Origin: Cypionkella sp.
GTDB taxonomy: Bacteria; Pseudomonadota; Alphaproteobacteria; Rhodobacterales; Rhodobacteraceae
Length of the DNA stretch: 63,271 nucleotides
Assembly: GCF_030652235.1 (NCBI RefSeq)
Contig: NZ_JAUSBA010000043.1
Location: forward strand, 1 to 63,271
Direction: 5' to 3'
In this document: piece after piece, positions 1 through 63,271 of the stretch
Numbering within the stretch: position 1 is the first letter of the stretch
Layout: every line of letters starts with the position of its first letter
Program-made: the position numbers and the translations under genes
The notes under the pieces: model-generated
The model's database searches: none
What the model saw: only the letters and a program-made list of their open reading frames with translations
What the model was told of the DNA's origin: nothing

Positions 1-14
1 GCACGGATGCTGGA

Positions 15-74
15 TAGTCTCACCAATGGTGACTCAATCGACGTCCAGTCTCACATACCCTGAATCAGTCTCAG
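15..74 (+). repeat. Three AGTCTCA boxes, transposon-end-like array (left)
   Basis: Three copies of a short AGTCTCA box lie in the same direction, with TCTCA cores at 18, 49 and 69 (spacings 31 and 20). A near-copy of this array is found upstream of tniA (cores at 3743, 3775, 3795; spacings 32 and 20). Spaced short repeats of this kind are typical TniA/TnsB transposase-binding sites at transposon ends. The rest of 1-297 holds no gene I can support; one inverted copy of the box (TGAGACT) is at 166-172 and another direct copy is at 293-301. Confidence 0.5.
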
Positions 75-297
75 AAATGCGACATAGGCAACCTATTGAA
101 AACAAATGGACCCCAGCCTCAGAAACCTCGACCATCCGACATTCTTGTCAGCAGACCGGTTTTCGTGAGACTCGTCGGGATCCAAGGCGCCGAAATGTGG
201 GCCACAGACCGCTCTCTGATGCCGGATTCCCGCTAATCCGCTGAAATCCGGTCGACATGGCCTTCACGCGAAACCACGCCGCATCTGTTGCATAGTC

Positions 298-1239
298 TCA
301 CAATTTCCGCTTCACCCTTCGCCCCGCCCCGTTCTTCCGGCGTGCCGCGAAGCTGCGAATGATCGCCATTCGAATGGTCACCGGCCAGGAGTCCATCTGC
401 GCCATCAGCTTGGCGCGGCACGGCTCCTCACTGGCACTCAGGACGTGGACTGCGGTATTGATCGGGTTCTTTAGGATGCGCGCAACGCCGATCGCGAGCG
501 CATAGCGCTCCGCGCGCGGGGCCATCGGCAAATCCGCGATCCTTGATGGATTACACCGGTCATAGATCGGCACGGCCAGATTGAATTCCGGCACAACAGC
601 TGACAGGACCTGCTGTGTGAACCCTCGCGACCGCAGGGCCGGATCCCCCTGACGACATGGCGGCAGTCGCGCCAATTCCCAAGGCGCCGGCGGTGCCGGC
701 CTGCGCAGGGACGACAACAGAAGCAACAAGGCGGAGTGGACTGAAACCGCCCCTCCATCTTCGCCCATAGCCCATCGGCGCAGCAATTCGGCGCCGCGAT
801 AAGCGGACGCTTCACCGCCGAGGAGGCTGGCACCCCGCATATCACTGCTTTGCAAGAGCCGGTGGTGTCGATCGCACCAGAACGAGAAGGTGAACGCCCA
901 GGCCCGGAGCCTTGGCGCCCTCGCCAGACTGTCAGAACATGCGGAGCATGTTTCCCGCCCATTCAGCCGCAGCAAGCTCCGATATCGGGGCGGATCAGCG
1001 TGAAACGTCATCGCCAGCAACTGGTCGACCGACGTGTGCATTCCATAGGCCATCCGCGCCAGATCGCCCGGGTCGGGATCAACGTCCAGTTCAATTGCCG
1101 CACGCGCCCATCCCACATGTGTCTGGAACTCTTCCGGCGAGACCCGGTAAACATCGGCACTGCGTGCGATCTAGGAACTGAGGCGTTCGTCCGCCAATGG
1201 CGGCGGCACGACCGGCAGCGGCTCCCTCCCCTGCCCCAC
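298..1239 (-). pseudogene. tniQ: TniQ family transposition protein, interrupted by an amber codon
   Basis: TniQ proteins help direct target choice for TniA/TniB transposons. The open part begins at a GTG at 1116 and runs to 298 (272 residues), including a C-x2-C/C-x2-H zinc-like segment (CSACS...CDRHH). Reading upstream in the same frame gives the usual family N terminus (PLADERLSS, then stop, then IARSADVYRVSPEEF). The stop is TAG at 1173-1171, where the family normally has TGG (Trp, LSSWIAR), so one base change explains it. The original start was probably GTG at 1239, right after the tniB stop. A product restarting at 1116 would lack the conserved N-terminal motif. Confidence 0.7.
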
Positions 1240-1244
1240 CGTTG

Positions 1245-2114
1245 TTAGGATGCCCCCGATGTGGAAACACGGTAGTTGAGGATAGCTTCCGGCGTGATCC
1301 GCTCAGCGCCTGCAAGAATGGCGTTCACTGCAAGCTCCGTGATCATCCGGAAGACCGCCGCCGTTATGCCTCCGCTGGCATCGACCAGCCGACGGAGCGC
1401 ACTGTCGGTCAGTTCCGTTGGCAGGCGCAACGGCAAGGATCGCAGGAGTCCGCCGATCAACCCCTGAAAATTGGCATCGTTGCGCCAGGGCGGCAGCCCA
1501 TAAGGCTCGAACCTGCTGTTCAGATGAGCATCCCCGCGGATCGCGTCACGCGCCTCGTGCGAGCCCAGACAGACCAGCGGTATCCGCAATTCGTTTCCCA
1601 GAAAGCGCAACAGATTGAGCATCCTGCGCTGTTCCCTGTAGGTTCCGGCGATCAGGTTCTGCACCTCGTCGATCACCAGCATGCGGGGCTCAATCTCCTG
1701 AAGCAGGCGGAGCGCCTGGGTTTCCAGTTGCCCGATCGTCGCACGGGTCGGCGGTGGCGCGCCGATTACCGACAGCAGCCGATGGTAAAAGCGCCCCTCA
1801 TCCGGAGATGCGACCATCTGCACGACGACCACGGGGCGACAATGGATGCCCGTCTCGCGGTTAAAGTCGGCCGGATGCGCGCGCACGAATTTTTCGATGA
1901 TCATCGTCTTGCCCATGCCCGAAGCCCCGGAAATCAGCAGGTTCGGCATCCGTGCACGTTTGGGAAACATCAGCAGTTCCTCAAGCTTGTCCAAGGCTTC
2001 GCGGGCCCGTGGGTAATCGATCCAGCGATCTAGGCGGATGTGCTCGATGCGCTCGCGCTCAGGCAGATCGACATAGGGCCACACAGCCGGATCGAGATGG
2101 CGCAGCGCGGTCAT
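1245..2114 (-). CDS. tniB: TniB, AAA+ ATPase of the transposon
   Basis: A 289-residue NTP-binding transposition protein of the TniB/TnsC group, which binds target DNA with ATP and recruits the TniA transposase. Walker A GASGMGKT is at residues 63-70, and Walker B (MLVIDE, then VQN) is around 145-152. The ATG overlaps the end of tniA by 4 bp (ATGA), so the two are co-translated. tniQ follows directly after its stop. No damage is visible, and the length is usual for the family. Confidence 0.85.
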   Translation of the reverse strand: MTALRHLDPAVWPYVDLPERERIEHIRLDRWIDYPRAREALDKLEELLMFPKRARMPNLLISGASGMGKTMIIEKFVRAHPADFNRETGIHCRPVVVVQMVASPDEGRFYHRLLSVIGAPPPTRATIGQLETQALRLLQEIEPRMLVIDEVQNLIAGTYREQRRMLNLLRFLGNELRIPLVCLGSHEARDAIRGDAHLNSRFEPYGLPPWRNDANFQGLIGGLLRSLPLRLPTELTDSALRRLVDASGGITAAVFRMITELAVNAILAGAERITPEAILNYRVSTSGAS

Positions 2115-3712
2115 TCCCAGACCTCCGTGGGGAAATGCGGCAGCGAAATCACCGGCTCATCCGTCGGAATGTTCACGGTCTGCTTCGGTTGTGGCCTCTG
2201 CAGATGCGCGCGCCGTGCCCGCGACCTGCGAGATTGCATTGTGTCTCGGGTCGCCTGATCGACCAGAGCGCGTTGCGCGGCGATCGTCTCGAAGATGGTT
2301 TCTTCATCGATCTCACGGCGGCCACGTGCGCGCAGCGCACGAGACGCCGCTTTTTGCTCCCATAGTGTGATGGCTGGACGCCCAAGGTTGCGCGTCGGCG
2401 CCATGAGCCAGGCCTCATCCAGCTTGACGAATATCCGGCTGAGATCCCTCGGGTCATATTTGACAACGACCTTCTCCTCGCATCGCCCGATCCAAGGAGC
2501 AAAGCCATCGGACCAGTAGCGGATGGCGTGAATGTTGATGCCCGTCCGACGCAGCACACGGGTATCAAACGGCAGGAAATCGATCAGAAACACCAGCGGA
2601 TCGCGCGACTGCCGCACCGGGCGGGCGCCGACCCCCTCTAGCCAGGCGGCAACAGGGGGTCGCCCGATTCCCCGATGCAGACCTGCATGGTAGCCAATGA
2701 TCTCCAGCGACAGCCAGATCTCCAGCTCCCGCAAGGTCATCACCGCGCGCGCCTCGGAATCATACTCGCCCTTCTCCATGACATTCGAGAAATGCGTCCC
2801 TGGCAGCAGATGCACTGCTCCCATCATCGTGCCGATCAGGCGCTCGATATGCCCTCCGAACCTTGGTGTCCCCGGCGGGCGGTAAGTCAGTGCGATGTTG
2901 TGCTCGTCGCAACCGCGCCGGAAGGCGCGTGAGTGAAATTCGGCGCCGTTATCGACATGGATGCATTCCGGGATACCACTGGTCGGCCAATCGAGAGAGA
3001 TCCCGCGATCTCGCAACCAGCCTGCCTTGTCGATGATCACATGCGTCAGGCACAGAGCCACAGATGTCACCGATGGCGCCTCAAGGGAAAGATGGAACCC
3101 CAACACCATCCTGGTACAGACATCGATCGCGATGGTCAGGATCGGTCGGCCGATCGGAAGCCGTTCGATCGGGTCGACCACCGTTACGTCGACCTTGGTA
3201 TGGTCGATCTGGACAATCTGTAGCGGATGCTGGGCGGTCAACTCTCCTGGCAAAGCCAAAAATTGCGCTTCCGCCCGGGATTTTCCTTCCCGTCGACGCA
3301 CCAGCGCTTCTGTGTCGAGCGTCGCAAGATAGGCCTTCAGGCGCCTGATCGACGGCGGGATCAGTGCATTCTTCCGGCAATGGAGGGAGATATGGTTCCA
3401 AAGCCGGGTCAGCGTTGGCCGTTCCAACGTAGCGTAGAAGGTCCTGATCGCCTCATCGACAATCGTCTTCACATCCGGATCGAAGGCATCAATCCCTGGC
3501 CGACGACCAGCTTTTCGGCTGATCAGGACACTGGCACGATCATCCTGCTGGAAGCGCTTCAGCCACCGAAACAGAGTAGCCCGGCTCACCCCAAGCTCAG
3601 CTGCCGCATCCGCGAGCTCGACCTGGCTCGGACGGCTCGGCAAACGCCGCAGCACCTCGGCATGAGCGACGGCGCGCTCCCACTCCGCATCATCGACATC
3701 CGTGCGATCCAT
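2111..3712 (-). CDS. tniA: TniA, DDE transposase/integrase
   Basis: The catalytic transposase of the element. An N-terminal helix-turn-helix region (around ELGVSRATLFRWLKRF) precedes an rve-type integrase core. The catalytic triad is visible as D in IDHTKVD, D in HVDNGAEFH and E in GGHIERLIG, with 35 residues between the second D and the E, as expected for DDE(35) enzymes. I prefer the ATG at 3712 (MDRTDVDD), giving 533 residues; an upstream in-frame start at 3748 would run into the end-box array. Apparently intact. Confidence 0.85.
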   Translation of the reverse strand: MDRTDVDDAEWERAVAHAEVLRRLPSRPSQVELADAAAELGVSRATLFRWLKRFQQDDRASVLISRKAGRRPGIDAFDPDVKTIVDEAIRTFYATLERPTLTRLWNHISLHCRKNALIPPSIRRLKAYLATLDTEALVRRREGKSRAEAQFLALPGELTAQHPLQIVQIDHTKVDVTVVDPIERLPIGRPILTIAIDVCTRMVLGFHLSLEAPSVTSVALCLTHVIIDKAGWLRDRGISLDWPTSGIPECIHVDNGAEFHSRAFRRGCDEHNIALTYRPPGTPRFGGHIERLIGTMMGAVHLLPGTHFSNVMEKGEYDSEARAVMTLRELEIWLSLEIIGYHAGLHRGIGRPPVAAWLEGVGARPVRQSRDPLVFLIDFLPFDTRVLRRTGINIHAIRYWSDGFAPWIGRCEEKVVVKYDPRDLSRIFVKLDEAWLMAPTRNLGRPAITLWEQKAASRALRARGRREIDEETIFETIAAQRALVDQATRDTMQSRRSRARRAHLQRPQPKQTVNIPTDEPVISLPHFPTEVWE

Positions 3713-3740
3713 GATCGTCCCGTGAGCAGGTGAAAAACGT

Positions 3741-3815
3741 AATCTCACTATATCCGAATCAAATTATAGCCTAGTCTCAACATAAATGCAGCTGTCTCAG
3801 TAAATCTGAATCGGA
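3741..3815 (+). repeat. Three AGTCTCA boxes upstream of tniA (transposon end)
   Basis: Boxes with TCTCA cores at 3743, 3775 and 3795 lie between tniA and the recombinase gene. Similar flanking bases recur (CCGAATC at 3753 and CTGAATC near 3806). They match the spacing and direction of the array at 15-74. They are probably transposase-binding sites at the tniA-side end and may also carry the tniA promoter. Confidence 0.5.
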
Positions 3816-3828
3816 TAACACCTTGGAA

Positions 3829-4941
3829 ATGAACGATCCGACGTCTCATGAAAAACGGTCAGCTGACACTTCAGACCGGTCAATTGGCCCCGATGCCCAC
3901 GAAGGCGACGACAACATTCGCTTGGGCGCGCGCCCGATTACCCTGCCCTCTGCTGTCGCAGGTTCCGGCACGCTCGACCGGCTGGTGGAGACCGCCCGCG
4001 ACTACGCCCGTCAGGCGGTTTCAGAAAATACCCTGAAAGCCTATGCCAAAGACTGGGCGCAATTTGCCCGTTGGTGCAGGATGCGGGGCGCGGACCCCCT
4101 GCCCGCCTCACCCGGGCTGATCGGCCTTTACATCGCGGATCTCGCGGCACCTTCCGGCAGGTCCGCTGCCCTATCGGTTGCGTCCATCGAACGCCGGCTC
4201 TCGGGTCTCGGCTGGGGCTATGCGCAACGCGGTCAGCGGCTTGACCGCAAAGACCGCCACATTGCCAGCGTGCTCGCCGGGATCCGCCGCAAGCACGCAA
4301 GGCCGCCGGTGCAGAAGGAAGCGATCCTGCCCGACGACATCCGCGACATGCTGGCCACCCTGCCCCACGACCTGCGGGGCCTGCGCGACCGGGCGATCCT
4401 GCTGGTGGGCTTTGCCGGGGGCTTGCGGCGGTCAGAGATCGTCAGCCTTGACCACGGTCGCGACGACACGCCCGACAGCGGCGGCTGGGTCAAAATCCTC
4501 GACGACGGCGCCGTTCTCACGCTGCGCGGCAAGACCGGCTGGCGCGAGGTTGAAATTGGTCGCGGCTCCGCTGACCAGACCTGTCCGGTGCAGGCCCTGA
4601 CGCAATGGCTGCACTACGCCAGGATCGACTTCGGTCCGATCTTCGTCGCTGTCTCTCGCAACGGGCTGAAGGCAACGCAGGACCGGCTCAGCGACAAGCA
4701 TGTCGCCCGCCTGATCAAGCAGACGGTCCGGGAAGCAGGCATCCGACCTGACCTGCCAGAGGCGGAGCGGATCAAGCTCTACTCCGGCCACAGCTTGCGC
4801 GCGGGCCTGGCCAGCAGCGCCGAAGTGGATGAGCGCTATGTCCAAAAGCAACTTGGTCATGCCTCAGCCGAAATGACCCGCAGGTATCAGCGCAGGCGCG
4901 ACAGGTTCCGGGTCAATCTGACAAAAGCGGCGGGGCTTTGA
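3829..4941 (+). CDS. Tyrosine recombinase / phage-type integrase
   Basis: A 370-residue site-specific recombinase. An N-terminal SAM-like core-binding domain (NTLKAYAKDWAQFARWC) is followed by the catalytic domain with the family residues: Arg in GLRRSEIVSL, His-x-x-Arg in HSLRAG, His in QLGHAS and the nucleophile Tyr in TRRY about 17 residues from the end. The start could be TTG at 3823 or ATG at 3829. It could be an integrase of a mobile element or a plasmid multimer-resolution enzyme; the neighbouring transposon favours the former. No attachment sites were recognised. Confidence 0.8.
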   Translation: MNDPTSHEKRSADTSDRSIGPDAHEGDDNIRLGARPITLPSAVAGSGTLDRLVETARDYARQAVSENTLKAYAKDWAQFARWCRMRGADPLPASPGLIGLYIADLAAPSGRSAALSVASIERRLSGLGWGYAQRGQRLDRKDRHIASVLAGIRRKHARPPVQKEAILPDDIRDMLATLPHDLRGLRDRAILLVGFAGGLRRSEIVSLDHGRDDTPDSGGWVKILDDGAVLTLRGKTGWREVEIGRGSADQTCPVQALTQWLHYARIDFGPIFVAVSRNGLKATQDRLSDKHVARLIKQTVREAGIRPDLPEAERIKLYSGHSLRAGLASSAEVDERYVQKQLGHASAEMTRRYQRRRDRFRVNLTKAAGL

Positions 4942-4963
4942 AGGCGGAAGCCACAAAATGCGA

Positions 4964-5894
4964 TCAGAACTCAAGGGGCATGCCCAATTGGCCCTGCTCG
5001 TTTCGCTCTAAGGACAGATGCAACATGTAGCGCGTCGATCTGCCGCCTTCGGTGCCGCGCAGGATTGCGCCTCTGGCCTCCAGTTCAGCCAAATCCCGGG
5101 TCGCTGTGGCAAGCGAAACTCCCGCCATCTTCGCGAAAGGACTGGCACTAATACCCTCGGACACCCGTTGCGCTCCTTCGGCAAAGAGTCGGCGCAGAAC
5201 CTTTTCGCTGCGGGGTGGAAGACCGGGAAACCGCAGGAAGAACCCGTTTCGCGCAACCAGAAACCGAGCCTCGGCCTCGGCTTCGCTGATCCCGGCAGTC
5301 AGGCGTTCCAGAAACCACAGGACGAACGGCGTGGCATCGATATGGCCCCCCGAGACAGTGCGACCGGCTTGAAGGGCGCGATAGTAGCCCAGCTTGTCGG
5401 CCTCGATCTGGCGCGACAGGGAAAACGGCAAAGCCGCATCCTGGGCAAAGACATCTTCGACAAGCGCCCGGCCAATTCGCCCGTTGCCATCACTGAACGG
5501 ATGAATGGATTCAAACCATAGATGCGCCACAGCAGCGCGAATGGGCACTGGGCGGTCGTCAGATTCAAGGCTGCTCAGAAGTTCCTGCATATTGCTCGGC
5601 ACCCCGATGGGCGCGCGATGCCACCACAGATGCTGCAATATCATCGGCGCGCTAGGCGGCACCGTCGATCGCGAAGCTGGCAACCGCTTCGCTTGTCACC
5701 GCGCGCAGAAAAATCTCGCGCCGTTCGTCTGCACTTAGTGCGGTTTGAAGGCCTTTGATCGACCCAAGACGCGCAGAAAAGTCCGCAAGCGGTCCTTCGG
5801 TTGCGGTCGCGTCATGCCGGAAGCGCGGCCATGCAGGGGTTCGCCAAAGATCCATGAGGAGAATATGTCGCTTATTCTCCTCACATTCCAGCAA
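4964..5894 (-). pseudogene. Fic family protein, broken by an internal deletion
   Basis: Two fragments in different frames together make part of one Fic protein (AMPylating enzyme family). The N-terminal fragment (5894-5652) has the usual opening, with WPRFRHDA, then GLQTAL, then a SFAIDG helix that corresponds to the S-x-A-I-E-G inhibitory motif of class II Fic proteins. It then hits a TAG. The C-terminal fragment (5683-4964) contains the complete active-site motif HPFSDGNGRIGR and a C-terminal winged-helix-like region. About 100 residues that normally separate the two parts are missing, so an internal deletion is the simplest reading. The C-terminal part alone could still be translated as 239 residues without its inhibitory helix. 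Confidence 0.7.
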
Positions 5895-5966
5895 GATATG
5901 AAGAGAATATGAAGGCTTTTCCTCTCTTCAGGGCAGTTCGTTGCGTTCAGGGGCGGCGCGCGGCGG

Positions 5967-6075
5967 GGTTGTTTGGAAATTTTTGAGGCACAAGCCTTGG
6001 GTGGCTGTCGCAACCGACCCATCCTTGCGCGACTGATTGATCTGCTGCGGCCCGGTGACGCGTTGATCGTTATCC
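5967..6075 (+). pseudogene. Serine resolvase remnant
   Basis: A short stretch translates to IFEAQALGGCRNRPILARL followed by IDLLRPGDALIVIR. This matches the N-terminal catalytic region of Tn3-type resolvases/invertases (typical pattern: ASG-SRxRPxLARLLDxLRPGDTLVV-R). The catalytic Ser upstream and everything after VIR are absent, so this is a scrap of about 100 bp left by a past transposon. The remainder of 5895-6125 shows no gene. Confidence 0.5.
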
Positions 6076-6125
6076 GCCAGGCCGCAGGAAGACGAAAGTT
6101 TGCGACACCCCCCGGCGGGATGGCG

Positions 6126-7382
6126 TCATTGCAGATTATCCTCAGACGGCAAGGCGACCACCAAGGCAAGCGCTGCCAGTTTCAGCACGCAGGGGATCAC
6201 CGCATAGGCCATGTTCAGGGTGGTCAGGGCTTGTGGGCTGTTCACTTGCCCCGGCATGAAACCGTTCCATTGCAGCAGCGGCATCACGATAAAAGCCGCC
6301 AGCGCCAGCCCCAGTTTGCCCGCAAACGCCCAGATGCCGAAGGCAAGCGAGGCTTTCAGCCCTGCCCGTGTCAGCGCCACCGAAAACATCGCGGGCAGCA
6401 GGATGGTGTCAGACCCAAGCGCCGCCCCGGCTGCCACGCAGATGATGGCAAAGCCCAGATAATCGCCGGGCGCAAGAAAGGCAGCCCCCGCAAAGCCAAG
6501 GATTGCCAAAGGCATCGAGATCAGCAGCGTGGTCTTGGCCCCCAGCCGTTGGCTGATGCGCGTCCACACCGGCACGCTGAGGCCTGCGCTCAGGAAGAAC
6601 AGCGCCAGCAACCCCCCTGCCCTGCCCGGCAGTTGCAACCGATCTTCGACAAAGAACAAAAACAGCGTCGAGGTGATGGCGACGGGCAGGCTGTTGACCA
6701 AGGCCAGCACCAGTATCCGCAGCGCGCCGGCCTGGGCCAACCCGGCAAGCGAGAACGACTCTCCCATAACCACCGGGCGCTGCCAGATGGAATAGCTGAA
6801 CACCGCCGTGATCACCGCCAGCCCGCCCAACACCAGCCCAAACGCGGCATAGCCCTGCCCCCCGGCCCCCAGTGCCACCAGAACCGCCGGGGCCATTGCC
6901 GCAAGTATAACGCCAGCCAACATGCCGCCTTCACGGTAGGCGGCGAGGGTCAGCAGGGCTTGGGGTTCAGGGCGCTCGGCCAAGGTGGCGCTGCGGCCAT
7001 AAAGCAGAATTGTGCCAAGGCTGTAGGCGGAAAACAGCAAGACCAGTGCCGCCACCAGTTGCGCCACGACATGCGGCCCGCGTGACAGCGAAAACAACAG
7101 TGGAAAGCCCACCGCCAGCCCCGCCACGGCCGCCATCGCGAAAGTGCTTTGCAGGCGCGGCCAGCGGTCTATCGCCCAGCCGATCAGCGGATCTTGCGCA
7201 AGGTCGATGACCCGGATCAGCAGCAGAATGGTGCCGATGGTGCCCAGACTGATGCCCAGATTGATCGCGGCGAACTGCGGCAGGTGGATGTAAAGCGGGA
7301 TCCCGGTTGCGGCCAGCAGCAGCGCATAGAGGCTAACGCGGGGGTAGTGGCGGGTGCCACGGGTGGGGTGGGCGGTCTGCAT
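6126..7382 (-). CDS. MFS transporter, GPH/MFS_2-like
   Basis: A 418-residue polytopic membrane protein with about twelve hydrophobic segments. The loop motif DPLIGWAIDRWP between the second and third segments is the family signature (D-P-x-x-G-x-x-x-D-R) seen in glycoside-pentoside-hexuronide (GPH/MFS_2) carriers. The substrate cannot be told. It stands alone between the resolvase scrap and the ParB-like gene, with no link to photosynthesis visible. The start at 7382 has no strong ribosome-binding site. The 210 bp upstream (7383-7592) holds nothing recognisable. Confidence 0.7.
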   Translation of the reverse strand: MQTAHPTRGTRHYPRVSLYALLLAATGIPLYIHLPQFAAINLGISLGTIGTILLLIRVIDLAQDPLIGWAIDRWPRLQSTFAMAAVAGLAVGFPLLFSLSRGPHVVAQLVAALVLLFSAYSLGTILLYGRSATLAERPEPQALLTLAAYREGGMLAGVILAAMAPAVLVALGAGGQGYAAFGLVLGGLAVITAVFSYSIWQRPVVMGESFSLAGLAQAGALRILVLALVNSLPVAITSTLFLFFVEDRLQLPGRAGGLLALFFLSAGLSVPVWTRISQRLGAKTTLLISMPLAILGFAGAAFLAPGDYLGFAIICVAAGAALGSDTILLPAMFSVALTRAGLKASLAFGIWAFAGKLGLALAAFIVMPLLQWNGFMPGQVNSPQALTTLNMAYAVIPCVLKLAALALVVALPSEDNLQ

Positions 7383-7592
7383 GCGTTGGGGGCCTTTGCA
7401 ACGAGGTGCGTTAGATATGGTCCTGCTGTGCGGCGGGGCCAGTGAAATCGGAAGGGTTCACGCCGGCGCAAACTGCGGAAAGCTGGCGCCAAGCGCCCAA
7501 GCCAGACCCAGACCGACCCCCGCCGCAAGCGCGCCCGACCGCTGCCCGATCCACCGCCCCCTTGCCCTGCTGGTGCGGATCGGTTGGCGGCG

Positions 7593-8585
7593 CTAGCCTA
7601 AAGCGGCGCAGAAGGCGGCGACGGCAGATTCGAGGCGGTTGCGCGGGGTTTGGCTGAAATCGCGGTCAAGGTGCAGTTCCACCCGACCGGGGGCCATCGT
7701 GCAGGTGACGGCGCCGCCCATCAGATCCAGCCGTACCAAGGCTTCGGCGCGCGCGGGGCTGCGGGCTTTGCCGGGTTTTGTGGGGGTGTAAAGACCACGC
7801 GGTGCAAGCGGGTTGTCTTCAAAGCGGTCGGGGGCCTCGGGCTCGGTTGCGAAATGGCGCAGGATGTCGAGCTCGGTCGCCGCATCGCGCTGGGGATTGG
7901 CGCGCAGGGCGCGGCACAGGGCGGCGGTGCGCCCGGATTCGCTTTTCAAGGCTTGGTTCAGCGCAATGCCAAGCGCGCGCGGCATGGCTTCGGGAAACGC
8001 CAGCACCTTTTCCAGACGGTGGGTCAGCTCGGCAAAGTGGCGGATGTAGTTGCGCTTTTGCGGGCTGGCCGAGGCGAACAGGGTGTCGATGGCTTCTTCA
8101 AGGCTGTCAAAATCGGCTGCATTCTGGTCTTTATACACCATGGCGATGCGGCCCATTTCGGCCCAAGACAGATCTTTGCGCACCATGTTTTCATCCACCA
8201 TGCGACGGTAAAGCTTTGCCGTGGTGGTGTATTCATCGACCGGAATGGCGGGAATCGCGGCGAAGCAGTCCAACCCTGTATCTGCCAACAGGGCGCGGTA
8301 GGCAGACAGTCTGCGCCAGCCTTGCACCAGTTCCACCGTGCCGGGACGTGAGATGTCAATGCGAATCGGATTTGACAGGCCTGTGGCAAGAATCGAGGCT
8401 TTCAGATCATCAATTTGTGGGTCGATGTGACAGGAGCGATCGCGTTGCAATCTTTTGGTGCTGATTGCATCGAGTGGGATAAACTGGATCTGCACGCCTG
8501 CGGGTGTCATGTGGAGGGGGTCCGGCAGGGTTTGCATCGGCAGTTCAGGGTTCGGCGCGGCGAGAAATGGGCGAGTCAGGGACAT
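7593..8585 (-). CDS. ParB-like partition protein, divergent from repA
   Basis: A 330-residue protein with an N-terminal ParB/Spo0J nuclease-like domain (IQFIPLDAI ... LKASILATGLSNPIRI ... VQGWRRLSAYRAL) and a central helical DNA-binding region (DLSWAEMGRIAMVYKDQ). The start at 8585 is preferred over 8720 because AGGAAA sits 6 nt before it. It is divergent from repABC, so it shares the 254-bp regulatory gap. It is distinct from RepB (10016-10942), so the replicon encodes two ParB-family proteins. It might act in partition or as a plasmid transcription factor; the sequence does not decide. Confidence 0.75.
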   Translation of the reverse strand: MSLTRPFLAAPNPELPMQTLPDPLHMTPAGVQIQFIPLDAISTKRLQRDRSCHIDPQIDDLKASILATGLSNPIRIDISRPGTVELVQGWRRLSAYRALLADTGLDCFAAIPAIPVDEYTTTAKLYRRMVDENMVRKDLSWAEMGRIAMVYKDQNAADFDSLEEAIDTLFASASPQKRNYIRHFAELTHRLEKVLAFPEAMPRALGIALNQALKSESGRTAALCRALRANPQRDAATELDILRHFATEPEAPDRFEDNPLAPRGLYTPTKPGKARSPARAEALVRLDLMGGAVTCTMAPGRVELHLDRDFSQTPRNRLESAVAAFCAALG

Positions 8586-8677
8586 GGCATTTCCTGTGAA
8601 ATAAGGCTGCTTCTGTGGAGAGCTTGACTGCAAAGCTGTTTCAGAAGGTTTTCGCGCCCGCGCGCCGTAAAAACCCC

Positions 8678-8700
8678 TTCCCCGCGGGGAATGACTTGTG
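8678..8700 (-). repeat. 23-bp dispersed repeat with a 14-bp palindrome, copy 1
   Basis: TTCCCCGCGGGGAA (8678-8691) is a perfect 14-bp palindrome. With nine more flanking bases, the reverse complement of 8678-8700 is identical to 25575-25597. This copy sits between the ParB-like gene and repA. Possible roles are a second partition site or a regulator operator; neither is shown. Confidence 0.6.
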
Positions 8701-8766
8701 GTTTTCACTTCACTCACCACAACATACAGAAATGTCTTGCGCGACTCGGATTCCTACGCCATTCAA

Positions 8767-8815
8767 TTACGGTATAAACGGAAATAACCGATAAATGCCG
8801 TAACAAACGGTGTTA
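8767..8815 (+). promoter_or_regulatory. Inverted-repeat cluster upstream of repA, probable operator
   Basis: Just before repA are TTACGGTAT (8767-8775) and ATGCCGTAA (8795-8803), an inverted pair with one mismatch, and TAACA-AACGG-TGTTA (8801-8815), an inverted repeat with a 5-bp centre. RepA-type ParA proteins bind such repeats to autoregulate repABC. The location between the divergent ParB-like gene and repA fits an operator controlling one or both. Confidence 0.45.
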
Positions 8816-8839
8816 GACACAAAGTCTGGGCAGTGGGCA

Positions 8840-10015
8840 ATGCAACGAAAAGACCGGATCGACCGTTTGGTCGGGGAACATGCGGCCAAGCTATCGGAGC
8901 GCCTGATGGCGCATCGCACGCAGCTTTTCCCGCCCAATGCGCAAAAGCAACTGCGGTCGTTCAGCAGTGGCGAGGTCGCGGGGCTGCTGGGCGTCAAGGA
9001 TGCTTACCTTCGCAAGCTGTCGCTGGAGGGGCGCGGGCCGCAGCCGCAAACCGGGGCTGGCGGGCGGCGGTTGTATTCTTCGCAAGATATCATGGCGTTG
9101 CGGCAGATGCTGGAACTGGGCGCGAAGGCACCGGGCACCTACCTGCCGGGGCGGCGGGCGGGGGACCATTTGCAGGTGATCACCGTGATCAACTTCAAGG
9201 GCGGCTCTGGCAAGACCACCACGGCGGCGCATCTGGCGCAAAAGGCGGCGCTGGATGGCTATAAGGTGCTGGCGATTGATCTGGACCCGCAGGCCAGTCT
9301 GTCGGCGCTGCACGGCTATCAACCCGAGTTTGATCTGGCGGATGGCGGCACGCTGTATGATGCGATCCGCTATGATGATCCGGTGCGCCTGCGCGATATT
9401 ATCCGCCCGACCTATTTCACCAACCTGCATCTGATTCCCGGCAATCTGGAGCTGATGGAATTTGAACATGACACGCCGCGTGTGCTGGCCGAGCGTGGCG
9501 GTAATCTTTTCTTTACCAGAATTTCCGATGCCTTGGCGCAGGTGGAAGGCGATTACGATCTGGTCGTGATCGACTGTCCGCCGCAACTGGGGTTTCTGAC
9601 CATGTCGGCTTTGTCTGCGGCCACTTCCGTTCTGGTGACGGTGCATCCGCAGATGCTGGATGTGATGAGCATGTGTCAGTTTTTGCTGATGACCTCGAAC
9701 CTATTGGGCGTGGTGGCGGATGCGGGCGGCAATATGAGTTACGATTGGCTGCGCTATCTGGTGACGCGCTACGAGCCGGGGGATGGGCCGCAAAACCAGA
9801 TGGTCAGCTTTATGCGCAGCCTGTTTGGCGATCATGTGCTGAACCATACCGTTTTGAAATCAACAGCAATTTCCGATGCAGGCCTAACCAAGCAGACCCT
9901 GTATGAGGTGGAAAAAGCCGATTTCACCCGCGCCACTTACGAGCGCGCGATGGAAAGCCTGAACGCGGTGAATGGCGAGATTGAAGACCTGATTCAAGCG
10001 GCATGGGGGCGGTAA
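8840..10015 (+). CDS. repA: RepA, ParA-type partition ATPase of the repABC replicon
   Basis: A 391-residue plasmid partition ATPase. It has an N-terminal MerR-like helix-turn-helix region (SSGEVAGLLGVKDAYLRKL, about residues 42-60), then a deviant Walker A motif KGGSGKTTT at 120-128, LAIDLDPQASL, and the ParA motif VVIDCPPQLGF. RepA segregates the plasmid with RepB and represses the operon. I start at ATG 8840 (MQRKDRID); an in-frame GTG at 8810 overlaps the operator repeats and looks less likely. repB follows immediately after its stop. Confidence 0.9.
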   Translation: MQRKDRIDRLVGEHAAKLSERLMAHRTQLFPPNAQKQLRSFSSGEVAGLLGVKDAYLRKLSLEGRGPQPQTGAGGRRLYSSQDIMALRQMLELGAKAPGTYLPGRRAGDHLQVITVINFKGGSGKTTTAAHLAQKAALDGYKVLAIDLDPQASLSALHGYQPEFDLADGGTLYDAIRYDDPVRLRDIIRPTYFTNLHLIPGNLELMEFEHDTPRVLAERGGNLFFTRISDALAQVEGDYDLVVIDCPPQLGFLTMSALSAATSVLVTVHPQMLDVMSMCQFLLMTSNLLGVVADAGGNMSYDWLRYLVTRYEPGDGPQNQMVSFMRSLFGDHVLNHTVLKSTAISDAGLTKQTLYEVEKADFTRATYERAMESLNAVNGEIEDLIQAAWGR

Positions 10016-10942
10016 ATGGCACGCAAAGATGTGTTGATCGGATTGCTGGCGACCCCTGCCCCCTCGACGGCAGCCGGGCCACCTCGGGCGCAAAAGGGGG
10101 CGATTGGGGCGGTTTCACGCTCGATTGCCGATCTGAAGGCGCGGGCGGTGATCGAGTTGGACCCCGATCTGATTGAGGCGGGCGGCTTGCAGGATCGGCT
10201 GGAAAGCGATCCGGTGGACGACAGCGCTTTGGCGCGCTCTATCGGTGAATATGGCCAGCAGGTGCCGGTTCTGGTGCGCCCGCACCCTGATCAAGATGGG
10301 CGCTATCAAATCGTTTACGGCCGCCGCCGGGTGCTGGCGATGCGCGCGCTTGGCCAGCCGGTCAAAGCGCTGGTGCGTGATCTGGATGACCGGGCGCTGG
10401 TGCTGGCGCAGGGGCAGGAAAACACCGCGCGGCGCGATCTGTCGTTCATCGAAAAGGTCAACTTTGCGCGGCAGTTGCAGGATGCGGGCTATGATCGCAA
10501 GGTGATCTGCGATGCGCTTTCGGTGGATAAAACCCTTGCCTCGCGGATGCTGTCGGTGGCGGGGCGGTTGCCGTCTGCGCTGATCGAGGCGATTGGCGCG
10601 GCGCCGTCTGTTGGGCGGGATCGTTGGCTTGCGTTGGCGGATCTGATCGAGGCGGGCGGCGACGGTGTGGCCGCGGCTGTGGGCGAGAGTTCGGACGCGC
10701 GGTTTCAGGCGGTGTGGCATCATCTGACCGCCAAGCCTGCGCGCGCTGCGCCCCCCCTGCCCCGCGAGGCCCCGCGCGTGGTGCTGGCCGAGGGCGGTGC
10801 GCCGCTGGCCGAGGCATCTTTGGGGGCCACAACAATGACACTAAAGCTGCGTCTGGCGCAAACCGCTGGGTTTGAGGACTGGCTTTTGGACAATCTTCCC
10901 GCCCTGCTGCGCGACTGGCAGAACGGCAAGCCTGATGCGTAA
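10016..10942 (+). CDS. repB: RepB, ParB-type centromere-binding protein
   Basis: A 308-residue ParB family protein of repABC plasmids. It carries the ParB box (VYGRRRVLAMRALGQPVKALV), the ENTARRDLSFIEK segment and a helix-turn-helix (KVICDALSVDKTLASRMLSV). It binds parS and works with RepA in segregation. The ATG is next to the repA stop, so the two are one operon. Two GTT-N4-GC-N4-AAC palindromes matching the RepB parS consensus lie after repC and are the likely binding sites. Confidence 0.9.
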   Translation: MARKDVLIGLLATPAPSTAAGPPRAQKGAIGAVSRSIADLKARAVIELDPDLIEAGGLQDRLESDPVDDSALARSIGEYGQQVPVLVRPHPDQDGRYQIVYGRRRVLAMRALGQPVKALVRDLDDRALVLAQGQENTARRDLSFIEKVNFARQLQDAGYDRKVICDALSVDKTLASRMLSVAGRLPSALIEAIGAAPSVGRDRWLALADLIEAGGDGVAAAVGESSDARFQAVWHHLTAKPARAAPPLPREAPRVVLAEGGAPLAEASLGATTMTLKLRLAQTAGFEDWLLDNLPALLRDWQNGKPDA

Positions 10943-10977
10943 CCCTGAACCAGAAAGGAGGCACGCTTCGGCATAAC

Positions 10978-11028
10978 AAAAAGCCCCCCGGAAATGACAT
11001 TCCGAGAGGCCCATTCTTGTCTTTGCAC
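10978..11028 (-). ncRNA. Countertranscribed RNA (incompatibility RNA) in the repB-repC gap
   Basis: On the minus strand a consensus -35 TTGACA (11063-11058) and a -10-like CTATTT (11040-11035), 17 bp apart, drive toward a clear intrinsic terminator: arms CCTCTCGGAA and TTCCGGGGGG with a 6-nt loop (11009-10984), then five T (10982-10978). This gives an RNA of about 50 nt antisense to the repC leader, the place and size of the ctRNA that sets repABC copy number and incompatibility. Confidence 0.75.
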
Positions 11029-11063
11029 TTCAAGAAATAGGCCCTCTTATGCTCGGCTGTCAA

Positions 11064-11079
11064 CCGCTGATTTCAGCGG
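11064..11079 (+). promoter_or_regulatory. Hairpin in the repC leader
   Basis: CCGCTGA-TT-TCAGCGG is a perfect 7-bp-arm hairpin 30 nt before the repC start and just upstream of the ctRNA promoter. In repABC plasmids a leader hairpin that blocks repC expression forms when the ctRNA is bound; this is the likely candidate. Confidence 0.5.
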
Positions 11080-11108
11080 CCGGAGCAGTTTTGCCGCGTG
11101 ATACCCCA

Positions 11109-12332
11109 ATGAAGCATATTTCCGTGACGCCGTTTGGGCGGCAAGCGATGACGGCTGGGCTGTTGGCGGCGCGTGCCTTAAGGGATGAAGCCCCCCTGCC
11201 CCGGATTGATAAATGGTCGCTTTTCAACGACTTGCGCACTGCGCGCGGGCGGTTTGGCGTTAGTGACCGCGATCTGTCGGTGCTGTATGCGCTGCTGACC
11301 TTCCTGCCTGCCAAGGCGCTGGAGGATGGCGCCGATCTGGTGGTGTTTCCATCAAATGCCTCGCTGTCAGACCGGGCGCATGGCATGGCGGAAAGCACGC
11401 TGCGGCGGCATTTGGCGGTGCTGGTGGGCGCGGGGCTGGTGTGGCGGCAAGACAGCCCGAACGGCAAGCGCTATGCGGCGCGGGATCGGTCGGGCGCGCT
11501 GGTGCAGGCGTTTGGGCTTGATCTGCGGCCCTTGTTGCTGCGCGCGGGCGATATTGTGGCGGCAGCGGCGGAGGTGGCCGAGGCCGCTGACCGCCTGCAC
11601 CGCGCGCGCGCGGCTTTGGTGCTGCGGATGCGCGATGCGGCCAAGCTGCTGGCTTATGGCATCGAAGCCTGTCTGCCGGGCGATTGGGCGGGCCTGGAGG
11701 CGCGGTTGCTGCCGCTGCGGGCGGCATTGCGGCGCAAGATGGACGCGGGTGTCGTGGCGGGACTTCTGGGCGAAGCTGGGAGTATTTTACAGGCTTTGCG
11801 GCTGATGATTGAAAGCAATACAGAAGAAAAGTATGGCACTGCCGCTCATAATGAGCGTCACCATACGAATTCAAAACAAGACTCTTATGTATTTGAACCT
11901 TGCCTAGAAACAGGCAGGGGCGCGGGGCAGGAGAATCTTGTCCCTGAACTGGCGCAGCAGGATGACCCGGATGATGGGGCGCAAGATGCAGCGCAGATGC
12001 CAAGTATTCCGCTGGTATTGGTGTTGAAAGCCTGCCCGGATATTTTACCCTATGCGCGATCGAACTTGACGCAATGGCGCGATTTGGTCGTGGTGGCGTC
12101 GGAAGTGCGCGGCATGATGGGGATCAGTGCTTCGGCTTGGCAAGAGGCGCAACGTTTCATGGGGCCAGAGACGGCGGCGATCGCCGTGGTGGCGATGATG
12201 CAGCGGATTGGCAGTATTTCCAATCCGGGTGGGTATCTACGGGCGCTGTCGGGCAAGGCTGCGGCTGGCGGATTTTCGGCGGGGCCGATGATTATGGCTT
12301 TGTTGAACACTGAAACCGCGCGGGCGGCGTGA
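11109..12332 (+). CDS. repC: RepC replication initiator
   Basis: A 407-residue initiator of repABC plasmids. The N-terminal part has the usual MKHISVTPFGRQ opening and a winged-helix region (NASLSDRAHGMAESTLRRHLAVLVGAGLV shows the recognition helix), followed by a charged linker and a C-terminal helical domain. The start at 11109 matches family openings; the reading frame is open further up to 11049 but that part crosses the leader hairpin. The origin of replication is normally inside repC, where a lower-GC stretch at about 11790-11900 (many A/T codons) is a plausible place. Copy control is by the antisense RNA upstream. Confidence 0.9.
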   Translation: MKHISVTPFGRQAMTAGLLAARALRDEAPLPRIDKWSLFNDLRTARGRFGVSDRDLSVLYALLTFLPAKALEDGADLVVFPSNASLSDRAHGMAESTLRRHLAVLVGAGLVWRQDSPNGKRYAARDRSGALVQAFGLDLRPLLLRAGDIVAAAAEVAEAADRLHRARAALVLRMRDAAKLLAYGIEACLPGDWAGLEARLLPLRAALRRKMDAGVVAGLLGEAGSILQALRLMIESNTEEKYGTAAHNERHHTNSKQDSYVFEPCLETGRGAGQENLVPELAQQDDPDDGAQDAAQMPSIPLVLVLKACPDILPYARSNLTQWRDLVVVASEVRGMMGISASAWQEAQRFMGPETAAIAVVAMMQRIGSISNPGGYLRALSGKAAAGGFSAGPMIMALLNTETARAA

Positions 12333-12333
12333 G

Positions 12334-12349
12334 GTTGACAGCTGTCAAC
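12334..12349. other. parS partition site 1
   Basis: GTTGACAGCTGTCAAC is a perfect 16-bp palindrome that fits the RepB parS consensus GTT-N4-GC-N4-AAC. It begins 2 bp after the repC stop. Confidence 0.85.
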
Positions 12350-12359
12350 TGGGCGCGAA

Positions 12360-12375
12360 GTTGTCAGCTGTCAAC
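12360..12375. other. parS partition site 2
   Basis: GTTGTCAGCTGTCAAC matches GTT-N4-GC-N4-AAC and differs from site 1 by one base. The two sites are 26 bp apart centre to centre, between repC and its terminator. Confidence 0.8.
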
Positions 12376-12377
12376 TT

Positions 12378-12406
12378 AATCGGGGTAGGGCAAACTTACC
12401 CCGATT
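12378..12406. terminator. Inverted repeat shared by repC and the convergent ATPase gene
   Basis: AATCGGGGTA and TACCCCGATT form perfect 10-bp arms with a 9-nt loop. The position between two convergent genes (repC ends at 12332, the ATPase ends at 12411) suggests a bidirectional terminator, though no long T-run follows. Confidence 0.6.
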
Positions 12407-12410
12407 GATG

Positions 12411-13577
12411 TTAGGATTGCTGCCGTAGCAGGGCCAGTGCGACATCCAAAGGCATCGCGCGCAAGCCATCGCCAAGGGGGGCCTCGCGCGCGCCTGCATA
12501 GACCAGAATACGGCGATCTGCCTGAATGTCGGCGGTCGCCAAGTGGAAGCCCCGCGATACTTTAGGGGCTGTGCTGCGCTTGATCTCTATCGCCCAGACC
12601 GCGCCTTGGGGCAGGCGCAGCACAAGGTCCAACTCGGCCCCGGCTGAGGTTCGATAAAAGAACGGCGCGGTCCCCCTGGGTGCGGCAGTGATCAAGGCTT
12701 CCAGACAAAACCCTTCCCAACTGCCAGCGACAACCGGGTGGCCCAGCAGGTTTTCCAGTGTTTCAAGCCCCAGTAAGGTGTGCAGAAGCCCGGTGTCGCG
12801 GACATAGACTTTGGCCGATTTGACCAGCCGCTTGCCGGTGTTTTCATGCCACGGTGTAAGACGGCGCACCAGCATCAGATCGACCAGCAGATCCAGATAG
12901 CGCCCGACGGTCTGGCCTGAAACCCCCAAGCCGTCGCCCAAGGCGGCAGCGTTCAGCAATCCGCCTTGGGCATGGGCAAGCATGGTCCAGAACCGGCGCA
13001 GCGTCGTGGCCGGAATACGGGGGCCAAGGGCAGGGATGTCACGCTGCAGATACCTGCGCAGAAAGTCTTCGCGCCAGTTGAGGCTTGCGCGGTCACTGAC
13101 GGCCCTGAAGCTGTCGGGAAAGCCGCCACGCAGCCAAAGCCTGGTCATTTGATCATCGCCGACTTCATCCAGTTGCAGCGGCGGCATCTCGACATACCGC
13201 ACATGGCCTGCCAGAGATTCGGCCGATTGGTGCAATAACAGGTTTGAGGCCGCGCCCAAAAGCAGAAATTGACCGCTGCGCAACCCTTTGCGGCGTCGCA
13301 TGTCGATCTGACCGCGCAGGCTGTTGAACAGGCCGGGCATCTGCTGCACCTGATCCAGAACAACCAGTTTTCCGGCCTGCTCGTCCAGATAAAGATCTGG
13401 CTCGGTCAGAACCTGCCGATCCGCCGCGCGTTCAAGGTCAAGATAGACCGAGGGCATTTGCGCGGCGATCTCTAGCGCAAGGGTGGTTTTTCCGATCTGA
13501 TGCGGGCCCAAAAGCACGACCGCCGCGTGTTCAGCAAGCGCCGAGATGACAAGGTGATTGCTGCTGCGTGGGTACAT
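12411..13577 (-). CDS. AAA_14/DUF4143 family ATPase
   Basis: A 388-residue ATP-binding protein. An N-terminal AAA domain carries Walker A GPHQIGKTT at residues 24-32 and a Walker B-like strand (LVVLDQVQQMP; the usual Glu is Gln here). A C-terminal DUF4143 region carries the nuclease-like pattern AELDLVL ... WAIEIKRS. The family is common beside mobile elements; its role is unknown. The Walker A motif has H and Q at positions often R/Q and V/T, so ATP binding is probable but not certain. I start at ATG 13577 (MYPRSSNH), not the longer frame from 13664. Confidence 0.75.
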   Translation of the reverse strand: MYPRSSNHLVISALAEHAAVVLLGPHQIGKTTLALEIAAQMPSVYLDLERAADRQVLTEPDLYLDEQAGKLVVLDQVQQMPGLFNSLRGQIDMRRRKGLRSGQFLLLGAASNLLLHQSAESLAGHVRYVEMPPLQLDEVGDDQMTRLWLRGGFPDSFRAVSDRASLNWREDFLRRYLQRDIPALGPRIPATTLRRFWTMLAHAQGGLLNAAALGDGLGVSGQTVGRYLDLLVDLMLVRRLTPWHENTGKRLVKSAKVYVRDTGLLHTLLGLETLENLLGHPVVAGSWEGFCLEALITAAPRGTAPFFYRTSAGAELDLVLRLPQGAVWAIEIKRSTAPKVSRGFHLATADIQADRRILVYAGAREAPLGDGLRAMPLDVALALLRQQS

Positions 13578-13900
13578 AGCGTGTAAATATGCCGTGAGTT
13601 GGAAGTTTTGCAAGGTTAAACGCGGATTATGCAGTTTAGGGTGGGTGGGGCCGCGCTTGCGCATGGCGCTGCCGTGATCGCCGTGCCGGGATACCCCGAT
13701 GCGACAGCACAGCGGATTTCACCGATGCCGCCCCGCGTGCAGACCCATCCGTACCGGGTTCTGTGGGCGAGCTTTGGCCATCAGCGTGCAATGCCTGTCC
13801 CAGCTGTGCGCGGTGCGCTTACCGGGAAATGTTGCCATTTCAAGGCTTATCTCTAAGCTGTGTTGCAGCAATTTCGCGCGGTTATTTTTATATAAACCAG
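13578..13900. other. Intergenic stretch without a supported gene
   Basis: This stretch lies between the ATPase gene and the promoter of the B12-domain gene. Short open frames on both strands show no domain pattern that I recognise. It marks the junction between the plasmid backbone and the photosynthesis cluster. Confidence 0.4.
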
Positions 13901-13902
13901 AC

Positions 13903-13930
13903 TTGCCACAATCTTCAAATTTCCTATAGT
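13903..13930 (+). promoter_or_regulatory. Sigma-70-type promoter for the B12-domain gene
   Basis: TTGCCA (13903-13908) and TATAGT (13925-13930) are separated by 16 bp, about 78 bp before the ATG at 14008, in a locally AT-rich stretch. No TGT-N12-ACA site is next to it, unlike the aerR promoter at the other end of the cluster. Confidence 0.55.
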
Positions 13931-14007
13931 CAGGTACGCAAAGGCATACGGAGACCGGTTGTTCTCTCGGCGGGCCATTGACGTTGATGGCTTTGGAGGA
14001 GGTCAAC

Positions 14008-14829
14008 ATGTCACGCTCTGCTACGTTTGACAGGCAAATGCTTGAGACAGCATTTTCAGAAATTGACGCTGTGCACCGGTCATTGCCGGAAGCCACATTA
14101 AGCACCCTTGCCGCCGAAGTTGTGACGCGGGTCGCGAACAATCTGCGGTTTGCAGTGCAGCCTGATATGGTGCCGTGCCTTGATGAAATAGATATGCTGT
14201 GCAACGCTTTGCTGTCGGATGATCCGCACGCGGCGACAGCCTTTATCGAGAATGTGCAGACCAAAGGGTCCAGCTATGAAACCCTGTGTCTGCTGTATCT
14301 GACCGTTGCCGCGCGACGCTTGGGCGAATGGTGGGACAATGATGACGTCAGCTTTTACCGCGTGACGGTGGCGGCGGGTCGGATCTATGCCATTCTGCGA
14401 ATCCTGCGGATGGAGCGCCCGATCGGTGTGCCCGACATGCAGCGCGCTGCCGCCTTTGCTTCGGTTCCGGGCGAGAATCACACTTTGGGAATCACCATTG
14501 CCAGCGACCTTGCCCGCGAACGCGGCTGGGATATCGACCTGTTTGTCGGCCTTACGCATGACGCTTTGGTTGAAACGCTGGAACAACGTCAGCCCGCCCT
14601 GATCGGCCTGTCTGCCAGCGGCAGGCGATCTATGCCCGCGCTGACCCGGTTGATCGTGGCGCTGCGCATCAGCAATCCCAATGCGCGCATTTTGGTGTGC
14701 GGTCAGATCGCCGCGGCCAACCTTGCTTTGGTTGGTCTGACGGGTGCAGATGCCGCCGCGCATGATTTTCAAGGGGCGATCGGCCATATGGAACGCTTGC
14801 TGGATCTGCCCACGGGTCGGCTGATCTAA
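14008..14829 (+). CDS. B12-binding-domain regulator, AerR/PpaA-like paralogue
   Basis: A 273-residue protein whose C-terminal half looks like a cobalamin-binding fold: PGENHTLG contains the E-x-H-x-x-G signature with His158, followed by beta-alpha units (WDIDLFVGL, PALIGLSASG, ARILVCGQ). An N-terminal helical part (ARRLGEWW, VAAGRIYAIL) matches the region before the B12 domain in AerR/PpaA and related light or oxygen sensors. GGAGGAGG lies 8-9 nt before the ATG at 14008, deciding the start over 13978. It is a paralogue of the gene at 56720, suggesting control of photosynthesis or tetrapyrrole genes by B12 or light. It lacks any DNA-binding domain I can see. Confidence 0.7.
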   Translation: MSRSATFDRQMLETAFSEIDAVHRSLPEATLSTLAAEVVTRVANNLRFAVQPDMVPCLDEIDMLCNALLSDDPHAATAFIENVQTKGSSYETLCLLYLTVAARRLGEWWDNDDVSFYRVTVAAGRIYAILRILRMERPIGVPDMQRAAAFASVPGENHTLGITIASDLARERGWDIDLFVGLTHDALVETLEQRQPALIGLSASGRRSMPALTRLIVALRISNPNARILVCGQIAAANLALVGLTGADAAAHDFQGAIGHMERLLDLPTGRLI

Positions 14830-14848
14830 CGGCTGCTGTTTGGGGCGA

Positions 14849-15820
14849 TCAGAAAACCGCATGGGCCCCGCGATCATCAAGGGCCGCGCCGCGCACCAAA
14901 CGCGCATAGTGGTCAAACAGCGTCTCTGACCCCGTGGCGGGGGTTGCATCCGCCGCATAGTGCCCGGTTGCCGCATCAAAAACCAACATGGATTCAGTGG
15001 CATAATACCGCCCGATCCGCGCAAGTTCCGCTTTGTCTTTCAGCCGTGGCGCAATCCGACCCAAACCGTCCAGCACAGCAATAACGCCGTCCAGCATCCG
15101 CACCGGCACCCGCCGAAACTTTGGCGCAAGACCCAAAAGCCGGAACAACGCTTCACCCTGCTGACGCGGTGTGATCGCAGGGCCGGGGCCGCCGATGGGC
15201 AGGATGCGGTTTTGCAAGTGAGGGTCGTCAAGGCAATCCGCCAGATAACGCCCAAGATCGCCGTCGCTGATCGGCTTGCATGCCGTCAGTGCCCCATCGC
15301 CAAACAGCAAAAACGGCTTGCCCGCCTTCACACGGTTCAACTGCCCGGACAGCGACTTGAAGTAAGCCGTCGGGCGCACGATGGAATAGATCAACCCCGA
15401 GTCGATCAGCGCCCTCTCAAAGGCGAGTTTTGCGTGCTGAAACGCCAATTTGGGCCGTTGCACGCAAATTGCCGACACCAGCACGAACTGTCGGACCCCT
15501 GCGGTTTGCGCCGCCGCCAAAGCCTGCAGATGCGCCTGGTGATCAATCGCCCAGGCATCCAACGGCGCACCCGTGCGCGAGGCAAGGCACGAGACGATGG
15601 CATCGAACCGCTCGCTGCGAAAACCGTCCCGCGCCAGCGATGCAGGGTCTGTCACCTTGCCAAAGCGAAAGCTGGCAGCGTAGGGCAGGGGGCCAGAACC
15701 CGGCCTGACAAAACACACCACCTCATGCCCGCGCGCCAGCAGCGCCGCAACCGTGGCGCGCCCGATGGTGCCGGTTGCCCCCAGCACAAACACCCGCAGG
15801 GCAGGGGCCTGCGCGCTCAT
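14849..15820 (-). CDS. bciA: Divinyl (proto)chlorophyllide 8-vinyl reductase BciA
   Basis: A 323-residue NAD(P)H-dependent reductase of the extended SDR/NmrA fold. The dinucleotide motif GATGTIGRA is at residues 14-22, and the sequence continues [19 protein letters not shown] as in BciA proteins. It reduces the C8 vinyl group of divinyl chlorophyll precursors to ethyl in bacteriochlorophyll a synthesis. The ATG at 15820 overlaps the hemE stop (ATGA), so hemE-bciA is one operon. The longer open frame up to 16033 is a shadow of hemE. It ends 19 bp from the convergent B12-domain gene with no clear terminator. Confidence 0.85.
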
Positions 15821-16845
15821 CCCGCCCGCACCGTGTCCACCATCCGCGCGACGTTGTCCGGGCTGGCATCTGGCGTGATGCCGTGGCCCAGGTTGAAGAT
15901 ATGCGGCCCGCCCTTGAACGCATCGACCACGCGGCGGGTCGCCTGCACCAACGCCTGCCCGCCCGTCACCATATGGGTGGGCGACAGGTTGCCCTGCACG
16001 CAGCCGCCCGGTTGCAGATGCTGTGCCGCCCATTCCGGGCTGACCGCGTTGTCAACCGCCACGCAATCTGCCCCAGTCGCTTGCGCAAACCCCCCATACC
16101 CCGCGCCTGCTTCGCGCGGGAAGGCGATCACCGGCAGGCCGGGGTGTTTGGCCTTCAACGCGCTGATGATGCGGGCGGTGGGCTTCACCGCAAAGTCGTG
16201 AAAATCTTGCCCTTTCAGCGACCCGGCCCATGAATCAAACAGCTTCACCACCTCGGCCCCCGCCTGCACTTGCGCCGACAGATAGTCGATGGTGGCTTCG
16301 GTAATCACGTCGATCAGCGCTGAAAACGTCGCGCGGTCGGTGGCTTTCAACGCATGCGCCGCCGCCTGATCCTTGCTGCCACGCCCGGCAATCATATAGG
16401 TCGCCACCGTCCACGGCGCGCCTGCAAAGCCGATCAGCGTCGTCTCACCTGGCAATTCCCGCGCCAGTATCCGCACGGTTTCATAAATTGGTGCCAGCGT
16501 GTCGTGGATCGCCGCCCGCGGCTTCAAGGCCAAAATCCCCGCCATCGTGGTGATGGTGGAAAGCCTTGGCCCCTCGCCGGTTTCAAACCGCAGATCCGCC
16601 CCCAACGCCTGCGGCAGCAGCAGGATGTCGGCGAAAAGAATAGCCGCATCAAAGCCATAGCGCCGGATCGGTTGCAACGTCACCTCTGCCGCGAGTTCCG
16701 GGTTATAGCACAGTGACAGGAAATCCCCCGCCTGCGCCCGCGTCGCGCGATATTCCGGCAAATACCGCCCGGCTTGCCGCATCATCCAGATCGGCGGGGT
16801 GGGCAGGGTTTCGCCCGCAAGGGCGCGCAGGATCAGCTTGGTCAT
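15817..16845 (-). CDS. hemE: Uroporphyrinogen decarboxylase HemE
   Basis: A 342-residue cytosolic enzyme that converts uroporphyrinogen III to coproporphyrinogen III. The N-terminal signature [17 protein letters not shown] (family: P-x-W-x-M-R-Q-A-G-R) contains the catalytic Arg residues, and [14 protein letters not shown] matches the second conserved block. ATG 16845 (MTKLILRAL) fits the family start. It is divergent from hemC across a 78-bp gap that contains a TGT-N12-ACA palindrome, so its expression is probably tied to photosynthesis control. Confidence 0.93.
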
Positions 16846-16888
16846 AGACCCTCCAGATACAGAAAAGCGCAAGATTGTTCGCGGGTGT

Positions 16889-16906
16889 TGTCAGCGCAGA
16901 GTGACA
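16889..16906. promoter_or_regulatory. PpsR-type site between hemE and hemC
   Basis: TGTCAGCGCAGAGTGACA fits TGT-N12-ACA and is symmetric for five bases each side (TGTCA/TGACA). It lies 43 bp before the hemE start and 17 bp before the hemC start. Confidence 0.65.
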
Positions 16907-16923
16907 GCGTTATTCCTTCACAC

Positions 16924-17859
16924 ATGACACATCCGCTTCCCACCCCCGCCCAACCGTTCAAAATCGGCACCCGAGGCTCTCCGCTTGCCCTGTGGCAAGC
17001 GCATGAGGTGCGGCGCTGCCTGATGGCCGCCCATACCCTGCCGATTGAGGCGTTTGAGGTGGTGGTGATCAAAGTCACCGGCGATCAGATTCAGGACCGT
17101 GCGCTGAAAGACATCGGCGGCAAGGGCTTGTTCACGCGTGAAATTGAAGACGCCCTGCTGGCGGGCGGCATAGATATTGCGGTCCATTCGATGAAAGACA
17201 TGCCCACGCTGCAACCGGATGGTCTGTGGCTGGATTGCTATTTGCCGCGTCAGGATGTGCGCGATGGCTTTGTGACGCTGGGCGGTGGCGGGCTGATGGA
17301 TTTGGCCCAAGGTGCTGTGGTGGGTTCCTCCAGCTTGCGGCGTCGCGCGCAACTCGCGCACCGTCGCCCCGATCTGCATTTGGTCGAGTTTCGCGGCAAT
17401 GTGCAGACCCGGATGAAAAAGCTGCATGACGGCGTGGCGGCGGCAACTTTCCTTGCAATGGCCGGGCTGAACCGCCTTGGCATGGCCGACGTCGCCCGCC
17501 CGGTCGAAGTGACCGAGATGCTGCCCGCCGTCGCTCAGGGTGCCATCGGGGTCGAGCGTCGGCAGAACGACCCGCGCGCCGAAGCGATGCTGGCCGCCAT
17601 TCACCACACCCCCACCGGCCAGCAACTTGCTGCCGAGCGCGGCTTTCTGGCGCGGCTGGATGGCTCGTGTGAAACCCCCATCGCGGGGCTTGCGGTGCTG
17701 ACAGGCGATCAGCTTTGGCTGCGTGGCGAGATTTTGCGCCCCGATGGCAGCAAGGTCATCGCCGGTGAAATCCGGGGCGGCCTCGCAGATGCGACCGCCT
17801 TGGGTCAGACTTTGGCCGATGAGGTGCTGGGCCGCGCCGGGCCGGGATTTTTCGACTAG
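16924..17859 (+). CDS. hemC: Porphobilinogen deaminase (hydroxymethylbilane synthase) HemC
   Basis: A 311-residue cytosolic enzyme that polymerises four porphobilinogens to hydroxymethylbilane. Family blocks visible are the N-terminal KIGTRGSPLALWQA, the active-site loop VHSMKDMP, SSLRRRAQL with arginines that hold the chain, and the cofactor cysteine in DGSCETPIAG. The start at 16924 is chosen because KIGTRGSPLA follows 13 residues later as expected; the open frame to 16774 is non-family. Its TAG overlaps the convergent bchO TAG inside a shared CTAG. Confidence 0.93.
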   Translation: MTHPLPTPAQPFKIGTRGSPLALWQAHEVRRCLMAAHTLPIEAFEVVVIKVTGDQIQDRALKDIGGKGLFTREIEDALLAGGIDIAVHSMKDMPTLQPDGLWLDCYLPRQDVRDGFVTLGGGGLMDLAQGAVVGSSSLRRRAQLAHRRPDLHLVEFRGNVQTRMKKLHDGVAAATFLAMAGLNRLGMADVARPVEVTEMLPAVAQGAIGVERRQNDPRAEAMLAAIHHTPTGQQLAAERGFLARLDGSCETPIAGLAVLTGDQLWLRGEILRPDGSKVIAGEIRGGLADATALGQTLADEVLGRAGPGFFD

Positions 17860-18734
17860 GCGCATAGCGGATCCGCCTTTGCGCGGGCCTCTAGAAAATA
17901 GCGGATCAGGGCTGCGACCTGATCGGGCGCTTCCTCATGCACCAGATGCCCAAAGCGCGGCAGGTCGATCCATTCGGCGTTTGGCATGACCGCTGCGGCG
18001 CGCTGCGACACCACAGGCGGCACCGCGCGGTCGGCGGTCGAGGTGATCAGCAGGCACGGCCCGGTCTGTTGCGGCAAGCGCCGCATCAGCCCGGCAAGGT
18101 TCCATTGCGCCATCATCGCCAAAGTCGCTGCCACATGCCCCGGTTGGCGCAGCAGATGCAGATATTGCGCCTCACCGCCTGCGTCGATCCGCGACCCGGT
18201 CGAGGCCAAAAGCTGATGCACCTGACGCTCTGTGCCGGCCAGTTTGCTGAACAGCTGCGGCACCAAGGGCAGCCGCGCCAGCAGGTTGGCCAGCGCCGGA
18301 AACAGCCAGCCCGCCACGCCCTCAAACCCGCCCAAGGCTGCATTGATGCCGATCACGGCCTTGGTCGGGGTGATCTCGGCCAAGCGCAAAGCAACGGCGG
18401 CTCCGGCAGAATGGCCAATGATCGCAAGCGGTTGCCAGCCTTGCTGGGCGATCAGTGCTGCAATATCCTCGGCCATCGCATCCAGATTGCAGCGCGCGCG
18501 GTTGCCAAGCGTGGTAAAGCCCTGACCGGGAAAATCCAGCGCAATCACCCGGTATTCAGGGCTTAAAAGCGGGATCAGATGGCGAAAGCTATGCGTCGCC
18601 CCCCCCGCGCCATGCAGCAGCAGCAGCACAGGGCCAGCGCCTATCTCTTGCACATGCCACAGATGGCTTTTGCCGCGAATATGCTGCGAGGCGCTGCGAT
18701 ACGGCCAATCTGCGGGGATCACCGGGGCCAGCAT
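17856..18734 (-). CDS. bchO: Alpha/beta hydrolase BchO
   Basis: A 292-residue alpha/beta-hydrolase encoded after bchD, as in other purple bacterial clusters, where it is called BchO (putative magnesium chelatase accessory protein). The nucleophile elbow GHSAGA, the oxyanion region LLLHGAGGATHSF and a C-terminal His (FGHLVHEEAP) are present. The exact reaction is not established. ATG 18734 follows the bchD stop by one base, so it belongs to the crtA-bchI-bchD-bchO operon. Confidence 0.85.
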   Translation of the reverse strand: MLAPVIPADWPYRSASQHIRGKSHLWHVQEIGAGPVLLLLHGAGGATHSFRHLIPLLSPEYRVIALDFPGQGFTTLGNRARCNLDAMAEDIAALIAQQGWQPLAIIGHSAGAAVALRLAEITPTKAVIGINAALGGFEGVAGWLFPALANLLARLPLVPQLFSKLAGTERQVHQLLASTGSRIDAGGEAQYLHLLRQPGHVAATLAMMAQWNLAGLMRRLPQQTGPCLLITSTADRAVPPVVSQRAAAVMPNAEWIDLPRFGHLVHEEAPDQVAALIRYFLEARAKADPLCA

Positions 18735-18735
18735 G

Positions 18736-20391
18736 TCACGCCCCCAATGCCGATTGCAGCACGCCCGACAAGCGGTGCGCATCGGCGCGCGGCAGCGGCA
18801 CATAGGCCGCCCCAAGGCTTGCCGCCAGCCGCTGCAATGCCGCTTGCGGGCGGCTTGCGATGTCCAACACCAGCGCCGGGATCGCCGCCGCACAGATCAA
18901 CCGCGATAGCCGAAGCGCATCCGCCTCGGCCTCCACCCGGTTGGCGCTGCCATCCAGCGCGATATTGCCGCGCCCATCGGTCAAGAGCGCAATCGTCGGC
19001 GTCATCCCTCGGGCGCGGGTTTGCAGGCCCAGATCAAACGCCATCCGCAACCCCGCCGCCAAGGGCGTGCCACCGCCGCCCGGCAGGCCAGACAGCCGCC
19101 GTTTGGTCTGCACCAGCGACCGGGTCGGCGGCAAAAGCAATTCCGCCGCCAGCCCGCGAAACGCAATCAGCGCCACATGATCGCGCCGCGCATAGGCCTG
19201 CGCCAATAGCAGCTCGATCGCCCCCTTCGCCTCGGCCAAGCGCGACAGCGCCGACGAGCCCGACGCGTCCACCGCAAAGATCAGCACCCGGTCCGAGGTT
19301 TCCTGATACCGCTTCAACCGCAGATCTGAAGCCCTGATTTCCAACCGCACCGCATCAGGCGCGTGCCTGCGCAGCGGTTGCCAAGGGGCTGCGGCGCGCA
19401 AGGTCGCCACCAGATCAATCCGCTTACCCGACCCCGGAACGCCGGGGCGCGGCGGCAAAGGTCGCCCCCGATGATTGCCCTTGCGCGCAGCCCCGGTGCC
19501 GCCGCTGCCCTTCGCCGCCCGCGCCGCTTTGCCCGCCGCCAGTCGCGCCAGCAGATCAGCGGGCAGGGCGGCGCGCACGGCTTCCAGCAAAATCTCATCC
19601 GGGATGCGGTCGGATTGCGGGGTTTGCGGCTCCTCTGCCTCACCCGGTTCAGGCGGCGGCGGCGCGCTGTCCTGATCCTCCGCCACTTCCGGCAAATCCC
19701 CCCGATGCGCCAGCGTCAATTCGGCGGAATGGCGCAGGGTATCGTCCGAGGCCACAGCCTCCCCCCGCCAAGCCGCCAGCGCCCGTGCCACCGCAAGCGC
19801 CAACAGCGGCGCGCGTAGGCTGGCGATGCCCATGGCAAGCGCCACCGTCGTCAGGCTTTCCAGCGCCCCCGCAGGCAAAACCACCCCTGCCAACCGCCGC
19901 CGCGCCGCCGCAATCTGCTCTGCTGGCAGTACCAGCGCGCCGATATCCGAATACGCCAACTCTCCAAGATCAAGGAACAATCCCAGCCGATCCGCCAGCG
20001 CCGGGGCCAAAACCTCTTCCGCCTCTGCCCCTTCATCCAGTGCCACCAGACACGGGCCACTCTCATCCAACCACCGCGAAAGCCGCGCCGCAAGGGCAGG
20101 GGGGCAACGTTCCGCCATCGTCAGAACCAATGGCTCCGCCCCCGACAAAATCCCCATACTGCGCCGCAGCTGCCCCGCCGCCAAAGTCGCCGCCAGATCC
20201 ACGCCGCCAAACAGCGCCACATCGTCGATGACGGGATGGATCCGCCGCGCCACCGGCAGCGCCTGCGTCACAACATCCCGCACCGGGCCACTGCGGGCGC
20301 GCAGCCACAGCCCCTTCACCCCCGCCGGATCAACCGCCAGCATCGCCAGCGCAGCCTCAACCCGGCCCCAAGGCGACAGCGGCTTGGTCAC
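18736..20391 (-). CDS. bchD: Magnesium chelatase subunit BchD
   Basis: A 551-residue AAA plus von Willebrand A subunit of the Mg-protoporphyrin chelatase, which docks BchI hexamers onto BchH. The N-terminal AAA-like domain lacks a normal Walker A, as usual for BchD. An acidic, proline-rich linker (PPPPEPGEAEEPQ) is followed by the integrin-like domain with MIDAS D-A-S-G-S and the TDGRGNIAL loop. The start is GTG at 20391, overlapping the bchI TGA by four bases (GTGA); the ATG-started longer frame is a shadow of bchI. Confidence 0.9.
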   Translation of the reverse strand: MTKPLSPWGRVEAALAMLAVDPAGVKGLWLRARSGPVRDVVTQALPVARRIHPVIDDVALFGGVDLAATLAAGQLRRSMGILSGAEPLVLTMAERCPPALAARLSRWLDESGPCLVALDEGAEAEEVLAPALADRLGLFLDLGELAYSDIGALVLPAEQIAAARRRLAGVVLPAGALESLTTVALAMGIASLRAPLLALAVARALAAWRGEAVASDDTLRHSAELTLAHRGDLPEVAEDQDSAPPPPEPGEAEEPQTPQSDRIPDEILLEAVRAALPADLLARLAAGKAARAAKGSGGTGAARKGNHRGRPLPPRPGVPGSGKRIDLVATLRAAAPWQPLRRHAPDAVRLEIRASDLRLKRYQETSDRVLIFAVDASGSSALSRLAEAKGAIELLLAQAYARRDHVALIAFRGLAAELLLPPTRSLVQTKRRLSGLPGGGGTPLAAGLRMAFDLGLQTRARGMTPTIALLTDGRGNIALDGSANRVEAEADALRLSRLICAAAIPALVLDIASRPQAALQRLAASLGAAYVPLPRADAHRLSGVLQSALGA

Positions 20392-21392
20392 GGCAAAACT
20401 TCGGCGATGGTGCGGGCCACCCGCGCCCCCGATCCGGCCTCGTCCAGCGGATCGCGCCGCAACCGATGCCCCAAGGCACTGGCGGCCACGCTGCGCAGAT
20501 GGCCACGTGTTACAACCCCAGCCCCTTCGAACGCCGCCTGCGCCCGGCCTGCGCGCAACAGCGTCAACTCGCCGCGCAAACCGTCCGAGCCCAAAGCGAT
20601 GCACAACGCCGCGCAATCATGCAGCACCACCCCCGGCGTTTTCAGCCCCGGCAAAGCCGCCCGCGCCACCAGAATCGCCTTGCGCAGGGCGCTGTCCTTC
20701 GCCCGCCATTTCTTCATAAACGCCGCGTTGTCGTTTTCATACGCATCGCGCCGGCGCATCACCTCAACCCGCGTTTCGATGTCGCGCGGAGAGGCTACCT
20801 CAACCGACAGCCCGAACCGATCCAGCAACTGTGGCCGCAACTCGCCTTCTTCCGGGTTGCCCGACCCCACCAGCACGAACCGCGCCGCGTGGCGGATCGA
20901 CAGCCCCTCACGCTCCACCACATTCTCACCCGATTGCGCCACATCCAGCAGCAGATCGACGATGTGATCCTCCAACAGGTTCACCTCGTCGATATAGAGA
21001 TAGCCGCGATTGGCCCGCGCCAGCAGCCCCGGCTCAAATGCCTTTTCGCCGCGCGTCAGCGCCCGTTCAATATCCAGCGCCCCAACCACGCGGTCCTCAG
21101 TCGCCCCCAAAGGCAGGTCAATCACCGGGGTCGGGCGCTTGATCATCTTGCCCGATTTCACCCCCGCCCATTCCGGCACGTCCTGAACACGGGCCGAATT
21201 CACCGGGCAGCCCTCTACCGCCAAAATCTCGGGCAACAGCGCCGCCAAAGCCCGCACCGCCGTTGATTTTCCGGTGCCACGGTCGCCAAACACCAACACG
21301 CCGCCTATCCCTGGATCAATCGCCGTCAGCACCATCGCCTGCTTCATCGCGGCCTGACCGACGATGGCGGAAAACGGAAAAGGCTGGCTCAT
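20388..21392 (-). CDS. bchI: Magnesium chelatase ATPase subunit BchI
   Basis: A 334-residue AAA+ ATPase that powers insertion of Mg2+ into protoporphyrin IX. Walker [10 protein letters not shown] is at residues 37-45, Walker B and sensor are in [16 protein letters not shown], and the arginine-finger helix is further on. ATG 21392 overlaps the crtA stop (ATGA), which places it in the crtA-bchIDO operon. The family length is 330-350, so it is complete. Confidence 0.93.
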
Positions 21393-22084
21393 GTGGCATC
21401 CTTTGCAGCAAGCGGGCTGCGGCCACCCCATGTGCCCCAATCATCCAGAATCCGAAACCGCGCGTAAAGTTCTTCGGAAAACCAGCCCTCGGCCCGCACC
21501 GCCTGAATGGCGCGGCCATGCGGCCCATCACCGCGCGCAAAATGCGCCATGCTGGCCGCATCGGGCCAGATCGAAAAGGTGATCTGATGCAGCAGCGGCA
21601 CCTCGCCAATGCCGATTTTGAAGATCACATTCGGGTCTTGCCCGATGGCGGCCGAGATATCGGGCACCCGCCGCCAAAACCGCAGAAACGTGGACACCCG
21701 CATCGTCGCCCGCGTCAGCGCCACAACCGGCCCGGTGTTGGGCGTGTCGTTGGCCGTGAAGGGTACGCGCCCCGACCATTGCCCGCGTGCCGAGGTCGGC
21801 TCTAACAAAATCGTCCAGTTTTCAGCGGAATGGCTGCGCCAACGCCGGAACACTGCCGCCTCTGCGATCACCCGCCGCGCCGTTGTCGCATCGGGCCATG
21901 TGGCAAGAATAGCCCAGACGGCGGTGTTCGGTTTCGGCGTAAAGCCTTCGCCGGTGCCAGAACCGCACAGCTTCCAAAACCCCACCTCGGGCATCCGCAT
22001 CAATGACAGCCGCGCCGCGCCCATTTGCCCCAAAACCCAAAGCCGGGCGGGCAGCGAGGCAAAGCGAAACAAGGAAAGACTCAC
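21389..22084 (-). CDS. crtA: Spheroidene monooxygenase CrtA
   Basis: A 231-residue oxygen-dependent enzyme that adds a keto group to spheroidene to give spheroidenone, the red pigment made under oxygen. Family blocks MSLSLFRFASLPARLWVLGQM and GEGFTPKPNTAVWAI... are visible. It is the first gene of a leftward operon with bchIDO, 29 bp downstream of a TGT-N12-ACA site at 22113, divergent from crtI. Its presence means oxygen is met during pigment synthesis. Confidence 0.92.
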   Translation of the reverse strand: MSLSLFRFASLPARLWVLGQMGAARLSLMRMPEVGFWKLCGSGTGEGFTPKPNTAVWAILATWPDATTARRVIAEAAVFRRWRSHSAENWTILLEPTSARGQWSGRVPFTANDTPNTGPVVALTRATMRVSTFLRFWRRVPDISAAIGQDPNVIFKIGIGEVPLLHQITFSIWPDAASMAHFARGDGPHGRAIQAVRAEGWFSEELYARFRILDDWGTWGGRSPLAAKDAT

Positions 22085-22112
22085 GGTGTTGATGGCAGAC
22101 CTCAGGGCTACA

Positions 22113-22130
22113 TGTCAGAATAGTCTGACA
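22113..22130. promoter_or_regulatory. PpsR site upstream of crtA
   Basis: TGTCAGAATAGTCTGACA fits TGT-N12-ACA; six outer bases each side are symmetric. It lies 28 bp from the crtA start. Confidence 0.75.
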
Positions 22131-22187
22131 GTTTTTGCGGCGGCTGCAAAGGGAAATGCCAAGATTCCATAATGAAAATGCAAGTAT

Positions 22188-22205
22188 TGTAAATTATACT
22201 AGACA
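22188..22205. promoter_or_regulatory. PpsR site upstream of crtI
   Basis: TGTAAATTATACTAGACA fits TGT-N12-ACA in an AT-rich stretch 15 bp before the crtI start; it would block that promoter. It is 75 bp from the crtA-side site. Confidence 0.7.
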
Positions 22206-22220
22206 GTATATCGTGACTTC

Positions 22221-23783
22221 ATGCTGACAGATTCTCATCCCTCCCGCCCCGCCATGCCTCAAACCTCTGGGGCTGATGCCATTGTGATCGGCGCGGGCCT
22301 GGGCGGCCTTGCGGCGGCGATGCGGCTGGGGGCAAAAGGTTACCGCGTCACGGTGATTGACCGGCTCGACATGCCCGGCGGGCGTGGCAGTGCGATCAGC
22401 CAAGGCGGCCACCGCTTTGATCTTGGCCCCACAATCGTGACCGTGCCGCAGGGCCTGCGTGATCTGTGGGCGGCTTGTGGCCGCGACTTTGACCACGACG
22501 TTGATCTGCGCGCGCTTGAGGCGTTTTATCAAATCCGATGGCAAGACGGATCGACCTTCACCGCCCGCCAATCCACCGACGCGATGCGGGCCGAGGTGGC
22601 GCGGCTGTCGCCCGGTGATTTGCCCGGCTATGACAAATTCCTGAAAGACAGCGAAAAGCGCTATTGGTTCGGCTTTGAAAACCTTGGCCGCCGCGCGATG
22701 CACCGCTTTGCCGATCTGTTGAAAGTGCTGCCGACCTTTGCGATGCTGCGCGCCGACAAATCGGTCTACGCCCATGCCGCATCCCGCGTCAAAGACGAAC
22801 GCCTGCGCTTTGCCTTGTCGTTTCACCCGCTGTTCATCGGCGGCGATCCGTTTCACGTCACCTCAATGTATATCCTTGTCAGCCATCTGGAGAAAGAATT
22901 CGGTGTTCATTACGCGATGGGCGGGGTGGCGGCGATTGCTTTGGCGATGGCCGGGGTGATCACATCCCAAGGCGGCAGCCTGCGCCTGAATGCCGAGGTG
23001 GATGAGATTTTGCTGGAAAACGGCCGCGCCACCGGCGTGCGGCTGACAGACGGCGCAGTGATCGCCGCCGATGTCGTGGTGTCAAACGCCGACGCCGGCC
23101 ACACCTATGACCGCCTGTTGCGCAACCATCGCCGCAAACGCTGGACCCCCGACAAACTCGCGCGCAAGCGCTGGTCGATGGGTCTGTTCGTTTGGTATTT
23201 CGGCACCAAAGGCACCCGGCTGAAATGGCCCGAGGTTGGCCACCACACCATCCTTGTCGGCCCCCGTTATAAAGACCACATCCGCGATATTTTCATCCGC
23301 GGCAAACTGGCTGACGACATGAGCCTTTATGTCCACCGCCCCTCTGTCACCGATCCGTCGGTGGCCCCGTTGGGCGATGACACCTTCTACGCCCTATCCC
23401 CCGTGCCGCATCTGGGGATTGGTGAAACTGATTGGGAAACGGCAGCCGAACCCTACCGCCAAAAGATGCAACAGATGCTGGAAGACCGCCTGCTGCCCGG
23501 CCTTGGCACCCATCTGTCTGAACAACTGGTTTTCACCCCCAACAGCTTTCAAACCCGCTATCTGTCCCCCTTCGGCAGCGGCTTTTCGATCGAGCCGCGC
23601 ATCCTGCAATCCGCCTATTTCCGCCCGCATAACGTCTCCGAAGAGGCCCGCGGCCTGTACCTTGTCGGCGCAGGCACTCACCCGGGCGCAGGCCTACCCG
23701 GCGTGATCGCCAGCGCCGAAGTCTTGGGCACCATTGTCCCCGACGCCCCCCGCAGCGCCACACTTCGCATGGCAGCCGAATGA
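22221..23783 (+). CDS. crtI: Phytoene desaturase CrtI
   Basis: A 520-residue FAD enzyme that desaturates phytoene, in this lineage to neurosporene. The dinucleotide fold VIGAGLGGLAAAMRL is at the N terminus. C-terminal GAGTHPGAGLPGVI is the bacterial-type phytoene dehydrogenase signature. An alternative ATG at 22254 (MPQTSGAD) would trim 11 residues; neither start has a strong ribosome-binding site. crtB overlaps its stop (ATGA). Confidence 0.93.
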   Translation: MLTDSHPSRPAMPQTSGADAIVIGAGLGGLAAAMRLGAKGYRVTVIDRLDMPGGRGSAISQGGHRFDLGPTIVTVPQGLRDLWAACGRDFDHDVDLRALEAFYQIRWQDGSTFTARQSTDAMRAEVARLSPGDLPGYDKFLKDSEKRYWFGFENLGRRAMHRFADLLKVLPTFAMLRADKSVYAHAASRVKDERLRFALSFHPLFIGGDPFHVTSMYILVSHLEKEFGVHYAMGGVAAIALAMAGVITSQGGSLRLNAEVDEILLENGRATGVRLTDGAVIAADVVVSNADAGHTYDRLLRNHRRKRWTPDKLARKRWSMGLFVWYFGTKGTRLKWPEVGHHTILVGPRYKDHIRDIFIRGKLADDMSLYVHRPSVTDPSVAPLGDDTFYALSPVPHLGIGETDWETAAEPYRQKMQQMLEDRLLPGLGTHLSEQLVFTPNSFQTRYLSPFGSGFSIEPRILQSAYFRPHNVSEEARGLYLVGAGTHPGAGLPGVIASAEVLGTIVPDAPRSATLRMAAE

Positions 23784-24805
23784 TCGCCCCCGCCGACATG
23801 GCCCATTGCCGCGAGGCGATCCGCACCGGATCACTGTCGTTCCACGCCGCCTCGCGGCTGCTGCCCAGTCCGGTGCGCGACCCCGCTTTGGCGCTTTACG
23901 CCTTTTGCCGCCTTGCCGATGATGCCGTCGATGACAGCGATGACAAAGCCCCCGCCGTGCTGGCCCTGCGTGACCGGCTGGATCTGGTCTACGCAGGTCG
24001 CCCCCGCAACGCGCCCGCCGACCGCGCCTTCGCCGCTGTGGTGCAAGATTTCGAGATGCCGCGCGCCCTGCCAGACGCCCTGCTGGAAGGTCTTGCTTGG
24101 GATGCGTTTGGCCGCCAATACCACAGCCTGCCCGATCTGCTGACCTATTGCGCCCGCGTCGCCAGTGCGGTGGGCGCGATGATGTGCGTGCTGATGCGGG
24201 TGCGCGACGCCGATGCCTTGGCGCGCGCCTGCGATCTGGGCCTTGCGATGCAACTGACCAACATCGCCCGCGACATAGGCGAGGATGCGCGGGCAGGGCG
24301 GCTGTATCTGCCGTTGGAATGGCTGGATCAAGCCGCCATCTCTCCCGCCAGCTTCCTGCACGCCCCGCAAGCCACCCCCGCCTTGCGCCAGCTGACCCAA
24401 CGCCTGCTGACCGAAGCGCAAGCGCTTTACCGCCATGCCGAGGCGGGGATTTCCGCGCTGCCGCTGCTCTGCCGCCCCGGCATCTACGCCGCCCGCCATG
24501 TTTATGCCGGCATTGGCGGCGCTGTGGCGCGCAACGGCCATGACAGCATCAGCGCGCGGGCCCGCACCAACGGCTGGCAAAAACTCGGCTGGCTTGGCCT
24601 GTCGCTGACGCGAACTGCCGCCTCTGTCGTGCTGCCGGGGTCCGCCCTGCTGCACGCTCCGGCCCGCGCCGAGACCGCCTTCCTCGTCGAGGCCGCCGCC
24701 CGCAAATCGGCGCGCTTCAGCCGCTCTGACGCGCTGTTTGCAGTCCTTTCACAACTCGAATCCAAAGATCGCGCCCGCAGGCCCTTGGATCGCGCCGGCA
24801 TATGA
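23780..24805 (+). CDS. crtB: Phytoene synthase CrtB
   Basis: A 341-residue trans-isoprenyl diphosphate synthase that joins two geranylgeranyl diphosphates to phytoene, the first committed carotenoid step. The two Asp-rich signatures are visible (FCRLADDAVDD and LTNIARDIGEDARAGR, the second with YLP following). It is translationally coupled to crtI through ATGA. The C-terminal tail after about residue 290 is Arg/Ser-rich, as in other family members. Confidence 0.92.
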   Translation: MIAPADMAHCREAIRTGSLSFHAASRLLPSPVRDPALALYAFCRLADDAVDDSDDKAPAVLALRDRLDLVYAGRPRNAPADRAFAAVVQDFEMPRALPDALLEGLAWDAFGRQYHSLPDLLTYCARVASAVGAMMCVLMRVRDADALARACDLGLAMQLTNIARDIGEDARAGRLYLPLEWLDQAAISPASFLHAPQATPALRQLTQRLLTEAQALYRHAEAGISALPLLCRPGIYAARHVYAGIGGAVARNGHDSISARARTNGWQKLGWLGLSLTRTAASVVLPGSALLHAPARAETAFLVEAAARKSARFSRSDALFAVLSQLESKDRARRPLDRAGI

Positions 24806-24841
24806 CCTAGTTTCCTAGCTTCATATTCTGGAGCGACCCCG

Positions 24842-25318
24842 ATGGACTGGCCTCTGTTTCTAACCTTTCTGGCCGCCTGCGGTGCCGCCGCCGCCACGGG
24901 GGCGATGTTCAACCCCGGCGCATGGTATGACGGCCTGCACAAACCAACATGGACCCCGCGCAACTGGGTGTTTCCGGTGGTCTGGACCACATTATACATG
25001 TGCATCGCCTATGCCGCGATGCGGGTGGCTGGTGTGGCTGGCGTAGCGGGAGAGGCAAGCAACGCGCAAGCCTTGGCGTTCTGGGCCTTGCAGATCGCGT
25101 TCAACACCCTGTGGACGCCCGTTTTCTTCGGCCTGCACCGCATCCGCGCCGCAATGGTGGTGATGGTCGGCCTGTGGCTTGCCGTGGCCGCGACGACCTA
25201 CAGCTTCTTCGGGGTCGATTTCTGGGCGGGCGCGTTGTTCCTGCCCTATCTGCTCTGGGTCACGATTGCAGGCGCATTGAATTTCAGCGTCATGCGTCTG
25301 AACCCCAACGCGGGCTAA
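24842..25318 (+). CDS. tspO: TspO tryptophan-rich sensory protein
   Basis: A 158-residue membrane protein with five hydrophobic helices, of the TspO/peripheral benzodiazepine receptor family. WYDGLHKPTWTPRNWVFPVVWT is the family tryptophan-rich loop. In Rhodobacter TspO modulates photosynthesis gene expression in response to oxygen and binds or exports porphyrins. It lies 36 bp after crtB, in the same position as in the Rhodobacter cluster, and is followed by a strong terminator. Confidence 0.9.
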   Translation: MDWPLFLTFLAACGAAAATGAMFNPGAWYDGLHKPTWTPRNWVFPVVWTTLYMCIAYAAMRVAGVAGVAGEASNAQALAFWALQIAFNTLWTPVFFGLHRIRAAMVVMVGLWLAVAATTYSFFGVDFWAGALFLPYLLWVTIAGALNFSVMRLNPNAG

Positions 25319-25334
25319 AGCCCCCTCTTGTTCC

Positions 25335-25376
25335 CGAACCGAAAGAAAACGCTCCAGTGGAGCGTTTTCCGGTTCG
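25335..25376. terminator. Terminator after tspO (and facing crtC)
   Basis: AAAACGCTCC-AGT-GGAGCGTTTT (25346-25368) is a perfect 10-bp stem with A and T tracts, enclosed by CGAACCG (25335-25341) and CGGTTCG (25370-25376). It is usable in both directions. A second GC-rich hairpin follows at about 25379-25404. The remaining part of 25405-25574 shows no gene. Confidence 0.8.
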
Positions 25377-25574
25377 TTGCGCGTGCGGCGGAACGCCGTC
25401 GCGCAAGAGGAATAATGCATCAAGCCGTTCATCCGGTTAATCGAGGTGCGCCTGCTCAGTCAGGCGCGCGCTGATTTGACGCGTGTAAAATCGGGCAAGA
25501 ACCCGCGACGTTGCATCAGAAACGCGGACAACCACAACATCTTGTGGAAAGCTGCCCTAAATCTTCCTAAAAAA

Positions 25575-25597
25575 CACAAGTCATTCCCCGCGGGGAA
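25575..25597 (+). repeat. 23-bp dispersed repeat with a 14-bp palindrome, copy 2
   Basis: This is identical, inverted, to 8678-8700; the palindrome TTCCCCGCGGGGAA is at 25584-25597. It sits 17 bp after the crtC stop, in the gap between tspO and crtC. Confidence 0.6.
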
Positions 25598-25613
25598 CGA
25601 ATCTCGCACATCC

Positions 25614-26519
25614 CTACGGCCAACGCGCCCGCCTCGGCACCCGAAACGCCAGCATCGCTTTCACCACGGGTGATCGGAACCGCGCCAAATCCAACGCCTC
25701 ATGCACGCCCGTCACCGTCTCGCCGTCGATCTGGGTTTGCACCACCGACCGGCTGTAAAACGGTGCGTCCAACAGCGCCTTGGTCTGGCGCGGCACAGCC
25801 CCGGCATCACAGCGCGTGTCGCGCTTGATCCGCCATCCGGTGCGGGCCAGCGGCGTCAATGGTGGCGGCGCAACTTGCACCGCCGCCCCGTTCGCCGCCA
25901 CATCCAGCCCCAGCGCCAAGGTCGATCCATCCGCCCTGATGCCATCATAAAAACACGTCGTCCCGCCATGGCCGCGCGGATAGCGCCCCCATGTCCAGCG
26001 CTTAAAATCGGCCTCTAACGCCGCTTGGCCAAAGTTGGCATCGAAATAGCCATGCCCGGCCCAGGAATGCCCCTGCGACAGATCCACCTCGATCCGGGCC
26101 GAAGGCGCAAACGGTCGCCAGATATGCCGCGCATCCGGCGTCAACGTCGCCTCCACCTCTGTCACAGCCGTTGGCGTCAGCCTGATTTGCCCCTGCACAC
26201 GGGCGATGATCGGCAGGCCCGACACCTCGTTCACCTCAATCACCAGCGTGCCATTTTGCCATGACATCCGGCTTGGCCCAATCTGCAACGCATCCCGGCT
26301 TTGCCGCAACGCAGCCCGCCCCCGGTCTGTCATGGTAAACCGCCCACCGGGGCCGTAAGTCACCACATTGATACAGCAATGATTGGCCGGATCGCGCCGC
26401 CCTGACCACGCATACCACGGCGAAAACACCGATCCGATAAAGCCAATCACCGAGACCGCGCGCGTCCCGTCAGCCGAGACACCATCGACATACCACCACG
26501 CATAACCGTCCGGGGCCAC
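25614..26519 (-). CDS. crtC: Hydroxyneurosporene synthase (carotenoid 1,2-hydratase) CrtC
   Basis: A protein of about 301 residues that adds water across the psi end group of neurosporene/spheroidene precursors. The family blocks GYAWWYVDGVSADG, IGFIGSVFSPWYAWSGRRDP and YGPGGRFTMTDRGR are clear. No ATG is available near the family start; GTG at 26519 (VAPDGYAWW) is the best choice and lies inside the end of crtD (about 73 bp overlap). The open frame reaches 26825 but that part is a shadow of crtD. Confidence 0.85.
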   Translation of the reverse strand: MAPDGYAWWYVDGVSADGTRAVSVIGFIGSVFSPWYAWSGRRDPANHCCINVVTYGPGGRFTMTDRGRAALRQSRDALQIGPSRMSWQNGTLVIEVNEVSGLPIIARVQGQIRLTPTAVTEVEATLTPDARHIWRPFAPSARIEVDLSQGHSWAGHGYFDANFGQAALEADFKRWTWGRYPRGHGGTTCFYDGIRADGSTLALGLDVAANGAAVQVAPPPLTPLARTGWRIKRDTRCDAGAVPRQTKALLDAPFYSRSVVQTQIDGETVTGVHEALDLARFRSPVVKAMLAFRVPRRARWP

Positions 26520-28006
26520 GACGCATCCGAAGTCAGGTCGATCTGTATCGCCTCGGCCGCGTGCTTGCCGGATAAGGCCGCCATTGGCACCCCCGCCCCC
26601 GGATGCGCGCCGCCCCCCGCCAGATACAACCCCTGCACCTTCGTCCGTGCGCCGGGGCGCTGAAAACTCGCCATCAGGCTGTGCGGACTGCGCCCATAAA
26701 GCGCCCCCTGCGACCCCGGAAACAGCCCCGCGAACCCCTGCGGCGTCATCAGCGCTTGGTCGCTGGGGGGGGCTGAAAACGTCAGGCCGAATTTGGCCAG
26801 TTGCGGAAAGGTTTTGCTGCGACATTCGGAAACCTCATGCGGGGAAAGGGTCGTCTTGGCGGGGGCGTTCATAATGATCTCAAACCGCTCTGCGCCGGAC
26901 GGGGCGAAATCGGGCCCCGAGCGATCCTGCGCGCAGACATACAGCGTCGCCTCGTCCGGCATCCGGCCTTGGCGGATCGCGCCAAACTCGCGCGCAGGGT
27001 CGCTGGCGAAAAACACATTGTGATGCACCAGATCGAACGGGGCAGGGGTGGCGGCAAACGACCAGACCCAAGCCGAAAGGCTACGCGGATGTGCTGCAAT
27101 CGGTTTCAGCGCCTGCTGCGCCCCATTGCCCAATAACCCCGCCAACAGCGCTGCCGGATCACCATTGAACACCACCGCATCGCATTTCATGGCGCGCCCG
27201 TCTGACAGTACAACCTCCGTCACACGCCCCGCTTGCCGCAAAATGCGCAAGGCCGAGGTGCCATAGCGAATCGTCACCCCCAACCGCATGGCCAGCTCCG
27301 CCAAGGCGCGGGCAAGCTGATGCATCCCACCCTTGACCGCCCAAACCCCCTGCGCTTCGGCCTGCCAGATCAGCGCCAGCACCGCAGGCGACAAATCCGG
27401 CGCCCCGCCGACGTAGGTAGAGTATCGCCCAAACAACTGCCGCAAACGCGGATCGCTGAAGCTGCCGCTCAGGTGCTTTGCCAAACTGCGCTGCGGCAAA
27501 AGTGCCTGCCAAATCGCAGGTGTCCGCAACGCGTTCACTGCAACGCCCGCGATATCAGGCCGCATCGCTTGCAGTATTGGCGCCTTGAACGCCTTGTAAA
27601 GCTGGGCGGATTGGCGATTGAAGGCATGAAACTCCGCCTCCGCCTTCAGTCCGGCAAATTCCGCAATCGCAGCCCCACTTTGTCCTGAATCGGTAAACAA
27701 ATCCAACCGCCCTCCATCCAGCCACCAATGCCGCGCCAAGCGCGGCTGCGGCACAAGCGTCAGGTGATCTTCCAATCTTTCCCCCGCCTCGGCGAACAAA
27801 TCATCAAACACCGCCCGCAAGGTCAAAACCGTCGGCCCTGCATCAATCGGCCCGGCCACGGACCCCAGACTGCGCATCTTGCCACCGGGATAGCCCTGCG
27901 CCTCGATCATAGTCACCTGCATGCCAGCGGTAGCCAAGCGGATAGCCGCGCTAAGCCCGCCGATGCCCGCGCCGATGACGATAATTTTTTGCCGTGTGGT
28001 TGCCAT
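26447..28006 (-). CDS. crtD: Hydroxyneurosporene desaturase CrtD
   Basis: A 519-residue FAD enzyme of the CrtI family that adds the 3,4 double bond in the spheroidene pathway. VIGAGIGGLSAAIRL is at the N terminus, GGKMRS follows, and GGAHPGAGVPMAALSGKHAAE is the C-terminal FAD block. It is encoded with crtC, divergent from crtE across a gap with two PpsR sites. ATG 28006 is preferred; the family length is matched. Confidence 0.92.
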   Translation of the reverse strand: MATTRQKIIVIGAGIGGLSAAIRLATAGMQVTMIEAQGYPGGKMRSLGSVAGPIDAGPTVLTLRAVFDDLFAEAGERLEDHLTLVPQPRLARHWWLDGGRLDLFTDSGQSGAAIAEFAGLKAEAEFHAFNRQSAQLYKAFKAPILQAMRPDIAGVAVNALRTPAIWQALLPQRSLAKHLSGSFSDPRLRQLFGRYSTYVGGAPDLSPAVLALIWQAEAQGVWAVKGGMHQLARALAELAMRLGVTIRYGTSALRILRQAGRVTEVVLSDGRAMKCDAVVFNGDPAALLAGLLGNGAQQALKPIAAHPRSLSAWVWSFAATPAPFDLVHHNVFFASDPAREFGAIRQGRMPDEATLYVCAQDRSGPDFAPSGAERFEIIMNAPAKTTLSPHEVSECRSKTFPQLAKFGLTFSAPPSDQALMTPQGFAGLFPGSQGALYGRSPHSLMASFQRPGARTKVQGLYLAGGGAHPGAGVPMAALSGKHAAEAIQIDLTSDASWPRTVMRGGMSMVSRLTGRARSR

Positions 28007-28034
28007 GTCTGATTGTTGACTTGCGGAAGGAAGC

Positions 28035-28052
28035 TGTCCAGTATGATTTACA
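28035..28052. promoter_or_regulatory. PpsR site, crtD side of crtD/crtE
   Basis: TGTCCAGTATGATTTACA fits TGT-N12-ACA. It is 6 bp from the next site, a close tandem pair as expected for cooperative tetramer binding. Confidence 0.7.
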
Positions 28053-28058
28053 TATATG

Positions 28059-28076
28059 TGTCACTTTAAGCGGACA
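28059..28076. promoter_or_regulatory. PpsR site, crtE side of crtD/crtE
   Basis: TGTCACTTTAAGCGGACA fits TGT-N12-ACA and lies 47 bp before the crtE start. Confidence 0.7.
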
Positions 28077-28123
28077 CTTCCAGATGAAATTTGCCGGACA
28101 TCCGGCCGTTGAGGAGCTTTTCC

Positions 28124-29005
28124 ATGAAGATCGACGAACGGCTTGATGTGGTGACTGCGAAGGTTTTGCGCGGGGCTATGGCCGGCGATGCCCCGGCGAA
28201 ACTTGCACAGGCGTTGCATTATGCCGTCACGCCGGGCGGCGCGCGGATCAGGCCGACGATTTTGCTAAGCGTGGCTCTGGCCTGCGGTGATGATCGGCCC
28301 GCGCTTTCAGATGCGGCGGCGGTGGCGCTGGAGTTGATCCATTGCGCCAGCCTCGTGCATGACGATCTGCCCTGTTTTGATGATGCTGACCAAAGGCGCG
28401 GCAAAGCCACCGTACATCGCGCGTTTTCCGAGCCATTGGCGGTGCTGACCGGCGATAGCCTGATCGTGTTGGCGTTTGACGTGCTGGCGTCCGCGGCGGG
28501 CAAGGATGCCGACCGCGCCTTGCAAATGATTCGCGTGCTGTCACGCCGTACGGGCATGCCGGATGGCATTTGCGCGGGCCAAGGCTGGGAGAGCGAGGCG
28601 CAGATCAATCTCTCCGCCTATCATCGCGCCAAGACCGGAGCATTGTTCATCGCTGCGACTCAGATGGGCGCGCTGGCCGCCGGGCAGGATGCCGAGCCTT
28701 GGGAGGAATTGGGCGCGCGGATCGGTGAGGCGTTTCAGGTCGCCGATGACCTGCGTGATGCGCTGTATGATGCCGAAACTTTGGGCAAACCTGCGGGGCA
28801 GGATGCAGCACACGGGCGGCCAAATGCGGTGACATCGCTGGGCGTGCAGGGGGCAATTCGGCGGCTGAAGGATATTCTGGGCGGCGCGATTGCCTCGATC
28901 CCGTCTTGTCCGGGCGAGGCGACGTTGGCCGATATGGTGCGCCGCTATGCCGAACGGATGACCCCGGTTGCCCCGGTTTTGCAGCGGGCCGACGTGCGGC
29001 GCTAG
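28124..29005 (+). CDS. crtE: Geranylgeranyl diphosphate synthase CrtE
   Basis: A 293-residue prenyltransferase making C20 diphosphate for carotenoids and the bacteriochlorophyll tail. The first Asp-rich motif is [11 protein letters not shown] and the second is VADDLRD. GGARIRP near residue 40 is the family IPP-binding segment. The start at 28124 has GAGGAG upstream. Its product is used by CrtB here and by BchG/BchP further along. Confidence 0.92.
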
Positions 29006-29006
29006 C

Positions 29007-30125
29007 ATGACGGTTTTGCCCCGCCTACACCCCTTTCGACGCGGCTGGCTGTTGCGGCTGGCGGCGTCGCGCAGGTTTCAGGTTTGGGCGGCCCGGATCC
29101 CCGGTCTGCGAAGGATTGCCCGGGCCGAGGGGGCGGCATTGTTTGACGTGGTGGCAGGGTTTGTCAACGCGCAGGTGTTGATGGCGCTGGTGGAATTGCG
29201 GGTGTTGCACTTGCTGCAAGACGGTCCGGTTACGGTGCCGCAGATCGCAGGGCTGTGTGCGGTGCCGCCCGAGCGGATGCAGGTTTTGCTGCAAGCGGGG
29301 GCGGGGCTTGGTCTGCTAAAGCGTCACCGCGATGGCCATTTTGGTCTGTCGCTGCGGGGCGCGTCGCTGCTGGGCGTGCCGGGCTTGCAGGCGATGATCC
29401 TGCATCACCGCGCGCTTTATGCCGATCTGGCCAACCCTGTGGCGTTCTGGCGCGATGGCCGCGATACGCAACTGGCGCAGTTCTGGCCCTATGTTTTTGG
29501 CGCGGCGGGCGCGGTCGATCCGCAGGTGACTGCGACCTATTCCGAGCTGATGGCCGAAAGTCAGGTGCTGGTGGCCGAGGACACCTTGCGGATGATCAGT
29601 CTGACGGGCGTGACGCGGCTGATGGATGTCGGCGGCGGCACGGGTGCGTTTTTGGCGGCGGTTGGCACGGCCTATCCGCAGGTGCGGCTTGATCTGTTCG
29701 ATCTGCCGGTGGTGCTGGAGGGTGCGCAGCAGCGGCTGGTGGCTTCGGGGTTTTCGGATCGGCTGACGCTGCACCCTGGCAGCTTTCGCGATGACCCTTT
29801 GCCGGTGGGGGCCGACGCGATCAGTCTGGTGCGGGTGCTGTATGATCACGATGATTCGACGGTAGCGCGGCTGTTGCATGCGGTGCATGCGGTTTTGCCC
29901 GTGGGCGGGCGGTTGATCATCTCGGAACCCATGTCAGGTGGTGCCGCGCCCCATCGCGCAACTGATGTGTACTTTGCAGTTTACACTTTGGCGATGCAAA
30001 CCGGGCGGACCAGATCGGCCAGTGAAATTTCAGATATTTTGCAAGCGGCTGGTTTTGCAAGCATTTGTATTCATGTAGGTTTTCGACCATTTATCACCTC
30101 GGTCATCACGGCAATCCGGGCCTGA
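29007..30125 (+). CDS. crtF: Hydroxyneurosporene O-methyltransferase CrtF
   Basis: A 372-residue SAM-dependent methyltransferase that methylates the tertiary hydroxyl made by CrtC. The glycine-rich SAM motif [11 protein letters not shown] and the plant-OMT-like C-terminal block ([10 protein letters not shown]) are present, after an N-terminal winged-helix dimerisation domain. ATG 29007 comes one base after the crtE stop, so the two are one operon. It runs toward bchC across a gap with two PpsR sites. Confidence 0.92.
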
Positions 30126-30148
30126 CTTCAAAGAGAAGTTACCGCGAG

Positions 30149-30166
30149 TGTCAATTTAGTTTGACA
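30149..30166. promoter_or_regulatory. PpsR site 1 upstream of bchC
   Basis: TGTCAATTTAGTTTGACA fits TGT-N12-ACA; the outer TGTCAA/TTGACA are symmetric. It is 23 bp after the crtF stop. Confidence 0.75.
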
Positions 30167-30174
30167 GTTTAATC

Positions 30175-30192
30175 TGTAAGTCTAGAATGACA
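30175..30192. promoter_or_regulatory. PpsR site 2 upstream of bchC
   Basis: TGTAAGTCTAGAATGACA fits TGT-N12-ACA, 8 bp after site 1. The pair should control bchCXYZ-puf transcription. Confidence 0.72.
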
Positions 30193-30257
30193 GTAACAGG
30201 ATGGTGTGGGGATTGGTCTTGTCAGAAGACCAGAGCCTGACCGTCCGGGGAGTGATC

Positions 30258-31214
30258 GTGAAAACCAATGCAATCATACTTTCAGGGCCGAAGAACCTTT
30301 CGCTGGGGCAATTGTCGCTGACCCCACCGGGGGTGGCCGATGTGGTGGTGCAGATCGCTTATTCTGGTATTTCGACCGGCACTGAAAAGCTGTTCTGGTC
30401 AGGCACGATGCCACAGTTTCCGGGCATGGGGTATCCGCTGGTGCCGGGCTACGAGGCTGCCGGCGAGGTGGTTGAGGCTGGCGCTGACTCGGGTTTCCGG
30501 GTGGGTGAGCACGTGTTTGTCCCGGGCGCGAATTGTTTTGAGGCGACCGAGGCGGGCCCGGTGCGCGGGCTGTTTGGGGCGGCGTCGCAGATGCTGGTCA
30601 CGTCTGGCGCGCGGGTTACGCGGATTGATCGGGCTTTGGGGGCGGAGGGGGCTTTGCTGGCGCTGGCCGCCACCGCGCGCCACGCGCTCGCCGGATTTGA
30701 CCGCGCCTTGCCGGATTTGATTGTGGGGCATGGCGTTTTGGGCCGCTTGCTGGCGCGGCTGACCGTTGCCGCAGGTGCGCCGCCTCCGACGGTTTGGGAG
30801 ACGGATGTGGCCCGCCATGCGGGTGCGGTCGGCTATCAAGTGATGCTGCCCGAAGCCGATGCGCGCCGTGATTATGCGGCGATTTACGATGCCTCTGGTG
30901 CTGCTGATCTGCTGAACAGCCTGATCGGTCGGATCAAAAAGGGCGGCGAGGTGGTGCTGGCGGGCTTCTATACCGCGCCCATTTCCTTCGCCTTTCCGCC
31001 CGCCTTTATGAAAGAGGCGCGGTTCCGCATCGCCGCCGAATGGGCTGCTGATGACATGGTGGCCACTCGGCAACTTGTTGAATCCGGGGCGCTTTCCTTG
31101 GCAGGTCTGGTCACGCACAGCCGTGCCGCCAGCGCGGCCACCGAAGCCTACGAGACTGCTTTCACGGATCCCAACTGCCTTAAAATGATACTCGACTGGA
31201 AGGGCCACGCATGA
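30258..31214 (+). CDS. bchC: Bacteriochlorophyllide a dehydrogenase BchC
   Basis: A 318-residue zinc-type alcohol dehydrogenase-like enzyme that oxidises the 3-(1-hydroxyethyl) group to acetyl in bacteriochlorophyllide a. The family segment [18 protein letters not shown] and the [12 protein letters not shown] block are clear. I use GTG 30258, with GGGGAG about 6 nt upstream; the family opening (M/V-x-T-x-AII) matches. Its stop overlaps the bchX ATG (ATGA). Confidence 0.9.
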
Positions 31215-32215
31215 CGCTTGATATTCCGAACCTTGTCGATTTCGACAACCGCTTGCGGGAAGAAGCCCACGAGGAACCTTCGTTGGCAATTCCACAATCC
31301 CCGCCGACCAAGAAGACCCAGATCATCGCGATTTACGGCAAGGGCGGCATCGGCAAATCGTTCACTTTGGCCAACCTTAGCCACATGATGGCCGAGATGG
31401 GCAAGCGGGTGCTGCTGATCGGCTGCGACCCGAAATCTGACACCACCAGCCTGCTGTTTGGCGGCAAGGCGTGCCCGACGATCATTGAAACCTCGTCGAA
31501 GAAAAAGCTGGCAGGTGAGGAAGTGAAGATCGGTGACGTCTGCTTCAAGCGCGGCGGTGTGTTCGCGATGGAGCTGGGCGGGCCGGAAGTGGGCCGGGGT
31601 TGCGGCGGGCGTGGGATTATTCACGGCTTTGAACTGCTGGAAAAGCTGGGGTTCCATGATTGGGATTTCGACTATGTGCTGCTCGATTTTCTGGGCGACG
31701 TGGTTTGTGGTGGCTTTGGTTTGCCGATTGCCCGCGACATGGCGCAGAAGGTTATTCTTGTGGCGTCAAACGATCTGCAATCGCTGTATGTCGCCAACAA
31801 CGTCTGCTCGGCGGTGGAATATTTCCGCAAGATGGGCGGCAATGTCGGCATCGCCGGGTTGGTGATCAACAAGGATGACGGCACCGGCGAGGCTGCGGCT
31901 TTTGCCGAAGCGGTAAAAATTCCGGTGCTGGCGGCTATTCCGCAAGATGACGATCTGCGCAAGAAAAGCGCGAATTATCAGATTGTTGGCAGCTACGAGT
32001 CGCAGTGGGGGCCGATGTTTGCGGCGCTTGCTGAGGCGGTGGCGTTGGCGCCGCCGGTGCGGCCTGCGCCTTTGAACCAGGATGGATTGCTGGGGCTGTT
32101 TTCAGCAGAAGCCACGGGGGCCGCTTTTGTGCTTACGCCTGCGACGGATGCAGACATGCGCGGCAAGAATGCCGTTCTGAAGAAATCGCTGGAAGTGGTG
32201 TATGACCATGTTTGA
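31211..32215 (+). CDS. bchX: Chlorophyllide a reductase iron protein BchX
   Basis: A 334-residue NifH-like ATPase that passes electrons to BchYZ for reducing the C7-C8 bond of chlorophyllide a. P-loop [10 protein letters not shown], the cluster-ligand region [14 protein letters not shown] and the second Cys in [12 protein letters not shown] are present. The N-terminal extension before the P-loop is typical of BchX and distinguishes it from BchL. Coupled to bchC upstream. Confidence 0.93.
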
Positions 32216-32273
32216 CCTGGACCGCCTTGCCGAATTGGAAGCCGCTTTGCGCCGCCTGACGGGTGCGAAATGA
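32202..32273 (+). CDS. Possible 23-residue linker ORF between bchX and bchY
   Basis: ATG at 32202 opens [19 protein letters not shown], continuing four residues to a TGA that overlaps the bchY ATG (ATGA). It also overlaps the bchX stop by 14 bp, so ribosomes could pass from bchX through it into bchY. The peptide would be an amphipathic helix. It may be only a translational coupler or the remnant of a longer product. No RNA or protein evidence is available. Confidence 0.3.
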   Translation: MTMFDLDRLAELEAALRRLTGAK

Positions 32274-33841
32274 CCGAAATCGGCTATGACAGCGCCCATG
32301 ATGCGCCGCTGACCCAACTTGCGGCGGGCCAGCCCGAACCGCAACGCGAGGTCAGCGCGCCCGTCGATGGCATGGGCTGTCATGCTGGAGCGGCGACGAT
32401 GGAAGCGGCGGCGCGCGCTGCGGGCAATTCGGAGCTGCTGGACCAATACGCGGCGGATTATCCGCAGGGCCCGCATGACAAGCCGCAAAGCATGTGTCCG
32501 GCGTTTGGGTCTTTGCGCGTGGGGCTGCGGATGCGGCGGGTGGCGACGATTTTGTCGGGGTCGGCTTGCTGTGTGTATGGGCTGACGTTTGTGTCGCATT
32601 TTTACGGCGCGCGGCGGTCGGTGGGCTATGTGCCGTTTAACTCGGAATCGCTGGTGACGGGTAAGTTGTTTGAGGACATTCGCGACGCGGTGCATGAATT
32701 GGCCGATCCGGACCGCTATGATGCGGTGGTGGTGACGAACCTGTGTGTGCCAACCGCCAGCGGCGTGCCGCTCAAGCTGTTGCCCAGCGAAATCAATGGG
32801 GTGCGGATTGTCGGCATTGATGTGCCGGGCTTTGGTATCCCGACCCATGCCGAGGCTAAGGATGTTTTGGCGGGTGCGATGCTGAAATATGCCCGGGCCG
32901 AGATTGAGGCGGGGCCGGTGGCTGCCCCTGCGCAGGGGCGGTCAGATCGCCCGCAAGTGGCCTTGTTGGGCGAGATGTTTCCAGCCGATCCGATGATGCT
33001 GGGCGCGATGCTGGCCCCGATGGGGTTGGCTGCGGGGCCAGTGGTGCCGTGCCGCGAGTGGCGGGAGTTGTATGCGGCGCTTGATTGCGATGTGGTCGCC
33101 GCGATCCACCCATTCTACACCGCTGCGGTGCGCGAGTTTCAAAGTGCGGGGCGCAAGATAGTCGGCTCTGCTCCGGTTGGGCATGATGGCACGGCGGCTT
33201 GGTTGGCGGCTATTGGGGAGGCGTATAACGTTGATCCGGCGCAGATTGCGGCTGCACAGAATGCGTTTTTGCCGGCGATCAAGGCGGCTTTGGCGGCGAA
33301 CCCGATCAAGGGAACCATCACGCTTTCGGGCTATGAAGGCTCGGAGTTGCTGGTTGCCCGGCTGCTGATCGAATCTGGTGCGAACGTGCCGTATGTCGGC
33401 ACCGCTTGCCCGAAAACCCCGTGGAGCGCTGCCGATCTGGAGTGGCTTGAGGCCAAGGGCACGCGCGTGAAATTCCGCGCCTCGCTGGAAGATGATGCCA
33501 GCGCGATGATGGCGATAAGGCCTGATCTGGCGGTGGGGACAACCCCGCTGGTGCAGAAGGCGAAAGAGCTGGCGATTCCAAGCCTTTACTTCACCAATCT
33601 GATTTCGGCGCGGCCGTTGATGGGGCCAGCGGGGGCGGGATCTTTGGGGCAGGTGGTGAATGCGGCCATCGCGGGACGGGACCGGATGGAGACGATGAAG
33701 GCGTTTTTCGAAGGTGTAGGCCACGGCGATACCGCTGGCATCTGGGAGGGCGCGCCCAACCTGCGCCCTGATTTCCGCGCTGTGCATCAGAAGAAGTTGG
33801 ACAAACTCGCCCGCGCTGCCAAGGCCGAGGAGATGATCTGA
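32270..33841 (+). CDS. bchY: Chlorophyllide a reductase subunit BchY
   Basis: A 523-residue NifD-like subunit of the chlorophyllide a oxidoreductase, with Cys ligands for a 4Fe-4S cluster in [24 protein letters not shown] and [11 protein letters not shown]. The N-terminal cysteine region and the length match BchY. The start ATG 32270 is four bases inside the preceding small ORF; the bchZ ATG directly follows its stop (TGATG overlap). Confidence 0.93.
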
Positions 33842-35319
33842 TGTTGGTGCAGGATCATGACCGCGCAGGCGGCTACTGGGGTGCGGTTTACGCCTTTTGC
33901 GCCGTCAAAGGATTGCAAGTGGTGATAGACGGCCCGGTGGGTTGCGAGAACCTGCCAGTGACAAGCGTTCTGCATTATACGGACGCGCTGCCGCCGCATG
34001 AATTGCCGATTGTGGTGACGGGTTTGGGCGAAGAAGAACTGGGCCGCGATGGCACCGAAGGGGCGATGATGCGGGCGTGGAAAACGCTTGACCCGGCTTT
34101 GCCTGCGGTGGTGGTGACGGGCAGCATTGCCGAGATGATCGGCGGCGGTGTCACGCCTGCGGGCACCAACATTCAACGCTTTCTGCCGCGCACGATTGAT
34201 GAAGATCAGTGGCAGACGGCTGACCGCGCGATGACCTGGATTTTTACCGAATTTGCGATGACCAAGGGCCGCATGCCGCCTGAGGCTAAGCGGGCCGAGG
34301 GCGCAAAGCCACGGCTCAATCTGCTGGGGCCGATGTATGGCGTGTTCAACATGGCCAGCGATCTGCACGAGATCCGGCGGCTGGTTGAGGGCATCGGCGC
34401 CGAGGTGAACATGGTGATGCCCTTGGGCGCGCATGTGGCCGAAATGCGCAATCTGGTCAATGCTGACGTCAATATCGTGATGTACCGCGAATTTGGCCGG
34501 GGTTTGGCGGAAGTGTTGGGCAAGCCCTATCTGCAAGCGCCGATCGGGGTGGACAGCACGACGAAATTCCTGCGCAAGCTGGGCGAAATGCTGGGGCTGG
34601 ACCCCGAGCCGTTTATCGAGCGCGAAAAGCATTCGACCCTGAAACCGGTGTGGGATTTGTGGCGCAGCGTCACGCAGGATTTCTTCGCAACCGCGACTTT
34701 CGCAATTGTGGCGACCGAGACTTATGCCCGTGGCATCCGCAACTATCTTGAGTCGGATCTGGGCCTGCCTTGTGCTTTTGCGGTGGCGCGCGTGCCGGGG
34801 AAAAAGACCAACAACGAGGCGATCCGCGGGCTGTTGAAACAGCATCGGCCCTTGGTGGTGATGGGCTCGATCAATGAGAAAATGTATCTGGCAGAGATGA
34901 AGGGCGGCTTTGGGCCTGCCCCCAGTTTCATCGCGGCCTCTTTCCCCGGGGCCGCGATCCGGCGCGCAACTGGCACGCCTGCGATGGGCTATGCCGGGGC
35001 GGTCTGGATCTTGCAAGAGGTGTGCAACAGCCTGTTTGATGCGCTGTTCCACATCCTGCCGCTGGGCACCGAGATGGATTCGGCGGCGGCCACCCCCACG
35101 ACTTTGCGGCGCGATTTCCCTTGGGATGTCGATGCGCAGGCGGCGCTGGACCGCATTGTGAATACCCACCCGATCCTAACCCGGATCAGCGCCGCGCGGT
35201 CTTTGCGCGATGCAGCCGAAAAGGCTGCGCTGGATTCCGGGGCGGAACGGGTGGTGCGCGAAACCGTGGAGGGGCTGCCCGGCGTGGCCCTTTTGTCACC
35301 TCAGGGAGAGAGAACATGA
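33841..35319 (+). CDS. bchZ: Chlorophyllide a reductase subunit BchZ
   Basis: A 492-residue NifK-like partner of Bch[19 protein letters not shown] carries the cluster Cys, and the C-terminal part ([25 protein letters not shown], then [13 protein letters not shown]) is the family end. Its stop overlaps the pufQ start (ATGA), so bchCXYZ and puf are linked in one superoperon as in Rhodobacter. Confidence 0.93.
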
Positions 35320-35537
35320 GCGATTATACCGCCAACGGTGATCTGCATCAGGTCAAACGTGTGAATAAGACTGAATTCGTCATCTATTTTGCGCTGATCT
35401 TCAGCCTGGCTGTGCTGCCACATGTGGTGGGTTGGCTGCTGCAAACCGTGCGGCACGCCAAATTTCCCCGGTTGGGTCCGGTGGCGCGCGCGCTGAAAGA
35501 TGCGGAAGCGGTCACGCCGATGATTTTTCGCGGATAA
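35316..35537 (+). CDS. pufQ: PufQ, bacteriochlorophyll-biosynthesis-associated membrane protein
   Basis: A 73-residue protein with one transmembrane segment ([20 protein letters not shown]), the pattern of PufQ, which promotes bacteriochlorophyll formation or delivery. Its ATG overlaps the bchZ stop. It is the first gene of the puf block. The 120 bp between it and pufB holds no gene but can form RNA stems that may set mRNA segment stability. Confidence 0.88.
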
Positions 35538-35657
35538 CCATCCGCACACGCAATTCGCCCTTCCTGCAACGGGAGGACGAAACATCGGAGGGGCATTCCG
35601 CCCACCGTGGCCCGGCCGCAGGGAATGCGGCTTCAGTCCGAATATCCGGAGGGTACT

Positions 35658-35807
35658 ATGGCTGATAGAACTGACCTGTCTTTCACAGGTTTAACCGACC
35701 AGCAGGCGCAAGAGCTGCACTCGGTCTACATGAGCGGGCTTTGGTTGTTCACGACCATCGCCGTGATCGCGCATGTGGCCGTGTTCATCTGGCGCCCGTG
35801 GTTTTGA
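35658..35807 (+). CDS. pufB: LH1 beta subunit PufB
   Basis: A 49-residue single-helix light-harvesting 1 beta polypeptide. The bacteriochlorophyll-ligating His is in [14 protein letters not shown], the classical LH1 beta end. The second conserved His is in [13 protein letters not shown] 35658 has GGAGGG 5-6 nt before it. It pairs with PufA to make LH1 around the reaction centre. Confidence 0.95.
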
Positions 35808-35820
35808 GGGGGGACGAGAT

Positions 35821-36009
35821 ATGAGCAAGTTCTACAAGATCTGGCTGATTTTCGATCCGCGTCGCGTGTTCGTGGCGCAGGGGGTTTTCCTGTTTCTTTT
35901 GGCAGTGATGATCCACCTCGTCCTGCTGTCGAACCCCGCCTACAACTGGTTCGACATCGCGGCGGCCAAACATGGCTATGCGCCTGTGGTTGCTGCTCCG
36001 GCTCCTTGA
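35821..36009 (+). CDS. pufA: LH1 alpha subunit PufA
   Basis: A 62-residue LH1 alpha polypeptide: [21 protein letters not shown] then a hydrophobic helix with the His ligand in [10 protein letters not shown]. It starts 13 bp after pufB with GGGGAC upstream. The C-terminal Ala/Pro-rich tail resembles Rhodobacter PufA. The gene is followed by a stable stem-loop (36023-36054). Confidence 0.95.
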
Positions 36010-36022
36010 CAGGGGCTTGCAC

Positions 36023-36054
36023 TTGGTGCGGGCGGCTTCAATCGGCCGCACCAA
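36023..36054 (+). terminator. pufBA-pufL intercistronic hairpin
   Basis: TTGGTGCGG (36023-36031) and CCGCACCAA (36046-36054) form a perfect 9-bp stem, with more pairing possible inside. No T-run follows, so it is more likely the known mRNA-stabilising hairpin that raises LH1 over reaction-centre transcripts than a full terminator. Confidence 0.8.
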
Positions 36055-36136
36055 ATTCAACTTACAAGAACAATAGACGGTCGCGGGGCTTTGCGGGTGC
36101 AAGGTGGCTGATCCGTCCAACCGCGGAGAGGGAAGC

Positions 36137-36985
36137 ATGGCACTGCTCAGCTTCGAACGAAAATACCGCGTGCCCGGTGGCACGCTGATCGGCGGCAACC
36201 TGTTCGACTTTTGGGTTGGACCGTTCTACGTCGGCTTCTTTGGGGTCACGACCTTCTTCTTCGCGGCCCTTGGCACCATGCTGATCTTTTACGGCGCGGC
36301 GATGGGGCCAACCTGGAACCCGTGGCTGATTTCGATCAATCCGCCGCCGATTGAAAATGGCTTGGCGTTCGCGCCGCTTATGCAAGGTGGGTTGTGGCAG
36401 ATCATCACAATGTGCGCGGCGGGATCCTTCATCAGTTGGGCGCTGCGCGAGGTTGAGATTTGCCGCAAGCTGGGCATCGGCCTGCATGTGCCGATTGCGT
36501 TTGGTGTGGCGATTTTTGCTTATCTGACGCTGGTGGTGATCCGACCGATGCTGATGGGGGCTTGGGGGTATGCGTTTCCCTATGGCATTTTCAGCCATCT
36601 CGATTGGGTCAGCAACACGGGCTACACCTACGGCAATTTCCACTACAACCCCGTGCATATGGTTGCGGTCAGTTTCTTCTTCACCAACTGCTTTGCGCTG
36701 GCATTGCATGGCGGGTTGGTCCTGTCGGCGGCGAACCCCGGCCGCGGTCAGGTGATGAAAACGCCCGACCATGAGGATACGTTCTTTCGCGATCTGATCG
36801 GCTATTCGGTGGGCACTTTGGGGATTCACCGTCTGGGCCTGCTGCTGGCGCTGAATGCCGGGTTCTGGAGCGCGATCTGTATCCTGATCTCGGGCACGAT
36901 CTGGTTCGATCAATGGGTGGATTGGTGGAATTGGTGGCTGCAACTTCCATTCTGGGCAAACATTCCAGGAGGCGTAAATGGCTGA
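36137..36985 (+). CDS. pufL: Reaction centre L subunit PufL
   Basis: A 282-residue membrane protein that, with PufM, binds the special pair, accessory chlorophylls, pheophytins and quinones. The family start [20 protein letters not shown] and the five helices are visible; HYNPVHM and [13 protein letters not shown] hold pigment and iron ligands. GGAGAGGGAAGC precedes the ATG at 36137. It overlaps pufM by 8 bp. Confidence 0.96.
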
Positions 36986-37901
36986 GTATCAGAACATTTT
37001 CACCCAAGTGCAGGTGCGCGCAGCGCCTGAAATGGGGATGGTCGAAAACGTCGATCTGTCCAACCGCACCAAGACTGCCGGGTTTTCGACCCTGATGGGT
37101 TGGTTTGGCAACGCTCAGTTGGGCCCGGTTTATCTGGGCACTTTCGGGGTGATCAGCATGGCCTGTGGGCTGATCTGGTTTCTGATCATCGGCTTCTGGT
37201 TCTGGCATCTGGCGGGCTTTAACCCGGCTGTGTTCATGCGCGATCTGTTCTGGATGGCGCTGGAGCCCCCTGCACCGGAGTGGGGCCTGCGGATGCCGCC
37301 GATGATGCAGGGCGGTTTGTTTCTGGTGGCGGGGTTGTTCTTTTTGATCGCGCTGTGGTGCTGGTGGATCCGTACTTATCTGCGGGCCGAGGCTTTGGGT
37401 CTGGGCAAGCACGTATCCTGGGCCTTTGCCGCGGCTTTGTGGCTGGTGATGGTGTTGGGGCTGATCCGCCCGGTGTTGATGGGCAGCTGGTCGGAAGCGG
37501 TGCCTTACGGGATTTTCCCGCATCTGGATTGGACCAACCTGTTTAGCCTGACCTATGGCAACCTGTTCTATAACCCGTTCCACGCGCTTTCGATTGTGTT
37601 CCTGTATGGCTCGGCCCTGCTGTTTGCGATGCATGGCGCGACCATTCTTTCGGTGACCCGCCTTGGTGGTGACCGCGAGCTGGAGCAGATCGTGGATCGT
37701 GGCACGGCGTCTGAGCGTGCGGCGTTGTTCTGGCGCTGGACCATGGGCTTTAACGCCACGATGGAGGGGATTCACCGTTGGGCTTGGTGGTTTGCAGTGT
37801 TGGTGCCGATCACGGGCGGGATTGGCATTCTGCTGACCGGAACGGTGGTGGATAACTGGTTTGTCTGGGCACAAGACCACGGCTATGCGCCACTTGACTG
37901 A
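36978..37901 (+). CDS. pufM: Reaction centre M subunit PufM
   Basis: A 307-residue partner of PufL. The opening [20 protein letters not shown] is Rhodobacter-like. [30 protein letters not shown] carries the His ligands of the special pair and iron. The C terminus ends at YAPLD without the longer tail seen in pufC-containing lineages. It is followed 30 bp later by pufX, not pufC. Confidence 0.96.
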
Positions 37902-37931
37902 ACTTTGACGGATCGCTGGAAAGGATGGATC

Positions 37932-38162
37932 ATGTCTGACGAGCATTATTATGAGGGTGAAACCCCGGTGGTCCGCTTGCGGGTATGGGCCTTGGGACAG
38001 ATGATCTGGGGCGCGCTTTTGGCGGGTGTTGGGGTTGCGATTGTGGCTGTGGTGCTTTTGGCGATCTGGGGCGTGAGCCTATTGCTGCCCGAGGAAAGCA
38101 AGCAGGCGCCTTCGCCCTACACCGGGCTGGAAATCAGCCAGACTGTGGCAAGGATCGTATGA
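37932..38162 (+). CDS. pufX: PufX, LH1 ring-opening subunit
   Basis: A 76-residue protein with one central membrane helix (LGQMIWGALLAGVGVAIVAVVLLAIW with a Gly-rich face) and a short C-terminal tail rich in Pro. Position after pufM, length, N-terminal acidic segment and Gly-rich helix all match PufX of Rhodobacter, which leaves a gap in the LH1 ring for quinone exchange. PufX diverges fast, so identification is by these features more than by exact residues. ATG 37932 is preferred over 37905. Confidence 0.8.
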   Translation: MSDEHYYEGETPVVRLRVWALGQMIWGALLAGVGVAIVAVVLLAIWGVSLLLPEESKQAPSPYTGLEISQTVARIV

Positions 38163-38281
38163 TGAAAACCGGGCCTGGCAGCAGGATGTTGCCAGACCTG
38201 CAACGCCGTTGGGGCCAAATGCCGGCCCAAACTCTGGGCTCCTCCACAGCCCGGTTCCCTCCTGAATGGCAACAGGACCCT

Positions 38282-38314
38282 GGTGCCGTGTGTTCTGCAC
38301 CCGGCACCTTTTTT
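38282..38314 (+). terminator. Terminator after pufX
   Basis: GGTGCCG (38282-38288) and CGGCACC (38302-38308) make a 7-bp stem with a 13-nt loop, followed by six T. It should end most puf mRNA just before dxs, with some read-through possible as dxs starts 20 bp later. Confidence 0.7.
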
Positions 38315-38333
38315 CATAGCAAAGGCCAAAGCC

Positions 38334-40241
38334 ATGCCACTGGAAACTCCGCTTCTTGACACCGTGAACACCCCGGCCGATTTGCGCGGGATGAGTGACG
38401 GTGACCTTAAGCTGTTGGCGGATGAATTGCGCGCCGAGGTGATTTCGGTGGTGTCGGAAACCGGTGGGCATCTTGGGTCGTCTTTGGGGGTGGTGGAATT
38501 GTCGGTGGCGATTCATGCGGTGTTCAACACGCCGGTGGACAAGTTGATTTGGGATGTCGGGCATCAATGCTATCCGCACAAAATCCTGACGGCGCGGCGG
38601 GCGCGGATGCGCAGTTTGCGGCAGGGCGGTGGGCTTTCGGGCTTCACCAAACGGTCGGAGTCTGAATATGATCCGTTTGGGGCTGCACATTCCAGCACCT
38701 CGATTTCGGCGGCTTTGGGCTTTAGCATTGGCCGCGATATGGGTCAGCCCACTGGCGATGCGATTGCGGTGATTGGCGATGGCGCGATCACGGCGGGCAT
38801 GGCCTATGAGGCGATGAACGCGGCAGGTCATCTGGGCAAACGGTTGTTCGTTATTCTGAACGACAATGACATGAGCATTGCGCCCCCGGTTGGCGCGCTG
38901 AACAAATATCTCAACGGCTTGTCGGCGCATGCGCCCTTTGCGGCGCTGCGCGGCATGGCCGAAGGCTTTGAGGCGGCGTTGCCCGGCCCCTTGCGTGATG
39001 GCGCACGCCGCGCGCGGGCGCTGGTGACGGCAACGCCGGGCGGCGGCACCTTGTTTGAAGAGTTGGGCTTTACCTACATCGGGCCGATTGATGGGCATAA
39101 CATGCCCGAATTGCTGGCGACGTTGCGGGCGGCGAAAACCCGTGCGACGGGGCCGGTGCTGATCCATGCGGTGACGGTGAAGGGCAAGGGCTATGCGCCG
39201 GCGGAAAGTGCGGCAGACAAATATCACGGCGTGGCGAAGTTTGACGTGATCTCGGGCGCGCAGGCGAAGTCGAAATCCAATGCGCCTGCCTATACTTCGG
39301 TGTTCGGCCGCGCCTTGACGGACGAGGCCGCGCGCGATGGCCGTATTGTGGCGGTGACGGCAGCGATGCCTTCGGGCACCGGGCTGGACATTATGGCGGC
39401 GCGGTTTCCGGCGCGGGTGTTTGATGTGGGTATTGCCGAGCAGCATGGTGTGACCTTTGCGGCGGGCATGGCGGCATCGGGGCTGAAGCCGTTTGTGGCG
39501 ATATACTCGACGTTTTTGCAGCGCGGCTACGACCAGATCGTGCATGATGTGGCCTTGCAAGGTTTGCCCGTGCGGTTTGCGATTGATCGCGCAGGGCTGG
39601 TGGGGGCGGATGGCGCGACCCATGCCGGGGCGTTTGATGTGGGGTATCTGGCAAACTTGCCGGGATTCGTGGTGATGGCTGCGGGGGACGAGGCAGAGCT
39701 GGTGCATATGGTCGCCACCGCCGCCGCCTATGACGCAGGGCCGATCTCGTTCCGCTATCCGCGCGGTGAGGGATCGGGCGTGCAGATGCCCGAGCGGGGT
39801 GAGGTTTTGGAGATCGGGTGCGGCCGTGTGCTGCGTGAGGGCAGTGACGTGGCGCTGCTGTGTTTTGGCGCGCATTTGCCGGAATGTCTGCTGGCGGCCG
39901 AGGCTTTGGCGGCGCAGGGCGTTTCGGTCACGGTGGCGGATGCGCGCTTTGCCAAGCCGCTGGACACCGCGTTGATCGGGCAGTTGGCGCGGCATCATGC
40001 GGCGATCATCACGGTAGAGCAGGGCGCGGGCGGCGGGTTTGGTGCGCAGGTTTTGCAGTATCTGGCGAATTCGGGCGGCCTTGATCATGGCTTGCGTCTG
40101 CGGACGCTGACCTTGCCCGATCGGTTCATTGAACAATCCAGCCCGGCTGCGATGTATGCCGATGCGGGGCTGACGGTGGCCGATATTGCGGACGCGGTGC
40201 ACAAGGTGCTGCCACAGCGGCAGAACGCCAAGCGCGCCTGA
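38334..40241 (+). CDS. dxs: 1-deoxy-D-xylulose-5-phosphate synthase Dxs
   Basis: A 635-residue thiamine-diphosphate enzyme of the non-mevalonate pathway, supplying isoprenoids for carotenoids and the chlorophyll tail. TPP motif [15 protein letters not shown], the [12 protein letters not shown] active-site His block and [15 protein letters not shown] are present. ATG 38334 gives the family start near [13 protein letters not shown]. It lies behind the puf terminator, as in several Rhodobacteraceae clusters, and can be fed by read-through. Confidence 0.92.
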
Positions 40242-40396
40242 TTTCAGCAGTTTAAGTTTGCGAAGATTCCGCAAGCTGGGCTTTTGAGTTTTGTTTGCGC
40301 GCGACCGGGCATGTCTTCCCAGCTGGGAACGCGATGTGGTTTGCGACTTTTTACATACAATATATGGTGTAGCCGTTTCGGATTTTGGGATACCAG

Positions 40397-40435
40397 ATGC
40401 AAAAAGGCCCCCAAATCTTGGGGGCCTTTTTGCAT
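40397..40435. terminator. Strong bidirectional terminator between dxs and cycA
   Basis: A perfect 18-bp inverted repeat with a 3-nt loop (arms 40397-40414 and 40418-40435), GC-rich in the middle and A/T-tracts at both ends. It ends both convergent units (dxs from the left, cycA from the right). The rest of 40242-40453 shows no gene. Confidence 0.88.
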
Positions 40436-40453
40436 TTTGCCATTTATGGCAGC

Positions 40454-40951
40454 TTACGGCGTGGTCGCTGGCGCAGGGGCGGCCGGATCGATGGGCGCTG
40501 CATCAGCCGGGGCCGCTGCGGCACCTGCGTTCGGGCTGAACTGGATCAGATAGGCGTAAAGGTCTTCTGCGATAGCCGCATTCTTCACCTTAAACATCAT
40601 CTTGGATTTGGCACTTTTGTCGCCCAAGACGGTCTTCCAGTGGTTTGTCGGATCTTGCACGTAATCTACAAAGCTGGCCTCATCCCAGACCAGCCCGGTC
40701 TTGCCAGCGGCAATGATCGCGTCGCCATATTTGAAATCCGGATAGCTGCCGACCTGACGGCCGAACACGCCATAGAGGTTGGGCCCAGTCTTGGCACCCT
40801 TACCTGCCACGACCTTGCCAGTCTCATCCATCACCGAGTGGCAGGTCTGACATTGCTTGAATGTGGCTTCACCTTTGGTTGCATCACCTGCCGCAAAGGC
40901 GGGTGCCGCAGCGGTTGCCAAGACCGCGACTATGGCGAGTTTCAATTTCAT
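40454..40951 (-). CDS. cycA: Cytochrome c2 CycA
   Basis: A 165-residue periplasmic class I cytochrome c that returns electrons from the bc1 complex to the photo-oxidised reaction centre and also serves respiration. Signal peptide of about 20 residues ending AFA; heme motif CQTCH at 34-38; the Met ligand in SKMMFKV. A Pro/Ala-rich tail of about 20 residues follows the fold. GGAGCC precedes the ATG. It follows hemA after an 81-bp gap. Confidence 0.9.
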   Translation of the reverse strand: MKLKLAIVAVLATAAAPAFAAGDATKGEATFKQCQTCHSVMDETGKVVAGKGAKTGPNLYGVFGRQVGSYPDFKYGDAIIAAGKTGLVWDEASFVDYVQDPTNHWKTVLGDKSAKSKMMFKVKNAAIAEDLYAYLIQFSPNAGAAAAPADAAPIDPAAPAPATTP

Positions 40952-41032
40952 CAGGAGCCTCCCTGTTACGCTGATACTTATACGTTTGTAGAGCCGATCT
41001 GGATCACCCCAGCACCTTCAAATGAACGTGAT

Positions 41033-42244
41033 TTAAGCCACGGCATGCGAGATCGCGCAGCGGTGCCACAGCGCCGAAAGCGCGTTGGCCAGATGGTCAA
41101 TGTCAGCGTCGGTGTGGCAGGGTGAGGGCGTGATACGCAGACGCTCGGTGCCTTTGGCAACGGTGGGGTAGTTGATCGGCTGCACATAGATGCCCCAGTC
41201 GCGCATCAGAATATCGCTGATCATGCGGCATTTTATCGGGTCGCCGATCATTACTGGGATGATATGGCTGTCGTTGGCCAAATGCGGGATGCCCAAACGA
41301 TCAAGCCGGGCCCGCAGTTTCGCGACTTGTTCGCGCTGGCGCAGGCGTTCGACATCGCTGGTTTTCAGGTGCTGAATAGAGGCGGTTGCGGCTGCGGCGA
41401 CGGCAGGCGGCAAAGCGGTGGTGAAGATAAAGCCCGAGGCAAAGCTGCGGATGAAATCGCACAGCGCTGCGGATCCGGTGATGTAGCCGCCCACCACGCC
41501 AAACGCCTTGCCCAAGGTGCCTTCGATCAGGTCAATCTGGTCGGCCAGCCCTTCGCGTTCAGACACACCACCGCCGCGCGGGCCATACATGCCAACCGCG
41601 TGCACCTCGTCGATATAGGTCAGTGCGCCATGGGCTTTGGCGACTTCGACGATCTCTTTGATCGGGGCGATGTCGCCATCCATCGAATAGACGGATTCAA
41701 ACGCCACGATCTTCGGGCGGTCACCGACGGCGTGCAATTTGCGCTCCAGATCGCGCCAATCGTTGTGCTTCCAGATCACCTTATCCGCGCGCGAATGGCG
41801 GATGCCTTCGATCATGCTGGCGTGGTTGCCCGCATCCGACAGGATCACCGCATTCGGGATACGGCTGCCCAGCGTCGACAGCGCCGCCCAGTTCGACACA
41901 TAGCCCGAGGTGAACAGCAGGGCTGCGGCCTTGCCGTGCAGATCGGCCAGTTCGGCCTCAAGCAGCAGGTGTTTGTGGTTGTTGCCCGAGATATTCCGGG
42001 TGCCGCCTGATCCGGTGCCGCTGGTTTGCACACAGTCGACCATGGCTTTGACCACGGCGGGGTGTTGCCCCATGCCAAGGTAATCATTGGAACACCAGAC
42101 GGTGATCTCTGACACTGCGCCATCCTTGTGGTTATCTGCGCGCGGAAAGGCACCGCGTTTGCGTTCCAATTCGGCAAACGAGCGGTAGTTGCCTTCGGCT
42201 TTCAGGGCATCAAGCTGGCTGTGGAAAATCTGATCAAAGTCCAT
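41033..42244 (-). CDS. hemA: 5-aminolevulinate synthase HemA
   Basis: A 403-residue PLP enzyme that condenses glycine and succinyl-CoA, the first tetrapyrrole step in alphaproteobacteria. N-terminal [21 protein letters not shown], the [13 protein letters not shown] block and the PLP lysine in [13 protein letters not shown] are present. It overlaps puhE by 11 bp, so it is the last gene of the bchF-puh superoperon and under PGC control. Confidence 0.95.
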
Positions 42245-43058
42245 TGGCGTCCTCGAGCTGATCTTTTTGCGGTGTGAGGTTCAGGGTTTTGCGGGCCGGG
42301 ATCATCCAGCGCCATAGTTTTTCGTCTGGCAGCGGCAGCACCATGAACCAGTGCTCCAGCAGGGCCAGCAGGCACAGGCAGGTCAGCAGCGCATAGCCCA
42401 CCGACATGCTGGGATGTGTCACATTGATCGCGCGTTCCAGCAGCAGGGCAGAGCCTACGGTCAGCGCGGAAACCGAGAGCGGAAAGAAGGCGGTGATGCG
42501 CCCGATGCGGAAATAGCTGGCAAGATGCGAAAGCGGCCGGGGCAGAAAGTGCGTGTTGATGCGCGGCACGCCGAGAAACAGGTTCAGCTTGGCAAAGACG
42601 CGGGCGACAAACAGCAGCGCGAAGGTGCCAAAGGCAAAGGGGTTGGCGGCATGAAGCGAGGCGATGCCAAGGGCGGTCAGGGTGAGGATAAGCGTCAGTT
42701 CGTGCCAGGCGATGGTGCCGACGGCGTGCCAGAAACGGTCGGTCGGGCTGATGAAGGCTGGGCAGGGGGCGCGATTTGGCCCGGTGATGATACCGGAGAG
42801 AAAGGCAAGTTCGATCCATGCCCACAGCGCCAGTGCGGCCAGAAACGCAAGGTAGATGCCGTTGGCCGATAGGTCAGGCAAGGATGCGTTTGCGGCGGCA
42901 AAGCCGATTGCCAGCAGCGGCAGGCCGATGATCACCGAATTCAGATGATCTTGCGCCGTGCCATTGTCGGCCACCCGCACCCGCCACAAAATGACGCCGG
43001 TGGAGAACCACCACATGAACAGCGTCGTGAGTGCGGCGAGCCACGGGTTATCGCTCAT
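42234..43058 (-). CDS. puhE: PuhE, photosynthetic complex assembly membrane protein
   Basis: A 274-residue polytopic protein (about seven hydrophobic segments) of the DUF3623/PuhE family, needed for normal RC-LH1 assembly and bacteriochlorophyll supply. Family patterns at the N terminus ([11 protein letters not shown]) and [25 protein letters not shown] are visible. It stands between acsF and hemA, as in Rhodobacter. An 85-bp GC-rich gap separates it from acsF. Confidence 0.85.
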
Positions 43059-43143
43059 CGGCTGTGGCCCTTTTGCGACCGAGCAGTCGGGCGGGGGCCG
43101 GGGCGCGCCCGCCCCAAACCCCCAACCTTATGCGGGACAGCGT

Positions 43144-44250
43144 TCAATAGATCGGCTCCAACCGCACGTCTTTGGGCGGATCGCGCTTGATCACCGGGAT
43201 GGTGTAAAGGGCTACGAAGGCCGAGGCCGCTTTGACAACGCCCAGTTTGTGGCTGAACCAGCCGCCGATGCCGCCTTTGCGTTTGCCTGCATCCATCTGC
43301 CCAAACGCATCGCGCATCCGGCGCAGGTTGGGCAGCCAGCGTTTGTGGTCGATGTCGATTTCCAGCGGGAACACCTGCCGCGCGATGGTGGAGGTTTTGC
43401 GGAAGACCTCTTGGTCATACCATTCGATATCGACGCCAAGGGCTTTGTGGAATTCCGGGCGCTGATGGTCGCGCACGAACATCGTCGAATACACCGCCGT
43501 CAGAAAGAACCTGATCCAAAGTTTATTGGCGAAACTATTGGTCAGTTTTGGATCGGTGCGCATCAGCAAAGCGAAGGCTTCGCCATGGCGGAACTCGTCA
43601 TTGCACCATTCGCGGAACCATTTGAAGATCGGGTGGAAGCGTTGGTCGGGGTTGGCTTCTAGGTGGCGATAGATGGTGATGTAGCGGGCATATCCAATCT
43701 TTTCAGACAGATAGGTGGCGTAGTAGATAAACTTTGGGCGGAAGTAGGTGTATTTCTTCGCCTTGGTCAGAAAGCCAAGGTTCACCGCAACACCTGCCTC
43801 GCGCAGCGCGTCATTGATGAAACCTGCATGGCGGGCCTCGTCGCGCGACATGTAGCTGAACAGCTCGCAGATATCTGGGTTAGAGCCGCGGCGCTTCATT
43901 TCCTTATACAGCACGCAGCCGGAAAATTCGGCGGTGCAGGAGGATACCAGAAAGTCGATAAACTCGCGCTTCAGCTTTGGCTCCATCCCGTCCCAGTTGG
44001 CATCCCATTCCGTCCAATCGACGGTTTTCTTGAAATGGCCCTTGTTGGGGTCGGCTTTCATCTCGGCCAGCAGGGCATCCCATTCTTTGCGCACTGGGGT
44101 GACATCGACGCGGTCCATCTCGTCAAAGTCGGTGGTGTAAAAGCGCGGGTTCAGCAGGGTGGTTTCGGTCGCCATCGCCTGCGTGTCTTGCGGTTGGGCG
44201 GCGGCAAGTTCGGCGTAATCGGCGTCAAGGCCTTTGGGGGTGGCGTTCAT
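43144..44250 (-). CDS. acsF: Oxygen-dependent Mg-protoporphyrin monomethyl ester cyclase AcsF
   Basis: A 368-residue diiron enzyme that builds the fifth ring to give divinyl protochlorophyllide with oxygen. The paired ExxH motifs are seen in SRDEARHAGFIND and WCNDEFRHGEAF, and TAEFSGCVLYKEMKRR is a third family block. ATG 44250 (MNATPKG) overlaps the bciE stop (ATGA). No anaerobic bchE is seen in this window, so pigment synthesis here depends on oxygen unless bchE is elsewhere. Confidence 0.93.
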   Translation of the reverse strand: MNATPKGLDADYAELAAAQPQDTQAMATETTLLNPRFYTTDFDEMDRVDVTPVRKEWDALLAEMKADPNKGHFKKTVDWTEWDANWDGMEPKLKREFIDFLVSSCTAEFSGCVLYKEMKRRGSNPDICELFSYMSRDEARHAGFINDALREAGVAVNLGFLTKAKKYTYFRPKFIYYATYLSEKIGYARYITIYRHLEANPDQRFHPIFKWFREWCNDEFRHGEAFALLMRTDPKLTNSFANKLWIRFFLTAVYSTMFVRDHQRPEFHKALGVDIEWYDQEVFRKTSTIARQVFPLEIDIDHKRWLPNLRRMRDAFGQMDAGKRKGGIGGWFSHKLGVVKAASAFVALYTIPVIKRDPPKDVRLEPIY

Positions 44251-44546
44251 AGCGTCACCTCGTCGGAAAACGAAAACTCGCACAGTTCCATAAAGCCGAA
44301 ATCGCCGGTGGCGCGGGTCCATTGCCGTTCCAGCCAACTGGCGCGGGTGATGGTGGCTTGGCGATCTTCGATGATCAACTCGCCGTAGGCGGCAAGGATC
44401 GGCGCGCCATGCACCAGAACCTCATCGCCTGGATAGACGACGGCGCCATTGTTGAAACGAACATGGGCGTGCAGGCTTTCGAAGCGGTGGCTGACCTCGA
44501 CGGTGCAGGGCACTTCTTCGGCGATTTTACGAAAGATTGCCATCAT
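44247..44546 (-). CDS. bciE: Probable BciE, small cyclase partner of AcsF
   Basis: A 99-residue soluble protein starting MMAIFRKIAEEVPCTVEVS, with AGGGGA before the ATG at 44546. It sits between puhC and acsF. Alphaproteobacterial AcsF is known to need a small subunit, BciE, encoded at this place; length and location match, so I assign it by context. The sequence has the pattern of a small beta-rich fold (HVRFNNGAVVYPGDEVLVHG). Its stop overlaps the acsF ATG, consistent with an obligate partner. Confidence 0.65.
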   Translation of the reverse strand: MMAIFRKIAEEVPCTVEVSHRFESLHAHVRFNNGAVVYPGDEVLVHGAPILAAYGELIIEDRQATITRASWLERQWTRATGDFGFMELCEFSFSDEVTL

Positions 44547-44565
44547 TTGGTTCCCCTTATTATGA

Positions 44566-45030
44566 TCACAGTTGTGACATGAGCCGTTCGAACGCAGCCC
44601 TGTTGTCAGACCCGAATGCGCCCAATTCTGCGCTCCATCCGGTGTAGTCATCTTGTGCCGTAAGGCGGCCATTTGCGTATTCCACAATGCGCAAAGGAAG
44701 TAATTTATCAACGCCAGCGGTCAAGCGGGCGCGTTCCATTCCGTTTTGAATGACGGTGATAAAGCCGCCATGTGGCAGATCCATCAGCAGCTTGCCATCG
44801 GTTGAAAGCACCGTCACCGCCTGCGCGCCGCCGCCTTTCAGGATGATGCTGCGCTCGGCCACGATGGGGGCAGATTTCGGCACACCAACATGATCGCGCC
44901 CGGTCAAAACCGAAAAGCTGACCACGGCAAGGCTTGCAATCACCAGCGCCAGCATCGCCAGCAGCAGGTGCTTGGGGATCATGTCCTTGCTGTCAGACGG
45001 GCGGGCGCGGGTTTGAGTTTGGCTGACCAT
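44566..45030 (-). CDS. puhC: PuhC, photosynthetic complex assembly protein
   Basis: A 154-residue protein with one N-terminal membrane helix (LLLAMLALVIASLAVVSF) and a periplasmic domain. It matches PuhC in position after puhB and in its pattern (GGFITVIQNGMERAR, QDDYTGWSAELGAFG). It aids RC-LH1 formation. It is separated from puhB by 9 bp. Confidence 0.85.
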   Translation of the reverse strand: MVSQTQTRARPSDSKDMIPKHLLLAMLALVIASLAVVSFSVLTGRDHVGVPKSAPIVAERSIILKGGGAQAVTVLSTDGKLLMDLPHGGFITVIQNGMERARLTAGVDKLLPLRIVEYANGRLTAQDDYTGWSAELGAFGSDNRAAFERLMSQL

Positions 45031-45039
45031 GGTCGTCTC

Positions 45040-45675
45040 CTATTCCGCCGCCAGTGCCATGCCGTGGGTTACACGGCCGACCACAGGTTCGTTGATGCGG
45101 GTTTCTGCGGCATCGGCCAAGATCTTCGCCACACGGGCAGCATTTGCGATGCAGCGCAGCGTGGGTTGGGTTTTGGCAAAGCGCCACGGGCGCACATGTG
45201 GCCAGCAGACCAGATAGGAAATCCGGGTTTCGCCCAAGGTTTCCAAAGCGATCGAGCCTGTGCCGCCGCGTTTGGTTGCCAGTGTGGCCGCGCCGACCTG
45301 TTTGAACGGCACGTTCAGCGTCACCGTCAGCGCAGCCCCAATCCGCAAGGCGACGCGCGCCGTGGTGATGGTGTAAACGGTTGCGCGGGCTTGTATTAAC
45401 GCCAGCAGGTAAAGCAGACCGCAGGCTACCAGACCGATGGCAAGATAGGGCAGCATCACCGCGATGACCGAGGCGGGGCTGCCATCTGACACCGCACAGG
45501 CCCGCCAGACCGCCAGCGCCACGAAATACCCCGCCACCCAAGTGATCTTGAAGGCATCGCGGGCCAAAGCCAAACTGTCGGGACGGCCTTGCCACAGCAA
45601 CTCCTCGCCCACAGGCGGGCGTTCTGGCAGGCCGCGCACCGGTTCGGTGGCGAAATCGTCGTGCGGGGCGCTCAT
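45040..45675 (-). CDS. puhB: PuhB, reaction-centre assembly protein
   Basis: A 211-residue membrane protein with a PH-like (bPH2) domain and about three hydrophobic segments, of the PuhB family acting in reaction centre assembly. The opening [18 protein letters not shown] and the [14 protein letters not shown] segment are family-like. ATG 45675 overlaps the puhA stop (ATGA). Confidence 0.87.
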
Positions 45676-46445
45676 GGCTTCCACGCCAAGGAGCCGCCCT
45701 TGCGATTGCCTGCCGCATACAGCGTGCCGCCTGCGTAATAGGCGCTGATCTTTTCTTCTTCGAGCAGAGTCACTTCGGTCAGGGATTTGGTGCCCGGTAC
45801 GCCGTCAAACAGATCGGACGACAGCGAATTGATCCGCACCCGATCCTTCCAGATTTTCACCATCGGCATCGGCACAAGGCAGCGGTGGCCCGAGTTAAGG
45901 TTGATTTCCAGATAGCGCACCAGTTGCTCGGGCGCATCGACCCACATATCGGAAATCCGGCCCACCACCTCGTTATCGCCCGCCTGCACGGGAAGGCCGC
46001 GCGGGTCACGTCCAGCCGAGACGGCAAAGCCTGCGGCCTGCGCCATCGGCACGATCTTGTTGTGGCCGTGGCCGTCAAGTTCCGGCACATCGCGGCGCGG
46101 GGCCCAAGCGGCGGGCCCGACACCATCGGTCATCGGATTGCCCAAGGGGGCGTGGGGGAAACCTTCGGAGACAGCGGTGCGGCCCAAGGCCACTTCGCGG
46201 GCTTCACGCGCGCCGTTCGGCACGGTGACTTCACCCCGGCCATGCGGCAAGATGAAGGTTTTGGGCTTTGGCAGCGGGAACGGGCCTTGGTTTGGCGCAG
46301 GTGATCCGTCCTCCAATTCCAGCGGATAGCCTTCGCGCATGTTTTCGGTTTGCAGATAATAGACCAGCAGCGCGAAAAAGCCCCAGAACAGCCAGATGGC
46401 CAGCGACGCGAGATCAAAGTTGCCAAAGAAAGTTGTGCCCAGCAT
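45672..46445 (-). CDS. puhA: Reaction centre H subunit PuhA
   Basis: A 257-residue subunit that caps the reaction centre on the cytoplasmic side. The single helix is in [23 protein letters not shown], then REGYPLE, then the PRC-barrel-type domain ([21 protein letters not shown]). It is 15 bp after lhaA. The motif pattern and length are standard. Confidence 0.95.
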
Positions 46446-46460
46446 GAGGTGTCCTCCGGG

Positions 46461-47899
46461 TTAGTTGGGGAAATCGACAAGGCCCAGACGGGCGGTGTCG
46501 GCTTTGGATTGCGCGGTGAAAAGAGCGACCCGCACTAGCGGGGCAAGGGCGATCAGGGTGACAAACAGAACGACGATTTCGATCATATAAACAACAGAGT
46601 AGCCAAAGGCGGGCGCTGTAAATACCGGGCCAAAGCCGCCCTGAAGCGCGTAGGCACCGACGCTGTCGCGCAGGCCGCCGCCGACCGCAATGGACAGGCC
46701 CGCAGCGGTTGCCTGTGCCGCCCCCCAAGCGCCCAGCACCAGCCCGCGCCCGGCCACGCCGTGCTCGGGCAGCGACATGGCGGCGGTCAGGGTTGCTACG
46801 GCGAACAGGCCCGCGCCCAGACCGATGCTCCACGCGCCGATGTAGAACATCACGGTCGAATGCAGTGGTGCTGCAAAGATCACCAACAGAAAGGCCACGA
46901 CGCCGACCAGCAGGCCACGCGCCGACATGCGGAACATGTCGTGACCATTGGACATCCAGCGTCCGGCCAGCACAAAACCCACCAGCGCGCCCATCGCATT
47001 GCAGGCGGTCAGCCAAGTGGTTGACCCCACCGAAAGCCCAAGGATTTCAGCGCCGTAGGGCTCCAGCAGCACATCCTGCATCTGAAACGCCATCGTGCCG
47101 AGCATCACCACCAACAACAGCCGGCCAGCATGGCCGCCCGCCATCAGATCGCGCCAGCCTTCATGAAAGATCGGCCGCGCCTGCGCCATTTCCTCGGCGT
47201 TCATCGGGCGGACCTTTTCCTGTTTCCACAGGGCAACAAGGTTCAGCACCATGGTGGCCACGCCGCAGCCTTGCACGACGCGGATCAGGCGGATTTCGTC
47301 GAAATTGCGCAGCAGCAGGCCCAGCACCACGGCAGAAACCGCCATGCCCAGCAGGAACATCACATACAGCAGCGCCACAACGCGTGGGCGAGTCTCATCT
47401 GTGGCGCGATCAGAGGCCAGCGCCAGACCTGCGGTTTGCGTCATATGCATCCCCACGCCGGTCATCAGAAACGCGATGCCAGCCAAGGCTTTGCCCGCCC
47501 ATTCAGGTCCATGCACCTGATCGCCCGACAGCACGATCAGCGCAAACGGCATGATTGCAAGGCCGCCCATTTGCCACAGGCTGCCGAACCAAAGGTAAGG
47601 CACGCGCTTCCAGCCGATCCAGCTTTTGTGGGTATCCGATTTATGGCCCAGCAGCGCGCGGAAGGGGGCCGAGACCACCGGCAGCGCGATCATCAGCGCC
47701 ACGATGGAGGCAGGCACGCCAAGTTCCACAATCATCACCCGGTTCAGCGTGCCCAGCAGCAATACCGCCGCCATGCCGACCGAGACCTGAAACAGCCCAA
47801 GCCGCAGCAGTTGCGGCAGGGTCAGGCCTTCGGATGCGGCGTCAGCGAACGGCATCCATTTGGCGCTAAGCTGTTGCACATGTTTCGACTTGAAAAAGA

Positions 47900-47921
<22 letters not shown>
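46461..47921 (-). CDS. lhaA: LhaA, PucC/BCD-family LH1 assembly protein
   Basis: A 486-residue polytopic membrane protein of the PucC/bacteriochlorophyll delivery group within the MFS fold, needed for LH1 assembly. GLFQVSVGMAAVLLLGTLNRVMIVELGVPASIV is the typical first-helix pattern, and DTHKSWIGWKRVPYLWFG is family-conserved. It overlaps the end of bchM by 22 bp. A paralogue (60032-61345) lies after bchG. Confidence 0.9.
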
Positions 47922-56399
<8,478 letters not shown>

Positions 56400-56456
56400 G
56401 GCTGGGCTTTCAAACGACGTGTCTGCTTGCTAACCCTAGCCCTCCGATTTCGAATG

Positions 56457-56489
56457 TGTCAACTAAAACTTACACTATTTTAGTTGACA
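56457..56489. promoter_or_regulatory. PpsR site and 12-bp perfect inverted repeat upstream of bchF
   Basis: TGTCAACTAAAACTTACA (56457-56474) fits TGT-N12-ACA. It is also the left part of a longer perfect inverted repeat: arms TGTCAACTAAAA (56457-56468) and TTTTAGTTGACA (56478-56489) with a 9-bp centre. The rest of this 320-bp gap is AT-rich, with a second site near aerR. Confidence 0.72.
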
Positions 56490-56600
56490 CTCTCTGCGAT
56501 TTCCGGCGTGAACCCCAAACTTTTGCTGCACCAAAAGATAGTGATTATTATTTAGAAACATGTGCTTGTAAAATCTATCGTGCATACTTAATGTTTATGG

Positions 56601-56618
56601 TGTCAATTTTCTTTGACA
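56601..56618. promoter_or_regulatory. PpsR site upstream of aerR
   Basis: TGTCAATTTTCTTTGACA fits TGT-N12-ACA with TGTCAA/TTGACA symmetry. It lies about 102 bp before aerR and 144 bp from the bchF-side site, a spacing that would allow DNA looping. Confidence 0.72.
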
Positions 56619-56719
56619 ATATGTTGGACCTAATGGAGAATTAAGGCCAAGGATGACCCCGATCGTGCTGACATATTCAGGTTGCGGTTTAGCGGGCGCC
56701 CTTTTGTGGAGCCGGACCC

Positions 56720-57511
56720 ATGCAGGAGTTTCAGCCTCTCAATCAGGTGCGCGCTTTGGCTGGGGATACTTCCGGGGTCAGCTTCTTTGCCTCTCAGGTG
56801 GTGTCACTGCTGGCAGATCGCAGCGCGAAGTCTGTGGTCGAGCCGCGCGAGACTTTGGTTACGGGGCTGATGACCGCATCGTTATCGGGCACCAAGGCGG
56901 CCTTCGCGGAATTGCTGACAGAAGTGAAGCGGGCGCGGATCAGTCTTGCTGCGCTGGCGGATGTCTACATTCCGATTGCGGCGCGGCGGATGGGTCAGGC
57001 TTGGCACGACGACGAAATGTCCTGGATCGACGTGACGATTGGCGTCGGGCGGATGCAAAGCCTTTTGCGCGAGATTGGCACGGCTTGGGTGGCCGATCAG
57101 GCGGGCGACACCGGGCATGGCACGGTGATGTTGATCGTGCCGGACCGCGAACAGCACACTTTGGGGCCGATGGTGGCAACCGGGCAGATGCGGCGCTATG
57201 GGGTTTCGGTATGCCTCAGAATTGCGCCAAGCTTCAACGAACTGCGCAGTTTGATGGCCGCACGGCACTTCGACGGGGTGATGATCTCGGTCGCGACGAA
57301 AGAAAAACTCGAATCTGTCACAAAGACCGTACAATTTCTGAAGACCATCATGGACAAGCCGACCCCCATCGTCGTCGGGGGCGCGGTGATGTCAAAAGTG
57401 GAGGATCCGGCTTCATGCACAGGAGCTGATTTTTCATCAAATGACATCGGCGCAGCTCTGGAGGTCATGGGCCTTAAGTTCGACGCCTTTTGCGTGCTCA
57501 AGCGCGCTTAA
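56720..57511 (+). CDS. aerR: AerR/PpaA, B12-dependent photosynthesis regulator
   Basis: A 263-residue regulator with a C-terminal vitamin B12-binding domain. IVPDREQHTLGPM carries the D/E-x-H-x-x-G motif, with His146 in the place of the B12-ligating His of AerR, and the later beta-alpha units (DGVMISVATKE, TPIVVGGAVM) complete the fold. In Rhodobacter the protein binds B12 in light and counters PpsR/CrtJ. It is 51 bp before ppsR, the canonical arrangement. A divergent paralogue is at 14008. Confidence 0.85.
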   Translation: MQEFQPLNQVRALAGDTSGVSFFASQVVSLLADRSAKSVVEPRETLVTGLMTASLSGTKAAFAELLTEVKRARISLAALADVYIPIAARRMGQAWHDDEMSWIDVTIGVGRMQSLLREIGTAWVADQAGDTGHGTVMLIVPDREQHTLGPMVATGQMRRYGVSVCLRIAPSFNELRSLMAARHFDGVMISVATKEKLESVTKTVQFLKTIMDKPTPIVVGGAVMSKVEDPASCTGADFSSNDIGAALEVMGLKFDAFCVLKRA

Positions 57512-57562
57512 CACACCGTAGTCCCGATTGAACGGGCGGGCGGCAAAAATGGCGAAACTGCT

Positions 57563-58978
57563 GTGAACACTGATACGAAACACTTTTTGACGGGCATGAC
57601 GATGCCGCTGATTGATCCAGAGATGCTCTCTGAGATCGTGTCAACGGCTGCGGACATTTCTTTGCTGATTTCGGGCGATGCCCGCGTGGCCGCTGTGATG
57701 GTCAATCCGGGGCATCCGGCGTTTGGGCGGCTGGACAGTTGGGTTGGCAAGCCCGTGGAAGATATTGTCACCGATGAAAGTTATGAAAAGCTCGTCAAAC
57801 GGCTTGCGGTGATCGCCAAGCAGGGTGCGCGCGCGCTTGCCGTGGAGTTGAACCACATAGATCAGAGTTTGTGGGAGTTTCCGGTGCGTTATTCGATGCA
57901 CAACATCGGCAAGGATAATACCATCCTGATGATGGGCCGCGACATGCGTCCGGTGGCCGAGATGCAGCAGCAGTTGGTGATGGCGCAGTTTGCGCTGGAG
58001 CGAGACTATGAGACGCAGCGCGAGATGGACACCCGCTACCGTGTGCTTATGGAAGCGACGCGCGATGCGGTTGTGCTGGTTGCGATGAACAGCGGGCGGA
58101 TTTCTGATCTGAACGCGGCGGCGGCACTGATGCTGGGCGGCTCGCGGCAGGATTTGATCGGGGCTGCGATTGCGCAAGAGTTTGAGGGACGCCGTCGCGG
58201 CGAGTTTCTGGAAAGCCTGTCCAACATCGCCTCCGCGGATGCGGTCAGCCCTGTGGAATTGGTCGCGCGGCGCTCGCAGCGCAGGGTGCGGGTGATCCCC
58301 AAACTGTTCCGCGCAGCAGGTGAACGGCTGATGTTGTGCCGGATTGAGGCGCCCGAACTTGCCAATACGCCAAACACGGAAACCAACGAAAACCTTGAGC
58401 GGCTTTTCCACGAAGGTGTGGATGGCATGGTGTTTTTGGATCAGGATGGCATCATCACCTCGGCCAATGATGCGTTTCTCAAGCTGACGGATAGCACACA
58501 TCTTGCCAGCGTCCGAGGCCACTCGATGGCGGATTTTCTGGCGCGGGGCGGCGTTGATCTGCGGGTTCTGTTGGACAACACCCGCCGCGCACGGCAGCTG
58601 CGGATGTATGCAACGCGGATTCTCAGCGAGTTCAAGGGTGAAGTTGCTGTCGAGATTTCGGCTGCGTTCCTCAGCGATCGCCCCAAGCCCGGCTTTGGGC
58701 TGATCATCCGTGATGCCAGCAGGTCGGAAATGTTGCGCAAGCCTGGGTTCTCGGCGGGCGATGATGGCATGCGGTCTGTGATGGAGTTGGTGGGATCATC
58801 GACGCTTAAAGACATTGTAACCGAGACCACCGATGTTGTCGAAAAGATGTGCATCCAGACTGCGGTTGATCTGACGCGCAACAACCGGGTGGCGGCTGCC
58901 GAAATGCTGGGGCTGTCGCGGCAATCGCTGTATGTGAAGCTGCGAAAATTCGGTTTGCTGAGCAAGGACGACGAATAG
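57563..58978 (+). CDS. ppsR: PpsR/CrtJ, redox-sensing repressor of photosynthesis genes
   Basis: A 471-residue repressor. PAS domains (about residues 20-130, 165-270 and 290-395) are followed by a Fis-type helix-turn-helix (AAAEMLGLSRQSLYVKLRKFGLL). Q-rich linker helix RPVAEMQQQLVMAQFALERDYETQREMDTRYR is typical. The two redox cysteines match those of Rhodobacter PpsR: one in RLMLCRIE and one in VEKMCIQTA near the HTH. The start is GTG 57563 or ATG 57596/57602. It binds TGT-N12-ACA, present eleven times in this window. Confidence 0.93.
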   Translation: MNTDTKHFLTGMTMPLIDPEMLSEIVSTAADISLLISGDARVAAVMVNPGHPAFGRLDSWVGKPVEDIVTDESYEKLVKRLAVIAKQGARALAVELNHIDQSLWEFPVRYSMHNIGKDNTILMMGRDMRPVAEMQQQLVMAQFALERDYETQREMDTRYRVLMEATRDAVVLVAMNSGRISDLNAAAALMLGGSRQDLIGAAIAQEFEGRRRGEFLESLSNIASADAVSPVELVARRSQRRVRVIPKLFRAAGERLMLCRIEAPELANTPNTETNENLERLFHEGVDGMVFLDQDGIITSANDAFLKLTDSTHLASVRGHSMADFLARGGVDLRVLLDNTRRARQLRMYATRILSEFKGEVAVEISAAFLSDRPKPGFGLIIRDASRSEMLRKPGFSAGDDGMRSVMELVGSSTLKDIVTETTDVVEKMCIQTAVDLTRNNRVAAAEMLGLSRQSLYVKLRKFGLLSKDDE

Positions 58979-59006
58979 GTCCACCCCCCTGATGTTCCGA
59001 CGATAC

Positions 59007-59027
59007 CCCGCAGCCGCGGGCGTTTTT
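59007..59027 (+). terminator. Terminator after ppsR
   Basis: CCCGC-AGCC-GCGGG (59007-59020) then CG and five T. The stem is short but GC-only; it separates ppsR from the bchG unit, which has its own PpsR sites. Confidence 0.5.
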
Positions 59028-59107
59028 GCACGGTTTGCTGGGGCGTTGTTCGGCTGATCGCGGCTCGGTGGCCCAGGCCGCAATTCTGCGCTTGATCGAC
59101 TCAGAAA

Positions 59108-59125
59108 TGTAATGTTTAGTTGACA
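59108..59125. promoter_or_regulatory. PpsR site 1 upstream of bchG
   Basis: TGTAATGTTTAGTTGACA fits TGT-N12-ACA and ends 1 bp before the bchG ATG at 59127. Confidence 0.7.
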
Positions 59126-59126
59126 C

Positions 59127-60035
59127 ATGGATGTATCAACAAGCTTACACATCATCACCCGTCCTCAGCCCAAAGCCGTTTTGGAGCTGATCAAACCAAT
59201 CACCTGGTTTCCGCCGATGTGGGCCTATCTGTGCGGCATCATCTCGGCGGGCGTTGCGCCGTGGTCGTCGTGGCCGCTGGTGATTTTGGGTGTGGTTCTG
59301 GCGGGCCCGGTGGTTTGCGGCATGTCGCAGGCTGCGAATGACTGGTGTGACCGCCATGTAGATGCGGTGAACGAGCCACACCGCCCGATCCCGTCGGGGC
59401 GGATTCCGGGGCGATGGGGGTTGTGGATTGCGCTGGCGATGTCGGTGCTGTCGCTGGCCTTGGGCTGGTTTTTGGGGCCGTGGGGGTTTGCTGCGACCGT
59501 GGTGGGCGTGCTGGCGGCTTGGGCCTATTCTGCCGAACCTGTGCGGCTGAAGCGGTCGGGCTGGTGGGGGCCGGGGCTGGTCGGGCTATGCTATGAAGGG
59601 CTGCCGTGGTTCACCGGGGCCGCTGTGCTGTCGCAGGCCATGCCAAGTTTCCCGGTTGTGACCATGGCGCTGCTGTATGCGTTTGGCGCGCATGGCATTA
59701 TGACTCTGAATGATTTCAAGGCGTTGGAAGGTGACCGGCAACATGGCGTGCGCTCGCTTCCCGTCACTCTGGGGCCTGAAGTGGCGGCGCGGGTTGCCTG
59801 CACGGTGATGGGTGTGGCGCAGGCGTTGGTGATCGCACTTCTGTTCATCTGGGGTAGGCCGTGGCACGCGCTTGCGGTTCTGGCGCTGCTGGCGGCGCAG
59901 GTTTGGGCGATGAAAACCTTGCTGGCCGACCCCAAGGGCAAAGCGCCTTGGTATAACGCCACCGGCATCGCGATGTATGTCAGCGGCATGATGATCACGG
60001 CTTTTGCCATCCGCACGTTAGAGGTTGCACAATGA
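59127..60035 (+). CDS. bchG: Bacteriochlorophyll synthase BchG
   Basis: A 302-residue UbiA-type membrane prenyltransferase that attaches geranylgeranyl to bacteriochlorophyllide a. KPITWFPPMWAYLCG and the first Asp-rich motif NDWCDRHVDAVNEPHRPIPSGRI, plus the second MTLNDFKALEGDRQHGVRSLP, are diagnostic. ATG 59127 is the only good start before the family core and is nestled between two PpsR sites; no normal ribosome-binding site is seen. Its stop overlaps the next gene (ATGA). Confidence 0.93.
   Translation: MDVSTSLHIITRPQPKAVLELIKPITWFPPMWAYLCGIISAGVAPWSSWPLVILGVVLAGPVVCGMSQAANDWCDRHVDAVNEPHRPIPSGRIPGRWGLWIALAMSVLSLALGWFLGPWGFAATVVGVLAAWAYSAEPVRLKRSGWWGPGLVGLCYEGLPWFTGAAVLSQAMPSFPVVTMALLYAFGAHGIMTLNDFKALEGDRQHGVRSLPVTLGPEVAARVACTVMGVAQALVIALLFIWGRPWHALAVLALLAAQVWAMKTLLADPKGKAPWYNATGIAMYVSGMMITAFAIRTLEVAQ
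59132..59149. promoter_or_regulatory. PpsR site 2, inside the bchG start
   Basis: TGTATCAACAAGCTTACA fits TGT-N12-ACA and lies in codons 2-8 of bchG, 6 bp after site 1 (the same gap as in the crtD/crtE pair). Confidence 0.65.
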
Positions 60036-61345
60036 CGCATCTGTCGTGGTTTTCCATCGTGCGGTTGGGGTTGGTGCAACTGTGTCTGGGCGCGATTGTG
60101 GTGCTGACGACATCGACGCTCAATCGGCTGATGGTGGTCGAGGCCGCCTTGCCCGCGGTGCTGCCGGGGCTGTTGGTGGCGCTGCATTACGGCGTGCAGA
60201 TCACCCGGCCGAACTGGGGGTTCCGCTCTGACAGCGGCGGCAATCGCACGCGGTTTATCGTGCTGGGAATGATGGTGCTGGCTTTGGGCGGGTTTCTGGC
60301 GGCACTGGGTTTTGTGGTGATGACGACAGCCTATTGGTCGGGCTTGGCGATGTCCATTGTGGCCTATGCGCTGATCGGCGTGGGGGTAGGGGCTTCTGGA
60401 ACCTCGCTGTTGGCCCTGCTGGCGACGACCACGCATTCGCGGCGCAGGGCGGCGGCGGCGACGATCACTTGGCTGATGATGATCTTTGGCATCGCGGTGA
60501 CGGCGACGGTGGTGGGCAAGCTGCTTGACCCCTATTCGCCCGTGCGGTTGCTGGAACTGGTGGCCGGGGTCGGAGTGATCGCGATGACGCTGACGATTTT
60601 GGCGATTTGGGGGATCGAGCGGCGGCATGGCGGTGCATCCGTCCCGCAGTCCGCGCCGCAGTCGTTTCGCAGCGGCATCGCCGAGATCTGGGCCGAGCCG
60701 CGCGCGCGGCATTTCACGCTGTTCATCTTCCTGTCGATGACCGCCTATTTCATGCAAGAGCTGATCCTAGAGCCCTATGCCGGCCTGGCCTTTGGCTTTA
60801 CCCCCGGCCAATCGACGCAGCTTTCGGGCGCGCAGAATGGTGGAGTGTTTGTTGGTATGCTGACGGTCGGCATTGCCGCGACCGGGCTGCGGATCGGATC
60901 GCTGCGGGCTTGGGTGATGCTGGGCTGCGCGGGGTCGGCGCTGGCGCTGGCGGTGATCGCGCTGGCCGGACAAACCGCCCAAGGCATTGCGCTTGTGCTG
61001 CCAGCCACCGTTGCGCTTGGTCTGTTCAACGGCATGTTCGCGGTCGCGGCCATCGGATCCATGATGGCGCTGGCGGGCGAAGGGCGCGGCGCGCGCGAGG
61101 GCACAAGGATGGGGCTTTGGGGCGCGTCGCAAGCACTGGCTGCCGGATTTGGTGGGCTGATCGGTGCGGGTGCGGTCGATCTGGCCCGGCAGTTCACCGA
61201 TACGGCCAGCGCCTTTGGCTTTGTCTTCATGCTGGAAGCCGGGCTTTTCGTGGCGGCGGCTGTGATGGCCGCGCGTATCATTGACGCGCGTATCATCGAC
61301 GCACAGCGCCAGCCCGGTTTGGGCCATATGGTTGCAGGAGAATAA
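60032..61345 (+). CDS. PucC-like MFS protein (orf428 family)
   Basis: A 437-residue polytopic membrane protein of the PucC/LhaA bacteriochlorophyll delivery family. RLGLVQLCLGAIVVLTTSTLNRLMVVEAALPA is the family first-helix pattern, and SRRRAAAATITWLMMIFGIA is later. Its place between bchG and bchP matches Rhodobacter ORF428, whose function is probably pigment delivery. It overlaps bchG by 4 bp. It ends one base before bchP. Confidence 0.85.
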   Translation: MTHLSWFSIVRLGLVQLCLGAIVVLTTSTLNRLMVVEAALPAVLPGLLVALHYGVQITRPNWGFRSDSGGNRTRFIVLGMMVLALGGFLAALGFVVMTTAYWSGLAMSIVAYALIGVGVGASGTSLLALLATTTHSRRRAAAATITWLMMIFGIAVTATVVGKLLDPYSPVRLLELVAGVGVIAMTLTILAIWGIERRHGGASVPQSAPQSFRSGIAEIWAEPRARHFTLFIFLSMTAYFMQELILEPYAGLAFGFTPGQSTQLSGAQNGGVFVGMLTVGIAATGLRIGSLRAWVMLGCAGSALALAVIALAGQTAQGIALVLPATVALGLFNGMFAVAAIGSMMALAGEGRGAREGTRMGLWGASQALAAGFGGLIGAGAVDLARQFTDTASAFGFVFMLEAGLFVAAAVMAARIIDARIIDAQRQPGLGHMVAGE

Positions 61346-61346
61346 C

Positions 61347-62528
61347 ATGAGCTATGATGTCATTGTGATCGGCGGCGGGCCTTCTGGGGCGACGGCTGCA
61401 AATGACCTTGCACGGGCGGGTTGCGACGTGGCTTTTCTGGACAGGGCAGGCCGGATCAAGCCCTGCGGTGGCGCGATCCCGCCTCGGTTGATCGAGGATT
61501 TTTCAATTCCGGCGGATCAGATTGTTGCACAAATTCAAACGGCGCGGATGATCTCACCCACGCAACGCTCGGTCGATATTCCGATTGAGAACGGCTTTGT
61601 TGGCATGGTGGACCGTGAGCATTTCGACGAATTTCTGCGCAAGCGGGCTGTGCAGAATGGGGCCGTGCGGTTGACCGGCACCTATCTGCGTCTGGAGCGG
61701 GACAGCGACGGCACCCATGTCGTCTACCGCGACAAGGCCAGCGGCGCCGAGATGCGGCAGGCGACCAAACTGGTGATCGGGGCTGATGGCGCGCGCTCTA
61801 ACGTCGCCAAAGCCGAGGTTCCGGGCGGTGACAAAATCCCCTATGTCATTGCATACCATGAGATTATCAAGGCCCCGCAGGCGAGCAATTCCTATGATCC
61901 GAGGCGCTGCGATGTGATCTATGATGGCAAGATCAGCCCGGATTTTTACGGCTGGGTGTTCCCGCATGGCGATCAATGCTCGGTCGGTATGGGCACCGGG
62001 ATTGACGGCATTGACCTGAAACAGGCCACCGCCGATCTGCGCGCGCAGGCGGGCCTTGCGGGATGCGAAACCATCCGCCGTGAAGGAGCACCGATTCCGC
62101 TGCGCCCGATGGATCGCTGGGACAATGGCCGCGATGTGGTGCTGGCGGGCGATGCGGCGGGGGTTGTGGCACCATCCTCGGGCGAGGGGATTTACTACGC
62201 GATGGTTGGCGGGCGGGTGGCGGCCACGGCGGCGCAGGCCACGCTTGCCACAGGCCGGACGTCAAAGCTGCGCATCGCCCGCAAGCTGTTTATGAAGGAA
62301 CACGGCACAGTGTTCAAAGTGCTGCGCTCCATGCAGGATGCTTACTATAAATCCGACGAGCGCCGCGAACGCTTTGTCAGCCTGTGTCACGATGTTGACG
62401 TGCAAAAGCTGACGTTTGAGGCCTATATGAACAAGAAACTGGTATCCGCCCGCCCCTTGGCGCATATCAAGATCGGCTTTAAGAATGTGCGGCACCTGCT
62501 GGGCTTTGTGCCCCCGGAATATGTATGA
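61347..62528 (+). CDS. bchP: Geranylgeranyl reductase BchP
   Basis: A 393-residue FAD enzyme that reduces the geranylgeranyl tail to phytyl. VIVIGGGPSGATAANDLARAG is the dinucleotide fold, IKPCGGAIPPRLIEDF is the family block, and VVLAGDAAGVVAPSSGEGIYYA is the second FAD block. ATG 61347 has GGAGAA 5-6 nt upstream. The next gene idi overlaps its stop. Confidence 0.93.
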   Translation: MSYDVIVIGGGPSGATAANDLARAGCDVAFLDRAGRIKPCGGAIPPRLIEDFSIPADQIVAQIQTARMISPTQRSVDIPIENGFVGMVDREHFDEFLRKRAVQNGAVRLTGTYLRLERDSDGTHVVYRDKASGAEMRQATKLVIGADGARSNVAKAEVPGGDKIPYVIAYHEIIKAPQASNSYDPRRCDVIYDGKISPDFYGWVFPHGDQCSVGMGTGIDGIDLKQATADLRAQAGLAGCETIRREGAPIPLRPMDRWDNGRDVVLAGDAAGVVAPSSGEGIYYAMVGGRVAATAAQATLATGRTSKLRIARKLFMKEHGTVFKVLRSMQDAYYKSDERRERFVSLCHDVDVQKLTFEAYMNKKLVSARPLAHIKIGFKNVRHLLGFVPPEYV

Positions 62529-63061
62529 CCCAGATGATCCCCGCTTGGCTGAACGGCGCGCTGACCCCGGTTGATAAGCTGGAGGTGCATCAGCGCGGCT
62601 TGCGGCATCTGGCGGTGTCTGTGTTCGTTATGGATGGTGACAAGACCCTGCTGCAACGCCGCGCTATGGGAAAATACCACACACCGGGGCTCTGGACCAA
62701 CACATGCTGCACCCATCCGCGCTGGGGCGAAGACCCGATGGATTGCGCCACCCGCCGCCTGCGCGAGGAATTGGGCATCACCGGGCTTGCGCTGCAATCC
62801 GCGGGCCACATCGAATACCGTGCCGATGTTGGCAACGGTCTGACCGAGCATGAGGCGGTTGATATCTTTGTGGCCGAGGCTTCGGACAATCTGGCTCTTG
62901 CGCTGAACCCGGCTGAGGTGATGCAGACCAAATGGGTGCCGCGCGCGCAGCTTGTCAGTCAGGTCAGCGCTGATCCGGCCCTGTATACGCCTTGGCTCAA
63001 AATATATCTGGAAGCTGGAGTTGCAGCGCTCAGCACTGACTATTCCGCGTGTCAAACCTAG
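62525..63061 (+). CDS. idi: Isopentenyl-diphosphate delta-isomerase Idi (type I)
   Basis: A 178-residue Nudix-fold enzyme that interconverts isopentenyl and dimethylallyl diphosphate. The catalytic Cys is in LWTNTCCTHPR, and the Nudix box runs GEDPMDCATRRLREELGI with its Glu residues. It is the last gene of the bchG-bchP unit and supplies precursors for CrtE. Its stop is followed by the IS5-type element. Confidence 0.93.
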   Translation: MTQMIPAWLNGALTPVDKLEVHQRGLRHLAVSVFVMDGDKTLLQRRAMGKYHTPGLWTNTCCTHPRWGEDPMDCATRRLREELGITGLALQSAGHIEYRADVGNGLTEHEAVDIFVAEASDNLALALNPAEVMQTKWVPRAQLVSQVSADPALYTPWLKIYLEAGVAALSTDYSACQT

Positions 63062-63271
63062 GGGCTGTGGACATTTGGGATTCCCATGGTCTGCATATCG
63101 TGATTCAAGCTTCCTTTTGAGGAGGCATGCATGCGGGCTGAGCGTTTTGTCATTTCTGACCGGAGCTGGCAGATACTCGAACCCCTTTTGCCGGGCTCTT
63201 CGCGGTCGCGCGGGGTGACGGCGAAGGACAACCGGCTGTTTCTGGAAGCCGTGTTGTGGAAGGTCAGGGTT
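63062..63271 (+). mobile_element. IS5-type insertion sequence, left part (cut by window edge)
   Basis: Between the idi stop and the transposase is a probable IS end region with the odd palindrome TGGGATTCCCA at about 63077-63087. The transposase below runs off the window, so the far end is not seen. The exact inverted repeat could not be fixed. Confidence 0.5.
63131..63271 (+). CDS. IS5-family transposase orfA, partial
   Basis: The open frame starts ATG 63131 with GAGGAGG about 5-6 nt upstream and reads MRAERFVISDRSWQILEPLL, then PGSSRSRGVTAKDNRLFLEA, then VLWKVRV to the window end (47 residues). This is the DUF4096 opening of IS5/IS427 transposases (W-x-x-IEPLLPG ... DNRLFLEAVLW). The remainder lies outside. 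It marks the right limit of the photosynthesis cluster. Confidence 0.75.
   Translation, partial: MRAERFVISDRSWQILEPLLPGSSRSRGVTAKDNRLFLEAVLWKVRV

Follow-up and report, generated by a model that had tools for sequence, protein, structure and literature searches.

A RepABC replication module joined to a near-complete pufX-type photosynthesis gene cluster in Cypionkella sp., probably most of a photosynthesis plasmid

The window analysed here is one entire contig of exactly 63271 bases from a draft genome of 76 contigs (G000), and it carries a repABC operon, a pair of parS sites and a near-complete photosynthesis gene cluster (PGC) with pufX. The genes repA (8810-10015), repB (10016-10942) and repC (11049-12332) form one operon on the plus strand, and each scored above its curated cut-off in the profile search (TIGR03453, 639.6 bits against 348; TIGR03454, 311 against 201.5; NF040974, 434 against 150). 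The replication origin of RepABC plasmids lies within repC. These plasmids are also described as having palindromic parS sites adjoining the operon, usually in two copies (PMC5613091), and a palindrome scan found GTTNNNNGCNNNNAAC at 12334 and 12360, directly after repC, as GTTGACAGCTGTCAAC (12334..12349) and GTTGTCAGCTGTCAAC (12360..12375). The window holds three matches to this palindrome against 0.98 expected, and nine of 100 shuffles give at least three, so that the count alone is no proof; we identify the pair as parS because both sister plasmids described below carry two such palindromes in the corresponding position. The third match is at 35431, within pufQ.

The gap between repB and repC contains a minus-strand site (10972..11064) that fits the antisense (ct) RNA of RepABC plasmids and is a good candidate for it, although not proven. 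It has a terminator-like hairpin (11012-10981; one such minus-strand hairpin found between the two genes against 0.6 expected), its fold has a z score of -4.0, and it is nearly unchanged in the sister plasmids. A search of Rfam returned nothing at threshold and one weak, unrelated match below it, and a sigma-70 promoter scan at the site found no promoter. A sequence-only reading of this DNA had placed repABC, a ctRNA and two parS sites beside a contiguous PGC, and this arrangement is confirmed, with the ctRNA as a candidate. RepA and RepB would be expected to partition the plasmid by acting on the two palindromes behind repC, and a RepABC photosynthesis plasmid would presumably replicate in vivo at low copy number.

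The left end of the window is a Tni-type transposition module (298..3748, minus strand), composed of a 272-aa ORF with no profile match, TniB (1245-2114, minus; PF05621, 6e-65) and a TniA-like transposase (2111-3748, minus; PF09299/PF00665). Next to it is a tyrosine recombinase (3823..4941, plus; PF00589) of a type common on alphaproteobacterial plasmids, matched by 777 plasmid records and 77% identical to the recombinase beside repC in G345:C6, a contig from another genus of the family. There follow a Fic-domain protein (4964..5683, minus; PF02661, 2e-12), an MFS/GPH-type transporter found on both sister plasmids (6126..7382, minus; PF13347, 7e-42; 91-92% in G003 and G006), and a second, divergent ParB-like protein (7593..8720, minus; 62-64% in G003 and G006) with weak matches to PF02195/TIGR00180 below the curated cut-offs. 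Between parS and the PGC are an AAA_14/DUF4143 ATPase (12411..13664, minus; PF13635, 1e-44), for which tblastn kept no match on the two sister contigs, a B12-binding-domain protein that is a possible AerR/PpaA-like regulator (13978..14829, plus; PF02310; 79% in both sisters), and an NAD(P)-binding epimerase-like protein (14849..16033, minus; PF13460; 79-80% in both sisters). The last of these overlaps hemE, and its annotated start is probably too far upstream. Of the non-PGC proteins that were scanned, none was recognised as a relaxase or as the product of a secretion gene. The right end of the window is an IS5-type element cut by the contig end, which leaves the start of its transposase (63131..63271, plus; PF13340, 2e-8; NF033580, 1.7e-8).

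The PGC extends from hemE (15817) to idi (63061) and includes pufQBALMX. It begins with hemE (15817..16872, minus; TIGR01464) and hemC (16774..17859, plus; PF01379, 1.9e-74), followed by bchO, bchD, bchI and crtA (17856..22084, minus), assigned by TIGR03056, VWA/AAA domains, ChlI and, for crtA, synteny only. The carotenoid genes continue with crtI, crtB and tspO (22221..25318, plus; TIGR02734, NF045921; tspO by synteny with annotated PGCs) and with crtC and crtD (25614..28006, minus; NF045922, NF045637). The group crtE, crtF, bchC, bchX, bchY and bchZ (28091..35319, plus) matched TIGR01202, TIGR02016, TIGR02015 and TIGR02014, with crtE and crtF identified by weaker family matches and synteny. 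Then come pufQ (35316-35537), pufB (35658-35807), pufA (35821-36009), pufL and pufM (together 35316..37901, plus; TIGR01157, TIGR01115, PF05398, NF040862, NF040861) and dxs (38283..40241, plus; TIGR00204). The cluster is of the PufX type: pufX (37932-38162, plus; PF11511, 1.4e-17; 41% to the annotated PufX of Roseinatronobacter S2) lies between pufM and dxs, and there is no pufC there.

Beyond dxs, the block hemA, puhE, acsF, puhC, puhB, puhA, lhaA, bchM and bchL (41033..49608, minus) gave matches to TIGR01821, TIGR03055, TIGR02029, TIGR03054, TIGR01150, TIGR02021 and TIGR01281, with puhB and lhaA placed by synteny. It is followed by bchH (49499..53070, minus), by bchB, bchN and bchF (53042..56399, minus; TIGR01278, TIGR01279; PF07284), by the regulators ppaA/aerR and ppsR (56720..58978, plus; ppaA by PF02310, below its cut-off; TIGR02040) and by bchG, a PucC-family transporter, bchP and idi (59127..63061, plus; TIGR01476, TIGR02023, TIGR02150; the transporter by synteny). 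Neither bchE nor bchJ was among the profile matches of those window ORFs that were scanned. The core genes of the complete PGCs on published photosynthesis plasmids are present, the replicon evidence being drawn from the sisters, and the cargo is one block of about 47 kb for carotenoids, bacteriochlorophyll a, LH1, a PufX-type reaction centre and regulators, together with the hemC-hemE pair. The exception is bchH, which is frameshifted near 51.9 kb and split into two ORFs in different frames; it is a single open frame in both sister plasmids. The frameshift is either a sequencing error or decay, and the strain may lack bacteriochlorophyll unless the break is such an error or another bchH copy exists. 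There are two full copies of hemE in G000, the other being on its contig C19. The simple case of a plasmid made essential by hemE was considered and rejected, as a further hemE copy lies on a different contig in each of G000, G003 and G006.

The same plasmid is present in two congeners. G003:C19 (64133 bp) and G006:C13 (70885 bp) carry a largely collinear repABC and PGC. Their ends overlap exactly, by 54 and 127 bases respectively, and in G003:C19 hemE reads across the end join; both are most likely closed circles. The sister contigs with their exact end overlaps provide good support for the proposal, also made from the sequence, that the PGC is extrachromosomal. The rings are not identical, because a 5-kb ligase/kinase stretch of the G003 plasmid was not found in G000 (a query that had no positive control). 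Comparison of the window's ends with each other showed no end-to-end overlap, and its end stretches share no 15-mer with the rest of the window. The ends adjoin the GPH transporter and idi; on the sister circles these two are neighbours, separated by non-PGC genes alone, and the window contig would become circular by the joining of its IS/transposon ends.

Since the contig is open and ends in a transposable element, the IS5 or Tni-type element at an end may alternatively have brought about integration into the chromosome of G000 or fusion with a larger replicon, so that the plasmid would be free only in the sisters. A precedent may be seen in G012, where a repC fragment and a PGC remnant shortened by a 32-kb deletion lie next to probable glutamate synthase genes, apparently after reintegration of the plasmid. 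We regard integration in G000 as unlikely: in contrast to G012, the window has kept repABC, the parS pair and the antisense site intact, and the genes at its ends are arranged as on the sister contigs whose ends overlap. We are confident, though short of certain, that the window represents the greater part of a low-copy RepABC photosynthesis plasmid, one inherited in step with rpoB that close relatives have lost or retain in decayed form.

The sequence-only reading had seen whole-pathway transfer as a direct possibility and had proposed comparing trees. In the PGC tree, built from 32 taxa out of 34 because G001 and G014 offered too few columns, the genomes group as (G000,(G003,G006)) and then (G009,G013). 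For the plasmid-bearing species, the rpoB and gyrB trees show the same branching to the extent that they are resolved. The rpoB tree was built from RpoB extracted by tblastn, with the fragments of G010 and of the relative L176 left out; rpoB was not found in G002, G012 or G013, nor in four of the 26 named relatives. Synonymous divergence is in step with rpoB: dS between G000 and G003 is 0.49 for the PGC, 0.43 for repABC and 0.41 for rpoB, and between G000 and G006 it is 0.46, 0.44 and 0.38. Recent transfer among the plasmid-bearing species is therefore not supported by rpoB, as the PGC and repABC are at least as divergent as rpoB. The fit to gyrB is less good, with gyrB dS of 0.78, 0.70 and 0.80 against PGC dS of 0.49, 0.46 and 0.34 for the same pairs (the first two being G000-G003 and G000-G006), so that by the gyrB clock the PGC would have been shared after the species split.

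Two further observations could be taken to favour horizontal movement into G000, or among these species after their split. Neither PufM nor RepC was found in G004, the nearest genome to G000 (RpoB 99.5%, GyrB 98.4%), so a gain in G000 would also explain the pattern; however, loss in G004 explains it in one step. Furthermore, the PGC tree places the clusters of two lineages from elsewhere, Tobar13mG4 and RE23may17_751, within the genus, and RE23may17_751 falls outside it in the rpoB tree. The tree topology, the dS values and the lack of a recognised relaxase or secretion gene make transfer into or among the plasmid-bearing species improbable, slightly more so than integration, and weaken the earlier proposal to that extent; at the edge of the genus, where the two outside lineages nest, transfer may still have occurred. 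Inheritance with occasional loss seems to describe the ring better than recent exchange between species: the replicon would be stably inherited, lost or decayed in close relatives, and not visibly mobile. An assembly chimera at the repABC-PGC join, conceivable in a draft of 76 contigs, can be dismissed almost entirely, as two other species have the same join and a third genome, from another genus, has it with a different RepABC type.

That third genome has its PGC and repABC on one contig, G345:C6 (92841 bp), with a 123-base exact end overlap and a PufX-like ORF (BLASTP 6e-8 and 1e-6 to annotated PufX). Its RepABC is of a different type from that of the window: its RepC is 43% identical to the window's and 50% to that of Tateyamaria pDOK1-4-2, and its palindrome is TTCACAG/CTGTGAA. 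Also unlike the window, its repABC lies between hemA and the recombinase/bchO side, and its idi-to-hemA block is in the opposite orientation. The survey for contigs with both RepC and PufM left out the PufM contigs of the RepC-positive genomes G034, G097, G263, G265, G292 and G343.

The earlier suggestion that a pufX-type PGC on a plasmid is itself new does not hold, as such plasmids are in print (Liu 2019, PMC6739100; Brinkmann 2018, PMC6052148) and in PLSDB records. As far as the literature searched goes, the new part is the RepABC replicon, a point that the earlier reading did not stress and that is unusual for a photosynthesis plasmid. Where those two papers state a replicon type for a PGC plasmid, it is DnaA-like I or RepB-III; the scanned ORFs give a RepABC module in the window, which is therefore a new replicon variant outside both published types. 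None of the 11 PLSDB records bearing pufLM has a RepABC RepC (E 1e-40).

The DnaA-like I photosynthesis plasmids described from roseobacters (Roseobacter litoralis pRLO149_94, Sulfitobacter noctilucicola, Nereida ignava, Tateyamaria, Jannaschia and Oceanicola HL-35; PMC6739100, PMC6052148) resemble the window in carrying the whole PGC as a single cargo block; as reported there, the replication module is mostly beside or inside the PGC, and several are of the PufX type. They differ from the window's RepABC module with its parS pair. Sulfitobacter guttiformis pSD118, a circular plasmid, likewise has a pufX-type PGC, but its module is reported as RepB-III (PMC6739100), it has no RepC at 1e-40, and idi to bchG follow directly after dxs. 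The best pufLM match among the PLSDB records, at 75.6% nucleotide identity, is the 612.9-kb plasmid of Roseinatronobacter sp. S2 (NZ_CP121115), which also has a pufX-type PGC; unlike the window it is a megaplasmid, has no RepABC RepC at 1e-40, and has bchE and bchJ.

It has been proposed that photosynthesis plasmids carry phototrophy in its patchy spread across the Rhodobacteraceae. The addition of RepABC, a very common type, as a third kind of replicon means that outsourcing of the PGC is not bound to one plasmid lineage. We tentatively suggest, at somewhat less than even odds, that capture of a whole pufX-type PGC has occurred separately in at least two compatibility types of RepABC replicon, and that living species of this genus display the stages of the cycle put forward for roseobacters: from a PGC on contigs without RepC (G009, G013, G011 and others), to a RepABC ring (G000, G003, G006), to a reintegrated remnant (G012), to nothing found (G004), with G000 perhaps at a first step of loss through bchH. 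The PGC block would have left the chromosome inside or near the genus. A common empty insertion site for the congener PGCs was sought and could not be defined, because the neighbours of bchO differ in G013, G009 and the pair G011/G002. As close relatives have the ring, an apparent integrated remnant or nothing found, gain, loss and reintegration are directly testable in this genus.

The top-ranked repABC in PLSDB is that of Fuscovulum blasticum pRsa (RepA 88%, RepB 66% and RepC 67% identity). pRsa differs from the window in that the 11 records matched by pufLM do not include it; its palindrome, TTGACAG/CTGTCAA, is the same as that of the window.

The window is one entire contig (63271 bases) of a 4.80-Mb draft assembly in 76 contigs. 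An almost complete photosynthesis gene cluster (PGC) spans 15.8 to 63.06 kb, with the puf operon in the order pufQBALMX, followed by dxs. The PufX protein is matched by Pfam PF11511, has no NCBIfam match, and is 41% identical to the annotated PufX of Roseinatronobacter S2. Five genes (crtA, tspO, puhB, lhaA and a PucC-family transporter) were named by synteny with annotated clusters rather than by a family match. When 42 PGC open frames from a congener, G006 (hemE and hemC included, pufB excluded), were mapped on the window, 41 were recovered in one piece, each over more than 85% of its length. The sole broken gene is bchH (49499-53070, minus strand). A frameshift near 51.9 kb, at a short T run, separates it into two halves read in different frames. 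The gene is a single frame in both related plasmids described below, and the frameshift may be either a sequencing error or a mutation representing real loss. The breaks of the contig are probably accounted for by the Tni-type transposition module at its left end (298-3748) and the IS5-type transposase at its right end (63131-63271).

The repABC operon (8810-12332) is complete, and all three proteins score far above curated cut-offs. It is followed by two parS-type palindromes, GTTGACAGCTGTCAAC and GTTGTCAGCTGTCAAC, at 12334 and 12360, a pair found at the same place in both related plasmids. The claim made from the sequence alone, that repABC, a parS pair and a near-complete PGC with pufX share one contig, is borne out. 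According to the retrieved text of Bartling et al. (2017; PMC5613091), most of the RepABC-1/-2 modules examined in Rhodobacteraceae carry two palindromes 11-42 bp apart, group 1 having the motif TTAACAG/CTGTTAA and group 2 the motif TTCACAG/CTGTGAA. In the window it is TTGACAG/CTGTCAA, which places the module outside both groups as that text describes them; the same motif occurs in pRsa of Fuscovulum blasticum, the top-ranked plasmid by repABC, whose RepC is 67% identical. The same text locates a regulatory antisense RNA at the repB-repC gap. The counter-transcribed RNA proposed for the window is consistent with a minus-strand terminator hairpin in this gap, with the folding of the gap (z -4.0) and with its near identity in the related plasmids; no Rfam model matched at the gathering threshold, and below it there was one weak, unrelated match. 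An AAA_14/DUF4143 ATPase (12411-13664, minus strand) separates the parS pair from the PGC and was not found on the related contigs.

Among 15 genomes of the genus searched, including that of the window (G000), PufM was present in 10 and RepC (at 1e-60) in four. One of these four, G005, has no PufM, and its RepC shows just 44% identity. The other two congeners, G003 and G006, carry PufM and RepC on one contig, with the gene order of the window except for insertions beside the PGC. The window contig does not close on itself, whereas these sister contigs have exact end overlaps, of 54 bases in G003:C19 (64133 bp) and 127 bases in G006:C13 (70885 bp), and hemE of G003 continues across the join. 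The shared genes nearest the window ends encode a GPH transporter and Idi. On the sisters, drawn as circles, these two are neighbours, with only non-PGC genes between them (ligase, response regulator, histidine kinase and others); the window instead carries the IS5-type element at one end and, at the other, the Tni-type module together with a recombinase and Fic. A Pfam scan of 10 sister-plasmid and seven window non-PGC proteins found no relaxase or secretion protein, three of the 17 having no match. That this replicon is a plasmid in the genus is well supported; the sequence-only reading of the PGC as extrachromosomal therefore holds through the sisters rather than through closure of the window itself.

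A pufX-type PGC on a plasmid, which had been put forward as unusual, is not new. The consulted portion of Liu et al. (2019; PMC6739100) lists 13 PGC replicons, all DnaA-like I except that of S. guttiformis (RepB-III), and eight are of PufX type, going by its account of which five have pufC. In the portions retrieved, Brinkmann et al. (2018; PMC6052148) described six PGC replicons and proposed outsourcing, transfer and reintegration, PMC11943960 places the PGC of Algirhabdus cladophorae on a plasmid that carries a dnaA-like gene, and a 2025 review (PMC12654162) adds Shimia ponticola. We found no PGC on a RepABC plasmid in the retrieved parts of these four sources, nor in those of papers on RepABC and photosynthesis genes (PMC4511512, PMC9426580, PMC13386836, PMC5896138, PMC8067484, PMC5613091). 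The last mentions that Oceanicola HL-35 has a RepABC module that may be inactive; PMC6739100 assigns the PGC plasmid of this strain to DnaA-like I. In PLSDB, pufLM matched 11 records, and none of these had RepC at 1e-40. Roseinatronobacter sp. S2 (NZ_CP121115.1) carries a pufX-type PGC on a 612.9-kb circular plasmid, for which a literature search found nothing and which has no RepABC RepC at 1e-40. As far as these partly seen sources and databases go, the RepABC replicon type is new for photosynthesis plasmids.

A sample of 394 genomes of the family contained 165 with PufM. RepC (NF040974 at 1e-40) was sought in 149 PufM-positive genomes covering part of the 165, in sets of 69 (seven from the genus search) and 80, and was present in 45 (20 and 25 in the two sets). 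It lies on the PufM contig in at least three of the 149 (G003, G006 and G345, of another genus), a count that leaves out six of the 45 with no PufM contig listed and in which a negative carries little weight for draft assemblies. The window genome adds a fourth case. The G345 contig (92841 bp, exact end overlap of 123 bases) joins a PGC containing a PufX-like open frame to a repABC module adjoining hemA. Its RepC is 43% identical to that of the window and 50% to that of Tateyamaria pDOK1-4-2, and it has a single copy of the group 2 palindrome; the tyrosine recombinase beside repC is 77% identical to that of the window. Because this module is of a different RepABC type, two types seem to have acquired their PGCs independently.

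The sequence-only reading had seen whole-pathway transfer as a direct possibility and proposed comparing photosynthesis trees with host trees. In a tree of PufL, PufM, BchX, BchY and BchZ (32 of 34 taxa; SH-aLRT support), G000, G003 and G006 group together (99), followed by G009 and G013 (99), with G002, G010 and G011 farther out. In the rpoB tree, G000 pairs with G004 (98) and the pair joins G003 and G006 (98), while gyrB unites G000, G004, G012, G003 and G006 (100). The plasmid-bearing species therefore agree between trees. Beyond them the PGC and rpoB trees disagree at several nodes, many poorly supported. The genus is not one clade in the PGC tree, because two lineages absent from the genus list, Tobar13mG4 and RE23may17_751, branch between its groups (89 and 97); RE23may17_751 is represented by 37% of columns. 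By rpoB, not found in Tobar13mG4, the genus is one clade (96) with RE23may17_751 outside, and PGC exchange may thus have occurred at the genus edge.

Synonymous divergence for G000-G003, G000-G006 and G003-G006 was 0.49, 0.46 and 0.34 over 18 PGC genes, 0.43, 0.44 and 0.30 for repABC, 0.41, 0.38 and 0.28 for rpoB, and 0.78, 0.70 and 0.80 for gyrB. It follows that repABC and the PGC diverged jointly and, by rpoB, are as old as the species; on the gyrB clock they look younger. From these two markers we read the pattern as vertical inheritance with loss, the photosynthesis plasmid being passed on by descent more than it travels, with possible exchange at the genus edge. In the hemE tree, plasmid hemE falls with other-contig copies of G003, G006 and G012 (weak support) and the second G000 copy with that of G004 (99), so that the plasmid hemC-hemE pair is probably a duplicate originating inside the genus.

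Neither PufM nor RepC was found at the thresholds used in G004, which both rpoB and gyrB place closest to G000, or in G012. However, contig C89 of G012 retains partial bchG, ppsR, ppaA, bchF, bchN, bchB and the first 507 residues of bchH, which switches into bchD at base 8309, followed by bchO, hemC and hemE in the order seen on the plasmids. The aligned blocks abut at this base against the window, G003 and G006 alike, the missing stretch being 31.6-32.0 kb. At the end of contig C28 lie the terminal part of hemE, an epimerase-like gene, a B12 gene and a 68-residue stretch of repC (60% identity), beside which two large open frames are, from their sequence starts, probable glutamate synthase genes gltD and gltB. 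The two contigs overlap by 11 bases at their ends and hold both parts of one hemE. A plasmid reintegrated into the chromosome, reduced by one deletion and now decaying is the likely origin of this remnant; a mis-join, in an assembly that is 89% complete, or fusion with another replicon is possible. The PGC neighbours beyond bchO also differ among G013:C24, G009:C113 and G011:C15, PGC contigs without RepC, a hint that the PGC may have changed place repeatedly within the genus.
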